Below are positions 1 through 64,000 of a DNA stretch of 64,000 bases, in pieces. Numbering within the stretch: the first letter of the stretch is position 1; each line of letters opens with the position of its first letter. A program made the translations under genes and the position numbers. A model generated the notes under the pieces. That model worked only from the letters and a program-made list of their open reading frames with translations, was not told where the DNA came from and did not search any database. Source of the stretch: Cytidiella melzeri (lineage: Eukaryota > Basidiomycota > Agaricomycetes > Polyporales > Irpicaceae); NCBI GenBank assembly GCA_022592445.1, contig JABYQR010000015.1:62001-126000 (forward strand), given 5' to 3'.

Positions 1-3000
1 CGACTATCATAGCCATGAAAAGGTCGTTGAAGGACTCACCACATGAGCATAATAGAGAAAGAAGGGCAAATTCGAATTTGCATGCCATGGCGACTATCGT
101 CGAGGTGGAGGAATCGAGAGCGACCAATAGTAAGGGAGCAACGGAGCCTCCAGTGTCCAGGGAGAAGGGGAAAGAGGCGGAACGAGGTCCGCTTTATGAC
201 CCAAACCTCCTGAACCCAAGCAGTGAAAGTAAGAACGTTCGAAAGAAAAAGAAGGAACGTAGCACACCAGCTCGGGAATTCCTGCAAAGGGAAGCAAGTT
301 GTGAGCCGGAGGGTATTCACACCACACGGAAGGAAAATTCGTCAAGGAACGCGCGACGAAGCGAATCCGTCAGGTTCCAGAGGGAAACCTCTCAAATACC
401 GGAGGGCGGGTACTTCAATCAGGCGCGAGAAGGTCATGGTGGGGGAAGGATCCCACCCGATCCTCCTGGACCACCAAACGACAGCGACGACGAATCATTG
501 TCGTCGTCATCCTCGTCGGCAACCTCAAGATCGGATTCGTCCACTGAGAGTGAGAGGAGCGAGGAAAGCCGAGACGAAACTGCACGGAAAAAGCGAAAGA
601 AAGATCAGAAAAAGATCAAGAAAGTAATGAACGGGGTAAAACTTAAGAATCCGGTGCCATGGGACAGAAGGAGTGACCTCGATGCGTTTGATGAGTTCAC
701 CTATGAGTACGATACATGGGTCGAACTTAACGCGCTGCCCGAGCGACTGGCCTTGAAAGTTATTGTTAACTTTTTGAATGGAAAGGCGCGGAAGTTTTTT
801 ATGACTCACGTAGCGACACGACAGCACGAATGGACGGTTCCTCTTTTATACGAGGTGCTGTTTGACTACTGTTTCCCTGAGGATTTTAAACTTCGGCTCC
901 ATGAACAGTTAATGAAGTCCACACAAGGAATACATACCGTAAGGGACTTTCTTCGAGATATTGAGAAACTGGCGACCCGGTTCTCGGATGTCACAGATCG
1001 ACAACTCGTTCAGATATTCTGGAAGGGCATCAGAATGGAGCTGAGACTACACTTAATTGAGAAAGGAAAGGACCCGGAAACAACTCCCCTGGAGAACCTT
1101 GTGAAGCACGCGTCTCGAAAAGAGAAGGCGTTAGCAGCTAAACGGCTGGAAGAACGAGATTTCACGGGGAAGGTACCGGGAAGACAGTGGGGACGATTTG
1201 AGAATCGCACATTGGGTCCAAAAACTGTCGATAAGTCGTCAGCTAGACAAGGGGCTAAGGAAGGATTGAGGAGTGAAACGCAACATACTTTTCAACCCCG
1301 GCCCGATCGTTTCAAACGTGCGAAGCCGAAAGGCAAAGACTCTCCTAAAATTCTGACAAAAGAAGAACGGGAAAAGTGTCGTGCAGAAGGACATTGTTTT
1401 AGTTGCAAGGAATTGGGGCATGAATCGCGAAATTGCCCTGACCGGAAACATGCGAAGGCACCTCGCATGTCAAGCTCGTCTATACGTTTTGAAAAACTCG
1501 ATCGTCTTGCGGAAACTATACGGAAAAATGATGTCAATGTATCAGCGGTTTGCGTAGACTTCAATAACGGAACTCACGCACCTATGCATGAGTGGAGAAG
1601 GGCACATCGCGATGACACAAAGCGATATATCAAGGCCCTTTTCGACAGCTATGCAGACTCCAGGCGAGAACAAGGGGAATCAAGTCCTGAGGAAAGATTT
1701 GAAGTCAGCGATGTAGATGATGAATTGTTTGAAGCTATTGACTGGGCAACGAATGGGGCGGAATCATACCGAGTCACGTACGATGATCTCGAAGAACCCG
1801 ACCTATCAGTCCAAGACATAATCATTAAGAATACCCCACACCTGAATACGCCTACAGACGACAATGCTTACCCGTTTTACACCGACGAGTCAGACGGTGA
1901 TCACCCAGCCACGGAATGGTTAAGGGTACGGATGACAACGGAACTATGGAACAGAGGGGAATTTGATGATGTGGATCGACCGGTGGAAGTCGAAACCCAC
2001 CCAGAAGGGTACCTGGTATGGATCAAGGGACACATCAGATCCATACTAATCAAGCATAGTGACATCAAATGTACCTTTAATCCGGGAGACGTGATTGATC
2101 GACACCGGGACGAAGCTGCACGAATCCGGCGAAATAGCTGGAGGGCGCGTACGCGGCAGGATCTGATACTTGGAGCCGTTAACAAAGGACAGAAGAAAAA
2201 TACTATGAGTAGCTTACCTGTATTAGAACGGAACGCAATGCGCACCAAAGACTTCAGTAGACGACTACCGAAGCCGGTAATAATCACTGTTCGAGTCAAT
2301 GGAAATCCTATCAAAGCACTGTTAGACACGGGCTCTATGGCAGACTTTGTGTCAACTACAATAGTTGATCAGCTAAAGTTGCCCAAGGACGTACTAGCAA
2401 AACCTTTACCGGTACAACTGGCCGTCCATGGGTCGAGATCTAAAATAAACTTTAGCACCATGGTGCAATTACAGTACCAAGACATCGACTGCAAACGACG
2501 ATTTGATGTAGTAAATCTCGACAATTATGATGCAATACTCGGCACACCTTTCATATTTCAGCACAAGATAGCAATTGCGCTTAATCCAACGAGGATCGCG
2601 GTCGGATCGGCCATACCGTTACCGCTTGAAGGCGAAGAAATCACGACTATTGAGTGGTCAGCAGCGGAGATCCTACAAGACGAACTGGATAAAATACGTC
2701 GCATGTTGACTGCTGAGGCAGAGGACCTATGTCAGGATGCAGCAAGGGCGGAGCTGCCACCACTACGAGCTATCAATCATAGTATACCGTTGATAGACGA
2801 AAATAAGGTCTATAAATGGAGACCATCTAAATGCCCTGAAGCGTTAAAACCGCTTTGGAGAGAAAAGAAACAAGCATACCTAGACAGCGGAAGATGGAGG
2901 ATTGCGTCAGGGACCAATGCGTTACCGATGCTGATGATCCCTAAACCCGCTAGAGAAGATGGTAAACTAAGATTGAGAACTGTGTTCGACAAAAGACAGC

Positions 3001-6000
3001 AAAATGCGAATACTCACAAACTGGCAGCTCCTTTGCCGGATATTGACGGGATATTGCGTAACGTTGTCCGACACTGATATCGAAGCATAATAGATGGGAA
3101 AGACGCGTATGAGCAAATCAGGGTCATACCTGAGCACGTATCGCGCACCATATTCAATACACCCGATGGGACGATGGAAAGCCTGGTATTGCAGCAGGGA
3201 GACTGTAACGGTCCAGCCACATACCAGACGGTGATGAATCACGTATTCGCTCCGTACATCGGGGTATTCATGGATGTATACCTAGACGATATTGTGATAT
3301 ATTCAGACACAGTTAGCGATCACGTCGAACACATACGGAAAGTGTTTGACGTACTTTGAAGAGAGAAATTCTTTTTGGGGGCAGACAAGATGCATTTTTT
3401 CGAGGCGAGATTGAAGATACTAGGGCACATCATAAACGAGAAAGGCATCGTAATGGATCCTCACAAAGTGGATTCAGTGGTTAACTGGAAAGTACCAACG
3501 AACAAAAGCTTACTGAGTAGTTTCCTCGGCGCAGTAGGGTTCCTAGCACCTGACTGTGAAGGAATACGAATTCCGATGGGAGTACTAGCACCAATCACAG
3601 GAGCTACGAAACCTTGGGAATGGAGAGATACTCATCAGCGGGCGTTCGAGCAAGTTAAAGAAACGGTACATAAATGGCGCAACCATCATCGAGTAGCCAT
3701 TGATTATTCACAGGACGCCGAGACAATCAATCTGGTCACGGACGCGTCGCTCACAGGAGCTAGTGGATACATTAGCCAAGGAAATGATATTCATAAAGCA
3801 CAGGTTACCAACTTCTGGTCAGGAAAGTTCGACTCGGCACAACAGAACTACCCCGTACATGAACAGGAGTTGTTGGCAATTGTTGAGTCCCTGAAGCGAT
3901 TCCGACCTTTGCTTCATGGAGCTCGCTTTCGAATATGCACTGATCACAAGGCATTGGAGCATTTGATGAACCAGAAAAATCTATCGCCGAGACAACATCG
4001 ATGGTTAGACATATTAAACGAGTTTGATTATCAAATCCTGTACATACCGGGGGAAACAAATGTACTTGCGGACGCACTATCTCGGATATACAGTGATGAA
4101 CCTAGAGGAATTGAGCGAGCAAGCAGCGAGTACGTTGGGGACGACGGAAGAGAACAATACACTCTTACATCCGTTAATTCGATGGAGGTCCTTAGGCCAG
4201 TATACACGGGGGCGACCGCGGTGATTGACTTTGAACCAAGGAGGTCAGCCAGGCTCACCGATAAGGTGAAACCGCCAGGAACGTACAATCGAATGGATAA
4301 GGGAATTGACCCGGCTGAGACCGTGAGCCACGAACCTAAACCAAAACGAGTACGGTCTAAACGATCTAAGAAATTAGTATCAGAGGCAATATCAGAGCCA
4401 AACATGACACAAACAGACTCACCGGAGGTGTCAACTCATATGGAATACCGCGAGTGGCAGAACAGCGAGTTGGAATCAAATCCGCAGACGTCGGAAGCAG
4501 TAAATGCGGAGATAGATAATGAAGCGCGCCACGTACCCACTAGTCTCATTGTTGCAGCAGAACTAGGTATGCCTATGCCGGATAGCTTGCGCAATAGATA
4601 TGCGGAAGATATTTTCTTCGTCAATATCATGAAGAAGCCTCAGCAGTATAAAGAATTTGAGGAGGAAGATGGATTACTGTACCTAAAGCGCGATGGTCAT
4701 AGGGTACTATGCATTCCAGACATCCAAGTCGGAAATAGACGGCTGAGGGAGATCTTGATTCGCCATGCCCATTCGATACTAGCGCACCTCGGGCGATATA
4801 AAACCCTTACGTATTTAAGGGAAGAGGTGTGGTGGAAGACAATGGTAGACGATGTTAGGGAATATTGCAAGACCTGTGGGGTGTGCGCGACGAGTAAGCC
4901 GGTGAATACGCAGCCCGCAGGCTTACTCAAGACAATGCCGGTACCAAGGCATCCTTGGCAATACATAGCCCTCAACTTTGTCGGTCCATTGCCACAATGT
5001 ACGCACCGACTGGGCGATTTTGATATGATATGCGTAATAATTGATCAGCTCACGTCAATGGTACACTTGGTACCAACGCAGCAAACTTACGGAGCAAGAC
5101 AAATTGCGGAAGTCATATTCGAAAATGTGTATAAGCTACATGGATTACCTGAGCGAATTATAAGCGATAGGGACAGTCTGTTTACCAGCATATTCTGGAA
5201 AGCGCTACACTCACTATTGGGAACTGAATTGCGGTTATCCTCGGCATACCATCCTCAGACGGATGGAGCGACGGAACGCGCGAATCGAACAATGACGCAG
5301 ATGTTGCGGCAGTGCGTGAGTCCAGATCAGAAAGATTGGGTGCTAAAGCTACCTGCTATCGAGTTAGCGATGAATACGGCACGATCTGAGGTAACCGGAT
5401 TTTCTCCGTTTTACCTAAACTATGGACAATTACCACGTACGTTGGTATGGGATACCCAGTCTGAATATCCAGGGGTGTCGAGCTTCGCACAGAACATGAA
5501 AGAAGCGATAATGGCCGCTCATGATGCTATCATTGCCTCTCGAGTTCTACAGACAACTCAGGCAAATAAGCACAGACGACCCGCGACATTTAAAGAAAAA
5601 GATTTGGTATACCTATCAACAAAGAACCTGCGAATACCAAAAGGACGTGCAAGGAAGCTGGCTCCAAAATATATTTGTCCGTTTCCTATCGAGAAGGAAT
5701 TGGAGCCGGGGGCCACTTATCGACTTGAGCTATCATCGGAATTAAAAGCGCGAGGCATACACGATGCGTTCCATGCATCACTGTTGCACCCACACATACC
5801 GAACGATGATCGTCGATTCCCGGGTAGGCAGTTTCACCAACTGCCGGGATTTGGTGTACAACCTCAGGAATGGAGCGTAGATCGCATTATTTCGCATGTG
5901 GGAAAGGGTGAATCAGCTGAATTCGAAGTGCAATGGTCGACAGGGGACGTTACCTGGGCACCATATCACGATGTAAAGCACTTGCAGGCATTCGATGAGT

Positions 6001-7409
6001 ATTGCGAGGCGCTAGGTATAAAGGGAATCAGCCATTTACCACCAAAACCGGAACGAAATGAAATAGACTCATCACAAATTGCAGTAGGCGCAGTAACGGC
6101 ACGGCTTACGAGCACAAAGAACATAGCTCATGGTGAACGTCGCAAGACCCTAACGAGTGGCGGGAAACAAGGTCAGAGTACAGAGGGACATACCGAGTGG
6201 CAACGACGAAAGGCGTATAAAAATTCGTCGAGTCGAGCATACTCTACTCAACTGATCTTCTACAACTGTCAGTTAACACACAAACTAGACTGTTCGCACT
6301 CACACAATCCTGTTCACATCGACATGCATCGCGTTCTCACGGATTACACCGCTGCAGACGGACTCAAATGGGAGCGATACGCAGACCACACTCGCGCTTT
6401 TCATGCTGGCAAGGCTCCTCATCCGGGACCGCCGCCTGAAGGATATGTTGACGTCTATAAAGGACTGAAACAAAAGTACGCACCGCTTCCAGAGGACGTT
6501 CCGTCTCTCTGCTATCCTCGTGCTACGATACCTCCGCCGGCAGTCCAGATGTCGGAGACAGCGTATCACGCCATGATCGACGCGAATACTCGTTTGTCGG
6601 ACAATTATATGGCGATGGCACGAGAAATTAAGGAGTTAGCCGTGATGAATATGGGACCCAACTCTCGTAAACCGACTCACCCACACGATGTACACCAAAT
6701 CGGGAAGGGCAGAGGCGGTAGGATGGAACCATATCACCAAGGTAATTTTCGTAAGGAAATGGGAACAAGGTTTCAGAAACCAAGTAACCATTCCTTTCGG
6801 AACAGCGGCTTTGCCAACCATGGGGGACACCGTAGCCACGGTGTTCCTCGGGATAGTGTTGGCAAGGGCACTCTCGCCGCTCGCCTCGATAACCCAACGA
6901 TTTGCAAAGGGCATGACGATCAGCAGCCGAGTAGGGCGGCTAAACGTCGAAGCCAGCGCCGTCGTAAGGAAAAGTCTATGGCAGATAAAGTTAAAGGCGG
7001 TGAGAAAATAATCCCAGCCATTGAGAAGGTACTTACCGACGTACTGCAGGAGATACCAAAGCCTGTGAAACAGACAACGTCGAAGGACATACCCAAGAAC
7101 CTGACACAATCGTCGTCGATGAAGCAGAACCTCTTTACGAAGAAAAATCAGTTTCTTTCGGATCTGACTTCTTCGCAGATGAAAATGGGAGACCGTTATT
7201 TGGAGACGATGAGATGGCGGGATGAGGTAAGTGTTGCATGCAACACTTGGAGGGCGAATGTAACGGGTGACCGCCCATCCTCAGCGTCTCAGACCAAACA
7301 GGGAAGGTTCCCACGCCACAAAGAGTGGCCGCAGCATAAACGACTGGGCTGCAAAGTAACGCAGTCCAAAGTTAAGGAGAAGCCTCGTCATCGCAGTACG
7401 CAGCAATGA
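1..7409 (+). mobile_element. Ty3/gypsy LTR retrotransposon, left end outside the window
   Basis: The region encodes gag, protease, reverse transcriptase, RNase H, integrase and a chromodomain in gypsy order on the plus strand. The 5' LTR and primer site would lie left of base 1, so LTRs cannot be paired and the 3' boundary is not known. I mark the end at the last codon; a 3' LTR may lie in 7410-7700. Disrupting stops show the copy is no longer autonomous. Confidence 0.92.
15..7409 (+). pseudogene. gag-pol polyprotein of the gypsy element, broken by two in-frame stops
   Basis: One reading frame runs through the whole element but is cut by TGA at 3075-3077 and TGA at 3357-3359. In order it shows an acidic/Ser-rich gag N terminus, a CCHC zinc knuckle (1396-1437, CFSCKELGHESRNC), a retropepsin with LLDTGS (about 2320), reverse transcriptase with YLDD (about 3285), RNase H (from about 3730), an HHCC integrase zinc finger (about 4765-4890), the integrase core, and a chromodomain (about 5870-6000). 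Some 450 further codons of basic, Gly/Arg-rich sequence follow. Both stops sit where Arg is expected (CGA to TGA). The first integrase catalytic position, normally Asp before FxGPLP, reads Asn (AAC, 4974-4976). The element is therefore dead at three points although the rest of the frame is open. Confidence 0.9.
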
Positions 7410-7704
7410 TCGGCTCAACTCCTCGTCACTGTGCCGACTTAGCACAGCAATAATTACACTCCACTCTCGTATTTTCATAACGCAGTATTGTAAGGTTTCG
7501 TCATCCGTAGTACAGTAAAAGACCCAAGAATCTCATATCGGAAGACTTACACCACTCACACCACTCGTCCGATTAACGAATCTTCGACTCTTTATTCAAC
7601 TTCGTGTTTTACGAACATATCGACGCCCACAAAGCTTAATCAGCAATCCGGACGCCGAACCTTCGTTTTCACGCTACATACTCCACATCTTTTTCTGCAC
7701 TTCA
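7410..7704. other. AT-rich segment between the gypsy frame and SSP-A
   Basis: No coding signal is seen. It may contain the gypsy 3' LTR and the SSP-A promoter. Without the left LTR the boundary cannot be placed. Confidence 0.4.
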
Positions 7705-7950
7705 GTGCTGGTCAGTAAGCAATTTGCTGTCTGTGTTGCACCTGCCTTGGGTCACTGTACTGAAGTTGTTCTTACAGCTAGCCGTCTGACTGTACCATTT
7801 TCAAAACATTGTTGACACACCTCCATTGGTCCGGAATATTTTGTTACTTTACTGCTGGTCAGTGAGTAGATTTTTGTCCATCCTGCACTTGCCTTGAGTT
7901 ACTGTACTGAAATTGCTCTTTCAGCTAGCCTTCTTACTGTACCCTTCACA
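7705..7950 (+). repeat. Imperfect direct repeat duplicating a 5'UTR intron
   Basis: Two copies of about 100 bp start 147 bp apart (7705 and 7852) and are roughly 75-80% identical by eye. Each contains GCTGGTCA, a good donor (GTAAGC at 7715, GTGAGT at 7862), a conserved ACTGTACTGAA stretch and an acceptor followed by CTAGCC. Both inferred introns (7715-7777 and 7862-7924) are exactly 63 nt. The same exon-end motif and intron type precede SSP-B, SSP-C and, in degenerate form, SSP-D. The repeat is therefore read as a duplicated leader exon and intron of SSP-A. Confidence 0.75.
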
Positions 7951-7981
7951 AACTGCCCTTTGACATCCATCCATTACTGTT

Positions 7982-8524
7982 ATGCAGCTCTCAACCTCTC
8001 TTATTCTACTCATCACTGTTTTCACCAGTGCAGTCCATACTGTAACTGTGTCTGCCATCCCATACAGCAGCACCCACCATTCCATCTATAGCAACAACTT
8101 CAACAAGAAGAGACAGAGTGGAAACAGGCAAATAACCTCCTTGGGTGCTGGGTCCAAGCATCGAGTGGATGCATTGCCTGCGGACAAGAACAGAAATTTG
8201 CGTATTCGGGAGCTTGTTAGACATGTTAAAGGATTGTTGCAACAAAAGAAGACTGCTGAGAGCAACCTCCAGTACATGCAAAAAGAGTGGTGGAATGCAG
8301 CAGTTCTAGCTCAAGATTTCCACAATGCACATAATCTGCATGCAGATCAACCTGATCTTGCTCACGCAAAGTTGATAGAAGCACAGCATCACCAGGCCAT
8401 TGCTGCATCTTACAGAGTGATGATGGACAAAGCGCAGGAGGAGTTTAACAAAGCTAAAGCAGCATGGAGTGATGCCAGGACAGAGTTGAGAGAACTCAGG
8501 AAGAAACAATTCACATCTGTGTGA
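7982..8524 (+). CDS. Small secreted protein SSP-A, coiled-coil rich
   Basis: This intronless 180-codon frame starts with a clear signal peptide (MQLSTSL, hydrophobic core, then SAIP near residue 25). A basic, low-complexity stretch follows, including KKR near residue 43 that could be a Kex2-like site. From about residue 75 it is Gln/Ala/His-rich and predicted helical or coiled-coil. There are no cysteines in the mature part. The signal peptide closely matches that of SSP-B at 57.9 kb (M-x-LSTSL, HTVTV, SAIP-x-S), and the 5'UTR intron is shared too. The function is unknown; a secreted, effector-like or cell-wall protein is inference. It lies directly beside a dead gypsy element. Confidence 0.8.
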   Translation: MQLSTSLILLITVFTSAVHTVTVSAIPYSSTHHSIYSNNFNKKRQSGNRQITSLGAGSKHRVDALPADKNRNLRIRELVRHVKGLLQQKKTAESNLQYMQKEWWNAAVLAQDFHNAHNLHADQPDLAHAKLIEAQHHQAIAASYRVMMDKAQEEFNKAKAAWSDARTELRELRKKQFTSV

Positions 8525-11202
8525 CCCATTACCTCTTATAATCCATACTGTACTTTTACAACTGTAGTGGGTGACAATGGTTACAGCTTGCCCTCCAATG
8601 ATGATACACAAGTGGGTGTCACAGATCACAGCCCTACCAATGTTATTTTTTCCAGGAACTTTGTCACACCATGCCTGCAGTATGGGCTGAGTATGTGACA
8701 GCATATGACCCCAGCAGGGCTAACCACACATCTGCCCCCTGTATGCTAAGTTTTAGCAACTTAGCTAGTCACAAGTCACACCCAGGCCCCCTAGGGTTTA
8801 TCTAGTGTAATTCCCATAATCAATACCTTTTACCAAATTAGTTCCCTGCTACACTGTGTAACAACAGGGATTTGACCCCTTGGGAAAGATACTTGAATAG
8901 TGCACATATGTCCACACATTTTCCCCTTGCATATGTATGATAAACTTGTCCTGTGCAAAAATGGTACATTTATGTCATTGTTTTCCCATTGAAAATATTC
9001 TGAACAAATCTCTATAATATATGTCACATTCATCTTAAAACAATATGATTGATAAATACTTCATATATACATGAATTTTTCACATGCAGAACTGCCACAT
9101 ATTTCAATTTCCCCATGCCTTTTCTGGAATTTTGGTGAAAAGGTATAGCAGTTTTCATGGCAAAAAGGTGCAGATATACGCAGCATGAATCTCACAAATG
9201 TCTGGAAGATAAATGTGATATATGTTATGAGGAATTATATGAAATATTTCTTGTGGAAAAACAATGCCATACATATACCATTGTTGCACAGGACAAATCC
9301 ACCATACATATGCAAGGGGAAAATGTATGTCAGTATGTGCAAGATTTAAGTGCCTTTTTCAAGGATTCAAATCCTTGTGGTTATGCAGTGCTAAGTACCT
9401 CAGGTTGAAGTAGTTGCAATGGGGACCACAAACTACAGTAATACACACATCCAGTAGTGAATTTTACAGAAGAAATGGACATGCCACAATATTGAAAGCT
9501 AAATTATCCTCAATAATTCCTAGTGAGTCTTAGAAGAACAAAAGGTCTCCATCACTGTATTCAATGCTACAGGAAAGAACTCTTCTGCCTAGTTTTCAAG
9601 ATCTCCCTGATAACCCACGGTGAACAAATAGCTGCCTTTCACAACACCAGAAGACCTGTCAGGGTCATCTCATCTGGCCATGGTGCTATCTTTGCATTCC
9701 TTCTTGATGCCATGATTTACAGGCACCGACATTGTTAAACATGTGCAAGGGCCTTGTGTGAGTTATATACCTCACTAGACAATCACTTTTCTCACATTTC
9801 TATTACGATTCCTAAAGAAAGAAGAAGTGTTCCAGTGTGCTTAAGCAGATTGATGCCTTTTCAGATGTAACCCATTTGTCTCCAAAGTGTGAGAATGTGA
9901 TAGGAGAATACAGACAGTAACAGTTTCAATCAAAGCAATGAATACAGTTGATGGCATCACACTGACTTTGTTATCAGCCCTTTTAAACTTTGTATCTGAT
10001 CACTTTTGCAATCAAAATGCACTTTTTGATTTCTACAGACTGATTTTGGGTAAGAAGGTGTACATATTACACACCATTGGATAGCCCTATCTTGTGGCAA
10101 CATCCCGGTACAAAAATTTTGTCAATTGAAGTGGAATTGAGCAAGTTATGGCTAGTCCACTGAAAAAAGTCACTCAGACTCAGATTCAAACTCCATTCTT
10201 GCTGGCACATGATGTCAAATTCTGGTCAGGTACATGTACAGCAATCTATAGTCTCAGAGTTGTTTAGCATTGCCTATTTGGGGGTGGGGTTCAAAAGGAG
10301 AAGACAGAGAGGCAGCTAAACATCTGGTGAATTCTGTAGAGAGGGGTAGCAATTACCCCCACGTGATGTATTTGATTGCAGTCACAACACTCATGTCTGT
10401 TTCAAGTGCCAAGTATCTTATTGACAAAGCTTGGAAGCCATTTCATTTGTGTAGTCATAACCTACCACCAGGAAAGTTTATTAGTGTGTACTCTCAATGC
10501 CTGAGCCCACAAACAACTTGTAGAGATTGAAGCTCCCTGACGCGACGCAACACGTCCATAACGCATCCATTATCAGGTGTTTATTATTATTGTGCTCGTG
10601 TGACCTGCGCTCCCATCCTCTCTTCCTCACTTTGTCCTCGATCCCTTCCCTCAAAAGCTCATATAAGTCAATAGCTTATAATAAAATGCTTTAACCCATT
10701 CTTCTACTGCTGGATTCCCTAATGGTGCACTCGGCTCGGCTCCACACTGCTAATAAGAAGTCTTTGACATCAAAGTCTGTCTGGAGCAATGCCCCCACTA
10801 CACTCAAGGTCCTGTTAGCTCCGTAAAAGGTGCAGAAAGGCCTCAAACTGAGGGGAAGCTTGAGGAGAGCCTCTGTAGAGGCGTATTCATCAGCCACCTT
10901 GCACACAAGATCTCAAATTTCCTGGGATGTTTGTTGTCAAAGCTTGACAAGCTGTTCAACACCTGCCGCAACCATCCAAACGTTTTGGAAACAAGCTTCA
11001 GCGGTGTGCTTTATTGCCTCGCAAAAGGTGTAATGAAAGTTGCCTAGCAGAAGAGCTTCATCAGTAAAAAGTTCTCGGATTTGTGGCAAGACTCACTTGA
11101 ACTGACGTAGTATTGAGCTCTTTGTGGTGCAGATTTTTGAATGCGTGCTTGAGAGCAAGATTCTTGCTGCTACCGAGATACTGATTGTGTATCAAGAACT
11201 AG
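8525..11202. other. Gene-poor AT-rich region
   Basis: No gene is supported here apart from the inverted repeat listed separately. Open frames in 9157-9408 are a by-product of that repeat. A short protein-like frame on the minus strand at 10906-10691 has no recognisable domain and is probably relic sequence. Confidence 0.6.
8852..9390. repeat. Large inverted repeat (foldback or MITE-like), 185-bp arms
   Basis: 8852-9036 is the reverse complement of 9206-9390 at roughly 75% identity by eye. The arms are of equal length and separated by a 169-bp spacer. The transcript could fold into a long imperfect hairpin. No target-site duplication is evident. Both arms lie in AT-rich, gene-free DNA. Confidence 0.75.
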
Positions 11203-11529
11203 TCCATCTTTGAGGCTTGGCAGGAACTGCGCAAACAAGGTTGTCCCTACCTCTATACAGAAAAGGATCTTGAGACCATTGTCCCGTATGTCTTACACCG
11301 TCCCCACTACCACCCTGTAGGCACTAGGGTCTCTGCCTTCAATCACAAGAAGTTTGCTCGTGGCAACAAGTCCATCAAAGAATATAAACGCACAGAACAT
11401 GCTCAAGCCCTTGCCAAGCGCATTGAGAAGCCATCTGTCAAGGACCACATCTCTCGAGCACCAGCACCATCTCAACCAATGTTCAGAAGCCAGTCACTCT
11501 TGACTTCATGTAACCCTGGCGCGGGTTAG
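11203..11529 (+). pseudogene. Protein-like open frame of unknown origin
   Basis: A frame of 108 codons without a usable ATG runs from just after one stop to TAG at 11527-11529. Its composition looks like real protein (Trp, aromatic and charged residues, many Lys/His) and it ends CNPGAG. I do not recognise a family. It sits upstream of a gag-protease relic in the same orientation and may be part of the same dead element or a captured fragment. Confidence 0.35.
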
Positions 11530-12129
11530 CACAGTGCTCAGAACAGCATATATACTCCAATAAGACTGAGATAATAACATTATAGTTAAACTGCCTTTTG
11601 GTGTAACAGTTATGACGTTGGAGTTCAGATCACTTACACTTCATAAGTTCTCCATCAAAGATCAAGTTGGCATTCTCACAACAAAGATTGAGGCCACTAC
11701 CAGGTGTCTCAAGATCTTGATCGAGCTTACTCATGGCCAAAATGATCAGCAGACCAAGGCAGTTTTGCTCCTCAACAAAAAGCTCCTACACCTCACCAAC
11801 CATACAGAGGAAGTACTTTCCACATGCACACCAGCCCAATTCAAAGCACTGAATTGGGGGTTACAGTGAATTGGACAGATCAACTTTACGCAATTACGCA
11901 AGAGGTTAACAGAAGTCATGAGTAGGATTGCATTTGTGAAGGACGGAGGTTACTTTAAGAAACTCCCCTTGTAATATTTAGTCATCATTGAGTGTGAAAA
12001 TAAATGCCACACCTTTGACAAAGAAATGCTGGAAGATGTTTTTGACAACAAAGAGGATCACGCTTGAATAAAAGCTTGTGAACAACAACTGTGTCCGAAA
12101 TGCAGACAGTTGTTTCCACCTGTCAGCAG

Positions 12130-13850
12130 GCATTTTTGACGAGGAGAACAGTTTTACGGATATGTACCGTGCAGAGACCAGCAACATCTGCTTGAAAACA
12201 GAACTCCGGAAATATCAGATCCACTACCAGAGCTTAGTTTAGTCTCACCACCAGTTATTCCTGAAATCCCCGTTGCTGTTCCCACCACACCGGAAATTCC
12301 ACTGGTAATTACCAATGTACCAACCACTACTCCATTTATCTCCACACCTGTCATAATGGCAACGCCTGCAATAGACCCTGCTTTAATTGCTGCAATCACA
12401 GTTGCAGTCATAGCCGCAATGCAGGCACAACCGGCTGCCCAAGTCACTGTTCACAACAGCTAAACCTGAAAAGTACAAGGGCAAACATGGTCGTAACCTG
12501 GAACAATTTCTGTCTCAGTGTGAGGCATATTGGGTGACTGCTGGAGTCACTGACAAACAGACCAGAGTTCTGATGGCAATCTACCGTTTCTCTGAAAGAG
12601 TGGCCCAATGGGCTATTCCTGTTACAGATCATATGGCTGACCACAACGGCATGCTACCAGCCAATCTTGACACTTGGGCAAAATTCAGAACTGAGCTCAA
12701 GAAGTACTTCAGCAACACAACGCCCAAATACACAGCCATTGGCAAACTGAAAAAACTCTGCAGGGCTGAGAAAAAGGAGAAGAACATTTGTGACATAGGG
12801 AAATATGTCACCAATTTCCAATCCTATGTAGGTTGCATCTCTGATCTAAGCAAAAAAAACCAAGGACATCTGTTTTATCAAGGGTCTCCCAAAGTATATC
12901 TATGGTTGATTGGTGACAGCCAAAGCCCTGCCAACAAACTACCAGTGTTGGATCGATAGATTTCTCAAGATGGCAGCTGTGTATGCTCACATCCGGGAGA
13001 CAACAGAGAAAAAGATACCCTTCATGCCTTTGTCAACTGTGTCGAGACCCAGCATGTGTCAACCCCAATTTACTCTGGTTCCTCACCCTTCCAATGGTCC
13101 TGTTCCCATGGAGGTTGATCCATCCAAAATGCAGCAAGGTTGGCAGTGCTACAACTGCCAAGAACTCACGACAGACCTGGGTCACATTGCATGTACGTGT
13201 ATAAAACCTGCAGTCCCTCGTCTACCTCCTCAAGGAGCACATGTGGCTGCTACTTACACAGAGGCCTCGTTGTCCAAAGCTGAAGGAAAGAAGCCAAAAC
13301 AACAGGAGAGTCAGGTCCCTCAGGAGTGTCTGAAGTAGCGCTCAGCACAGTACTTGGAGAGTTGGAGAAGTTGAGGGCAGAGAGCGCCAACCTCAAGATG
13401 AGACTTGAGGAGGTGTTTTGATTTGGGCTGTGAGCCGAGCTGCGCAAGCATGCCCCTTGCGTATACCATGTAATAATACATTTTCCCTACTCGCATCTAA
13501 TTTCTTAGAGACTGGTTCTGAACCCAAACATTTTCACATACCTATCACAGTCTTAGGAGTGTGGAGGTCTAAGGAAGTTGCAGCAATGATTGATAGTGGA
13601 TTCTCAACACTATTCATTCAAAAAATGGTTTGTTTCAGAGCACAATATCAGAACCCGGAAGTTAAAACAACCAATTTCAGTGTACAACATAGACAGAACC
13701 CCACATCAAGATGGGGCCATTGATGAAGTTGCCATCCTTGATATGAGGATAGGAGACCACAAGGAGAGAACCATTTTTACGCTTGCCGACATCAGACCAG
13801 AAGATGTAATCATAGGAATCAATTGGTTGCAGTACCATTTGTACCTTATA
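12130..13850 (+). pseudogene. Ty3/gypsy gag-protease relic
   Basis: Successive plus-strand fragments in different frames form a gag and protease. They are a Pro/Thr-rich N terminus (12190-12460), a retrotransposon gag core (about 12460-12960), and a zinc-knuckle region with MEVDPSK followed by CYNCQE...GHIACTC (13100-13200). A retropepsin follows with AMIDSGFS (about 13580) and a C-terminal GINWLQYH (about 13815-13840). Stops and frameshifts separate the parts, and nothing resembling reverse transcriptase follows. The sequence is unlike the gypsy element at 1-7409, so it is a second family. No LTRs could be paired. Confidence 0.75.
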
Positions 13851-14217
13851 GGGGATTTTAGGTCCTTATTTTGTTTTGTTAGGACATGTCTACCAGATGT
13901 ACAGGGGGTGGGGGTTGCTGCATCCATCCACTGAGTAAGATGACAGTATATATGAAAAGAGTTTCAGCAAGCTCAGGATGATGAGTCTATAAGCAGAATT
14001 GCAGGGCATTGTGTAGAAACATCAGAAAAGCAAAAAAGAAATGTGGTTGGGAGAAATCTTCCAAAATATAATCAGCCTGCAGTAAATGATACAGATGGGC
14101 TAGCCTGTAGATAATCTACCACAGCCATCTAGAATGTATTAAAGATGCTTAGAATCAATTTTTAGATGTTTCAGAAAGCCAAAAATGCAGCCACTTGCTA
14201 TATATGTCTACACCTTG

Positions 14218-14580
14218 ACAGCCTGGAGGCTAGTGCTACATATCATCTATGCCAATGGCCTCTCATTGTGTGTCACAATATGCATGCTCTTCTTCCTTCC
14301 TCCACAAACTCCAAAAACTACATGGCAGTCAGACCAAGTACAGTGCTGACCTGCAAAGCACTGGTCTTTTTCTTGCTTTTTAGGCATTTTGAATATAGAA
14401 AAATATTGGTACTGCTGGGGGAATACTGGATGGAAACTTCTATACGATAGCACTTGAATGGTAGTATTGAAGGTCAAGCTAGGAACAGTGCTTTGGAGAA
14501 CAGGAGGAGGACATGCATATTTTGACACATACAGACAGGCCATTGACATAGATGATATATAGCACTAGCCTCCAGGCTGT
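14218..14580. mobile_element. MITE-like element with terminal inverted repeats
   Basis: The ends are a perfect inverted repeat of about 21 bp beginning ACAGCCTGGAGGC, extending imperfectly to about 85 bp (14218-14303 against 14495-14580). The 363-bp element has no coding capacity. No convincing target-site duplication was found, so the superfamily is unassigned. Confidence 0.7.
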
Positions 14581-15918
14581 AGAACATTCTCAATTGTGCT
14601 CAATTAATTCATCAATGTGTAACCAAGTATACATTACACTGGCTCACATGAAGTAAAAGTTTCTCAATCACTGAGCACCTCTTTCAGCCTTCCAACACTC
14701 TGCCAACTCTACAGTCCCAATCCATTTATCTAACAGGTGTTATGAATGGTCTTCACACTTTACTATTATCATTTTTTACCATAATAGTAACAAGCCATTT
14801 CTTTACTTTATGTTGACAATCCAACTTGTCCTTCCCCCATCATTCCCAATCTCTTGTCATTTTGGTTCAACACGGACTATCATGTCATTGACTTCCCCTT
14901 CTTACTTCTTGTTACTTCAGACCTAATTCCAATTGTTTACTGTTGCCTTGGTTCCACCCTCGGCCTTTCCATACCTCTGTTACTGTTCTGACACGGAGAC
15001 AAGGCTCGACGTGACAAACAGGGACACAAAGTGGATGACGACGAAGTGGTGGTGGTAGGCGTGAAGCTCAATACTCTCACCAGCTATAAACCTTATGCAG
15101 ATGTCTAGCCCAGTAAAGACCAAGTTAGTATTGTGACTACCAGCTATGTAGTACAAGAGGGAGTTGCTTACCTAGCCCAGTAAAGACCAAGAGGTCGAGA
15201 TGGGGGGCTAGGAGCGTACATGTAGCAGTATGTATAGACTTCAGGGACCTGCGCACAGACCATGTTGAGGGCAAGCTTTGCAAGAAGCCGTGTGAACAAA
15301 GAACAAAAGAACTACCTAAAGGAGAACAATAGCTATTGTCTAGACCTTGCCAAGAACTCTACTCGTGAGAGAATCTATCTAAAAGGAGACCAACTATTGT
15401 ATTCCATTCCCACACCTGTGAGAACATCCTTCCATAAAGAGAACAATAAGGAAAGAACAAAAGGAGTCCATGTGGACATCATTTATGACATCAAACCCTA
15501 GCTATGGGCTGAGCCATGTGGTTGTAGCCATGTGGTCTTACTTAAGCTAAGTCACATGCCAGTGTGACGTAATAGCAAGTAATGTGACCGTGTGGAGCAT
15601 CTAAGCCACGTGATACGGGCGCTTAATAGACGTGCAAAGGTGTTTGTGCAGAGAGAGTTGCAACTTGAGCTGCAGCCCGGAGTTTTACAGATAAAAACAA
15701 GAGGTAAATTGCGAAAATTAAGGGCTAGTCGGGCCATCCACGACATGTTCCAACAGGTCCAACCCCGTCTATCCCCTATTTGAGTCTAACCTCATTTATC
15801 CCCTGTTTTGGGTCCAACCCCTTTTCTATTGTTCTTTGGCTCATGGTCTATCTTTCTATTCTCCCTTGTTCTCGCACCTTGACGGTCTTTTCTCCCATTG
15901 GCTTGCCAAAGTAGCTAT
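14581..15918. other. Non-coding region left of the copia element
   Basis: No gene is supported. A 19-bp direct repeat (TAGCCCAGTAAAGACCAAG) occurs at 15106 and 15173. An open frame at 15262-15501 has no recognisable features. Confidence 0.5.
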
Positions 15919-16090
15919 TGTTAGAAGGCTATGAAAGTAGTGGAGAGCGTTGAGAGAGCGAGTCTGAGAGGGATCACACAGTGGGAGTTGGGGATCAAAA
16001 GTGCGTTTTTTTTGCATTGATCAGTTTTAGTCTTATATACGGTAACTACAGCGCCCGTACGTTGAGCGTCTAATTTAATATAGTCGAACA
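15919..16090 (-). repeat. 3' LTR of the copia element
   Basis: 172 bp, TG...CA ends, identical to 20924-21095 including an 8-T run. The purine-rich plus-strand primer tract abuts it at about 16091-16100 on the element's coding strand. Confidence 0.95.
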
Positions 16091-16097
16091 CTCCCCT

Positions 16098-19000
16098 TCA
16101 AGCACGAATATGAAGTAGTTCATTGAAGTGCTTGAGTTTTTCGAGAGGTAGTGCTTTAGTAAGTGTATCAGCACGTTGATCGTTAGAAGATATGTGATGA
16201 ATAGTTATATACTTCTTGAGTACACGATCGCTGATGAAATTCTTACGAATCTCGAAGTGTTTAGTTCGTTGCAAATGTTGCTCGTCAGGTGAGCTAACAA
16301 TGGCAATAGTTGATGCACTGTCAGTATACATTTTGACAGGGTCCATAGTAGAGTTAAGTAGTTCGTCAATGAGTGCTTTTAGATATATAGCTTCAGTTGA
16401 CGCATGCGCTAAGGCATATAATTCGGCTTCGGTGACCGATAGTGTTACTAGTGAACCACGCTTACTTGACCAAGAGATAAGCGAGTCATTATATGTGAAG
16501 GTGTAGCCCATTATTGGTTTATTGCTGTATGTAGTCATACCGTCAGAATCAGCGTATCCGACAAGTGAAGTATTAGTAGTAATTGCTTGGTTTCCTAGGA
16601 CAAGCCAGTAATCGCACGTTCCCTTCAAGTATAGGTAACACTGTTTAGCTGCAGCGAAGTGTTCCTTAGAAGGGTCAGCTAAGTATCGTGCAAGTTGACC
16701 AGTGCAGTATGCAACGTCTGGTCGAGTACAGTCAGCAACGTATCGTAAACCACCGACTAAAGACATGTATTGTTTAATAGCGTCAGCGTCCTGACGAGGT
16801 TCTTTCGAGTCACGGGGGGCTAAGTTGTGCTCGTGTATCATAGGCGTACGGCGTGTATGATCGTGGTCAAAGTTGTTTCGTTTAAGTATAGTTTGGATAT
16901 AATCGCGTTGACAAAGCTTGATAACACCAGAGGCTTTGTCGTAATCGATTTCCATGCCAAGCATCCAGTGGATAGTGCCACCGTTTGTTACCTCGACATG
17001 TTGTCTAAGTGCTATCTCAAATTGTTCAGCGACGACAGAAGTGATAGTACAGAGAGTAATATCGTCGACATGAACAGCGAGTATAAGTATTAGTTTTTCT
17101 CCCCTATAAAGGTAGAAGACAGCGTTATCATAGTCTGAACGCTTAAGTCCAAGTTGGAAAAGTATATCGCATAGTACCTTGTACCAGCGACGTCCGGCTT
17201 GTTTAAGGCCATAGATAGTTTTGCGTAATTTAAGTACCCAGCCCTTAGGCAAGTTGGGCAGTAAGTCGCCAGGCGGCGGACGAAGATAAAGATCTTCATC
17301 ATCGTTAATTTTACCGTATAAGTAAGCAGACTTAACGTTGAGTTGGTTAATCTCGAAGTGTAGTGAAGCTGCAAGTGTGAGTATGAGTCGCATAGAACTC
17401 ATGCGCGCGACTGGAGCGAATAAGTCGTTTGCATAGTAATCAATACCATCGCGCTGAGAGTATCCTTGCGCAACAAGTCTTGACTTGAGTTTAGTAACTT
17501 TGCCATGTTCGTACTTAGTCTTGTAGACGAAGCGAGAACCAGTAATGTTGGCATTTGGCGGCGGGATACAGTATTCCCAAGTGCCGAGTTGTTCGAGTGT
17601 ATCAACCTCAAGTTTCATAGACTTAAACCAATCGTCTTTGAGAGGGTGATTAAGTACATCTTTGAAAGTGACAGGGTCACCGACGTCCTCAGCATAGTAA
17701 GCGTTAAACTCAGTTAAGTAGAAAGCAATGTTAGTGTCTACTTCGTCGTAGTTTAGTCCACGAGCTTTACGCGATAGTTGAGGAGTTCTGTTGGAACGCC
17801 TTGGACCAGTAGGGTCAGGCTCGTCGATTTCCATTGGTTCTATGTGAGGGTTGTCCTCAAGTTCAAGTTGTTTTTCAGTAGTAAGTTTTTCAACATTTGG
17901 TTCTTTCTCCCCTTCAATTTGTATCGTAGAGTCAACGAATTGCAAGTTACGTTCAACTCCAACACGTTGTCCGAAGTAAACGTAGTGACCTTTAGAGTGT
18001 TCAGCAAAGCCTATCCAGACTCCCCTTTTACCCTTAGATGCTAGTTTATTTGTGCGATATTCGTCGTATACAATGCACGGCTGACCGAAGACTTGAAGTC
18101 CATCAAGGTTAGCGTCTGTGCCATATCGCTTAAAGTAAGGAGTTTTGTAGTTAAGTATAGTACGAGGAGAACGATTGTACACATACATCGCGTATAATGC
18201 AGCGTACCACCATAGTCGATTTGGTAAAGATGCAGTATGCAGGTTTACTCGAATCAAGTTCATAATAGTTTGATGTACACGCTCAGCAACACCGTTTTGC
18301 TGAGGAGTATCATGTACAGTAAGACGTAGTATAGTTCCTTGAGTTTTCAAGTAAGCAGTCATAGCTTTACTGGTAAAGACACCGTCGTTATCGGCTTGAA
18401 GTATCTTGACACGAATACCATATTGCGTCAAAAGTTCAGTAGAGAAAATGACCCATTGAGTATAGGCGTCATCTTTAGTAACTAGTGGTGCAAGTACTAA
18501 CCATCTAGTAGCATCGTCGACGATAGTCAACCAGTATTTGTGTTTACCAGTAATCGACGCTGTGGGTAGAGGCCCAAAGATGTCGATATGAAAGTGATCT
18601 CCGAAAGCTTCAGCTAATGATGAAGAACGAAGTTTGGGTACAGTATTGCGATGGATATTGTTAAGTAAACAATCCTCGCACGGAGTTTCAGTATGGTCAG
18701 TTATATGATCAGTGATGATTGACGAAGTTTGAAGTAGTTTCTTGATCATGAAGTAACTGAGATGACCGAGTTTTTTATGTAGTTCAAGTAAAGTAATGCC
18801 AGTTCTATGCACGCTTGCTAAAGAAGTCACTCGAGTTGATGATAGCGTGTATAAATCATTTGATTTTCTAACAACAGCCACACAAGTCGAGTTCGAGTCG
18901 TATATAGTACAAAGATTGTGATAAAAAGTAAAACGATAATCAGAGTCCAATTTTCCAACGCTGATTAAAGTAAAAGGTAGAGTTGAGTTGAAGTAGACGT

Positions 19001-20828
19001 TCTTTAGCAGGAGTTCAGTAAGCTTACCACTTTCCTGTTCCACCTCGAGTACCATTTCACCAGCGAGTTTCAAAACTAGTTGTTCTGAGTTGGCAACAGT
19101 CAGTACGATAGTTGGTACGGAGTGGACATTGAAAAGTAAGTCTCGATACGGCGTACAGTGTATAGTCGCGCCAGTATCAAGAATATGTACCGACTCGTCT
19201 GTTGACGAAGTCGCATACAGCGGAAGTAGAGTATGAAAAGTGGTAGTAGTAAGTGAAGTACTTACGTGCATAGTGACGTCAGACTCAGAGAGAGCCGACA
19301 CCCACGCGCTCTGGTTGCGACGAGGAGTAGTTGTCGACGGACCAGCAACAGCAGCGGCGGCAGTGGCAGCTTTGCCCTTGGCACCAGCAGCAACAGACTT
19401 CCGGGTGATACCCTTCCTCTTCATCGCCTCCTTGGACTTCTCTGTCCAGGGCGAAGGGCAAGTAGGCATCGTGTGGCCTGTCTCGTTGCAGTTGTAACAC
19501 TTCATCTTTGAAGTGTCACGAACGGACTTCTCCTTCGAGTAAGGAGCAGCGGCCGCACGAGCGGAGGAAGTGGCTTTCGCCGGACGTTCGACACGTTTGT
19601 CGACTGCTGGCGACGCGGCGAATGAACCACCAGCGGGCCTATCGCGAGGAACGAGGGTTGACGAACCCTTGGACCGAGAGCGGTCAAGTGGATGAGCGAG
19701 TCGCCAACTATGAAAGTCGCGGCGGAGCTCGACGCTCAGAGAAATGGGATTGTAGTCGTACTTCTCGCCCGCGGGAGTACGGGAACGCATGCCAGCCTCG
19801 TAGCTAGCGCGAGTATGCGCATAGGCGGGGGGAATGATGCCGACGAGGGCGGAGTAGAAGATGTGTTGGGGGAATTCGATACCCTTGGACAGAATCTTCG
19901 AGTACAAGTTGTGCGCGTCGTCGAGTAGTTTGTCCATTTTGTGGACAGGACGGCGGAGGGAGAAAAGTTGGAAGATTTCGTTCGCGTCCGACATAGTGGA
20001 AGTCGGCTCGAACCGTTCGGAGAGTTTCTCCATGAGTCTGTGCGGCGCGGTCTCGTTGAGATAGTTGGCCATCACAGAGTCTGCGATGTGTCCAGCCAGG
20101 ACGTTGAAGACGGCCCGTTGGACCTCTTGAGGAATGGTAAGACCACCCCTGTAGCTATAGAAGTCGACGATGGTCGACATCGCAGTATCGACGCGGAATT
20201 TCCACATCGGCCAGGTATCAGGACCTGTAAGTTTGCCAACGTCTGCGAAGGCTTTGTGGACGTCGCTAAGCGACATAGTATACTCCACGTCGTGCTTTGG
20301 AGGCACGGAAAGGAGGGACGACACTGCTCGCGCAGAGTCAGTGGGGCCAGATGGCGAGGGGGACGGTGCACGACGGGCTCTGGGCAGTTTGCCCCTTCGC
20401 CTTTCGTGCGCCTCGTCGTCGTCCATAGGATCGTCACTATTGTCCGACGATGGCTTAGTGGTGTGACGACGGGCGAAGTCGTCGCGGAGTGTGTCGAAAG
20501 GAGTGCGACGGCGATCAGAGGGAGGAGCTGAGACTCGACGTGATGCCGTGTTGCGGGCAGTGGGATGGTCGACGACGGCAGAGGTAGAAGCGACGTTGGG
20601 AGCGTCGTCGGAAGGTGCAGGCCCTGGGGTAACAGCGCGAGAAGCGGAAGACATTGTTGGTTGTTGAAGAGGGGTAGGAGCAGGAGGAGGAGTAGGAGTA
20701 GGAGTGAAGACCGGGGTACGTCTCCTGCGAGTTGTACGAGGGATAGTGCCTCGAAGAAAGTCGGTTTGTTTTCGTTCGCGCGTAGAACGACGAGGTTGAG
20801 GCTGATCAGTAGGATCAGAGCTCATCAA
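16098..20828 (-). CDS. Copia gag-pol polyprotein
   Basis: The single 1576-residue frame carries a basic N terminus and a UBN2-type gag. A CCHC knuckle (CYNCNETGHTMPTC) lies near residue 442 and an aspartic protease with LDTGAT near 550. A GAG-pre-integrase region precedes an integrase with all three acidic residues in context: DIFGPLP near 746, ADNDGVF near 814 and AERVH near 846. Reverse transcriptase carries HVDD near 1254, a variant of the usual YVDD, and RNase H follows to the C terminus. The order protease-integrase-RT-RNase H defines Ty1/copia. The frame has no stop or shift and ends just before the 3' LTR. All parts needed for transposition appear present. Confidence 0.95.
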   Translation of the reverse strand: MMSSDPTDQPQPRRSTRERKQTDFLRGTIPRTTRRRRTPVFTPTPTPPPAPTPLQQPTMSSASRAVTPGPAPSDDAPNVASTSAVVDHPTARNTASRRVSAPPSDRRRTPFDTLRDDFARRHTTKPSSDNSDDPMDDDEAHERRRGKLPRARRAPSPSPSGPTDSARAVSSLLSVPPKHDVEYTMSLSDVHKAFADVGKLTGPDTWPMWKFRVDTAMSTIVDFYSYRGGLTIPQEVQRAVFNVLAGHIADSVMANYLNETAPHRLMEKLSERFEPTSTMSDANEIFQLFSLRRPVHKMDKLLDDAHNLYSKILSKGIEFPQHIFYSALVGIIPPAYAHTRASYEAGMRSRTPAGEKYDYNPISLSVELRRDFHSWRLAHPLDRSRSKGSSTLVPRDRPAGGSFAASPAVDKRVERPAKATSSARAAAAPYSKEKSVRDTSKMKCYNCNETGHTMPTCPSPWTEKSKEAMKRKGITRKSVAAGAKGKAATAAAAVAGPSTTTPRRNQSAWVSALSESDVTMHVSTSLTTTTFHTLLPLYATSSTDESVHILDTGATIHCTPYRDLLFNVHSVPTIVLTVANSEQLVLKLAGEMVLEVEQESGKLTELLLKNVYFNSTLPFTLISVGKLDSDYRFTFYHNLCTIYDSNSTCVAVVRKSNDLYTLSSTRVTSLASVHRTGITLLELHKKLGHLSYFMIKKLLQTSSIITDHITDHTETPCEDCLLNNIHRNTVPKLRSSSLAEAFGDHFHIDIFGPLPTASITGKHKYWLTIVDDATRWLVLAPLVTKDDAYTQWVIFSTELLTQYGIRVKILQADNDGVFTSKAMTAYLKTQGTILRLTVHDTPQQNGVAERVHQTIMNLIRVNLHTASLPNRLWWYAALYAMYVYNRSPRTILNYKTPYFKRYGTDANLDGLQVFGQPCIVYDEYRTNKLASKGKRGVWIGFAEHSKGHYVYFGQRVGVERNLQFVDSTIQIEGEKEPNVEKLTTEKQLELEDNPHIEPMEIDEPDPTGPRRSNRTPQLSRKARGLNYDEVDTNIAFYLTEFNAYYAEDVGDPVTFKDVLNHPLKDDWFKSMKLEVDTLEQLGTWEYCIPPPNANITGSRFVYKTKYEHGKVTKLKSRLVAQGYSQRDGIDYYANDLFAPVARMSSMRLILTLAASLHFEINQLNVKSAYLYGKINDDEDLYLRPPPGDLLPNLPKGWVLKLRKTIYGLKQAGRRWYKVLCDILFQLGLKRSDYDNAVFYLYRGEKLILILAVHVDDITLCTITSVVAEQFEIALRQHVEVTNGGTIHWMLGMEIDYDKASGVIKLCQRDYIQTILKRNNFDHDHTRRTPMIHEHNLAPRDSKEPRQDADAIKQYMSLVGGLRYVADCTRPDVAYCTGQLARYLADPSKEHFAAAKQCYLYLKGTCDYWLVLGNQAITTNTSLVGYADSDGMTTYSNKPIMGYTFTYNDSLISWSSKRGSLVTLSVTEAELYALAHASTEAIYLKALIDELLNSTMDPVKMYTDSASTIAIVSSPDEQHLQRTKHFEIRKNFISDRVLKKYITIHHISSNDQRADTLTKALPLEKLKHFNELLHIRA

Positions 20829-20910
20829 CTAGTGGGCACGCGGCGGATTAACCACCAGCGGGCAGAGAGTGAGTGCAGATAGTAATATGAGTGAGGTAGT
20901 GAGCTTATCC

Positions 20911-20923
20911 GGGGCTCATAACC
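20911..20923 (-). other. Primer-binding site matching an internal initiator-tRNA segment
   Basis: Directly inside the 5' LTR the coding strand reads GGTTATGAGCCCC. This is the complement of the initiator tRNA-Met anticodon stem-loop (GGGCUCAUAACC), not of a tRNA 3' end. Drosophila copia and yeast Ty5 use such half-tRNA primers. The match covers about 12 nt. Confidence 0.75.
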
Positions 20924-21095
20924 TGTTAGAAGGCTATGAAAGTAGTGGAGAGCGTTGAGAGAGCGAGTCTGAGAGGGATCACACAGTGGGAGTTGGGGAT
21001 CAAAAGTGCGTTTTTTTTGCATTGATCAGTTTTAGTCTTATATACGGTAACTACAGCGCCCGTACGTTGAGCGTCTAATTTAATATAGTCGAACA
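20924..21095 (-). repeat. 5' LTR of the copia element
   Basis: 172 bp, identical to 15919-16090. It is followed by the second copy of the GCTAT target duplication. Confidence 0.95.
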
Positions 21096-21100
21096 GCTAT

Positions 21101-21847
21101 TGTTCTCTGTCCATTGTCCTTCCTTTCCATTCCTTTAATTGGTTACCACTATGTCAGACTGGTCCATAAGTAGTTAAGTCAACATGTACAAATAGCTGCT
21201 AGACATGGGGTTAGAACCTCAGTCTATCCACTTCGTATCAATATTCCTTCTATCAAACCATCATCTGTCTGCCACTGTGCTTGACAGCGACTGCGCGGCC
21301 TAGACCATCATTTGACCTTGTGTGTAATCACACCAAGGGGTTCTGACTTGACAACTTGTCTCTTGACAATAGTCGGTCTTAACAGTGACTGGTAACCTTA
21401 CTGTTACAAATTTGACTCAAAAAGTACTATTTCTTTAAACCTGCAGGTCTTGTACTTGCTGCTTGCTGGCCTTGCTAACTAACAACTCAGATTGACTAAG
21501 ATAGCAAAGAGCTATAAAATGGTTGTAACCATGTTATTCTTGATAAAGATAGTGCAAAAACAAATGTTGTGTGCTAACCCATGATACCCTGGGGGCAAAC
21601 TCTCAAAGGGTTACTAATACCTCAACCCCTTTGCACACCCCTTGCCCTCCAAAAGGGTAAGGGTATTCAAGGGTAGGGGTAAGGGTAGTTAGAGCATAGT
21701 GGGGGGTTAACCCTTGCTATTCACTAGAGCCGCTGCATGACAAAATTCAAGTTTGGGCGCCTAAAAATGAAACATTGGTAGAGCTGCGATCCGTGACACC
21801 CACTGGTTTAGCATCATCGGAGGGCCAGCTGTGACCCGTGACACCTG
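21101..21847. other. Non-coding DNA between copia and the monooxygenase
   Basis: No gene is supported. A GGGTA-rich low-complexity stretch lies at about 21655-21695. Confidence 0.5.
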
Positions 21848-23537
21848 CTACGGCTGTAAAAGTACAGTATCGGGAGTCTCCCACTCCTCCTGCCACACCG
21901 TCAGTCGCTTCATCAAATCCGCCCACTGCTCCTCGGTCTCCACACCATCCAACCACTTCTCCTGTGCCCCCTCCTTTTCCACTCTAGCCCAAGCCCGCGC
22001 CAACAGTCGAGAATCCCGCCTCCCAGTGCGCCTCCATTCCTCTACGTACGGTTTGCCGTCATTCGGGAGTTTCCCGCGCTCTTTGAGATAATGCACAAGT
22101 TTGTCTTGGTAATCCTGCGCTTCATGGTCGCCACCTATCATTTTGTGTCCGACGTAGTACGGGTCGAACCCTTGTGTCCGACGCGACTCTTCGCGGCGCA
22201 CGAGGGCTTGCAACATTTTCGTGCGGGAGGGTAATATAGAGGGATCGACGATGGCATGGGTGATGAAGAGTGACTGGGCAATGTCGGAAGGACAGTTTGC
22301 GATGAGTACCGGGAGACCGACGAACGAGAGTGCAGTGGGAGGCAGTTGTGGAGAGAGACTGAAAATGTCTTCGTATAGTGGGAAAATATATCGCGTGTTT
22401 GTCGTCAACGAGCGAGCGGTGGTCGAGTTTGCTTGTGTCTGTGCGTCCGTCACTAGTGCTGGACTTCGCAAGTTGGAATTGGACGGGATACGGGACAGAA
22501 ATGGAACGAGGGACTGGTATCCGGTTGCTAGAATGAGAGAGTCGATAGAAGAGATGCTGGAGCCGTCCGTGAAGACGACGGAATCGCTGATGAAGCGGAG
22601 GATTGGAGGGAGTACTGTAACATTCGCGCCCTCCGGAGGAGCACTGCCTTCATGCAATGACTGATATGTCTTCCATCGCACTATCAGGCAAATATTCTCC
22701 CGGACCAACACAAGGTGGGCTTACTGTTGTCAACGATCCTACTTGCAATGCCGCATCGCGGCCGCTGGCCCCTCCACCAACAATGAGCACCGTGCGATTT
22801 GCATAGCGTTCCGGTTCACGGTAGAATATCGAGTGTAGAATCTCTCTCTTCGGCTTCCCCATAGGAGTGTTCTCAAGCCAATGTTCCTCTCCATCCCAGT
22901 GAGGTATCCGTGGATAATGGTTATGTCCGTTCCCGACAATGAGGTGATCGAAGAACTCGTGTTCGCTTCCAGGCGAAGGCCGGTCACTTCGAGTAACTTC
23001 AATCTCCCACTTACCGGAGGTGGCATTTCCATGCCAGCCCGCCGCAACTACAGTATGGTTCAGGCGAATGTAGCTCGTGAGGTTTAAATGTTCAGCAAAG
23101 TCGACATGGTACCTTTGAAGGTACTCCCAGGAGGGAAACAGCGGAGTATTGGGACGAAACGTGAACCCGGGGTATGTCATTGTGGGATGCGGCGTGTTGG
23201 TATGTAATAGTGGGTACAGAGGAGTTTCTGGCAATGCCGGAGGATGAGGTTCTGCTGGGTCGGCGAGCCATACGCCGCCTACATCGCGGCGCTGTTCGTA
23301 AAGGACAATGTGCCATGTGCAACGGACCTCCTCAGGCAGGTCCAGCAAGGTCTTTAGGATTGCTAGCCCAGCGCTACCTGCACCTACAATGGCAATTGAC
23401 TTTGTGATGTTCTGATGTTCTGAGAGGAGAGGTGCAGCCAGCTCTTTCTGACCAATGACCGGGGACAATGTAGACTCAGCCCATGGTCCATAGGTAAGAG
23501 AGAGCAACGACAGAATGAACTGTGGCAAGTGAACCAT
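21848..23537 (-). CDS. Flavin-containing monooxygenase
   Basis: Two exons (23537-22725 and 22660-21848, intron 64 nt) encode 541 residues. The protein has an N-terminal hydrophobic segment that may be a signal peptide or membrane anchor. An FAD-binding GAGSAGL lies near residue 52, an NADPH-binding GGGASGRD near 255, and the FMO-family LATGY motif is present (ILATGYQ, about 315). These three motifs in order define class B flavin monooxygenases, which oxygenate N, S or carbonyl groups with NADPH and O2. The substrate cannot be told from sequence. Two Asn-x-Ser/Thr sites near the start fit a secretory-pathway or ER location. No biosynthetic partner genes lie beside it. Confidence 0.88.
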
Positions 23538-24334
23538 GCTCGTGTTTGTTCCTCCTGGTAATGGCAGTTAGCGTGGCTAATTGGGAGATGCATAGTCATT
23601 GCACGTACCGCTATGGTCGTCGAAGACAACAGCAGAGGCAAGGACATGATACCCAAGCTTACATATTCACAGGAGGGAGAAGACAAGATTAGCGTATTGC
23701 TGAGTGATATTGCGCAATTCGCAGAAGCGTCTGTTCCCGCATGAATGTAATAGGAACGTTCAAGAAGGGACTTTGAGAGACTTTGTCCGAACAGCGAGTC
23801 AGTTCTGCGACAACGAAGGGCCGTATGTACATATATGCATACGATGCCGGTGGGCCTAAATTGCTGACGTGTAAAGGAGGCTGCAAAACTCGTAAGCCAT
23901 TCGACTTGAACCCATACGTTCGGTGGAGAAAGCACGACTCGTTCACGAAACGAGTGGCTCAGGTTTATCACGGTTATACCCCGCAATCGAGTGAGTGGAG
24001 ACTTCCCACAGGAGACATTATTACGAGGTTACTTTTGGGAAATGAGTACAAAAATCCGGGTTATGACATAAGTACATCTTTAGGGCAGCATCAGCTGTGC
24101 ACTCACTAATCATGCTCCTTGGGCACGTCGATGTTATCGAACAGAGAGTCCATTATCGTACAATTCTGGTAGCTGAGGGAGTACTTTCAGGATGAAGAGT
24201 CGCTTGTTCAATTTCGAGCTCGAAGAAGCGCCGTGGGAGAACGGCAGGGTTTGCCTTTTGGGGCCGCCGCTCAGCCCAGCGTTGTGGCGGCGCGGCAGCC
24301 TTTCGTTCACCCTCTCAACCACCACCACACGGCC
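23538..24334. other. Divergent intergenic region between the monooxygenase and CRIPT
   Basis: The 797-bp gap between two start codons should hold both promoters. No further gene is supported. Confidence 0.5.
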
Positions 24335-24800
24335 ATGGTTTGTAAGAAATGCGAAACTGTGAGTACTACGAACCATCTGTATCAAGCAGGAAGCTCAATC
24401 GTATCATCAGAAAACCTCGAAAGTCGCAGCTCCGGACCCCTTCCAGTCGTCATCCTCAGCCATCAAGGACGGGTCGCGCAAGGTCGGCGAGAACAAGCTG
24501 CTCAGTCGACCAGGGAGCTCCAAGAACAGGTTTCAGGTGCGTATGCAATGGGCACCACAGCATAAGCTGTCTATTGAAGCTCTGTGTCGGGACCCTAGCC
24601 TTACCAGAACAAGTGCAAGGATTGCAAGTCGACGGTGACGCAGAATAAGGCGAAGTACTGCCATGGTGGGATAAAACCCTTTGCCACACAATGCATACGA
24701 TGCTGATGTTGCTGCAGGATGCGCTTACAAGAAGGGTATCTGCTCGATATGTGGTAAGAAGGTACTGGACACGACGGGCTACGTAATGTCGTCGAAATGA
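24335..24800 (+). CDS. CRIPT-family zinc protein (cysteine-rich PDZ-binding protein homologue)
   Basis: Four exons (24335-24358, 24411-24536, 24599-24665, 24718-24800) join in phase to 300 nt, coding 99 residues; human CRIPT is 101. The protein begins MVCKKCE and carries four CxxC pairs (CKKC, CKDC, CHGC, CSIC), with the family signature GENKLLS in the middle and YKKGIC...CGKKVLDT near the end. CRIPT is conserved in eukaryotes and has been linked to the minor spliceosome and to PDZ/tubulin binding in animals. Its role in fungi is not well known. Exons this small are easily missed by gene finders. Confidence 0.93.
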
Positions 24801-25148
24801 GTGAGGCGACGGAACTCCTGGGCTCATAGCTGTCCACGGATGCGCCGCAGCTTTACGAAGCACTATAGGGGAGGCAATCGGGTGGTTAGCGGAGAATTCC
24901 TTAAATTATGTATGTGCTCGAACGTTGTCCCTGTAATCTTTGTATGACTACCAGTTCAATTAGGAATTCCGTTTGCTGCTGAAACTCTACAGGGCGCAGT
25001 GAATAACGTGTTACTATTTGTCCAGATTAAAGCTGAACTATGCTATTTACATAACAAGCAAGGTATGAAGCGAGTTAAAACTGCCTCGGTACTGGCTGTA
25101 TACTTTTCTCTCAGCTCTAGATGTCTCATAATCTCCGCGACAACAATT

Positions 25149-26882
25149 CTACCGAGAACTCGACCCATTGTACTGCAAGCCGACCTGTTCCCATTGCTGG
25201 ATACGAGCGTTGTTCAGCGAATCGAACTGCTCATACGCTTCCGATTGGATGGTGGTCTTGAGAAAGTTGAGGTTAACCAGTGCGTCGTCAATTTAGAAAA
25301 ATGGACACTCACAGGTAACAGCTGGATGTAAGGTAGGTCACTATTCGTTGACGTCCAGTTTCCGTAGTTGTAAAGGATGTAGACGTTGCGCAAGAAGGAG
25401 TCGCCAAGGGTGAAGTCGATCAAATTTTCCGCGTCTTCTTTGGTTGACGTGGGGGCGAAGGCATTGACACAAATGGTGTTGTTGTTGTCATCGGTGGCCA
25501 GCATCGTCAGGTCTAACGGGTTGATTGGTACCTCAGTACCGCTATTGAAAAGTGAGTGCCGACATCTTTAAAGCTGATTTTTTACTCACTTGAAGATCAT
25601 GGAGACGTTCAGATTTGTATCGCAGGGAAGTTGATAAATTCCAAACTCCTCGGATAAAGTCTTGATTCCAGGTACGGTCTTGTAGATGAGGTCAAAATAG
25701 TACTGAGGTATAAGACCTGATTGCGTGATGAGGTAAGCTTCTGCACTTTGGTTATCCTGTCCACAACTCACCCGTCGATGTACCGGTATCGAACAGAGCT
25801 ATGAGCTCTTTCTTCTCCGCATCAGTTGCGCCAATACCGGGAAGTTCAGCCCTGTGACGATTAAGCAGACAGTCATCTTGTTCACCATTCGAACGAACTC
25901 ACAATAAACCATGGCCGCTGTAGTTCTTTCCATTCACGATAACACCGTCCATCAGAGTAAGCCACTGGTCGAGTTTGTGGAGAACGTGTTGTTTGGGCTG
26001 GTCGAGAATCTGGCTCCAATTAGGATCGGTCTCCCCGACGGTGAAAATTCCGCCGTCAGAAGTGCCGAGGTTGGATCGGGCCATGAGGAAGGTGATGTAT
26101 GTAGAAGTGTTTGGGTATGCGTCGAACAGGTTGTACATAACCGTCTGTCCGTTGAACGCTGAACCGTTTAGCTGCTTCTGCACCTGAGAAATCTCGGATC
26201 TATCATTGGCTGGTAGTAAGTACTGAAACAAGTTCTCAACGATAGACTGTGGGTACTGACGGTCCTAGTCCAAGTAAACCTCGATCGTTGTCCGAGGTGG
26301 CGTTACTGCCGGGAGCGTTGACTGTGGTACAAAGGTAAGTAATGGCGGTTCCTGCGAATATGTAGATATGCCACGTACTGAAAGCTTGTTGAGGTATAGA
26401 GTAATTGCCAAATTGGGCAGCAGCGATGTAAACGTCGCCTGTCGCGTAAGTCGTGTCTCTGACAGGTACTATGAGCTGCTGCCGCTCCTCACATTGTTGC
26501 ACGAGGTTACTTACAGGTATCCGATGGAAGCCAAGATGTGCGTATTGTTGGCGTCGGTGAACGTCACGTTCTGCGAGTTCAACCAGAAATCTGCACTACC
26601 GGTGTCCAGTTGGACCTAGCGCGCGCGAGTCAGTCGAATTGTCTCCAGAAATGATCGCGGTAGGTATCCTATTACCTCGAAGGATTGTCCATCCACAGTG
26701 ACGTTGGCCACATAAATGATTTGACCGTCGCCCATGAGGTCGACGACGTTGAAATTGAACGGATCAGAGTTGGCCGTACTTGGGCTGGACAACTGTCGGC
26801 GGAAGGGTACGGTCAAGGACGAGACATGGCAGGCGAAAAACGTCAGAGCAATAGCCTGCGAAGAGTGAAATGATGTGAGCAT
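25149..26882 (-). CDS. Secreted aspartic protease, family A1 (pepsin-like)
   Basis: Nine exons join to 1287 nt, 428 residues: 26882-26676, 26615-26515, 26458-26379, 26321-26257, 26192-25903, 25851-25772, 25716-25590, 25541-25313 and 25256-25149. There is an N-terminal signal peptide. Both catalytic aspartates are in standard context, DTGSADFWL near residue 70 and DTGTSTG in the middle of the protein. The flap-side YATGDV and GLLGLGP elements are present. The acceptor at 26193 is my choice; using 26223 would give an unusually short 34-nt intron with extra residues. The gene is convergent with CRIPT. Such enzymes degrade extracellular or vacuolar protein; several Asn-x-Ser/Thr sites support secretion. 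Confidence 0.9.
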
Positions 26883-27347
26883 CTTCGAGGGCTTGAAGGT
26901 TAGAAGTGGTGTACATTAATCCCTGAAAGCTGCCCTCAATATATAGCAGACTGAGAGAACTCTGCAACCACTCTTCTATTGCCGCGCGGATGTTTATGAG
27001 GATCCGCAGCTCGATCATGCAGTTGTTGAGCGCTTAGCGATCGAGGCAGTTATTGGCCATCCGCGCAGGCCGAACGACGTCGCTTGCCTTTTACGGACAG
27101 ACTCGACGTTTCGCGACAGTTGATCGAACAAATGTCGATGATTTCATGTGTACGGTGCGCACTCGACTCTCCACAGAGTTACTTGCAGCACACGGAAGCT
27201 TCACTGCATTTGCAGTTCTGTTACAGATTATTACACCTATGGTGCAAACACGAGATATACAATAGATATGATGATGCGATACATGTCAGTCATATAGTAG
27301 CACTCTAGATCTACTCTCTCTTCCTCCGTCTTCCGGTATGTGCATTT
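26883..27347. other. Intergenic region between the DNMT5 3' end and the aspartic protease start
   Basis: 465 bp with no gene supported. It holds the DNMT5 terminator and the protease promoter. Confidence 0.5.
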
Positions 27348-30300
27348 TTATGCCTGAACGGGATTTCCATCGACGTCGTGACCAGTCCTTTGTTCGAGTA
27401 TCTCGGTGTCAATCGTATCTAAACTGAAGAAACGCCAAATGCGAACATGCTTGGTTTGTCCGTATCGTCTGACGCGTCCGATAGCCTGAGTTTCGCACGA
27501 GGTGTACTGCTCCTGAGTCTGTGCGAGAAGAGGCGATAGGAATATGGCATGGTTAGCCCCGGTCAAGTTGGCCCCGCTAGCGCTCTCGTCCATGACGTTC
27601 AACAGCAGAACTCGTTCGGATGCGTCGTTCTGGTACTTCAGCAGATTGTTGGACTTTACAGATGCGGAGCCTTTGATCTCCAGGAACTTGATACGATGGG
27701 CTTCGAGGGCTTCCCCAACCTTCTTCATGAGGTCTGGGAATTGTACGAAGATCAAGACACGCTCATCCGCTGGGATGCGGTTTCTTAATGAAGGATTAGA
27801 TAAATCACTCCCGAGGAAAGTTGCACGCTCACTTGATTAGGTCAATCACCTCCTCCAACTTCTTGCCGTAATGCTTGCGTTTGCCATCTCTGACATCGTC
27901 AACTCCGAGCGAGCTCGCCTTGATGACGTTCAGCAGCTTCACGTTGCATCTACACATCGCGTTAATGCAGTGTTCACTGGTAGCTGCGGCCTTGACGCAG
28001 TCATTGCATCCCATATGACCACACGTAGAGCTGATCGAGATGTCCTCAATAGGCAACGCCTCTCTTCCGCACTTCGGACAAGAGACCTCGAGGCGCTCGC
28101 TTTCTGGTTTCTGCAAATCTCGAACGGCTCGGAAATATCGCAGAGATCGCATCCGGCCGACAAGTTCTTTCGCGACTCGGCGGATCTCGTGCGTCTGTTC
28201 GCGATGCTCCCACATCTTCGCTTTCTGTTTCTCGGAATGATTGACGGTAGGGACCCCTTTTGCCCCTTTTGCCGCTTTTGGCGGAAGGTTGGATGTAGGA
28301 ACCTTGGCGTCGTCAAGAAGTCCAACTAGGAGCTGCGTCGACTCTTCATCTCCATCCGTCGTCTGATTCGCACGCAACACTCGAGCATGTTCTTGGAAGA
28401 GTGACTCCTCAACCGTAATCTTGCCGATCTCCTTCTCCTGCTGCACGGCCTTTTTCAGGAGCTTACTGTATTCGGCCTTGCAGTCCTCCATTTGAGCTTC
28501 ACGTTCGCCGACGATGATCTCGCATGCCTTCATGGCGTTGTCTTTTTTCGCCTGGAGGTCGAAGTGGGCACATCGTTTCAAGAGAGCTTCTTCCGCAGAC
28601 CTGGCGTATCACTCAGTAACATTGTCAAAAATTAGGATATTGCAAAATGCATACCCGCTTTCACCTAGGACCAAAGCCATCCTCTTCTCTCGATCGCTCT
28701 CGGTCTTCTTCCCCCGCTTGACAGTCATATCGAGGGCCTTCAGGTGATGATCGAGCTCGAGATATATAGCCCTCTCCGCAGCAGGAAGTTTGACCTTTTC
28801 TATCATGTGCGTGCAGACGATTTCATCTATTTCGGCGATGTTCTACGAGAGACGGTTAGCATGCCGATCTACATTTGACAAGCCACCGCTCACCTGTCTG
28901 ACGAACTGATTGAGGAACGCCTGACCCAGTTCGTTTCGATGGGCATGCCACTCCAAGCTGTGAACCTCCCGGAAGCTGTGGAATTTCTCGACGTCTGAAA
29001 GATACAGATGAGCTGGATTCGCAATGGACAGCATGAGACATACCGGTTTGTTCGCGCTTGCGTTTCTTGGCAGAATCACCCTCTCCATCGTCATTGACGC
29101 CTAGATGGATGTTGAGGAAAGCGGAGATCGTCTTCAGGGAACCGAAATCGGCGGTAGGAGGTGTGCCAGAAAGCACCCAGTGCCGCTGGGCAGTCAACCT
29201 AGTGATCATGGAGAGCGTACGTCCTTCGAGGTATGTGTACTCATCCACCACCTTCCTCGCGAAATGGAACATCTCTAAAGGCGGTGCCTTCATCTGACTC
29301 CACTCTCTCTTCACTGCGGTAGACCCGAGTTTCCAGGGATCGGCCTCACCGCGTCGAGGTTTGCGCGCCTTCTTAGCAGGCCGTTTAGTATCCTCGTCCT
29401 CTACGTCGCTCGAGTCCGATGTACGTCGCTTCTTCGTCGACTTCGCACCTTTACCCTTCCCTTTGCCCTTGGAGCCCGCGGGCTCGTCGATGTCCATGCC
29501 ATCAGTCGCTTCGGACTCCGACACAGCGCTACTTGTGCTCGCTGAGGCCTTCGTTTTCCCTTTAGGTACGGCTTTCCCCTTTCCGTTAGCAACAGCCCGG
29601 TTCTTTAGCGGTGGTATCGCGTCGTCTGAATCTATAACAGCGTCAACTTCCATCTCATGCACGTCAACATCACTCGATTCCTCCTCGTAGTCAGATGAAT
29701 CCTGCTTCTCTCCCTTCCCTTTCTGTGCAGTTTTCTTCTTGCTAGAAGGAGCAGGCTCGTCGTCGTCGTCGTCTGATGTGACCACAAACTTCCGCTTGGG
29801 TAGGGCCTTCCGGGTAACAGGCCTATCAGAAACTTCGTCCGCGGTCGTGTCTGCCTTGCTAGAGGTAGACCTCTTAATGGAGGAGCCAGCTAATGACTTG
29901 GACAGTGGTGGCAGAACCACCTCCATCTGCAAGCCATTGCGTACAGATGCCTTACCGGCCGGAGGTACCGGTTTGACTTTCTTCGTGGTCGATTCCTGCG
30001 CCATTGCCTTGTCCCGATACGACTTCCCTTTCAGTCGTTTGGTTTGCACGATGAGCTGATCCTCATCTTGACCTGAGATCTGAATGAGCCATCACTACAA
30101 ATATATTGTTCTGCAGTCGACACGTACCTTTCTTCAACGCGGCTCTGATCTTCGAAAGCACCAGCTCCGGACCTTTGTCACTCTTCAGACGATCGACCTG
30201 CTTCTGAAGAGCGTCGAGAGTAATATTCAACCGAGCGTCGAAGTATCGACCTTCCTGCTTCTCCGGCAGCCCACCACTAGCGGAGAAGTCGGCAAGATTC

Positions 30301-33300
30301 TCCAAGTAGACCCCGCTTCGGAAGAGGTTAGATGCTACAATAATGATATCCGACTCTGTGATATCCTCGACAGACGTAGAGTTGAGGTTTGAGGCTGTAG
30401 CGATGTTAACGATCTTGAAGCGCTTCCCAGCAAATTTGCGACATTCGGACTCCCACTGGCCAGTAAGATGGGGCGGAACGATCACTAGAGTACCCTTCAC
30501 GGCAACCTTGCCGGGGAACAACTTGTCGTCAAGCTCCGAATACTCTCGCTGCACGTCCTTCGCAGCGCAGTCGATGAGTCCGAGGGTAATCGCGGTCTTG
30601 CCGTATCCAACTTCGTCTGCAAGCACGCCACCACGAACACGGTGAGGTCTTTGAGCGCGACCTTCGACTCGCCACCCCAGAGGATGTAAGATTGCCTCGG
30701 AAATCTCCTCTTCCATGAAGGGAGGTGCGTCAGCAGACTCCTGTCGAAGCATCCAAGTCAACGAACGCAGTTGCTCAGGACGGAGAGGAGTCTTGAATGA
30801 CGGAGGCTGACTGTGGGATTCGTCGTGCCGGTTGCTCAGCAACTGGAATTTGGTGAGCTGCGCAACAGCCATAGGGGAGAAGTTGCTGTTCAGACGCCAC
30901 GCAACTGTCACAGGCTCCGTCCGTCCAGCTGTAGGGAGCCTTGACATCGCTCGGTGCATCAGCGAAGCGATATTGACACCGATTCGTACGTGACCAATAC
31001 CGTCGCCATCGAGCTTCAGCTGAGTGACAAACGGAGCGGGCCTGCGCTTCAGAGCTCGTTCGTACGCACCGGCCTGAGCAGTGTCCTCGATCGCGACTAT
31101 TTTCCGTTTGTCATTCTTAGCCCACTTGATCCCTGGCGGCGTTGGGGCACAACGCTCACAGTCCTCCTGTGATCCATGAAGATGCGCCTCCTGCCAATCT
31201 TCGAAGTGATTGTCACTCCGAACGCGCTCCGTAAGCCAAGCGAGGGCTTTGAACGTCCCTCTTTCATGGACTTTATCGACCTCCCTCCATGTCCCGATCG
31301 GCCACTCAGTGCCAGTCTGGCCAGGAAGAGGTACACGGCAGGTGAGGAGAGCGGTGGCGCTTCGGCATGACTCGTTCGACAATTCCACCTTCAGGATATC
31401 AGAGGGGACGGCGAAGACAGCATTGCGGTTCGGTGCTGGCTGGAAGGTACTTGAGACACAGCGTTCGAAGGAAAGTAGACTGACATACGATTATAGCAAC
31501 CTTGGATGACTTCATCCACTTACAAGGCGTCTTGCATTCCACTGTTTGCGGCCCCTTGGTGCTAGACTGCCTCCACTCGGAGTCCACCGTGCAGATGATG
31601 GGTCTAGTCTCGCCGTATTCACAGCGTTTGCGCGTGATCGAGAACACGAACGAGTCATCTTCACCTTTACCCGTCCTTGACGGGTCCAGGAACAAGAAAA
31701 TCGGAGGAAGGTCATTTTCCTCAGGCGTAGCGACCTTCCGGTGCAAAGACGCATTGGCCATCCCACACTTGTCATGGAGGACGTAGGTGCCAGATATGTC
31801 GCGCTCGAGCTTTTGCACGTCCTCATCAGCGACAGCTACTTCTAGCTGCGAATAGACCTTTTTGTCCTTGAATTCTTCGCCGGTGAGCCCAAGTTCAGCC
31901 TCCCAAGACGGACCGAGCTTGTCACCGTTGACAGTGACTGAAACTGTCTCCTTGCACGGTAGCCCAAACTCCCAGTTCCCTTCGAGCAACCCGTCTTTGC
32001 ACACAAATCGCCCTGCAGGAGACGACTCTAAATGTGTGCGTACTTCCGAGTGTACCGGCTCGTCGACGGAGGGCCTGGCAAAGAACCGCCATTCGGGACG
32101 TTGTGGGTGGAGCAAAAGTTCAAGCTGAGCAGACGGAGACTGATACACCACCGACCAGATTTCCTGACGCTTCGACTCCGTAAAATGAAGCTCCTCCGCG
32201 GCTGCACCTACGACAGCGGAGGACCACTTCTTCCAGAGACTGGAAGAGATATCGGCCCCAGATACAGCACGGAGTTCGTCCAATAGGCCTTGAGTGATGT
32301 TAGAAAGAACGATGGCCATCGGCAGGGACGCTTTAAGCTCTCGCTCAAAGTCGGAAGGGGGCATCCTAGGGTTCTCCACGAGATTGATTTCCTCGAGTTT
32401 GTGCTCAGGATACCCACCACATCTAACACAGGAGGTAGACCCGCAGTTCTGGCACCTCCGAAGCTGCCGACTAGTCATGTCTTTGCGACCTTCGCACTCA
32501 CACAGACGAGCACTCTTGGCTGCGTCTGCAAGAATGGCGGAGAGAGGTCGGGCAGCGCGTGCCGAGAGATCGAGTGGTTTCTCCTTCAGCTTTGCATCTC
32601 CTGAAATGTGGTCATCAAGCGAATCGCCGATATCGAGCTTGTCAATATTCATTAATACGTCCTGCACGTCGTCCTCTTCCTCTAACACAGGACCAGCGCG
32701 CTTCTGCTCGTACGTAGTGGTGTCGCTACCATCTTTCAGCAACTTTTTGCCCACAATCAAGGCTGCCAGGATGCATGCGCCGACAACGGTCGTCGACATA
32801 GCGTTTCCAGCGAGGTCCGCAAGCTGATCCTCGGTCTCGCGCGTCAAGAGGAGCTCGTCGACGGGTAGCCCCTGCATCGAGAGTGCCTCAAGGCCAACCA
32901 TGGGCCCACCGCGGTTGGTGAGGTAAGGAATCATGGACGGCGTCAGACATGGGCAGATACCCGGCCTACTTGAGCCAATGGTCCTATCCACATTTTGGGA
33001 CAAGTTCCACACAAGGCTGCAAATTCGCTTGAGTACACTACAAAGCATATTATTTCGGATATAACTCACGTTTTGTAAGAGGGGTCTACTCCTTCTTTAG
33101 CTGACCGAAGAAGAGATATATCCATGAGGTCCCAAACACGCTCGACCTGACCTATACCCCAATCGTTCCATGCAAAATCAGGGAGCTTGCAGAAGCCAGC
33201 TACGAGAGATTTATGAGATGTACGAACGCGAGAAGTCGATTTTGGTGTATTTACCATTGTTCCAATGCGTCAGAGGTCGTGCACTTCCTAATTCTTCCTC

Positions 33301-34506
33301 TAGTCTCGCGCGCTGGTGACGAGACTCGCATCGTCCCCAGTCCATACGGCCAGTGCGACGGTCCAGGCCATTGTAACTCTCCCTTACGAGCTTCTCCCTC
33401 GCCTGATGAATTCGTGGGTCATCAGAAGGCAGTAAGAACGCGTCCAGCGTTGACGAAGCCGGCCTTCTTAGCTTTGTTACCATGTTCAGCCATTTCTCCG
33501 GAAGGTCAGAGTTCTTCATATTGACGGCGAGGAGATACACACGAGTACGAGTGTGAGGGATGTAATAGTTCTTTGTGTCGACACGTGCGAACTGGGCAGC
33601 ATACCCTTTCTGGCGGAAATACTCAACTACCTTTGTCCAGGGCGCGCTACAGACGTTCTCCAGAATGACTAAAGGAGGACGATGCTGGTCCACCCAATCC
33701 AGCATGCCACGGAATGTCCGACCTGACTCGCCGTGCCCGTCAATGTCCTGCTTCTCGTTGTTCAGGTTGGAATAATCCACGCATGACGTTCCGGCAATTA
33801 AGAGGTCGACATCACCTGGAACAGGAGCCAGCGAGCCGTATGCGGTGTGTGCATGCGCGCTTCCTAGCTCGCACACGTCCCTGAAGAGGAGCGGAGGACT
33901 AAAGTTTCGCTCGATATAAGCCTGTTTGAAAGGCTCAATCTCGCAGGAGAAAACGTGTTCGAACTGAAAGTCGAGATCCCAGAGGGTCTTAATAGCGCGA
34001 CGGGCTTCCTCCAAGGACAGGAGAGGAGACTCTGTTCCAGAGCACATTGTGGCTACGCGGAGTTTGCGGCCAGTGAGTTTTTCTACGACTTCCTTAGAGC
34101 CAGAGGCACGAGATACGAGGTCAAGGAAAATAGCAGAGATGTCATGTATGGGAGGAAGCTCAGAAGTATCTATCGCAGCAGCTTTCGTTCTCTTCTCTGC
34201 TCGAGGTTTCTTGGCCGGTTTCTCCTCCTCTTCTTCCATTTCCACGTCCGACGCGCCAACGTCTGAGACAGCCACCTCTTCATCTTCCACCAGGTCCTCC
34301 GCCTCCTCTCCAGAAGACTCCTGGACGTAGTCAGACTCCGTGTCCGCCAAAGGCTCGTCTTCGTCTTCCTCCACGTGTACGACCTGCTCAACCTTCTTTG
34401 TCTTCGCAGCTGGCTTCTTTCCTTTCGTCGTGCTGCTAGAGCCACCTCCAAAGAACGAGGCTATAGATTTCTGTCCCGCAACTCGGGCATCCTTGGATTT
34501 CGCCAT
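27348..34506 (-). CDS. DNMT5: DNMT5-type DNA cytosine methyltransferase with RING and SNF2 ATPase
   Basis: Nine exons: 34506-33255, 33199-33070, 33016-31489, 31439-30124, 30080-29044, 28994-28894, 28842-28655, 28600-27833, 27783-27348. They sum to 6756 nt, 2251 residues. The junction between exons 4 and 5 is the least certain. The methyltransferase shows the DNMT5 hallmark GTSCVDYS with the catalytic Cys, LENV, HTRTR and LAGNAMS. A C-terminal half follows with Walker A (DEVGYGKT), LSGTPP, a RING finger (CPKCG...CGHMGC...CRC) and helicase motif VI (IGRVRRYGQT). DNMT5 enzymes are ATP-dependent maintenance CpG methylases. The N terminus has a perfect PIP box, QKSIASFF at residues 12-19, then acidic sequence; no chromodomain is visible. 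I chose the ATG at 34506 for its good context, although the frame opens further upstream. Confidence 0.94.
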
Positions 34507-34936
34507 TCTGCTGGCGGTCGTGGGGGAAAGAGGACTTTTGTGACGGAAAACGCGTTGGTCACGATTATGACCACTGTCACACACGCGCTTAGTCACAAGT
34601 GACAGCCCGTGTCTTCCGTCACGCAGTCAACATCCCGCCGCCTGTGCGAATCTCGCGGACAATCTCGCGACCCTGCAGTAAGCGAGATTCTGACGGCGGC
34701 AATCCATCGCGATTCGACGGCCTCGTCGCTGCGCCCAGTGGCGTCGACGACCTTTTTCCCCCGCCAGTGGCTCATGTCTCTGGTTCGACTGCAACCACCA
34801 CCACTTGTACACTGGCATGACTGGCGCGACCCAGTGAGTCCTTCCTCCTCGTGTCTACATGGTCAAGCACTGAGAAGCTGTTATGATTCAAGATCATCCA
34901 TCTGTGGCATTGCAGGCGGGCCGGCCTGCCACCGAA
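34507..34936. promoter_or_regulatory. Probable bidirectional promoter, DNMT5 and zinc-protein gene
   Basis: 430 bp separate the two divergent start codons. No TATA box is obvious. A weak upstream exon ending at 34833 (CA|GTGAGT) may be a 5'UTR exon of the plus-strand gene. Confidence 0.4.
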
Positions 34937-35590
34937 ATGAGCACCGCGGGGAGAGCACAGCAGTACCGCCGTGAGTAGTACTAGCAGTGGGGGGACATTC
35001 GTACCCTCGCGTATACTGACCTTCCCCCCGGTAGAACTCGTGGTGGACGCACAACTGGAGAGAAGGCCCGCGAGAAAAGGTTACAGGAGGACGAGTTGGT
35101 CCTCATCATTACCCCTCAGCTCGTCCAGTGCAAGAGGTGCTTGGCCGAAATCAAGCTTTCGAAAAAGAGCCAGTACGACACCTTCCACTGGTACCAGCAC
35201 CGCGAACGGTGTTTAAAACGATCAGATCTCCCACTGGCGCCAGTTATCACACTTTTCCAACGGCCTTCTTGGCCTGTGGCCACCAAAGTGCAGGCTAAGA
35301 AGCGGGAGTTCTCCAGGCCCACCACTTCGCCGGCCCTCTCGATTGCTGGACCGAGTTCCTCCGCCGATACTATGGACTCCCCCTTGCCGCTCTCTCCGAC
35401 ACTCTCCATCTCCTCCCCTCGTATGGTTGCGACCTACGAGCTCTCCAACCAGGCATTTCAGCGTGTTCAACAATGGACCCTACGGTCCCTCGCCGATTCA
35501 TATGGCGATTGCACAATATATTCCTCCTCCCGCACCTGCAACCTCATCCAGTTCGAGGAGAGCCAGGTCCGTGACACATGCGACTATTGA
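34937..35590 (+). CDS. Small protein with a BED-like C2HC zinc-binding motif
   Basis: Two exons (34937-34974, 35035-35590; intron 60 nt with donor GTAGTA) give about 197 residues beginning MSTAGRAQQYRR. A basic N terminus is followed near residue 45 by CKRC, a spacer of about 20 residues with IKLSKKSQYD, then HWYQHRERC. This fits a compact C2HC zinc site of the kind seen next to DNA-binding segments in agaricomycete proteins. The rest is Ser/Pro-rich and disordered. The start and first splice were chosen to keep the frame; the C-terminal end may contain an unrecognised intron. A DNA-binding role is inference. Confidence 0.6.
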
Positions 35591-36227
35591 ACCGTCCACT
35601 TCCCTCCCCTTAAACTTCTTGATCTTGGTTTACATCTCGTAACTGCTTCGCTCGCTTTGCTTTCGTTGTCTGTTTTCAACTATCGTATGTCCTCCTGCTA
35701 TTGTTCTCTTGTCCTCATGTTCCTTAGCCTTCTGTACCAACGCTGGCCTGCATCTGTCTCTCCTGCATCTCTCTCCATTTCTTGTATATAGCATTGGCAT
35801 CCTCACATCCTCGCATCTCGGCATCTTGGCACATCTCACAACATTTAGCATATCTCCCCACCTCTTTCTTGTATAATTGTATCTTGTCTCAACATATTGG
35901 TAGGATAGTGCTCAATTGTTGTAATACTGTACAGTCGACTATCAACAGAAATCCTGCTAGTTTATAGCAGCAGAAAACAAGCTCTGTATTCTCAACCTCG
36001 CGTGACTCGGACTCAATTTGCAGCCACCAGACTAAGATCGAGTGTACACACGCTGTCCAACATTGGATATATATCAAGTCAATCCCATTGTACACAGGGA
36101 CGTGGCTTCAATGTGGTTGGGAATGAACGTTGAATGTTGAATACACGCGTGTTACAGTGTTTCACCTCAATCAGGCAAGTACCGCGAGTCAAAGGTCGAT
36201 GAATTGACTCGGCTAGCCTATCAATAC
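35591..36227. other. Intergenic, no gene seen
   Basis: This is the convergent 3' region of the zinc-protein gene and the sirtuin gene. No coding or RNA signal is recognised. Confidence 0.5.
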
Positions 36228-37875
36228 CTAATCATCGTCCAATGGCGGCTGGACGACGCCGCTCCTGAGCATCTTTCGCACCTTAGCCTCCTCCGCAACG
36301 TCGACTCCTCTTTTTACCGACGGCGGAAAAGAAAGAAGTGAGCGACAGAGTTTGCAAGCAACAAGCAAGTAAAGCCTAGACTCACAGTACATTGCGAACA
36401 ATCTCTCGCAGGATTGTCCCGCTCGGAAGCTCGATCTTCTCCACCTTTTCGAGAGAGTCAGCACGGGTCGGGCCAACATTCAGGATCAACACTGGCTTGT
36501 TCAATTCGACAGCGTGCTTTAACAGCCTATACGTCGAATTGCTGGTAAGTTTCCATTATACAAAAGCAGTGTATGATGCACCTGAAAGCAGAGTACGTAG
36601 CCAGCGTAGTTCCTATGAGGAACAACCTGTCACAGGCTACAATGTCTGCGTACCTGCATCCCGGGATCAAGCCACGGATCAGTGATACGCGAAATTCGAG
36701 CTCAGGCTGTTTGGCTCACGAGCGTTCGCGAACTTCACGGCGTAATGACTCGCCGAAGAAGATCAGGTCCGGTTTGAGCTGGGATGATCTGGTTGATACC
36801 TGGAGCGGCCGGGAAAAACTGTCTGACATACTATCGAGTTTCGTCTGTCTTCTTTCAGGCAATCTGGACATTCTGGTACCTTGAATGTGTCGTACTGGAC
36901 GCCTTCCAGCACAACCTGTATATCAAGTTGATGTCACGTTCAGCGTAAAAAAGGAGTAGTGCTCACATCTCCGTCTGGATTCGTTCGTGGCTTTCGACCC
37001 GAAGCCTCAAGCTCTTCCGCGAAAGCCTTCCACTGAGGGTTCGCCGCAGAAATACGAGCTTGAAAGGTATCCCTCTCGACTCCGTGTCCGCGATTGCAGT
37101 GCACTTTCTTGAGAGTGCTCAATGGAGTCAGAATGGCTATATACGGGTACAGCGTGGTGCTTACGTGGAGAGTGCCATGTAACTCTAGTATTTGTTCTTG
37201 AATTTTATCCGGGTGCCAAACGTCTGCGAGAGACTTGTGGTGAAGACCGTCTACGTTTTGAGTGATGAGTTTTTTGATGACGGACGTGTATTGTAGAGCG
37301 GCGAGTGCGTAATGTGTCGTGTTCGGCAGCGCATCCCTTACAGATTTGTAGCCCAAATACGAGCGCAGCCTTGGCAGAATATAACGGATGGTTCGTCAAA
37401 GCGGGGGAAATGCGCATTACATACCAGTAGCGTTGTCTATTTGACGGTGGTAGTAGGTGTAAATACTAAGCAGGGGGCAAGGGGAGTTGGACAGCACGAA
37501 CCTGAACGCAAACCCTTTCGCAGTCTCATCCACTAATTCCTGATACTGGTTTACAAAATTCAATGCCTAGCCGGCATTGTCGTGCAAACAAGAAACTCAC
37601 AAATATCGGCCTTCCCGACCTCAAATCAGGTTTATCTCCACAGTATCTCCACGAAAGGACACGCACTTGTAGTTCGGATTCAAGTAACGGCCATTGTCTC
37701 CTCTGTACGCGCGTATGCCCGAGTCTACGCTGACGCCTGCGCCTGTTATACACGCGACATTGCCCGGAGCGAGGAATGCTGAGATGCGTTCTATGGCTGC
37801 TGCAGGCGTGAATGTCTTTGCGGAGGAAGTGGAAGAGAGGATGGCTTGGGGTATTGTAGGCACTGAGACTCTCAT
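36228..37875 (-). CDS. SIRT4-like class II sirtuin
   Basis: Eleven exons sum to 1074 nt, 357 residues: 37875-37667, 37610-37601, 37545-37502, 37436-37425, 37369-37165, 37107-36967, 36915-36832, 36778-36720, 36653-36582, 36541-36386, 36309-36228. Two are micro-exons of 10 and 12 nt whose inclusion restores KPIFYQEL and RYWLRSYLG exactly. The NAD-binding GAGVSVDSGIRAYRG and QNVDG are present, with the catalytic His in LHGTLH, a zinc ligand set (VHCNRGH, CPDC), FGES and GTTLATYSAFR. SIRT4-type enzymes are NAD-dependent deacylases or ADP-ribosyltransferases, usually mitochondrial. A targeting peptide is possible but not certain. The gene is divergent from PEX7. Confidence 0.92.
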
Positions 37876-38235
37876 GCGGTATGGATGTATCTTGAGAGTG
37901 TTTGGTCAGTGCCGTGACGGTTAGTATGAAACCGCTGTTCAGACATACCGAGGGGAGTGGACAGTGTTCTGAATTTCTCCGACTTGCGACAGTATCAGCG
38001 AAGGCTCTATGGCAACTAGTAGGACTCACTGTGATATTCTTAAAAGCCGAGCCGCTAATTGCACCGTCTCACCACTGCGCGTTCAAACACTTCAAAGTTG
38101 CCTGAGGCGGTAAGCGTACAGAAGCGCACCCAAAAAATCAAGGTCTCCTGCACGTGATATTCACTTGCAATCGAGATCCTGGAGGTACACCGGCCAAACC
38201 AAGCGTACTCTACTCTACTCTTGACCACGACCACG
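37876..38235. promoter_or_regulatory. Bidirectional promoter region, sirtuin and PEX7
   Basis: 360 bp between two divergent start codons must hold both promoters. No specific element is identified. Confidence 0.45.
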
Positions 38236-39525
38236 ATGAACCGACCAGAGCCTCTCCAAACACCGGGATATGCGCACTACAACCTTGCCTGGTCTCCTTT
38301 TCATAGCTCGCGCCTCGCTGTCGCCTCCTCAGCGAATTACGGCCTAGTGGGCAATGGGAGGTTGCATCTAACGTCTGTGGGGTCTGCACCGGGAATGCCT
38401 GGTGGTCATCCAACGTTGAAGTTGGAAAAGCAGTAATTCTACGTAATTCCTGCTATTTTAATGTTGTCAACTGAACTGTGCGCATCAAGGTATGACACCC
38501 AGGATGGATTATACGACGTCGCGTGGTCAGAGATTCACGAGAACCAGCTGGTGACTGCGTCAGGGGATGGCTCGATCAAGCTATGGGATGTCATGATTAA
38601 TGTACGTTTTTCTACTTATGAGGCGCATGTACCCAGTGGAAACTTATAAGTAATGCAAGAACCTATAGGACCTACCTATTCGTGCATGGCACGAGCACAC
38701 TCGAGAAGCATTCTCGGTAGACTGGTCGAATATAAAGAAGGATCAGTTTATATCGTCTTCGTGGGATGGCTCAGTAAAGCTGGTGTGTCATGTTTCAATA
38801 TTTCTTCACTTCGATTTGACTGGATGCCAGTGGTCTCCTGACCGGCCACGGTCAATTACCACGTTACAAGCCCACACATCATGTGTCTACCAAGCCCTCT
38901 TCTCGCCTCACCACGCGGACATCCTTGCCACATGCTCGACGGATGGAACTCTCAAGATATTTGATCTTCGCATACCCTGCACATACGCATCTACGACCAA
39001 CAGTTTCACTAACCCCATGACAGCCGCCGCACTCACCGTCCCTGCTTCCGGAGCCGAAATCCTCACCCTCGACTGGAACAAGTACAAACCGTTCACTTTG
39101 GCGTCTGGAGGTGTAGACAAGACGATTAAAGTATGGGATTGTCGGATGGTGAAGTTGGCCCCTGAAACCGCCCAGCAGCAGATACATCAGGTGGGAGGGT
39201 TGTGTGAGAGCCAGATGGCAGGTCATGAGTGGGCGGTGAGGAAGGTGCAATGGAGTCCGCACAGGCCTGACATGCTTGCGAGTGCAAGTTATGACATGAC
39301 GTGCCGAGTGTACATGTTCTTCAGCTCATGAGGGTACTTTGAATACTGATCGTTGTCCGTGCGTGCAGGTGGTCGACGAATCCGAGCGGAGATGGAAGAG
39401 GAAACCTACTGTATATTCATGATCCGCACACCGAGTTCGTCGTTGGATGTGCGTGGTCGTTGTATGCGGAAGGGGTACTTGCAAGCTGTAGTTGGGACTG
39501 CAGAGTCAATGTCTTCCATATATAA
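38236..39525 (+). CDS. PEX7: PEX7, peroxisomal PTS2 receptor (WD40)
   Basis: Five exons (38236-38432, 38490-38601, 38669-38782, 38831-39309, 39369-39525) sum to 1059 nt, 352 residues, close to other PEX7 proteins. It is built of WD40 repeats; typical blade ends are [27 protein letters not shown] and CRVNVF. The opening [11 protein letters not shown] and the sequence [13 protein letters not shown] are PEX7 signatures. PEX7 binds PTS2-containing enzymes such as thiolase in the cytosol and brings them to the peroxisome with a PEX20/PEX5L-type partner. A Ser/Ala-rich insert lies between blades in exon 4. Confidence 0.95.
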
Positions 39526-40712
39526 TACGGAAAGTGCTTGTGTGAGTCTTAAGCAGCTCATTCATAATAGCTCGGGTCAATGATAGATCAATTGCAGTCG
39601 TAGTGCATATGTATTCCATCAATTTGACATGACAAGCCTCTTTTTGCATGGCGTAGAGGGACGTATAAGTGCATGAATCACGAAGGCGTCAAACCGACGG
39701 GATGATTACATCTTCGTCGGTCGTAATTCCAGGTGTGAGCTACACCAATCTCTGTTCCGTCTCGGAAGCATCAGTCCGTCAACCTATGGTGAGCACTCCA
39801 GGAAGTCAGAAACACGTTCGAGGGCGTTGACATATGGCCGGCGAAGTCCAAGATGAACACAGCCCTCTTCCACGTTGACACCCTCTCCCGCAAATTTAAA
39901 GGTTTCTTCATTTGCGCCTCAAGCAATGAACTCAAACGGAAACACGGGCATTTAGCCAAGCCATGTTACGATCATTTGACGAAAGCACAGCCTTCATCTC
40001 GGCTTCGTGTCACAACTAACTTCCAGGCAGGACGTTCTCTAGCTACTTCGAATCGCAGAAGACATCCGCAGCGGCCGCTACCGAGCAGACGATTCAAGGT
40101 TGTGGTCCAATACAGCAGATTCTCACAGCTCACGCAGGCCATGGCCACCATGAATATTTCCACCTTGTTCGCAACGTTAGGGGCACTCTCTTACATGCAG
40201 TGCTTTTTTCGGGGAAAGATTTGGATGTCTCGGACAAGCTTGATGTTTCTCGAAACACCCTTGGCAACGGCCTCTCCGGGGGCCTTGTCCCAGGACAACG
40301 TTGCGAATGCGAGGCGTCGAGGAAGCGAGCAGTGTGCGGTCCTTTCTGTTCATTGAAGAACCTCGTTATTGTACTCATTATTGTGACCATTCGCCCACAG
40401 CGCTTTGTTGAACAAGGAGGCCGTCAAATGGGCGTCTAATGCCGCATACGGTGAATCGCGGGCTTCGGATCTGTGATGGCCGTCCTGGGTTCAAGTCTCC
40501 GGCGGCAAGCCATAGCGTGTTTCGGGCCATAAAGCTTTTCCTCACGACCGCACACTCTCTTTCAACATCCATCTCTTTGCGCTCGACCTCTTTTTCTCTT
40601 TCTTTTGGTCGCCCCTTCCTTTCATTGGCAGCTACCAGCCCTTCCTCTCGTTTATATATTCAGCAGCGTACGCGGTCAGATCTGCCCACACATACCCCCA
40701 CAACTCTCAACG
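39526..40712. other. Intergenic region between PEX7 and GH16
   Basis: A plus-strand frame at 39853-40356 is open but has no domain and no clear splice structure; I do not call it a gene. A tRNA-like segment is listed separately. The GH16 promoter, with pyrimidine-rich tracts at 40560-40620, is at the right end. Confidence 0.45.
40420..40507 (+). ncRNA. tRNA-like segment, possibly a degenerate tRNA or SINE head
   Basis: About 88 nt begin GCCGTC and end GGCGGCA, which can pair as an acceptor stem. A B-box-like GGTTCAAGTCT lies where a T-loop would be. The D-arm lacks the usual GG and no normal 7-nt anticodon loop forms, so a working tRNA is unlikely. Confidence 0.25.
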
Positions 40713-41974
40713 ATGCACGCTCTCGCCGCTCTTGCAGTTTTCCTGCTCTCTTTTTCCTTCACCGCTCAAGCAGGCTCTCACGACGCCTCGCCATACCATC
40801 GTCGTGCCGTGAAATGGGAAAGAGGCGGTACCACCTCTTTTGCCCGCCGTGATGTCCAGTACCAATTGGAGGATGACTATACAGGCCAGCAACTGATCGA
40901 GTGCGTGGCGTCATTTATTTTAACCAAGACGCAAAGCTGAAAAAATCCTGCAGCGGCTTCACCTTCTTCAACGGCGTTGATCCCACCCACGGCACCGTGA
41001 CTTACGTTGATGCCACCACCGCTAAAAACGAGGGTCTTGCCGTTGTCCAAGACGGTGGGATCGTTCAACTCTCTGTCGACACCACTACAGTCTTGCAGTC
41101 TGGGCAGCCACGGAAGTCGTGAGTCTTACCATCACATCTGTGATCGTTAATCTCGAATTGTTTTCTTCCAGCGTCCGTATTCAGTCCACAAAGACATATA
41201 ACAGTGGTCTCTTTATTGCCGATTTCTACGCTATGCCCCACGGATGCGCTGTCTGGCCCGCATATTGGACCGTTGGACAGAACCAACCTTGGCCACTGGG
41301 TGGAGAGCTGGACATTATCGGTGCGCACTACACGTGTTCTGTCTATCAGTACACCAGCGCTCATCTGAGAAAATGATCTGCAGAGGGTGTAAACACGAAC
41401 ACCAACAACCAGATCACTGGACACACCGGCCCATCGTGTAATCTTACCAATACTGCATCCGCACAGGGCGATCTCCTTTTCACCAAATGCACTTCTTCGG
41501 CTAGTGACAACCTCGGATGTGTGTATCATCCAACTGGTAACGCAACGTACGGCCACCCCTTCAACATGAACGGCGGGGGCGTGTACGCACACTTGTGGAA
41601 CTCGGACGGCATCTCTGTCTGGTTCTTCCCTAGAGGACAGATCCCGCAGGACGTTACTAGCGGTAACCCTGATCCATCATCGTGGGGCGCACCGACCGCT
41701 CTCTTCCCCAACAACGATTCGTGCAACCTTGGCGAGCTCTTCCAGGACCACGCGCTCGTCATCAACACGAGTCTCTGCGGCGACTGGGCTGGCGGAGGAT
41801 TCACTGCTGGTGGATGTGGCCCTTCCTGTGCAGATTTTGTTGCTGATCCTAGCAACTTCAAGTGTATGCCCATTTCTGCCTATGCATCGCCGAATTATCG
41901 TTGACTGTCCGTTACATCTTTTAGACGCACACTGGTCCATCGCTAGCATCAAGGTCTACCAGCCGCAGAACTAA
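40713..41974 (+). CDS. GH16 endo-beta-1,3(4)-glucanase, secreted
   Basis: Five exons (40713-40900, 40954-41118, 41172-41320, 41384-41863, 41925-41974) give 343 residues. A signal peptide ends at an Ala-x-Ala site near residue 20, followed by a short propeptide with paired Arg. The catalytic signature GELDIIEGVN (E-x-D-x-x-E) is split by the third intron and restored by splicing. HTGPSC, a tryptophan-rich core and the C-terminal YAHWSIASIKVY match fungal Lam16A-like enzymes, which cleave laminarin and mixed-linkage or fungal cell-wall glucans outside the cell. The 3' half was duplicated to 50.3 kb, where it has decayed. This copy is intact. Confidence 0.94.
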
Positions 41975-42883
41975 ATTATGCCGTTCACCTCTCCTCCCTC
42001 TCTCATTCTCTCATGGGTTCCTTTCCCCGGGTTTTCGAGCCTCTGGCATTGACTGCATTGTTCGTAGTGATCTCCAGGCGTATATCGTTCTCTTTTCTTG
42101 TCTTATGCTGGTCCCGGTAGGCCAAGTTCGGTCGGCGCCCTTGTAGTGGACTGTGCGCTATCTGGGGTGGGTGTCCTCGGCGCTGTGCAGTTGACTTTTA
42201 TCTCTGTCTGTTTGTTGTAGTCTGACCAGTATTCCACAATGGAGAGGCGTACAAGTAAATTATCATGGTGGATGTTCACTGAAAGTTGTTGTTGGCGACA
42301 TATTCAAGTGTCAGTTGCGATATGAGTTACTTTGAAGGGTGATCGACGTGGGTCCTCGTAGACCCAGCGACTATTCGGTTGAGTCACGACGGTTTATGCG
42401 GGGCAAAAGATAGAGACGCAAGTGCTTGCGGTCGCCGCTGTATATCGCACTTTCCGAGACTCAACAGTATACATCACACACATGCAGCCCTCGTTCAGAG
42501 CAAAGCAAATCGCATTCGCACTTTCAACCAAACAAAGAGTCGTCTGAAGCATATATCATGTTACATGTTACAAATTGCTACGCCTGTTCTCTCCCTCAGT
42601 CGGAACCGTCGATACTGCAATCCTCGAGATCAACGAACTACAGTTGAGCAGCTGGTCGTTCTCCCCTACCATTGATCACATTAGATTTGGCAGTCTCAAT
42701 CGGCGGACTCGAAAGACAACTCACCACCAGGGAGGTTGACGAAGAAGCTGCTCAATTTTTGGATTGGGATTTTTGCAGTACACTTGGGTGGATTCATTCG
42801 CGAGGACTCGGGAGGCCTAGAGAACAATCTGAATATACGATATGATGTGAAACATTGACAAACAGAGTCGGCTCACAAAAGCT
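41975..42883. other. GH16-SSP intergenic region, duplicated copy 1
   Basis: No gene. Much of it aligns with 50620-51417, for example the segments near ATTCCACAAT, AGAGACGCA.GTGCTTGC and ACAGAGTCGGCTCAC. Confidence 0.7.
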
Positions 42884-43672
42884 TCTAGGCGTGGTCAATT
42901 CTTAGGTGGTTCGTCAGGTCGCTGGTTCGTCGAGTTCGTCGCCACCATTGGTGGCGTTTCCAGGGGCATGCCGGGCATGCCGAGAATCAGTAGAGATCTC
43001 GGACGTGCGCCTTCTCCGCTGGCCATCCCGCCGCTATGCCAAAAGTGGACTGTCTGTCGGGACTCTCAGGAGTATAGACAAAGTTGACTATTGTACTGTA
43101 GCACCATGCATACGATCCAGGAATGTTGTTCACTCTGTGCTCCTCTCTGCTGTAGATGCCCATGATTTCCCACAGGGGCTTTTTGTTGTTCCATAACACA
43201 GCTTCCCATATACTGTCATGTTCAAATTACAGCTAATGCCATGACCCTAGACCTAAGGCCCAAAAAATGCAGTTGGGTAGCAGCAGGGCTGAGAAATCTA
43301 AGTGTTTCTTCCATACATATTTTGTAGGTTAGAACCAGTATCAGCCCACTTAGGATGAATGCAGCCACTAATGTAATTTCTTGAACTCTAAACTCAAGAG
43401 CCAACCGAGTATTTTTAGGTCTAAAGTAGGTGTAATAGACTTTTGCGGCCCTACTCATGAACTTTACCCCTATTGAAAGCTTTTCTTGTCTCTCATGACC
43501 CCTTTGTTTATAGTCACATCTTTTGTTTTACCACATGGACACTGCCTTGTTGCCATATAGCCCTTTCACCCCTGTTTCCAACTCCTCTGGTCCTTACAGT
43601 TAACATCCCTGTTCAAGTGAACACATCCTCTCAAGTTGTCATTACTAGCAGTCTTCAACTTCCCTTGCTGCT

Positions 43673-45225
43673 ATGAGTTCTCATACTATCTCTCGAACTC
43701 AACTTCAAGCTCTTCTCTGTGCCCACAGTGCCAACCTTCAGTTTCTTGCAAGCTCACTCGAGGATGACATTGATGTTGAGGCACTTATAGACAGCCTTGT
43801 GCCAGATGATACACTTGATGACATTCCAGATGAAGTGACAACTTTCTTGCGCCGCCTAGGAATAGACATCCTTGCAATTGCCCACCTGCAGAATGCCAGA
43901 GGCCCTCGAGGACCATACGACCAGCTTGAAAAATGTCATGATTTCTTCAACAAAGCTCTGTCCTGGCCTGACAGAGATTTCCGTCATGAATTTCGGTAAA
44001 ACATACATTTGAAAATCCATTATCAAAGATTCTCATATATAACAACCTAGTGTTAGCCGCACAACCTTTGATTTTCTTGTTGGACGTCTAGAGGAAAATA
44101 ATCTCTTCCAATCATCTGGAAGAAAGCCACAGCATCCTGTCCGTTACCAGCTAGGCTGCTTCCTCATGCGGTATGGCCAGCTTGGTTCCAATGCACAGTC
44201 TGTAGCACACCGTATGGGCCTTGGCAAAGGTACTGTTCATGTATTCTGCCGGTATGTGACTCAGCTATTAGGAGCTTAAAGTTATTCACCAGTAGCTATT
44301 CTATTCAGGCGGGTAACCCGAGCACTTCGAGAGTTAGGTTCAGAGACACTAGTATGGGGAGATAATGCACGACATGCAGAGTCAAAGGAGCATTTTGGTG
44401 AAAATGGGTTTGATCAATGCATTGGTGTTGTTGATGGAAGCCTAATACGGCTAAGCAGTATGCCACACCAACAAGAAGTGTCATATTTATCTCGCAAGAA
44501 ATTTCCTGCGGTATGATTTTTGATTTGTATTCTGAACATCTATCCTAATGTGTTGCAAGGTTAATATTCAGGCTATTGTAGACCACCAGAAAAGGTTCAT
44601 GGCTTTTGAGGGTGGTTGGCCAGGATCAGTACCAGATGTCACAATCTGGAAGAGATCATATGTTTGGATGCAGCGACATCTCTTATTCCAACCTGGTGAA
44701 TACCTGCTGGCAGACAAAGGTTAGTATCAGTCTCTCCTGAGCTGGCTGCTGTATGCATATTAAAGGTCCAAAATAGGCTATCCATCTAGCCCGTTTGTGT
44801 TGCGACCATTTAATGAGCCTGAAATTCAGCAAGCAGGTGGAAATGAGAAAGTTCGTAGACGACAATTCAACAAGAACCTATCCAACAAACGCATATATGT
44901 GGAACATGCATTTGGTATGCTCAAGGGCCGATTTCCGGCACTAAAGCTGCTGTCAACACCACAAAACATTGACGATGTTTACCGAGTTATCGAAGCATTG
45001 ATGATCATTCACAATATATGCATTGACATTGGAGATCATCCAGAAGTCATTGGAGACTACTCTCCTGATGACTTACCAGAAGAAGGTCAGGTGTTGCCAG
45101 CTTATGGGGGAAACTTGGTGGGAGATGAAGAGCCTAATATTCCTGATGGAGAGAACAGTACCAGATTACGTCTTGAAGGCCTTGCGTTTCGTAATGAGAT
45201 GCTAGATAGATTATTTCCTGCATAG
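43673..45225 (+). CDS. Harbinger transposase (HARBI1-like, DDE_Tnp_4)
   Basis: Five exons (43673-43995, 44051-44251, 44309-44510, 44572-44719, 44777-45225) sum to 1323 nt, 440 residues. An N-terminal helix-turn-helix-like region (GKGTVHVFCRRV) precedes the catalytic core. The catalytic acidic residues are visible as GVVDGSLIR, SVPDVTIW and VEHAFGMLKGRF. The ADKGYP motif spans the last intron. An acidic tail follows. Harbinger transposases need a Myb-like partner to enter the nucleus and bind the ends; that partner is encoded next door. Confidence 0.93.
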
Positions 45226-45445
45226 ATTAAAATATATGTGATAAGATTCCTAACAACGGAGAAACAAGTAATGACTGTGGAAATAGATTACTTATATATG
45301 TGATTAGAATCCTGACATTAGAGTAACAAGTAACGACTGTGGAAATGGTTTGCAAAGGTGCTCAAATGAAAGTGATGTGTAAGGGCAAAATGAATGAAAA
45401 ACAATTTGGGTATAATTATCACCAACTAGAGAGAAAGCCTCAAAT

Positions 45446-47305
45446 TCACATGTTGAAGAACTCTTGGATAGCTTTGCGTGCTTGGGCTTTGATAACTTCA
45501 TCAGTATTTGGATCACTGAGAAATTCTCGCGCCTGCGCAACCTTCCGCTCTGCCATGGCAAAGTTGTCCTTCTTGATGTCATGCTCAATTTTGCGTCTTC
45601 CAAGCTCAAGCTTTCGATCCTCATTGGCAGTGTGGTGAGTCATTGCTGCAGCACTTGTCTCGAAGAAGGTGTCCATTGATGATGTGGCTTTGGTCTTTGG
45701 TGTGCGAGGCACATGAGCTGGTATCGGCACACCGGGCTGGCGGTGAAGTGGCGCTGACGTCTTCAACCCCTGAGCAGAGTTGCAAAGAGTCAAAGCTGGC
45801 TTTGAGACAATCTCCACGTCAGAGTCTTAGGTATTATTAGTATGGCTGTTATTTCTCTCCAAGTGCTCCTACTCACTGTCATTGTCTCCGTCACTGCCAG
45901 GACTCCCGAGACTAAGGTCTTCGCGATCACTCAGAGCACCGGAGCGAAAAGCATGCCTGCGGACCAAGCCGCCATGGCTTCCAGGTCTAAACAAGCCTCA
46001 GCTCAGCATAAGTCAACTGTGGAACAAAATACGCACCTATTGTTGAACAACTCATACCACCCATTGTTCTTCCACTCGAGATACCTCTTTCCCGTCAGTG
46101 TACCAACCTCTTTTCCAGCCTTGGCTGCAGACTTCAGCCGGGCATCGACTGCACCCTCATTACCATAGTCGACAGTATCAGCATCTCCGCCACCACCCGT
46201 GAACGACTCCAGCTGTATGATCTGCGAAAACTCCGCCCTCATGCGCACATACTTACTCTTCAACGATTGGTCATTGCGGACACCTTTCCACAGTGACACT
46301 GCAAGCTATACACCAATGTTACCTCATATGACATTGAGCAAGAGAACAGATACCTCACCTTCTTAAAGTGATAATTGCTTGGCTGCTGATCAGCTTTGAG
46401 AGTTGCGCCCACGACACCGTCAGGGTCAAGTAACTCGTGTAGCAACTTGCTGATTTTGTCCTCTGGCCAACTGCAAGCAACACGGTCATGGTTCTCATCA
46501 ACCTCCTTCTTGGCATCAGCTTTGGTCAGGCCTGATGCTGGTTTAGTCAGTTTTCGGGACGTTGCGAGCGAACCCTTCTTCTGAACCGGCGTGGGCACGG
46601 GCTGCGGCGGAGTGGAGTGTGGATGAGTGTCTGTTCCATGAGCAGGGCCAGCACGGCGAGCTCGTTTTGTCTGGCGGTGGTCGGAGGGATGCAGCTCGAG
46701 TGAACCTGCGCGAGCCCTGCGGGAGTTGTGGTTCTGAGCGTTGTGCGAGTGGCATAGCTCAGGCAGCAGCGGAGTGAATGCGGCCGGCACAGGCAGATTA
46801 GAGAGTGAGTTTTCATCAACTTGCAGCAGATTATCGTCAGCGAACTGCACGGGAGACAGATCGTCTTCGTCTCCGAGGTCAGCCCGAGCGTTCGCGTCGA
46901 CGTGAGTGTTGAGGGCAAGGCCGGTGTTGTAGGCAACGCGAGGAGCGACAGCTGGAGGAGAGTCCACCTCAGCACCAAGTTGCGCGGCCTCACGGCGCTG
47001 GATGGCCATGTACGAGCCGCCCCGCTGGTGCTGAATAGCATGTAAGCAAACAACTCAAGGCTCGGCCGCATATGATTTGTGATACGTACCGCGTTGTTGC
47101 GTAGAGCAAGGTACTGACGTTCCGAGTGGCCTTCACGAGCTCCAAGAGGCTCCGCAGTGACCCCCTCCTTGGCCGATCCGACAGTGCCAACCATGGCTCT
47201 GCGCGCGGTGTCGTGTTCTCGTTGTGCGCGGTGTGTATCGGGCGAAGGGAAAACAGTACGGTTATCCTGATAATTGGGTAAGTCTGCTGCTTGACTCATC
47301 TGCAT
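45446..47305 (-). CDS. Harbinger Myb/SANT-like accessory protein
   Basis: Five exons (47305-47090, 47030-46359, 46305-46037, 45986-45877, 45825-45446) join in phase to 1647 nt, 548 residues. A low-complexity N terminus with RRARAG and KRARR basic clusters precedes a Myb/SANT-like trihelical segment (CSWPEDKISKLLHELL...SNYHFKK, continued after the intron by WKGVRNDQSLKSKYVRM). A charged helical C terminus follows (DRKLELGRRKIEHDIKK). The pairing with a HARBI1-like transposase is the standard two-gene Harbinger layout. A second ATG at 47299 is an equally good start. Confidence 0.88.
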
Positions 47306-47888
47306 GAGCACTTTACCTCAGATGCATTCAAACCCGTGCCCACTGAGTTATCCTGAAGGTATTCCAACAGCCCTCCTGCAGGTATATTCGGGATTCTGCT
47401 CCCAAGGCCGGGAATAAATCAGCAAAAAAGTAGAAACTGACAAGTGGCAAAGACTTACCCCACTGCACCCCAGCCATAGCTGGACATCCCAGTCCAACTC
47501 TCTTGAGTAAGTCGTAGAGAATAGTGTGAATAGATAGAACAAAAAAACCGTGCAAGTCGCGTCTGCATCGGCTCTCGTGGGAAATCCTAGGCGTCTAGAG
47601 CGGGAGGTGCGCGCAAGTGTGCATAATCCGACTACAATGTATTTTATAGATTTAAGTACAGTACACTACTTAATATTTGTGCTGTAGTATACTGATGACA
47701 CTCCCGACAGCCAATACACTTTTGGCATAACGGCGGGATGGCCAGCGGAGAGGGCGCACGTCCGAGATCTCTGCTGATTCTCGGCATGCCCGGCATGCCC
47801 CAGGAAACGCCACCAATGGTGGCGACGAACTCGACGAACCAGCGACCTGACGAACCACCTAAGAATTGACCACGCCTTCTGTATCATG

Positions 47889-48703
47889 TCATGGGGCGGT
47901 TCCTGGATGGCCTGAGCGTGAATCTTCTTTTGCCAGATATGCTTCGACCTCAGCTTTCATGCGTTGTGCCTCTTGTGAATGGAACTTGTATGCATTTGCA
48001 TGGTGTGTCCATTGAGCTAACAGATCATCTGCCCCATGTGGTCCTGCGTTCTCGATCTGAGCTGCCAATTCAGTTGCCGCACCCCTATGGAACTGAGCTT
48101 GCTGTGCGTGCTTCGCAGCGTCCCCTGCCATGAGCCGAAATTTCAGCATTTCCCGGAACCTAGGAAGCCGCGCTCTCAGGTCGCTCGGAGTGACTTGAGC
48201 CCGCTGTCCATCCAGGCTACCACGATGCCCGTCGCTCCCCGATGGTTCAGCTGGCCGAGGTCTATGTTAATGACGTGTCGTAGACGGAGCAGAGGACCTA
48301 TCCATAGGCGCACCTGGCTGAATACCTGAGTACGGAGGCAACGCTTCATCCTCGTAAGGTGGAGGTGGATGTTGAGGAGCATTTGGGGGTGACAAGCGCC
48401 CGCCACGAGCAACGAGCTCCACGGATTCTGTAAATTCTTCGTGGCGACGACTGCAGAAGAAAGCCCGCTGAATATTGCGCTGCAATAATAATGAGCAGAG
48501 GCGACCTACAACTTATAAGCACTTTCCATGCTGAGCACAGGCAGCTGCATCGCCCCGCTGTCGTCAACGCCGTTCCCGGGAGCGGCCATGGCAGATGTGT
48601 CCGATGGCGTGTTCGAAGACATGGCGCCATAAGCGACGGATACAGACCTAGCGTGACCAGCGATGGCAAGTAACGCGAGAGCGGCGGGGACGTAGGAGCG
48701 CAT
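47889..48703 (-). CDS. Small secreted protein SSP-C
   Basis: Three exons (48703-48513, 48450-48334, 48261-47889) sum to 681 nt, 226 residues. A signal peptide is followed by TPSDTSAMAAPGNGV, matching SSP-D exon 1 (TPSDTSVVAASGNGV). Intron 1 has the same phase and position as in SSP-D. Exon 2 is Pro/Tyr-rich (PPPPYEDEALPPY) and exon 3 is Ala/Gln/His-rich and helical, resembling the C-terminal half of SSP-A in style. Intron 2 (48262-48333, 72 nt) removes an in-frame stop at 48267-48269; if it were not spliced, the protein would end there. A 57-nt 5'UTR intron (48870-48814) is predicted. The function is unknown. Confidence 0.72.
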
Positions 48704-48859
48704 GGCGATGAATCACGGCAGGAATGTGAAGAAAGGTAGGGGGAGTTTGGAACGGTGGCTCAGGCGCAGATAGCAGAATGAAAGTGGCAGTCGGGGAAAA
48801 AAGACAAGATGAGCTACAACATGTGTCAGAAGGAGCCTTCAATTCTGTGGGTAGTGGGC

Positions 48860-48951
48860 AAGATACACACCGACCAGCGCTAGCTTGCGAACGAAGGGGG
48901 AAAACTCTCAGAGAATGGGAGACAGCAGTGGGCCAGCAGCGGTATTTATGT
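48860..48951 (-). promoter_or_regulatory. SSP-C core promoter and leader exon
   Basis: On the minus strand a TATA-like CATAAATACC (48941-48950) lies about 75 nt before the leader exon end GCGCTGGTCG|GTGTGT at 48871/48870. The 50-bp block around it is nearly identical to the one upstream of SSP-D (52140-52191), better conserved than the coding exons. Confidence 0.6.
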
Positions 48952-49013
48952 GGTGAAACTTGAAACACCCCTTGACCTCCTATCACACTTGGTCGCATGA
49001 GACTGAGTAACTT

Positions 49014-49657
49014 CCCGTAAGCCTTTAGGTCGATGTTTAGGTTGACTTTTGCGTGTGAGACATGAAATCTCAGATCAGAGCGTGACATTTTCGAAGTCCG
49101 ATAGCACCCGAAACATGTCGGTGAGACATCGGACACGACCTAAACCTCGAAGTTTGGGTAGGGGGGGTACCCCCCCTACCTAAACGTCTTCTGCAGTCCT
49201 AAACTGTGTGGCGTCGACTAGCGCCTGCGCTCTTGCCTTGTAAGGCATCCCGCATCACAATATTCATATGCTTCGTACGTCGGCCATCATATTTCGCGAA
49301 CATGGGCACCTGGCTCTTCTCCTCTGTCTTTCCAGCCCCCTTGTGTCATGACTGCCCATTGTGCACTTTTGAGAAGACAAAAGGATATATTTCACTACTC
49401 AGAATGTTCGAAAATATTCTTGTGAATTTCAGGTGTATTTCTGTCAAAAGAGAACCAAAATATCGTCTGAGTGTTAGTAAGCGCCAGCGCGTACGATGAT
49501 CTGGTGGTGTCGTGCTCAACGACGTCAGAAAAACGAGCGGGTTGCCCGAGCCTCCGGCGCCTGATGCACGGCAAAGAGCGAAATCGAGATGGTCACACAG
49601 TTTCAAACTCAGACGTTTAGGTCGCAAGCGACCTAAATCCTTACGGGAAGTCACTCA
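49014..49657. mobile_element. MITE-like element inside duplication unit 1
   Basis: The ends are inverted repeats of about 32 bp (TGAGT[A/G]ACTTCCCGTAAG...TTTAGGTCG). The interior has several TTTAGGT motifs in both orientations and a perfect 24-nt G/C-run palindrome at 49157-49180. The duplicate locus has the uninterrupted sequence GAGACTGATG at the equivalent place (about 52248), which acts as an empty site. CTGA flanks both sides and may be the target duplication. Confidence 0.7.
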
Positions 49658-49839
49658 CTGATAGATTGATCATGATACGAGCGAGAACAGCCACTGCGCG
49701 TTCGAGCGGTCTGTAAATATCTCTAGAGTACAAGAAGTCGCGACTTACAGAGCATCCTGCTAGCAGATGTACACCTGGTACCAATGGCCAGTAATCAAGA
49801 AACGACGCCCAAGACAAAGTCGCTGGCTTTGAGGTTCGT

Positions 49840-50190
49840 CAGCTACATGTACAAAGGCGAAAACCTGCATGTAGGCCCTTCTGCTTGATACGAGTCACAC
49901 CGGTAAGCATTCTCCCTAAAGAACTGAGACCTGTGTATTGACCGACAGTGAGATCTGTAGCGTTGCCATCTTTTCCGACTATCACGACGCGTCGATGTTC
50001 GTCGTCGAGTTCTGCGGTGCTGAAGTTTGACCTGTAGACGACAAGGGGATGATGGTCGAAGGGAGATGAACCAAATTCGGAGAGAACGATAGCTTTGCTG
50101 GACGTCGAGTCAAGATTGTTAGGCACGAATCGCGATTTGCTCTGCGCAAAAGCACGACACGACACGACACGACGTCCGACTGCTCAGCGC
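49840..50190 (-). pseudogene. Relic of an agaricomycete trypsin-fold protein, copy 1
   Basis: Minus-strand coding remnants include VVYRSNFST, near the N terminus of the family, followed almost at once by VIVGKDGNATDLTVG, which belongs near the C-terminal protease core. The long middle is deleted. Fragments with the same VYRSNFST and related text lie at 52.3-53.7 kb. The family assignment is from memory of a common uncharacterised agaricomycete protein with a GDSG-containing C-terminal domain. Confidence 0.55.
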
Positions 50191-50276
50191 TGGGCCTCAT
50201 CCTCACGAGCTCGCAGGGCAAGGGTGGACCTAAACCCATTCATCTGCAATGGCTGCAACACCGAAGAAGCTCGTCA
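50183..50276 (+). pseudogene. Truncated copy of the ADIP-like gene start
   Basis: This stretch matches 53864-53957, including the 5' flank and the first codons (ATG at 50249, MAATPKKLV). At about 50276-50284 it passes into GH16 exon 4 sequence. It marks the duplication junction; ACTCG is a possible 5-bp microhomology. Confidence 0.8.
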
Positions 50277-50640
50277 CTCTCGACGACGGCATCTCTGGCT
50301 GGGTTCTTCCCTCGAGGACAGATCGTCACTGGTGGTAACCCTGTTTCATCTTCGCGGGGCGCACCGACCGCTCTCTCCACCAACAACGATTTGTGCAATC
50401 TTGGCGAGCTCTTCCAGCCTGAAGACCACGCGCCGTCATCAACACGAGTTGGCGAAGGGTTCACGGCGGGCGGAAGTGGCCCTCCGTTGCGCGAATCTCG
50501 TTGCTGATCCTAGCAATTTGAAGTGTATGTCCCCTTTCCTGCCTAAGCATCGTCGAATCATTGTTCAGTTTCTCCTAGACACACTGATCCATCGCTAGTA
50601 TCAAGGTCTTGATCAGCCGCAGAAGTAATTTCTGCCGTTC
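50277..50640 (+). pseudogene. GH16 glucanase 3' fragment, decayed
   Basis: It aligns with 41600-41985: GGACAGATC, GGGGCGCACCGACCGCTCTC, TTGGCGAGCTCTTCCAG, TGCTGATCCTAGCAA and the last exon ATCGCTAG.ATCAAGGTC. Small deletions shift the frame and the last exon has stops. The catalytic exon is absent. Confidence 0.9.
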
Positions 50641-51417
50641 ATTTCCCTCCTCGCGCTCTCTGTCTGTTACCTCTGCCTGTCTGTCGTGGTCTCGCCAGTA
50701 TTCCACAATACAGACGTCAAGTAATTTAAGATGTGATATGTCCACTGACAGAATGTTTGCTGTTAACAATATGTAAATGACGGTGGAATGAGTGAAAATG
50801 GAAGAGTAATCGACGTGATGGTGTGGACCCGGAGACTGTTCTGAATTTACGGCGACACAGAGACGCATGTGCTTGCAATGCCCGGGCGCAGCAGCCTCTC
50901 ATGAACGCATGTATCGCAGTCTGCGAGACCCAGAGTATACTCAGCTGAGACAAGTCCGTTCAAAGCCATACGCAAAATCGCGTTCACAACTCCAACTAAA
51001 GAGAGAGTCGTTCGAAGTTACAAGTTACTACACCGGTCCACTCCGTCAATCGAGACCGTCGATAAGTACTGCGAGCCTCGAATTCAAAGAACCGTTGATA
51101 ACTTCGAACAGTCGAGGAACTGGTCCGTCCCCCTGTGATTTGCCACGTTGGCTGTGGCAGTCTTAAGCGGTGGACTCGAACTCACCACCGGGGGGTCGAC
51201 GAAAAAGCTGCCCGATTTTCTGTGCAGTTTTGCAGCACACTTCATGGGCTGAGAGGCTTCGGTGCGCCCAAGGCAGCCGGGAGGCTAGATGCGCGTGGAG
51301 GAGTCGAGCGATTGTCAGGATTTTCAAGGCTGCTACTATCAAGGCGGTAGGGACGCGGATTTGGAATGCTAGAGAGCAACATCAATATCACGTGAAACAT
51401 TGATTGACAGAGTCGGC

Positions 51418-51962
51418 TCACCCAAGCTTCGCCAACGCTGCGTCTACTCTAAGGTTGAAGAAGTCGCTCTCCCGATCACGCTGTTTTCTCATAGCTATTG
51501 CGTTGAGGCGGTCCAGATTTTTCCGACGCTTCTCTGCTTCCTCATACATTTTCAGTTGTTCCGAGTCAATTGAGTCACTCGGAGGCCTTGCAAATGCCTT
51601 ACTCCAAGACCATGCAGATGCCTTACTCGGAGGCCCTGCAGATCTCTTACTCGGAGAATATGCAGTTTCCCCACTCGGAGACTTTGCATCATTCTCACTC
51701 GGAGGCTTGTGTGTAGGAAACAATGTGGGTCTGCAGAAAGTACGCTGAATATCGCGTTGCAACGTTGGTCAGCAGAGGCGACTAACAAGTCTATAGGACT
51801 CTCTCCGATCGCGCCGCTATTGCCAACACCGTTCCCGGAAGCGGCCACAACAGAAGTGTCCGACGGCGTGTCTGAAGACACAGAAGCGATAGGTATAGCC
51901 ATACCGTGACCGACGGTAGCAGCCAATGCGGCGAGAGCAACTCCGGCAATGCAAAAGCGCAT
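51418..51962 (-). CDS. Small secreted protein SSP-D with an 8-residue repeat
   Basis: Two exons (51962-51787, 51730-51418; donor GTTAGT) give 489 nt, 162 residues. The signal peptide (MRFCIAGVALAALAATVGHG) is followed by AIP and by TPSDTSVVAASGNGV, shared with SSP-C. Exon 2 has five Pro/Ser repeats of 8 residues (pattern PPSxxxAx) and then a charged, coiled-coil-like C terminus ending AALAKLG. There are no cysteine pairs. The 5'UTR has a 56-nt intron (52113-52058) and a TATA-like box at 52182-52191. It is paralogous to SSP-C by segmental duplication, but exon 2 onward is hardly alignable. The function is unknown. Confidence 0.75.
51577..51709. repeat. 24-bp coding minisatellite in SSP-D
   Basis: Five full 24-bp units plus a partial one, each starting ACTCGGAG or a close variant (51577, 51601, 51625, 51649, 51673, 51697). 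The period keeps the frame and encodes the 8-residue repeat. Confidence 0.85.
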
Positions 51963-52104
51963 GATTGAACAATCAGGAGTAGGTAAGGGGTAGTTTTAAA
52001 TGGGTTTGGCGTAGTTTATAGAATGAGAGTGGGAGTCACGGGAAAAGGCAAGATGGGCTACAAAAAAATGTCAGCAGGAGCTTTGAGAATCAAACGGTGG
52101 GCAT

Positions 52105-52192
52105 GATACACACCAACCGGTGCTAGCTTGTGAGCGAAGGGGAAACTCTCAGAGTGTGGGAGACAGCAGTGCGCCAGCAGGGGTATTTATGC
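52105..52192 (-). promoter_or_regulatory. SSP-D core promoter and leader exon
   Basis: TATA-like ATAAATACC on the minus strand (about 52182-52191) lies some 75 nt before the 5'UTR donor GGTTG|GTGTGT at 52114/52113, mirroring SSP-C. Confidence 0.6.
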
Positions 52193-52329
52193 ACCACATA
52201 AACTTGAAACACCCCTTAGCCTCCTATCGCCCTCAAACACGCTTGAGACTGATGAAACATGGAAACATGGCTTTGTCACGTCGGTAACAATACAGGACGG
52301 GCAGTGATCGTTGTGCAGCACCAAACGTT

Positions 52330-53690
52330 ACCCCTACCTAGAGGTGCGGAAGAAACCAGCATGAGGATACTTTGCCAAGTTGTCCGCTTGGAGCTTCTCG
52401 CCCCGGGGTGCAGTAGCTCATGTGGGTGCATGTCGAACCACCTTCGCGAGAGCCAGAGTGAAGGTGACCGGCGATATAACCCTGGCCGTTCTTGATATGC
52501 CACACGAGAGCACCCGAGACCCCTCCCCGGCGTTGTGAATCCCGAGCACGACAGGAGTCACGCCACTAGCAAGGAAACGATTGCTGTGTATCAACCAACA
52601 GTGAGACCTGTAGCGTTGCCGTCTTGTCTAACCGTCGACGATGTCTTGGGGACTGCTCTACCTTGGACCATTCCTCGATCCAGAGCCTCCTATCCACAAG
52701 AGACTCATAAGCAGTCGGACCACCACCAATTGGAACGGGCAAGATCATTTCCATCAGCTGATACAGGGATAAAACAAGTGTGGTTGAATGAGCTGAATGC
52801 GAGACAGGAGAATGTTCGAAACGTACCCCAGCAGTCAACATTGCCTTCGAATGCGGCCTTGACGTGGTGGTCAGCGACAGCAAAACCGCCCGCCTAGTCC
52901 GAGTTGGTACGATCGTAGCCTCAATCGATATACCCAACGTTAGAGTGGAGTTTCTTTTACGACCTGATTTCACGAATGATCTTACTAAGACCGCGGTCGA
53001 ATCGACCATCTCCAGTCATGCTTGTTAGCTGACAGAGGTATCCTTTCGAAGAATATTGGAATCGGTGATGCCAAAGACCTTGTCACTGGGTAAGTTGTCT
53101 TTGCCTGGAACGCCATGAACAGGGGTGAGGAAGCGGCAAGCATCATCTCTGGAGGAGGGCGAGAATCTCTTGGGATGCGTGTCCTATCCAAATGACGACT
53201 CCCCTCACTACCCTCCTGCTGCCGGGGCGGTATACAGCCAAGCAAGACTCACGGACGTCAAGCTGATGTTTCGAGCTACGATGATTTTCACAATCTGGAG
53301 GCCGACAGTGTCCCAGACCTTGCCTTCGTTGAGCTGGGTGTCGAAGACTCCGCGGAGAAATTTTACGTGAGCCGGTCCAGGGTTTCATGAAGGGCACGGT
53401 GCTAAAGTTTGACCTGTAGACGAGAACGGGATGGTCGTCGTTGTCCGTGATCTCGCAATGATATGTACTTCGGTTAAAGGGAGAGAGACCAAGCCCGAGC
53501 CAAGATGACTGCTTCGCTGGCCTTTGAGAGGGCGAAGAGTTCGAGGTAACTAGGGCTCTCGGATAACTGGTATACCTGAACATTTTGAAGGAGAGTTCTG
53601 GATGGAATACGAGAAGAAGGGTACAGGTGAATACAAAGGGCTCACTCGACTGAACAGTTGAGGTGGGGTGGTTCGAGGTCAAGATGTGTT
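52330..53690 (-). pseudogene. Relic of an agaricomycete trypsin-fold protein, copy 2
   Basis: Reading down the minus strand, fragments in shifting frames show LVYRSNFSTV, QLNEGKVWDTVGLQIVKI, SQEILALL, SDKVFGITDSN and finally SGALVWHIKNG...AGHLHSGSREGGST...YCTPG. The last is the protease-like C-terminal core. The expected GDSG reads GVSG (about 52513-52524), and there are several frameshifts. It is dead, but more complete than copy 1. Confidence 0.65.
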
Positions 53691-53930
53691 AAAGGTGCCT
53701 GTCAGTAGTACACCGGCGAGGAGAAGTAGTACTGCCAGAGAACTTGAAACTCTGATTCAAAAAACGCTCGAATTTTGGGCACGCGTCCAAATCATGTGAC
53801 CGCGTCGCGTTGTGTTTGTGTCGCGTAACACCACGACCATCACACCTTGTCCTGGGTCCATGCTCAGCGCTGGGCTTCAACCTCACGAGCTCGCAGGCCA
53901 AGGGTGAGCTCAAGACTCACATTTTTTTAA

Positions 53931-56776
53931 ATGGCTGCAACACCGAAAAAGCTCGTCCATTGGGCACTCGACCTCGGGAAATCCCCAAGTCTTGGCTCAC
54001 CCACATCCGAGGGCTCGTCCTCCGACTCTTGCTCCTCCAGCCTCCCTTACATCAACTCCCAACTCATCGCACATGGCTATACACACCAGCCTGGGATCTC
54101 ACTCGATGGCGCGAGCAAGGCCGATGCGGAACGGGTCGTCAAATGTTTGCTGTCAATGCTCAGCCAGCGTATGGTGAGTCAACCCTCGCGGCGCTGCTGC
54201 GTCTCGCAAGTAGTATCTCAGCTGCTCTATTTCCAGGAGGACATGTCGCGTACGGAAGACTTGTCTACCAAGATTCGGACGCTCTCGTATGATCACGAGC
54301 GCCTCATGTCTATGTACCGTGCTGCGGCTGAAAACGCTGCGAACGCCGAACGAGAGATGAACATGCACAAGTCTCGTCTCGTGTATGTCCCGCTCTTAAT
54401 GACGTACGTTACAAATCCAGCTGACAGCGTATACCGTAGCTCGGCGAACCGTACCTTGCAATCGACAGAAAACGCGCACAAACAGACGACAGTAGAGCTC
54501 CAGCGTACACGCACAGCCCTCCAAGCCATACGAACCACTCACCAAGCTGAAATCAAGAAACTCGAAAAGGAGAAGGACAAGATTATGGAACGGTGGAACA
54601 AGCTCGCGGATACGCAGCTGGGCGGCAACCTCAACAGGTCTGGCCCATCCGTCGGATTCCGTTGTGCAAATGCTGAAGTCGTCGAAGCATCAGAGGTTCA
54701 ACTTCGAGGGAAAGGCCCGGGGCTTTTGGAGACGGCGTTGGAACAGGCGGAGCGCTCCAGGCATGACCTAGCCGACGAGAATGAGAGGTTGAAGGGGGTT
54801 ATTATGAGCACTGCTAATGAGTTACAGCGAACACTTTATGATGCGCGATGCGTCACCAGCTCTGAGCCACAAGAAGAAGTCAGTCCTGCATCGTTAGCTA
54901 TTTGCTCAAATGGGGATCACTCGGAAACTCACTGTTTGACATCAAAGGCTCCCATCCTGACGTCGGTGGATCTTTTCCCATTTGCTCCGGCAAATGCAGC
55001 CTGGGAGACCATCTCAGCTCTGATAAACAACATCAAGCAATCATTCGAACCCTTGGCGCACCCTGAACGTCTTCCAGGAGCGTTGCTATCAGCACAGAAG
55101 GACGAGGAGAGCAAAGAATCAGAAGATAGAGCCAGAACGCGAGAAATCGAGCGACTTCAAGCGGTGATAGCTAACCTCACGTCGGAACTAAGTGAGCAGC
55201 TTACAGTGATCCCTCGACGACTGTGTTGACCTTTGATCAGACGACGCGCAGACGCAAGCGAAGGATTACGCCGCACAGGCCAAGGAGATGTTTGAGCGTT
55301 TCGCTGAAGAACAGCGTGTGACGAATGCTACCATTCATTCAAAGATTGTTGCGGCGCAGGACGAGGAGAGTGAGCGGCTTACGCAGCGCGAAAGGGAGCT
55401 TGACGAGGAGCGCCAGAAGATAACTGACGCGGTTTTGAAATTGGGCAGAGAAAAGGCTGCGCTCGAGGTAGGCGGCTCCTTCAGCTCATGTCGGTCACCA
55501 AATTTTCGCTGATTAATATGCCCCTTAGACTGAACGCATTCAATTCTTGGAAGAGAGGAGAATGTGGCAAGTTCAAGCCATGATGACCGACTTGCCTCCC
55601 CCCACTTTTGATGAAGCCGGCCCCTCTACCTCGTCCTCGCAACCTGTTGTCCGAACACAATCCTCGAAACGATCTCCGGTTCCTCCGGTTCGAAAATCGC
55701 CTCGCAAATCGAAGAGCAGCGTTTCAGCTGTCGCGAGCGGTGCCAAGAAGGCTCGTGCTCCTCGACGGTCATCTGGCCTTCACAAGGGTAAAGGGAAAGA
55801 GAGGGCATCATCCTCTAAAGTGATACCATCCTTCGAAACGGAAGTGATTGCCCCGCAGCCATCGCGCGTGCAGCCATTATTCAAGACAAAGATGACGGGC
55901 TCACTACCACAGCCGCCGTTAGCTATTGCTTCCACCTTTACTCTTCCTCCCCCGTCACCTGCTGCTCGGCTTCCTTCTAGAGAGTCAATATTTGCACCCA
56001 GCACAGCCACACAACCTTCAAGCAAGCCCGACCCTCCTTCGCACACTCCTCAAGACCTACCTCCCCCTGATCTCATCCAGAATTCATCTATCACGCACCA
56101 TTTAGGCCCTACTGCGACGAGCTCCTCCGCGACAAACCTTGTACCTCAGCCACCTACCACTCCCGGTGCTCGTCGACCGTTCCCCATGGCGAAGCCGTTT
56201 GCCCCACACATGACACATGCATACTCACCTGTCAAACCCAGCCCGCTGAGTCGCATCCTGTTGCTCGGCAACTCTCCCGACAGTCCAGACGGGCCTGCAG
56301 CTGCAGCCCTGTTGGGCTCCCTCACGGAAGAAGATGAAAGCCTGGAACATTCGCCGACGCCAATGTTCAGACAACCACAGTTGAGCCTCGCTGCCGAGTT
56401 GGGTGTGTCAGAAGATGAGGATGTTCCTTTGCGAGACAAGGTGAACAGTGTGGTTGAACTTCCCCCTAGACCTACTTCGTCGATGGGTCGTTACCCTACT
56501 GCGAGGGATAAGGGCAAGGGAAAGTCTCAATCTTCAGGCTCTAGTAGCTCCCGTCCCCCGATAGAGAAGCCGAGGACAAGGGCGAAAGGGACTGGAGCAC
56601 CTTCAAAGACGTCAAAGGTTATTGGTGGGGGTGTGGCAAAGACGAGTACGAGGATGACGACGAGGTCAGCTGTCGCGGCTGCAGGTCCTTCCAAGCCTCC
56701 TCCCAGTAAAGGTGGGCCAAGACGGGTGCCGATAGGCAGCTCGGAGGCTGGGCCGGCGCCAGCTTGGAAAGGTTAG
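53931..56776 (+). CDS. ADIP/Msd1-like coiled-coil protein (microtubule anchoring)
   Basis: Five exons: 53931-54173, 54237-54382, 54440-55191, 55241-55467, 55529-56776 (2616 nt, 871 residues). The N-terminal third (INSQLIAHGY...HERLMSMYRAAAENAANAEREMNMHKSRL...QRTRTALQAIRTTHQAEIKKLEKEKDKI) matches the afadin- and alpha-actinin-binding (ADIP/SSX2IP) family. That family includes fission yeast Msd1, which anchors microtubule minus ends at the spindle pole body. Long coiled coils continue to about residue 460. The last 410 residues are Ser/Pro/Lys-rich and disordered with many SP/TP sites. The first exon was the right breakpoint of the tandem duplication, and this copy remains whole. Confidence 0.85.
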
Positions 56777-57019
56777 AGGAGGCTTTCCGTTTATCTGTCG
56801 GTGTTACCGTGCTGTTGTATTCTAGGACTGTCGGAGGGGTAATGTGGTGCATGTTTTCTTGCTGCGTTCACTTACTAGCGAACGATGTGCATGCTTGCTG
56901 GCGGAATTTGTACCCTCTGTTGTGTAGCTATCTGGTACACGTCCTGCCGGTTGTACAGAGGATTGTTCAGACTCGGACTGACCATGCCAAAGCTGTCCGT
57001 ATACCGCCTTGAGCGTGAT
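56777..57019. other. Intergenic, 3' region of the ADIP-like gene
   Basis: No gene or RNA is recognised. Confidence 0.5.
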
Positions 57020-57020
57020 C

Positions 57021-57208
57021 ACAGCTGAAACAATAACGATAGACCGCCGCGGCGGAGTGTGTGCAGAGCAGAAATGGCACGGCAGGGCATGCCCAGGACC
57101 CCGATAGCCCAGTTGCCCGCACACTTCTCACTCAGGCCCGCGCCACTTGAGCCACTTGTGCTCTGCACGCACCTACCCTGGCGGTCTATCGTTATTGGGC
57201 TGGCTGTA
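57021..57208. mobile_element. MITE, copy 1 of a two-copy family
   Basis: Inverted ends of about 30 bp share ACAGC and CAATAACGATAGACCGCC. Internal motifs GTGCAGAGCAG, GACCCCGATAGCC and CAGTTGCCCGC recur in the copy at 58353-58538. There is no coding capacity. Confidence 0.75.
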
Positions 57209-57419
57209 ACAATGGGACCGGTGAGCTATTGATCTTGTTTGCACAGGACGCCTCACAGAGCTCACGACCTTGTCAGAGATACTTTTTCCGTACTTATTGA
57301 TGAAACTGGCTGAAAACCCGGGAGGGAAGTGGGCAGCGCAGGACAGCTCGCGATGACTATAGAAACTTGTGTTACCCTAATTGTACATGTACAGGGCGGG
57401 AGTAAGAGAACAGTACACC

Positions 57420-57965
57420 CTAAGGGCGACGCGTTCCCTTCGGGTCTACCCTTTTCAGATAGTCCCATAGCTTTTTTTCGTCAGGGCTTGCATCCATAGG
57501 AAGCTCTTTCCCGTCTGAGTGCAAGGCCTCAAGTTTTTTCCACATGGGCACCAACTTAGCGTCTGTCATTGTAGTATCAGGACCGAAAATCTCTTTCAAT
57601 GTCTTGGGGCTGTTGGTAGTGCGTGAATGCAGAACAGTAGCTCTTGCGTCGTCGCTGTGAAGGACATCTCGGCGTACTTGGCTTGGCAGGTCAGCGGCAT
57701 CATTGAATTGGTCGTAAAGACTGTATGAGAGAATTGTCAGAGAACGGTGTTCATTCACCATACAATACAAAAGCGCGAGTAGTAATACTCACTGCGAGTC
57801 TCCTGTGCTCGGTCCCTTCGAGTTTTTGGACAGGGTGTCGGGGGAACTTGGAGTTGGATCGCGGGATTGTATATCGCTGTGCGGGATGGCAGATACTACA
57901 GTCACCGTATGGAACGCGCCTGTGACGATGGCGGCGAACAAGACGAGGGAGGTCGAGAGACGCAT
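57420..57965 (-). CDS. Small secreted protein SSP-B
   Basis: Two exons (57965-57793, 57720-57420; 72-nt intron) sum to 474 nt, 157 residues. The signal peptide reads MRLSTSLVLF...HTVTVVSAIPHSD, nearly the same as SSP-A at the other end of the window. The mature protein is hydrophilic, with LPSQVRRDVL and a C-terminal helical stretch (MWKKLEALH, DEKKLWDYLKRV). It has no cysteines. A TATAAAAG box lies on the minus strand near 58157-58164. A 61-nt 5'UTR intron (58079-58019) follows the leader exon end GCGCTGGTCG and resembles the SSP-A leader introns (ACTGTACT...CAGCTA). Two related MITEs flank the gene. The function is unknown. Confidence 0.8.
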
Positions 57966-58352
57966 GGCAGAGGAAGTTGAGAGGTGGTTAGAATGTCAAA
58001 GGCCTGCAAAGACAGTAGCTGCAAGGACAAAGTTTGAGTACAGTGGCTCAAATGTGAGTGCAACGCGAGCGACGCTTACCGACCAGCGCTGGAGCGATGA
58101 AAGAACTTGGGGGGAAGGGGTGCTGAGTGCTGAATATTGAGTAGTGAACTGTGGGCTTTTATAGATCTTGTGGGTCCATGTGCTGTGCTGGTGCACACAT
58201 GCTAATCCATCTTTTGTTTGGCAACAGTGATCCACTCGCTGCAGTGCTTGAAAAAAGATTGATCATCATAATTTCTTCTGAATCCGAGTCGACACTGGAT
58301 ATTGCAAAACAGTGCTTACAGTAGAAGCCTCCCAAGCTATTATTCGGGAAAA

Positions 58353-58538
58353 AGCTAACCCAATAATGAGATTAATGAGAGACCGCCGCGGCAGAGTGTG
58401 CGCAGAGCAGTAAGACCCCGATAGCCACGCCGTTTTCCAGTTGCCCGCCTGCTTCGCGTGTTTTGAGTGCGCCCTCCGGAGCCTGTTTTGCTCTGCGCGC
58501 ACCCATCTCTCGCGGTCTATCGGTATTGGGCCGGCTGT
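58353..58538. mobile_element. MITE, copy 2 of a two-copy family
   Basis: Ends resemble copy 1 (GAGACCGCCGCGG on the left, GCGGTCTATCGGTATTGGGC on the right), with the same internal GTGCGCAGAGCAG and GACCCCGATAGCC. The left inverted repeat is less perfect. It lies upstream of the SSP-B promoter. Confidence 0.7.
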
Positions 58539-59359
58539 AATCTCGTCATCCACTATCTACACGTTTTGCGGTGCTTGTCCATGTGCTGTACTCAGATACG
58601 CCTTTGAGACACTTTTTTTGAGGGACGTCCGGTAGGAATAGCAACGTATGGTTGTACAAGTCTCATCAGGTCAGTTCCTGTGGCCCGGGGGAGATTCGCA
58701 GTACTTGCGCGCGATAGGAAAGTCGTCCAAGCATCTTGTACTACAACTGCTGCAAATGCGTGCTGTAGACGATCACTCTTGCGCGACATAGTCTCCCCGA
58801 GGCAGAGTAGACGGGCGTTCAACGTTCAACCTTCGTGTTTGTCCAAATCGGGAACCTACTGCAGAGGCCCCCGCGTCAAAACACAGACTAGCGCGACAAG
58901 GCAAGTAGCACAAACACGACTTGTGTAAGAACCCGTGATTTGAGTTTCCACGGGACCAAGGCGCCATCTCCAGCGTGTCTATGACACAGATGTGCTTGTT
59001 GCCGTGCACAGCAGATTGATATTCGATATGCATATGGGTTCAATCCATGTTTCTAAGAAACACATAAGACACAACGGATAAGGCCGGGTGATGGAGAGCG
59101 GTAGCAGCAAGAAAAAGGAGGTGGGATGATGCGAGATATCGTACATTGTGGGTGGCTGGGATGCGAAGCGATGTGTAGCGATGCAAAACAAAGGGGGAGG
59201 TAGTTCCGATAAGATGATTAGGGATATAAATATACCGATACCCAACACTAGAGGGGGGCGTCAGGTCGTCACGGAACCGTGCAGCGTTGAGAGGGACATT
59301 ACCGAAACCCAAAAAGAAACAGAAGCAAGAACAAATCAGACTGATAGTCGGAAAAGACA
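58539..59359. other. Intergenic, no gene supported
   Basis: Open frames on the minus strand (58822-58592 and 59363-59040) have no splice or domain support. This is the 3' flank of the histidine kinase. Confidence 0.45.
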
Positions 59360-62300
59360 TCAAGACGGAGTAAGATCAGCAGGAACCTCAGAGCGAGGGG
59401 TGCCTCGCTTTCGTCGCTCTTCCGCAATGACAAGCATTGCCTTGAGGCTTTTCTCGTACACAGGTTTCGTTAGGACGCTTGACAACCAAAGTCAGAGACA
59501 TTGTACGCGCTATGCAATAGATCACTCACTGGTCGACACCGGCCTCCAAATATTCGTGTTGATCTGACAGCAACGCATTCCCTGAAAAATAAAACATCAG
59601 TGCCTTTGGTTTTTGATAGCACCGATGTAATCACCTGTCACGCCTACAACAAAATCATGGCGACCCATCTCTCGGAGCTTCGCAACGGCCTCGAGCCCAG
59701 ACATGACCGGCATCTGGTTATCCAAGAACACAACCGCATACTTGTACTCGTCCGAACCCGCGGACACACGAACTGACGACCTGCCGCTTTCCGATAATCC
59801 CCCGCTACCTGTTTCTTCTTCCGAGGGTGTGGCACGCGTGGTCATGCCGAGAATCATTTCTACCGCCATTTCCCCGTTTTCGGCAGTGGACACGCGACAT
59901 CCGATCCGACTGAGCATCCGGGACATCAACTTCCTCGTCAACGGGTCATCGTCCACCACGAGAACCTTGATACCGTGCTCGTAGCCTGGTGAGCTTGGTG
60001 GCGACGAGTTTCCGACAGACTGTGGGACGACCGTGGAAGAAATCGACGCTGGGACCGACGACGCAGAGTGCAGTCGTTGAAGCGAAAAGTCCTGCGGCGC
60101 TGGAAGTCTCAAGTAGTTCGGCCTAACACCATCCACGGGCTGTGAGTTGGTGTTGGGAAGATCCGAGTTGGCAGACGTCGGAGAGGCTTCTTCGGTCGTA
60201 GTTTGCGGTTGGGCATCTGTACCTGTGAGAGGGTCGCCAATAGTCCGTGTGAGCACGAGAGAATGGTCGTCTCGTTTAGCGGAAAGTTCTACAAGGCCAC
60301 CTAAAGCCAGATTAGCACCTACAAACTAGCCATTCAATTCTACTGAGACCCTACCTTGTTCCATGATACTATGCAGAGCAGAAGACGACCGTGTTCCCAT
60401 AACCGGGCCAGATGGTGGTTGGGTATCTGATCGGTGAGGTACGTATGAAGATTGCAAGAGATCAGACAGTTTGGCGTCGGACACGTCATGCGAATCACTG
60501 AGTGCCTGTGCGTCGATTAATCCAGGCACTGCTTTTGCACCAACACCAAGAGCTGCCAGCGGGGTACGTCCGTGAGCCCAAATAACATACCCAAAAACCG
60601 AAGCACTCACGGAGCTCAACCCAGAAAGTCGATCCCTCGTTGACTCGAGACTGCAAACCAAGGCGGCCGCCCGACAACTTCACTATCTGCCGCACTAATG
60701 CTAGCCCGAGACCTGTACCCTTGCCGCCTTGATGCAGGGTAATGAGTTGAGCTGAGATGGCCGGTGGGATGCATCGGACACATACCTTGTTGCCTGCCCA
60801 TCTCAGTCTGGTTGAAAGCGGCTGGACGAGAGTGTCAAGTTTGAGAGTTAACATGCATCCAGCTAAGACTTACAGAACAGCTTGCTTTGCACCATGTCCT
60901 TGTGCCGAATGCCACAACCCGTGTCTGTGACCTCGATACGCACGACGATGCATTCCGTGGGAGGGGCATTGTTGTGTATGCTATTGTGCTGGTCAAGTCG
61001 TGCTGCAGACAGCGGTTGTTCAGCATATTCGGTACCGGGAGTATCTTCGCGGAATGATGTTAATGAAGATAACAAGCAAAGACACAATGTGTGCGAACCT
61101 GTGATGGTGGTTGGGGTGTCAAGAATACCTGAGGTGAAAGGGGACTTGGAGGTCCCTTGAACGCTACTGCACTCAGACCGGACCGGACGGACAGGGAGGA
61201 TCAGTCGGGTCTTGATAGTTAGAGAGCCACCATGGGGCGTGAATTTGCATGCGTTGCTAATGCAGCTTTTTAGTATACTTGAGGCTTAGGCACGCAGTGA
61301 AAAAAGGGCGTACCTAGCGAGATTGGTGATGATCTGCCGCAACCGAGTTTCATCGCCGACTACAATGCCATCCTCCTCTAGCGCCATCCGCTTCTCGATG
61401 TCATGCTCACTCATACCGCCAACAGACTCGTACAAGGCTCGCCTCGCAACGTCGTCTATAGACTTGTCGAGGTCTGTCACGAATGTCAAACCTCGCGCAT
61501 CTGTTGCCAGCTGTAATGGAACGAACAACGAGCGCATAACCTTGTGGAACGAGTACGGCTTCAACACACTCTCGAACCTCCCGCTATCCATCCTGTTAAA
61601 ATCAAGCACGTCGTTGAGCACCTTAGACATCATGTTGAGACTCCCTTCAAGCGCCTTGAACTCGATTTCCTGAGCCTTGGCAACAGTACCGGACGCCTCC
61701 ATGTTTTGTACCGCGAGTAATGCTGTGTTCAGCGGGACGCGCACCTCGTGGAAGACATAGGAAGTAAGACGTCGTTTCGAGTCCGCGGCTTTTCGTTCGT
61801 TGACCTGTGCCTTCTGAGTAGCCCTGAATTGGACTTTGAGCTGATCGCGCAGCGTGTATAATCTGCGTTCAGACTAGAGGGATGATGTATGCGTCAATTA
61901 CGTTTGCTATGGGGAAAAGAGGTACACTTCGGGATGACGCACGTTTTCCCGCATGTAGTGCACGTAGAGAAGGAACAGCTGAAAGATGACGAAGTTCGCA
62001 ATATCTGACAATGCCAAGCAGACGTTAGTCATGATTTGGATTCCTTGCACAACTCAATATGCTCCGTGAAAAGACAGTACTTACTGCGTCCCCATTGATG
62101 TCTTTCCGGGACGACCAAGACCCCACCTCTGTACACAGAAACAGATGAATAGCCCACACGGCAACATGCGAGCGTAGGACTTACAAAATAGCGAACGTAA
62201 TCATCCCAATGAGCCCCGATAACCTGTGCATCTTGAGTCCAAAAAGAGCGATAGCTTGCAAAGCCGTGGTGTAGCTGATACAAATGAGTCGCGTGACATT

Positions 62301-63367
62301 TGCGATTTTGTTGCATGCTTACTAGAAGGTCGACAGGAAATCCTTTCCTTGGCAAGGGTACAATCCGGGGACGTCTTGGTGATAGTAGTTGCAGATGTGG
62401 ATGAAAATGACCTGATAAACTCCCCATGCCCACGTAGATAGCCCGAGAACAACTTGATAAAGAATGGGACGGTCGCGCGGAAAGTCGAACATTACCATCA
62501 CCACTAGAGGAAACGTGGCGACAGGCATGAGGGCGTAGTAGAATATAATATCCGGCAAGGTTGCAGGTCGAGGAACGACAACGACTGCAAGGGTCCAATT
62601 CAAGATGTAGAAACACGCCGACCACATTGCGAGACTCTGAATGAAACTGAGAGCTGAATGAAGAGCAATAGTGGGTGGCTACACACCTTGCGCATGAACC
62701 AATTTTCCTTGCAGTAGTGCTCCTCCGACTTCTGGTCAATGAACCTTGTATAGAAGAAACCTAGTACGAGTGGCCAAAGCCTCCAGCGCAGCCATATCAA
62801 TGGCGTGCACCATGCCCAGAATCCATCGGCGTGTATCGCAAGGCTCTCTCTGTCGGTATTCGTGCCCCCCATCATATTACTGCCTGCCCCCCTTTCCGGT
62901 GTACCTCCATGCTCAGAATGCGTTGCACTTGTGCCCTTCAATTCGTCAGCCCACTCTCTGTCCACAACGACCTCATCCACCTCCTCGTCCACATCTTCGA
63001 CCTGCCCAACCGGTCGATGATGCCCGCTACTCTCTCCAGTTGTACTCCCGTCAAAGGCAGACGACGACGACGGTGCAGTACCATTTGCCATTTTTCGGAA
63101 GAGCCTGTCCCAGTGCACGCGCAGATTCTTGTTAATCCCAGTGTCAATCCTGGCCTTCTTTTTCCGAGACGAAAGCGACACTGCCTGCAATACAGGCGGC
63201 GGCAGTCCTGGTGCGTCTAAGTTCTCTCCTTCTCCAGCCTTCACTTCAGTACTGTCGGGCACTGTCTTCTCCATGCTGAGCTGGGAGACTGGCCGACCAT
63301 TGAACGAGTTGAGCTTTGTAGAGGAGCCTGTTCCGCTGGCGAGAGACGTACGAGAACGGAAGGGCAT
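59360..63367 (-). CDS. Hybrid histidine kinase with membrane domain
   Basis: Exon 1 is 63367-62687 and exon 2 starts at 62636. At least ten exons give roughly 1,100 residues. A Ser-rich cytosolic N terminus precedes a multi-pass membrane region (for example LPLVLGFFY, SLAMWSACFYILNW, HRLSGLIGMITFAIL). The HisKA segment has the phospho-accepting His in VFHEVRVPLN. The ATPase domain has NLASNACKFTP, VTDTGCGI and GKGTGLGLALV. The C-terminal receiver has VLVVDDDP, the acceptor Asp in VFLDNQMPVMSG, and the conserved Lys in VLTKPV, supplied by the small last exons. All phosphorelay residues are present, so it should pass phosphate His-Asp to an Hpt protein. The stimulus is unknown. The G1 region carries a long Ser/Thr-rich insert. 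Confidence 0.88.
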
Positions 63368-63858
63368 GGCTTGCCGAGCACCGCAGTCGCCGAGGTTGTC
63401 GAAGCTGAGAACTACGTGGCGTTAGTGCGCTGTAGGCCTCGTCGTCGGAGAGGTCGTGGTGGTCGGGACACTCTGACAGTGGGAACCATGCATAAGCGAA
63501 GTGAGGCGAGGCCTTATTTTCTCCGGGCTGTCAGCACTTATCAGAACAATTGTGATAATTAATGCGTTGTCCTCGGCTTCAGACCTCAATGTTGCTCGCA
63601 AGCCGAGTCTGTCGGTCTCTTGTGTTCGTCGTGCTGGTCGTCGACATTCCAACCGCACAATTTCGAAACATATCAAAACATATGCTGTAAGCATTAAATG
63701 TTCTAGACTTAATTACTTATTCGAATATTTGATTGCGTCGGCATGACATAATCAGGCACAGAGTCCGCGTCGGGGGCACCTGCCTAATTAAGTCTGCCAT
63801 CGGTTCCTCGTCAACGTCAACATAGCACGTCGGTCGTCGTACTTGACACCAAACCGCC
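63368..63858. promoter_or_regulatory. Divergent promoter region, kinase and right-edge gene
   Basis: 491 bp between a minus-strand and a plus-strand start codon. No gene or specific element is seen. Confidence 0.35.
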
Positions 63859-64000
63859 ATGAAAGCGGGAGAGTACGACGAACCAATGGGTCGTCCAAAC
63901 AGTCAAAAGACACTTTCAAGCTCTACACCGGGAGACATACTCCCAGCACCCGTATTACAATCCCGCCCAGAAGCCGCTGTGCACAAGAAGAGGACCGCGA
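63859..64000 (+). CDS. 5' end of an unidentified gene, cut by the window edge
   Basis: An ATG in good context (CCGCCATGA) opens a frame of 47 codons without a stop up to the window end. The peptide is hydrophilic and disordered (MKAGEYDEPMGRPNSQK...). There is not enough to assign a family. Confidence 0.35.
   Translation, partial: MKAGEYDEPMGRPNSQKTLSSSTPGDILPAPVLQSRPEAAVHKKRTA

Follow-up and report, generated by a model that had tools for sequence, protein, structure and literature searches.

Two Families of Predicted Secreted Proteins with Conserved Leaders and Hypervariable Mature Parts in Cytidiella melzeri

Venoms and pathogen effectors include secreted families that are hypervariable and are defined by their front end. 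The conotoxin gene superfamilies of cone snails are named by the conserved signal peptide, and the mature part of a conotoxin is a short disulfide-rich peptide. The MSDIN precursors of the amatoxins and phallotoxins of Amanita form a fungal family with a conserved leader and a hypervariable core; they are short cytosolic precursors of cyclic peptides and carry no signal peptide. In the Crinkler (CRN) effectors of oomycetes, the N-terminus is described as conserved and the C-termini that follow it as diverse; the conserved motif HVLVXXP, with which the N-terminus ends, is presented as a recombination hot spot (PMC5289972). For the white-rot basidiomycete Pleurotus ostreatus, the Ssp1 family is described as proteins of <300 aa with a signal peptide and no known domain; six poSSP members are given for strain PC9, and Ssp1 homologues for over 20 species (PMC7105643).

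Four genes (A, B, C, and D) of C. melzeri (Polyporales) were analyzed in a stretch of 64,000 nucleotides, referred to here as the window. The initial annotation had assigned all four to a single leader-conserved family of small secreted proteins. The four reading frames are present and their N-termini are hydrophobic as judged by eye, but the genes belong to two families, A + B and C + D. The one-family reading was rejected because the signal peptides and mature parts of A/B do not match those of C/D; shuffle tests gave no kinship for either segment. The features of the four genes are as follows.

7700..7847, plus strand: gene A, leader unit 1 (about 148 bp), from the sequence and among the pattern matches
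7715-7777, plus strand: gene A, predicted 5'UTR intron 1 (63 nt), in leader unit 1
7848..7981, plus strand: gene A, leader unit 2, from the sequence and among the pattern matches
7862-7924, plus strand: gene A, predicted 5'UTR intron 2 (63 nt), in leader unit 2
7982..8524, plus strand: gene A (A/B family), one coding exon, 180 aa
58019..58079, minus strand: gene B, predicted 5'UTR intron (61 nt)
57793..57965, minus strand: gene B (A/B family), signal exon with phase 2 end, CGCA/GTGAGT
57721..57792, minus strand: gene B, phase-2 coding intron
57420..57720, minus strand: gene B, exon 2, with pro motif (LYDQ...VLHSR) and hypervariable mature part
48814..48870, minus strand: gene C, predicted 5'UTR intron (57 nt)
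48510..48703, minus strand: gene C (C/D family), signal exon with phase 2 end
48451..48509, minus strand: gene C, phase-2 coding intron, similar by eye to that of gene D
48267..48450, minus strand: gene C, exon 2 to the in-frame TAA, with pro motif RRHEEFTESVELVARG and proline-rich part
52058..52113, minus strand: gene D, predicted 5'UTR intron (56 nt)
51787..51962, minus strand: gene D (C/D family), signal exon with phase 2 end
51731..51786, minus strand: gene D, first phase-2 coding intron
51422..51730, minus strand: gene D, cargo exon, symmetric (phase 2-2)
51369..51421, minus strand: gene D, second predicted phase-2 intron, resembling the first
51242..51368, minus strand: gene D, tail exon, predicted from analogous public models (P0007, P0009, P0010, and P0011)

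The protein of gene A has a signal peptide to about residue 26, a propeptide to KKR (residues 42-44), and a mature part of helical look with no Cys after residue 26. Its leader units are in tandem, and it therefore has two predicted 5'UTR introns. Retrotransposon-like frames, judged by eye, adjoin gene A in the window. The phase-2 intron of gene B is of the same kind as that in public model P0003 (member L011). In gene C, an in-frame TAA at 48269-48267 lies within the span annotated earlier, and the frame past it is open to 47889; this TAA may be the end of the protein, part of a small intron, or the sign of a decayed gene. Gene D probably has a third exon, as judged from the public models. 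The second intron of gene D scores 16.5 against the first (shuffle mean of 1.1, 0/200 as good). With a third exon and a second phase-2 intron, the stop near 51418 may be intronic.

Segments of the four genes were compared with shuffled sequences. The signal peptides of A and B are alike (0/1000 shuffles as good), as had been noted, and so are their leaders (1/1000), but not their mature parts (841/1000). A common leader and a common signal/pro part were confirmed for C and D, with 0/1000 shuffles as good for each. The statement that the mature parts differ holds for A and B; for C and D the result is borderline (14/1000). Across the families, leader likeness appears for B and C only, in a short stretch with the GCTGGTCGGT block (8/1000). 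In genome-wide DNA searches the A query returned no match to B and the B query none to A; a signal-peptide query from member L004 matches both.

The 5'UTR introns of 56-63 nt proposed in the initial annotation are predicted at 63 and 63 nt (A), 61 nt (B), 57 nt (C), and 56 nt (D). A pattern built on the splice sites of the 5'UTR intron gives 112 matches versus 4 in the control, and the predicted intron is supported by this conservation. Among 100 listed sites, 66 are upstream of a signal-peptide locus, at distances that cluster near 57, 195, and 320 bp; a single one of the other 34 was read, and a family signal peptide is present there too. The leader block continues in frame into the signal peptide and ends near the end of the latter.

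A genome-wide leader search, as had been proposed, was made with the A locus as the query and returned 46 matches besides itself, with some genes matched twice via the tandem units. All 46 stop at or before position 443 of the 820 positions of the query, which is leader, signal, and pro part. The mature part of A alone gave itself and one match at E = 0.23, with nothing else below E = 0.2. The A/B family has at least 198 loci on 152 contigs, from the union of two queries and the members seen in loci. With a 48-aa signal/pro query, the best 150 of 325 candidates were scored, all 150 at E ≤ 1.2e-4; with a second signal/pro query, 150 of 229 candidates were scored and at least 104 are at E ≤ 1e-3. 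For the C/D family, 57/57 candidates were scored and 47 are at E ≤ 1e-3, so both families together exceed 240 loci. As controls, the N-terminus of another gene of the window matches itself only, and a hand-scrambled query finds its parent through the unscrambled tail and nothing else (E = 0.005). The A/B members have 41-79% protein identity to the 48-aa query (its own locus apart), and no stop codon falls within any of the 150 matches listed.

The members have a signal peptide (by eye), fewer than 300 aa (the longest model is L029, 283 aa), and no known domain, as expected of small secreted proteins and candidate effectors on sequence features. The Pfam search covered gene A, for which no match above the cut-off was obtained, and 10 further members, in which all matches are under the curated cut-offs. 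Protein searches for relatives in other species gave C. melzeri only; the candidates were limited to sequences sharing exact words, and this prefilter means that the result does not show absence elsewhere. Among the open-licence PubMed Central papers listed, screened by titles and the starts of abstracts, no description of such a family in a fungus was found, and no paper was found for 'Cytidiella melzeri'.

By BLASTP, the mature parts of 33 single-exon members form 21 components. The reported lack of cysteine pairs fits gene A and the 19 of these 33 members with no Cys after residue 26; the remaining 14 have 1-4. Because the matches of A are confined to the leader side and the mature parts are scattered, a delivery cassette ahead of fast-changing cargo, as first suggested, is a fair description, but most of the change looks like local hyperdivergence, and replaced cargo behind a kept leader is seen in one pair. 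Some mature parts in both families keep faint C-terminal motifs in their sequences, so the cargo is not all unrelated. A motif HMM for A/B recovered 5/8 hand-picked seeds when these were held out (≤2/100 shuffles as good); the C/D motif HMM gave five of eight held-out seeds at 0/100 shuffles and one at 2. A single cargo domain common to all members was rejected: when the hand-made motif HMM was scored against shuffles, the A/B motif was backed for a subset only, because just 4 of 55 non-seed members are at ≤1/100 shuffles and 8 at ≤5/100. The C/D tail motif (LTPExRxxLL) appears in A/B member L075 with 13.0 bits versus a maximum of 4.0 among its own 100 shuffles; across 63 A/B members, 3 are at ≤1/100 and 6 at ≤5/100, which is too little evidence to unite A/B and C/D through this motif.

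Divergence along the gene was compared in six close pairs. The clearest pair is L004/L007, in which the mature segments are 68% identical versus 91-96% in the near flanks, UTR, signal, and pro parts (upstream,.938; UTR,.939; signal peptide,.940; pro,.963; mature,.683; next 250 bp,.912). For L071/L072, 19 changes (18 nonsynonymous and 1 synonymous) appear in the 345 bases of the mature segment and 2 in the 1048 bases aligned elsewhere (p = 2.6e-10). Divergence of the mature part beyond that of the noncoding flank is clear in 4/6 pairs (L004/L007, L004/L008, L007/L008, and L071/L072). The excess is modest in L078/L078b (mature,.726; next 250 bp,.802), and L005/L006 has no acceleration (.965 and.967, respectively). 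The closest pairs keep the near 3' flank as alike as the 5' leader, and most of the change therefore looks like local hyperdivergence. All gaps in the mature parts of L004/L007 and L004/L008 are multiples of three.

Diversifying selection may be the main driver of this change in cargo. The excess of nonsynonymous over synonymous change in the mature part of L071/L072 does not reach significance by itself (p = 0.14), and L004/L008 has no excess of dN over dS. Selection on the protein does not explain everything, because synonymous change in the mature part of L004/L007 also exceeds that of the upstream flank (p = 7e-6); part of the excess in this pair may be alignment error or recombination. 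RIP-type mutation was rejected because transitions are so few among the mature differences (12/19 in L071/L072 and 75/152 in L004/L007). A mosaic origin of the mature segments from other members was also rejected: BLASTN of 15 of them against the family loci examined returned sister genes only.

A different kind of change is found in the C/D pair L043/L044. The two loci are 96% identical over 1143 bp, comprising leader, signal exon, and pro motif, and then have no similarity. The break falls at the end of the pro motif, and both the cargo and the 3' flank are changed; this is one pair in one assembly. The stretch past the cargo of L043 resembles those of L055, L046, L059, and L042; that of L044 does not. 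No donor copy of the L043 cargo was found with 30/30 candidates scored, and no second copy of the L044 cargo among the best 40 of 1512 candidates.

The C/D cargo exon is symmetric, with introns of the same phase (2-2) on either side. Six of the eight public C/D proteins were threaded on loci; in P0007, P0009, P0010, P0011, and P0014 the first and second introns are both of phase 2, and P0008 has one intron, of phase 2. A two-intron model was obtained for 11 of 22 C/D loci tried and was absent for the other 11; introns 1 and 2 are alike in these 11 models, in 7 of them beyond all 200 shuffles. No symmetric exon appears in A/B, for which one coding intron or none is modelled. In the two-exon models of 17 A/B loci, chosen by length, the phase is 2 in 16 and 1 in L068.

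These results are probably best explained by two prepro-conserved, cargo-hypervariable families that change mostly by local hyperdivergence, with at least one replacement, in a manner that is conotoxin-like in logic. The large dispersed families would encode prepro-proteins. A leader with at least one 5'UTR intron would come first; after it would follow a signal peptide, which is conserved, a propeptide, in many cases with a KR/TKR or LLARG-type motif, and a mature part that is hypervariable, looks mostly helical, and is Cys-poor. The predicted genes are presumably expressed and their products secreted, and the propeptides may undergo Kex2-type processing. Genes would be copied to new places in the genome. 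In several close pairs the mature segment has diverged far beyond the sequence close to it, and the leader, signal, pro part, and near 3' flank have remained alike. At least once in C/D, the cargo and everything downstream would have been replaced behind a nearly unchanged leader, and a cargo exon flanked by two similar introns that agree in phase would make in-frame exon exchange possible.

The families could instead be ordinary old paralogues, in which signal peptides are constrained and the rest has drifted with no special diversification of cargo; the faint C-terminal motifs in subsets of both families and the uniform divergence in L005/L006 speak for this. Such an origin is improbable, because drift would not spare the noncoding flank, and in the four pairs named above the mature part diverges far more than its own flank and UTR; the sharp L043/L044 break is a further strain. 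The leader likeness could also belong to a transposable element, or to its terminal sequence, lying upstream of genes by chance. Dispersal over 152 contigs, the frames adjoining A, and the tandem leader units fit such an origin, but we regard it as very improbable: the conserved block runs in frame into the signal peptide with its splice sites kept, the members are diverged and free of stops in the 150 matches listed, gaps in two close pairs preserve the frame, and 66/100 listed leader copies, plus the one read of the other 34, precede a signal peptide.

Rather unlikely, too, is that leader and signal exon form a module regularly copied before unrelated coding sequence, as in true cassette or exon shuffling. 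The L043/L044 replacement, the symmetric cargo exon between similar introns, and the phase-2 intron after the A/B signal exon (16/17 two-exon models) agree with it, but there is one clear case only; close A/B pairs retain the near 3' flank, and no cargo donor was found for L043 or A in the searches above, nor for L044 among the best 40 of 1512 candidates. The same six pairs rank highest for similarity of cargo and of leaders, which is what whole-gene descent would give. A somewhat less doubtful, still tentative proposal is that exchange of cargo is built into the design of the C/D gene and that A/B, parallel in build, is an older or partly intron-less version. The phase 2-2 cargo exon and its homologous introns would sit behind a common promoter, 5'UTR intron, signal exon, and pro motif, and recombination among dozens of dispersed paralogues would give new proteins with the same front end. 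A saprotrophic fungus would then keep a venom-like, rapidly renewed secreted repertoire.

For the preferred reading, two prepro-conserved families with hypervariable cargo, a candidate role would be that of released effectors or antagonists against rival fungi, bacteria, or grazers. Two parallel families of this kind in a wood-inhabiting fungus suggest that saprotrophs too may run secreted-protein arms races. Kinship missed by searches with mature parts appears at once in searches with the leader or signal exon, and such searches can be used to find families of this kind in the genomes of other fungi. The symmetric exon and the L043/L044 break make the origin of new secreted proteins directly testable. 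Relative to Ssp1 of P. ostreatus, C. melzeri has hundreds of loci, the protein searches gave C. melzeri proteins only, and little of the likeness extends past leader, signal, and pro part. MSDIN precursors share the conserved leader and hypervariable part and differ in having no signal peptide. In L043/L044, a single pair, the C/D pro motif has the position that HVLVXXP has in CRN and may mark a recombination point. CRN effectors have an LXLFLAK/DWL N-terminal domain; no such domain was noticed in the C. melzeri members, their conserved part is signal and pro part only, and no known C-terminal domain was found in them. The conotoxins are alike in three respects: the signal peptide is conserved, there is a propeptide, and the mature part is hypervariable. 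As in that system, the signal peptide is conserved among members with differing mature parts, and the mature part has diverged beyond its own noncoding flank (clear in 4/6 pairs). The disulfide frameworks of conotoxins are absent, given the cysteine counts above, and the C. melzeri mature parts are mostly about 90-200 aa, Cys-poor, and helical in look. The C. melzeri genes are from another kingdom, with no venom, short introns, and a 5'UTR intron in the conserved block. By analogy, these families work like the conotoxin architecture and are not members of it.

The four small secreted-protein candidates that the initial annotation assigned to one leader-conserved family are all present in the sequence. 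The features are listed below.

7982-8524 (+), gene A, with a leader of two tandem units
57965-57420 (-), gene B
48703-47889 (-), gene C as initially annotated; an in-frame TAA lies inside this span at 48269-48267 (-), and the same frame reopens up to 47889
51962-51418 (-), gene D, probably with a third exon
15-7409 (+), long frames, a Gypsy-type polyprotein by eye, ending ~290 bp upstream of the A leader
16098-20828 (-), a long open frame of 1576 aa, a Copia-type polyprotein by eye

Each pair was compared with 1000 shuffles. For A and B, shuffles were as good once for the leader, never for the signal peptide, and 841 times for the mature part, where no link is seen; the proposed sharing of a signal peptide ahead of different mature parts is upheld. 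For C and D, the counts were 0 for the leader, 0 for the signal/pro region and 14 for the mature part, so that leader and signal/pro region link them and the mature part is borderline. The sole hint of kinship between the pairs is a short B–C leader block (8/1000). Since linkage is found within A/B and within C/D and, this block aside, not between them, the genes are grouped by alignment into two families of parallel build instead of the single leader family first proposed.

The A/B leader was aligned over 66 upstream stretches, giving the consensus GCTTCAGCGCTGGTCG/GTAAGTACATTG...CACTGTACTGAAATTGTTCTTACAG/CTAGCTGTC. A GCTGGTC-like motif (≤2 mismatches) followed by one base, GT and then an acceptor appears in 51 of the 66 and implies predicted 5'UTR introns whose median length is 62 nt. 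Genome-wide, there are 112 occurrences of the pattern CTGGTCNGTRAG-N32..60-CAGCT and 4 of the reversed control. For 66 of 100 listed sites, a signal-peptide locus (out of 198 loci and 26 weaker ones) follows within 506 bp, and the distances cluster near 57, 195 and 320 bp, which fits one, two and three leader units. One of the other 34 sites (L102) was read, and a family signal peptide was present there.

The genome-wide leader search proposed in the initial annotation was carried out with the A locus (7705-8524) as the query and the best 40 of 191 candidates scored. At least 47 matches were obtained, including A itself, with several genes matched twice; the 46 non-self matches listed are confined to the leader, signal peptide and pro part and all end at or before query position 443, near the signal/pro end. 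With the natural signal/pro region of locus L011 as the query, all 150 of the best 150 of 325 candidates scored at E ≤ 1.2e-4; with that of L004, 104 of the best 150 of 229 scored at E ≤ 1e-3. These matches and 33 positions read from loci place the A/B family at no fewer than 198 distinct places on 152 contigs of the assembly (49.7 Mb in 731 contigs), 13 of them with a neighbour no more than 5 kb away. For C/D, the query matched 57 places, of which 47 reach E ≤ 1e-3 and 5 contain a stop. Two control queries were run: the N-terminus of a gene in the window (flavin monooxygenase by eye) matched itself only, and a scrambled query matched just its unscrambled tail. The public C. melzeri protein P0001, found via the A signal peptide, has the same sequence as the L071 product (contig C482).

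Two inverted A/B pairs, L002/L003 (C278; ~9 kb apart, 99.3% identity over the aligned stretch) and L071/L072 (C482; ~5.5 kb, 98.7%), are, as judged by alignment, recent local duplications. Contig C2 (G000) carries five C/D loci, all on the + strand at ~170, 202, 242, 281 and 306 kb, spaced 25-40 kb apart.

Exon models were made for 17 A/B loci by taking the longest two-exon model. The signal exon ends at a phase-2 intron in 16 of them (phase 1 in L068), typically of the form CGCA/GTGAGT...YAG/TCT; the L011 intron is used in the public model P0003. The remaining A/B genes are single-exon. KR or RR falls within residues 30-52 in 19 of 33 single-exon members, and TKR is found later in several other members; these pro-part motifs are putative Kex2-type sites. 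C/D genes run from signal exon through a phase-2 intron to a pro motif (consensus RRRGEPTEFVELLARG) and cargo, often with a further phase-2 intron and a tail exon behind. Threading on loci succeeded for six of the eight public C/D proteins: introns 1 and 2 are both phase 2 in P0007, P0009 (which has a third, phase-1 intron), P0010, P0011 and P0014, and P0008 has a single phase-2 intron. In our own models, for which phase 2 alone was permitted, 11 of 22 C/D loci have the 2-2 structure, and the likeness of introns 1 and 2 of the same gene exceeds all 200 shuffles in 7 of these; in the remaining 4 it exceeds 193 or more of them. Because of these phases and this likeness, the predicted cargo exon is symmetric and lies between similar introns.

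Pairwise comparison of 61 A/B members (1830 pairs; cut-off, 99.5th percentile of shuffled scores) gave 74 pairs above the cut-off when mature parts were compared, 262 with signal-peptide DNA and 183 with the 100 bases preceding the start. The 33 single-exon mature parts fall into 21 BLASTP components (E ≤ 0.01). No Pfam family scored above the cut-off in A and ten other members; P0001 and P0002 have weak matches to coiled-coil-type families. Faint C-terminal motifs are common to subsets of members. The A/B locus L075 (C667) ends in LSPEYRQKLLR, resembling the C/D tail motif LTPEYRKELLR of P0011 and P0013 (13.0 bits versus ≤4.0 in its 100 shuffles), which could reflect cargo common to both families or chance. 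By eye, the L007 mature part contains a near-repeat of ~36-40 residues (RRELDKVNKELQDYLTKINPELAEYKAQ... and RDDLDKVEKKKQDYLTKINPELKEIKAR...), so internal duplication may be a further way in which mature parts lengthen; short matches to L004 and L008 that are out of register agree with this.

Closely related loci were compared region by region. L004 and L007 have identities of.938 for the upstream region (-700 to -310),.939 for the 5'UTR,.940 for the signal and.963 for the pro part; the value falls to.683 in the mature part and returns to.912 over the next 250 bp before alignment is lost (.415). The same pattern at lower identity is found for L004/L008 (mature.602, next 250 bp.808) and L007/L008 (.589,.836). 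Every gap within the mature parts of L004/L007 and L004/L008 spans a multiple of three bases, an indication that the proteins are maintained. In L071/L072, 19 of 345 mature-part bases differ (18 nonsynonymous, 1 synonymous), against 2 of 1048 aligned bases elsewhere (p=2.6e-10), a set made up of 210 bases upstream, the signal and pro part, and 700 bases downstream. The excess is modest in L078/L078b and was not found in L005/L006. By simple Nei-Gojobori counts on pairwise alignments, nonsynonymous exceeds synonymous change in L004/L007 (p=0.02), but synonymous change is itself higher than change in the upstream flank (p=7e-6); selection may therefore be joined by recombination or local mutation.

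On one contig, the C/D loci L043 and L044 lie ~38 kb from each other and share a 1143-bp stretch at 96% identity. It takes in ~840 bp of sequence before the start as well as the signal exon, first intron and pro motif, and downstream of it alignment ends entirely. The stretch after the L043 cargo resembles other C/D genes; that of L044 has no such likeness, and L044 has no two-intron model. No second genome copy of the L043 cargo was found with its downstream part as the query (30 of 30 candidates scored), nor of the L044 cargo among the best 40 of 1512. Unless the assembly is wrong there, this is read as replacement in L044. The families would combine gene dispersal and local hyperdivergence of the cargo with occasional replacement at the pro/mature boundary, and a 2-2 cargo exon would permit in-frame exchange.

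C. melzeri (Polyporales, Irpicaceae) is wood-inhabiting; a literature search of open-licence papers found none naming the species. The predicted proteins are most likely exported and then cut after the pro part. An extracellular action on or against other organisms is suggested only tentatively. Among the literature matches listed, including the excerpt of PMC8715435, no fungal family of such size and build was found described; effector-like small secreted proteins are already known from saprotrophs (excerpt of PMC7105643). The closest systems are conotoxin superfamilies in logic (PMC10561478) and Crinklers for the motif at the pro/mature boundary (PMC5289972), and A/B and C/D are not classed as members of either.
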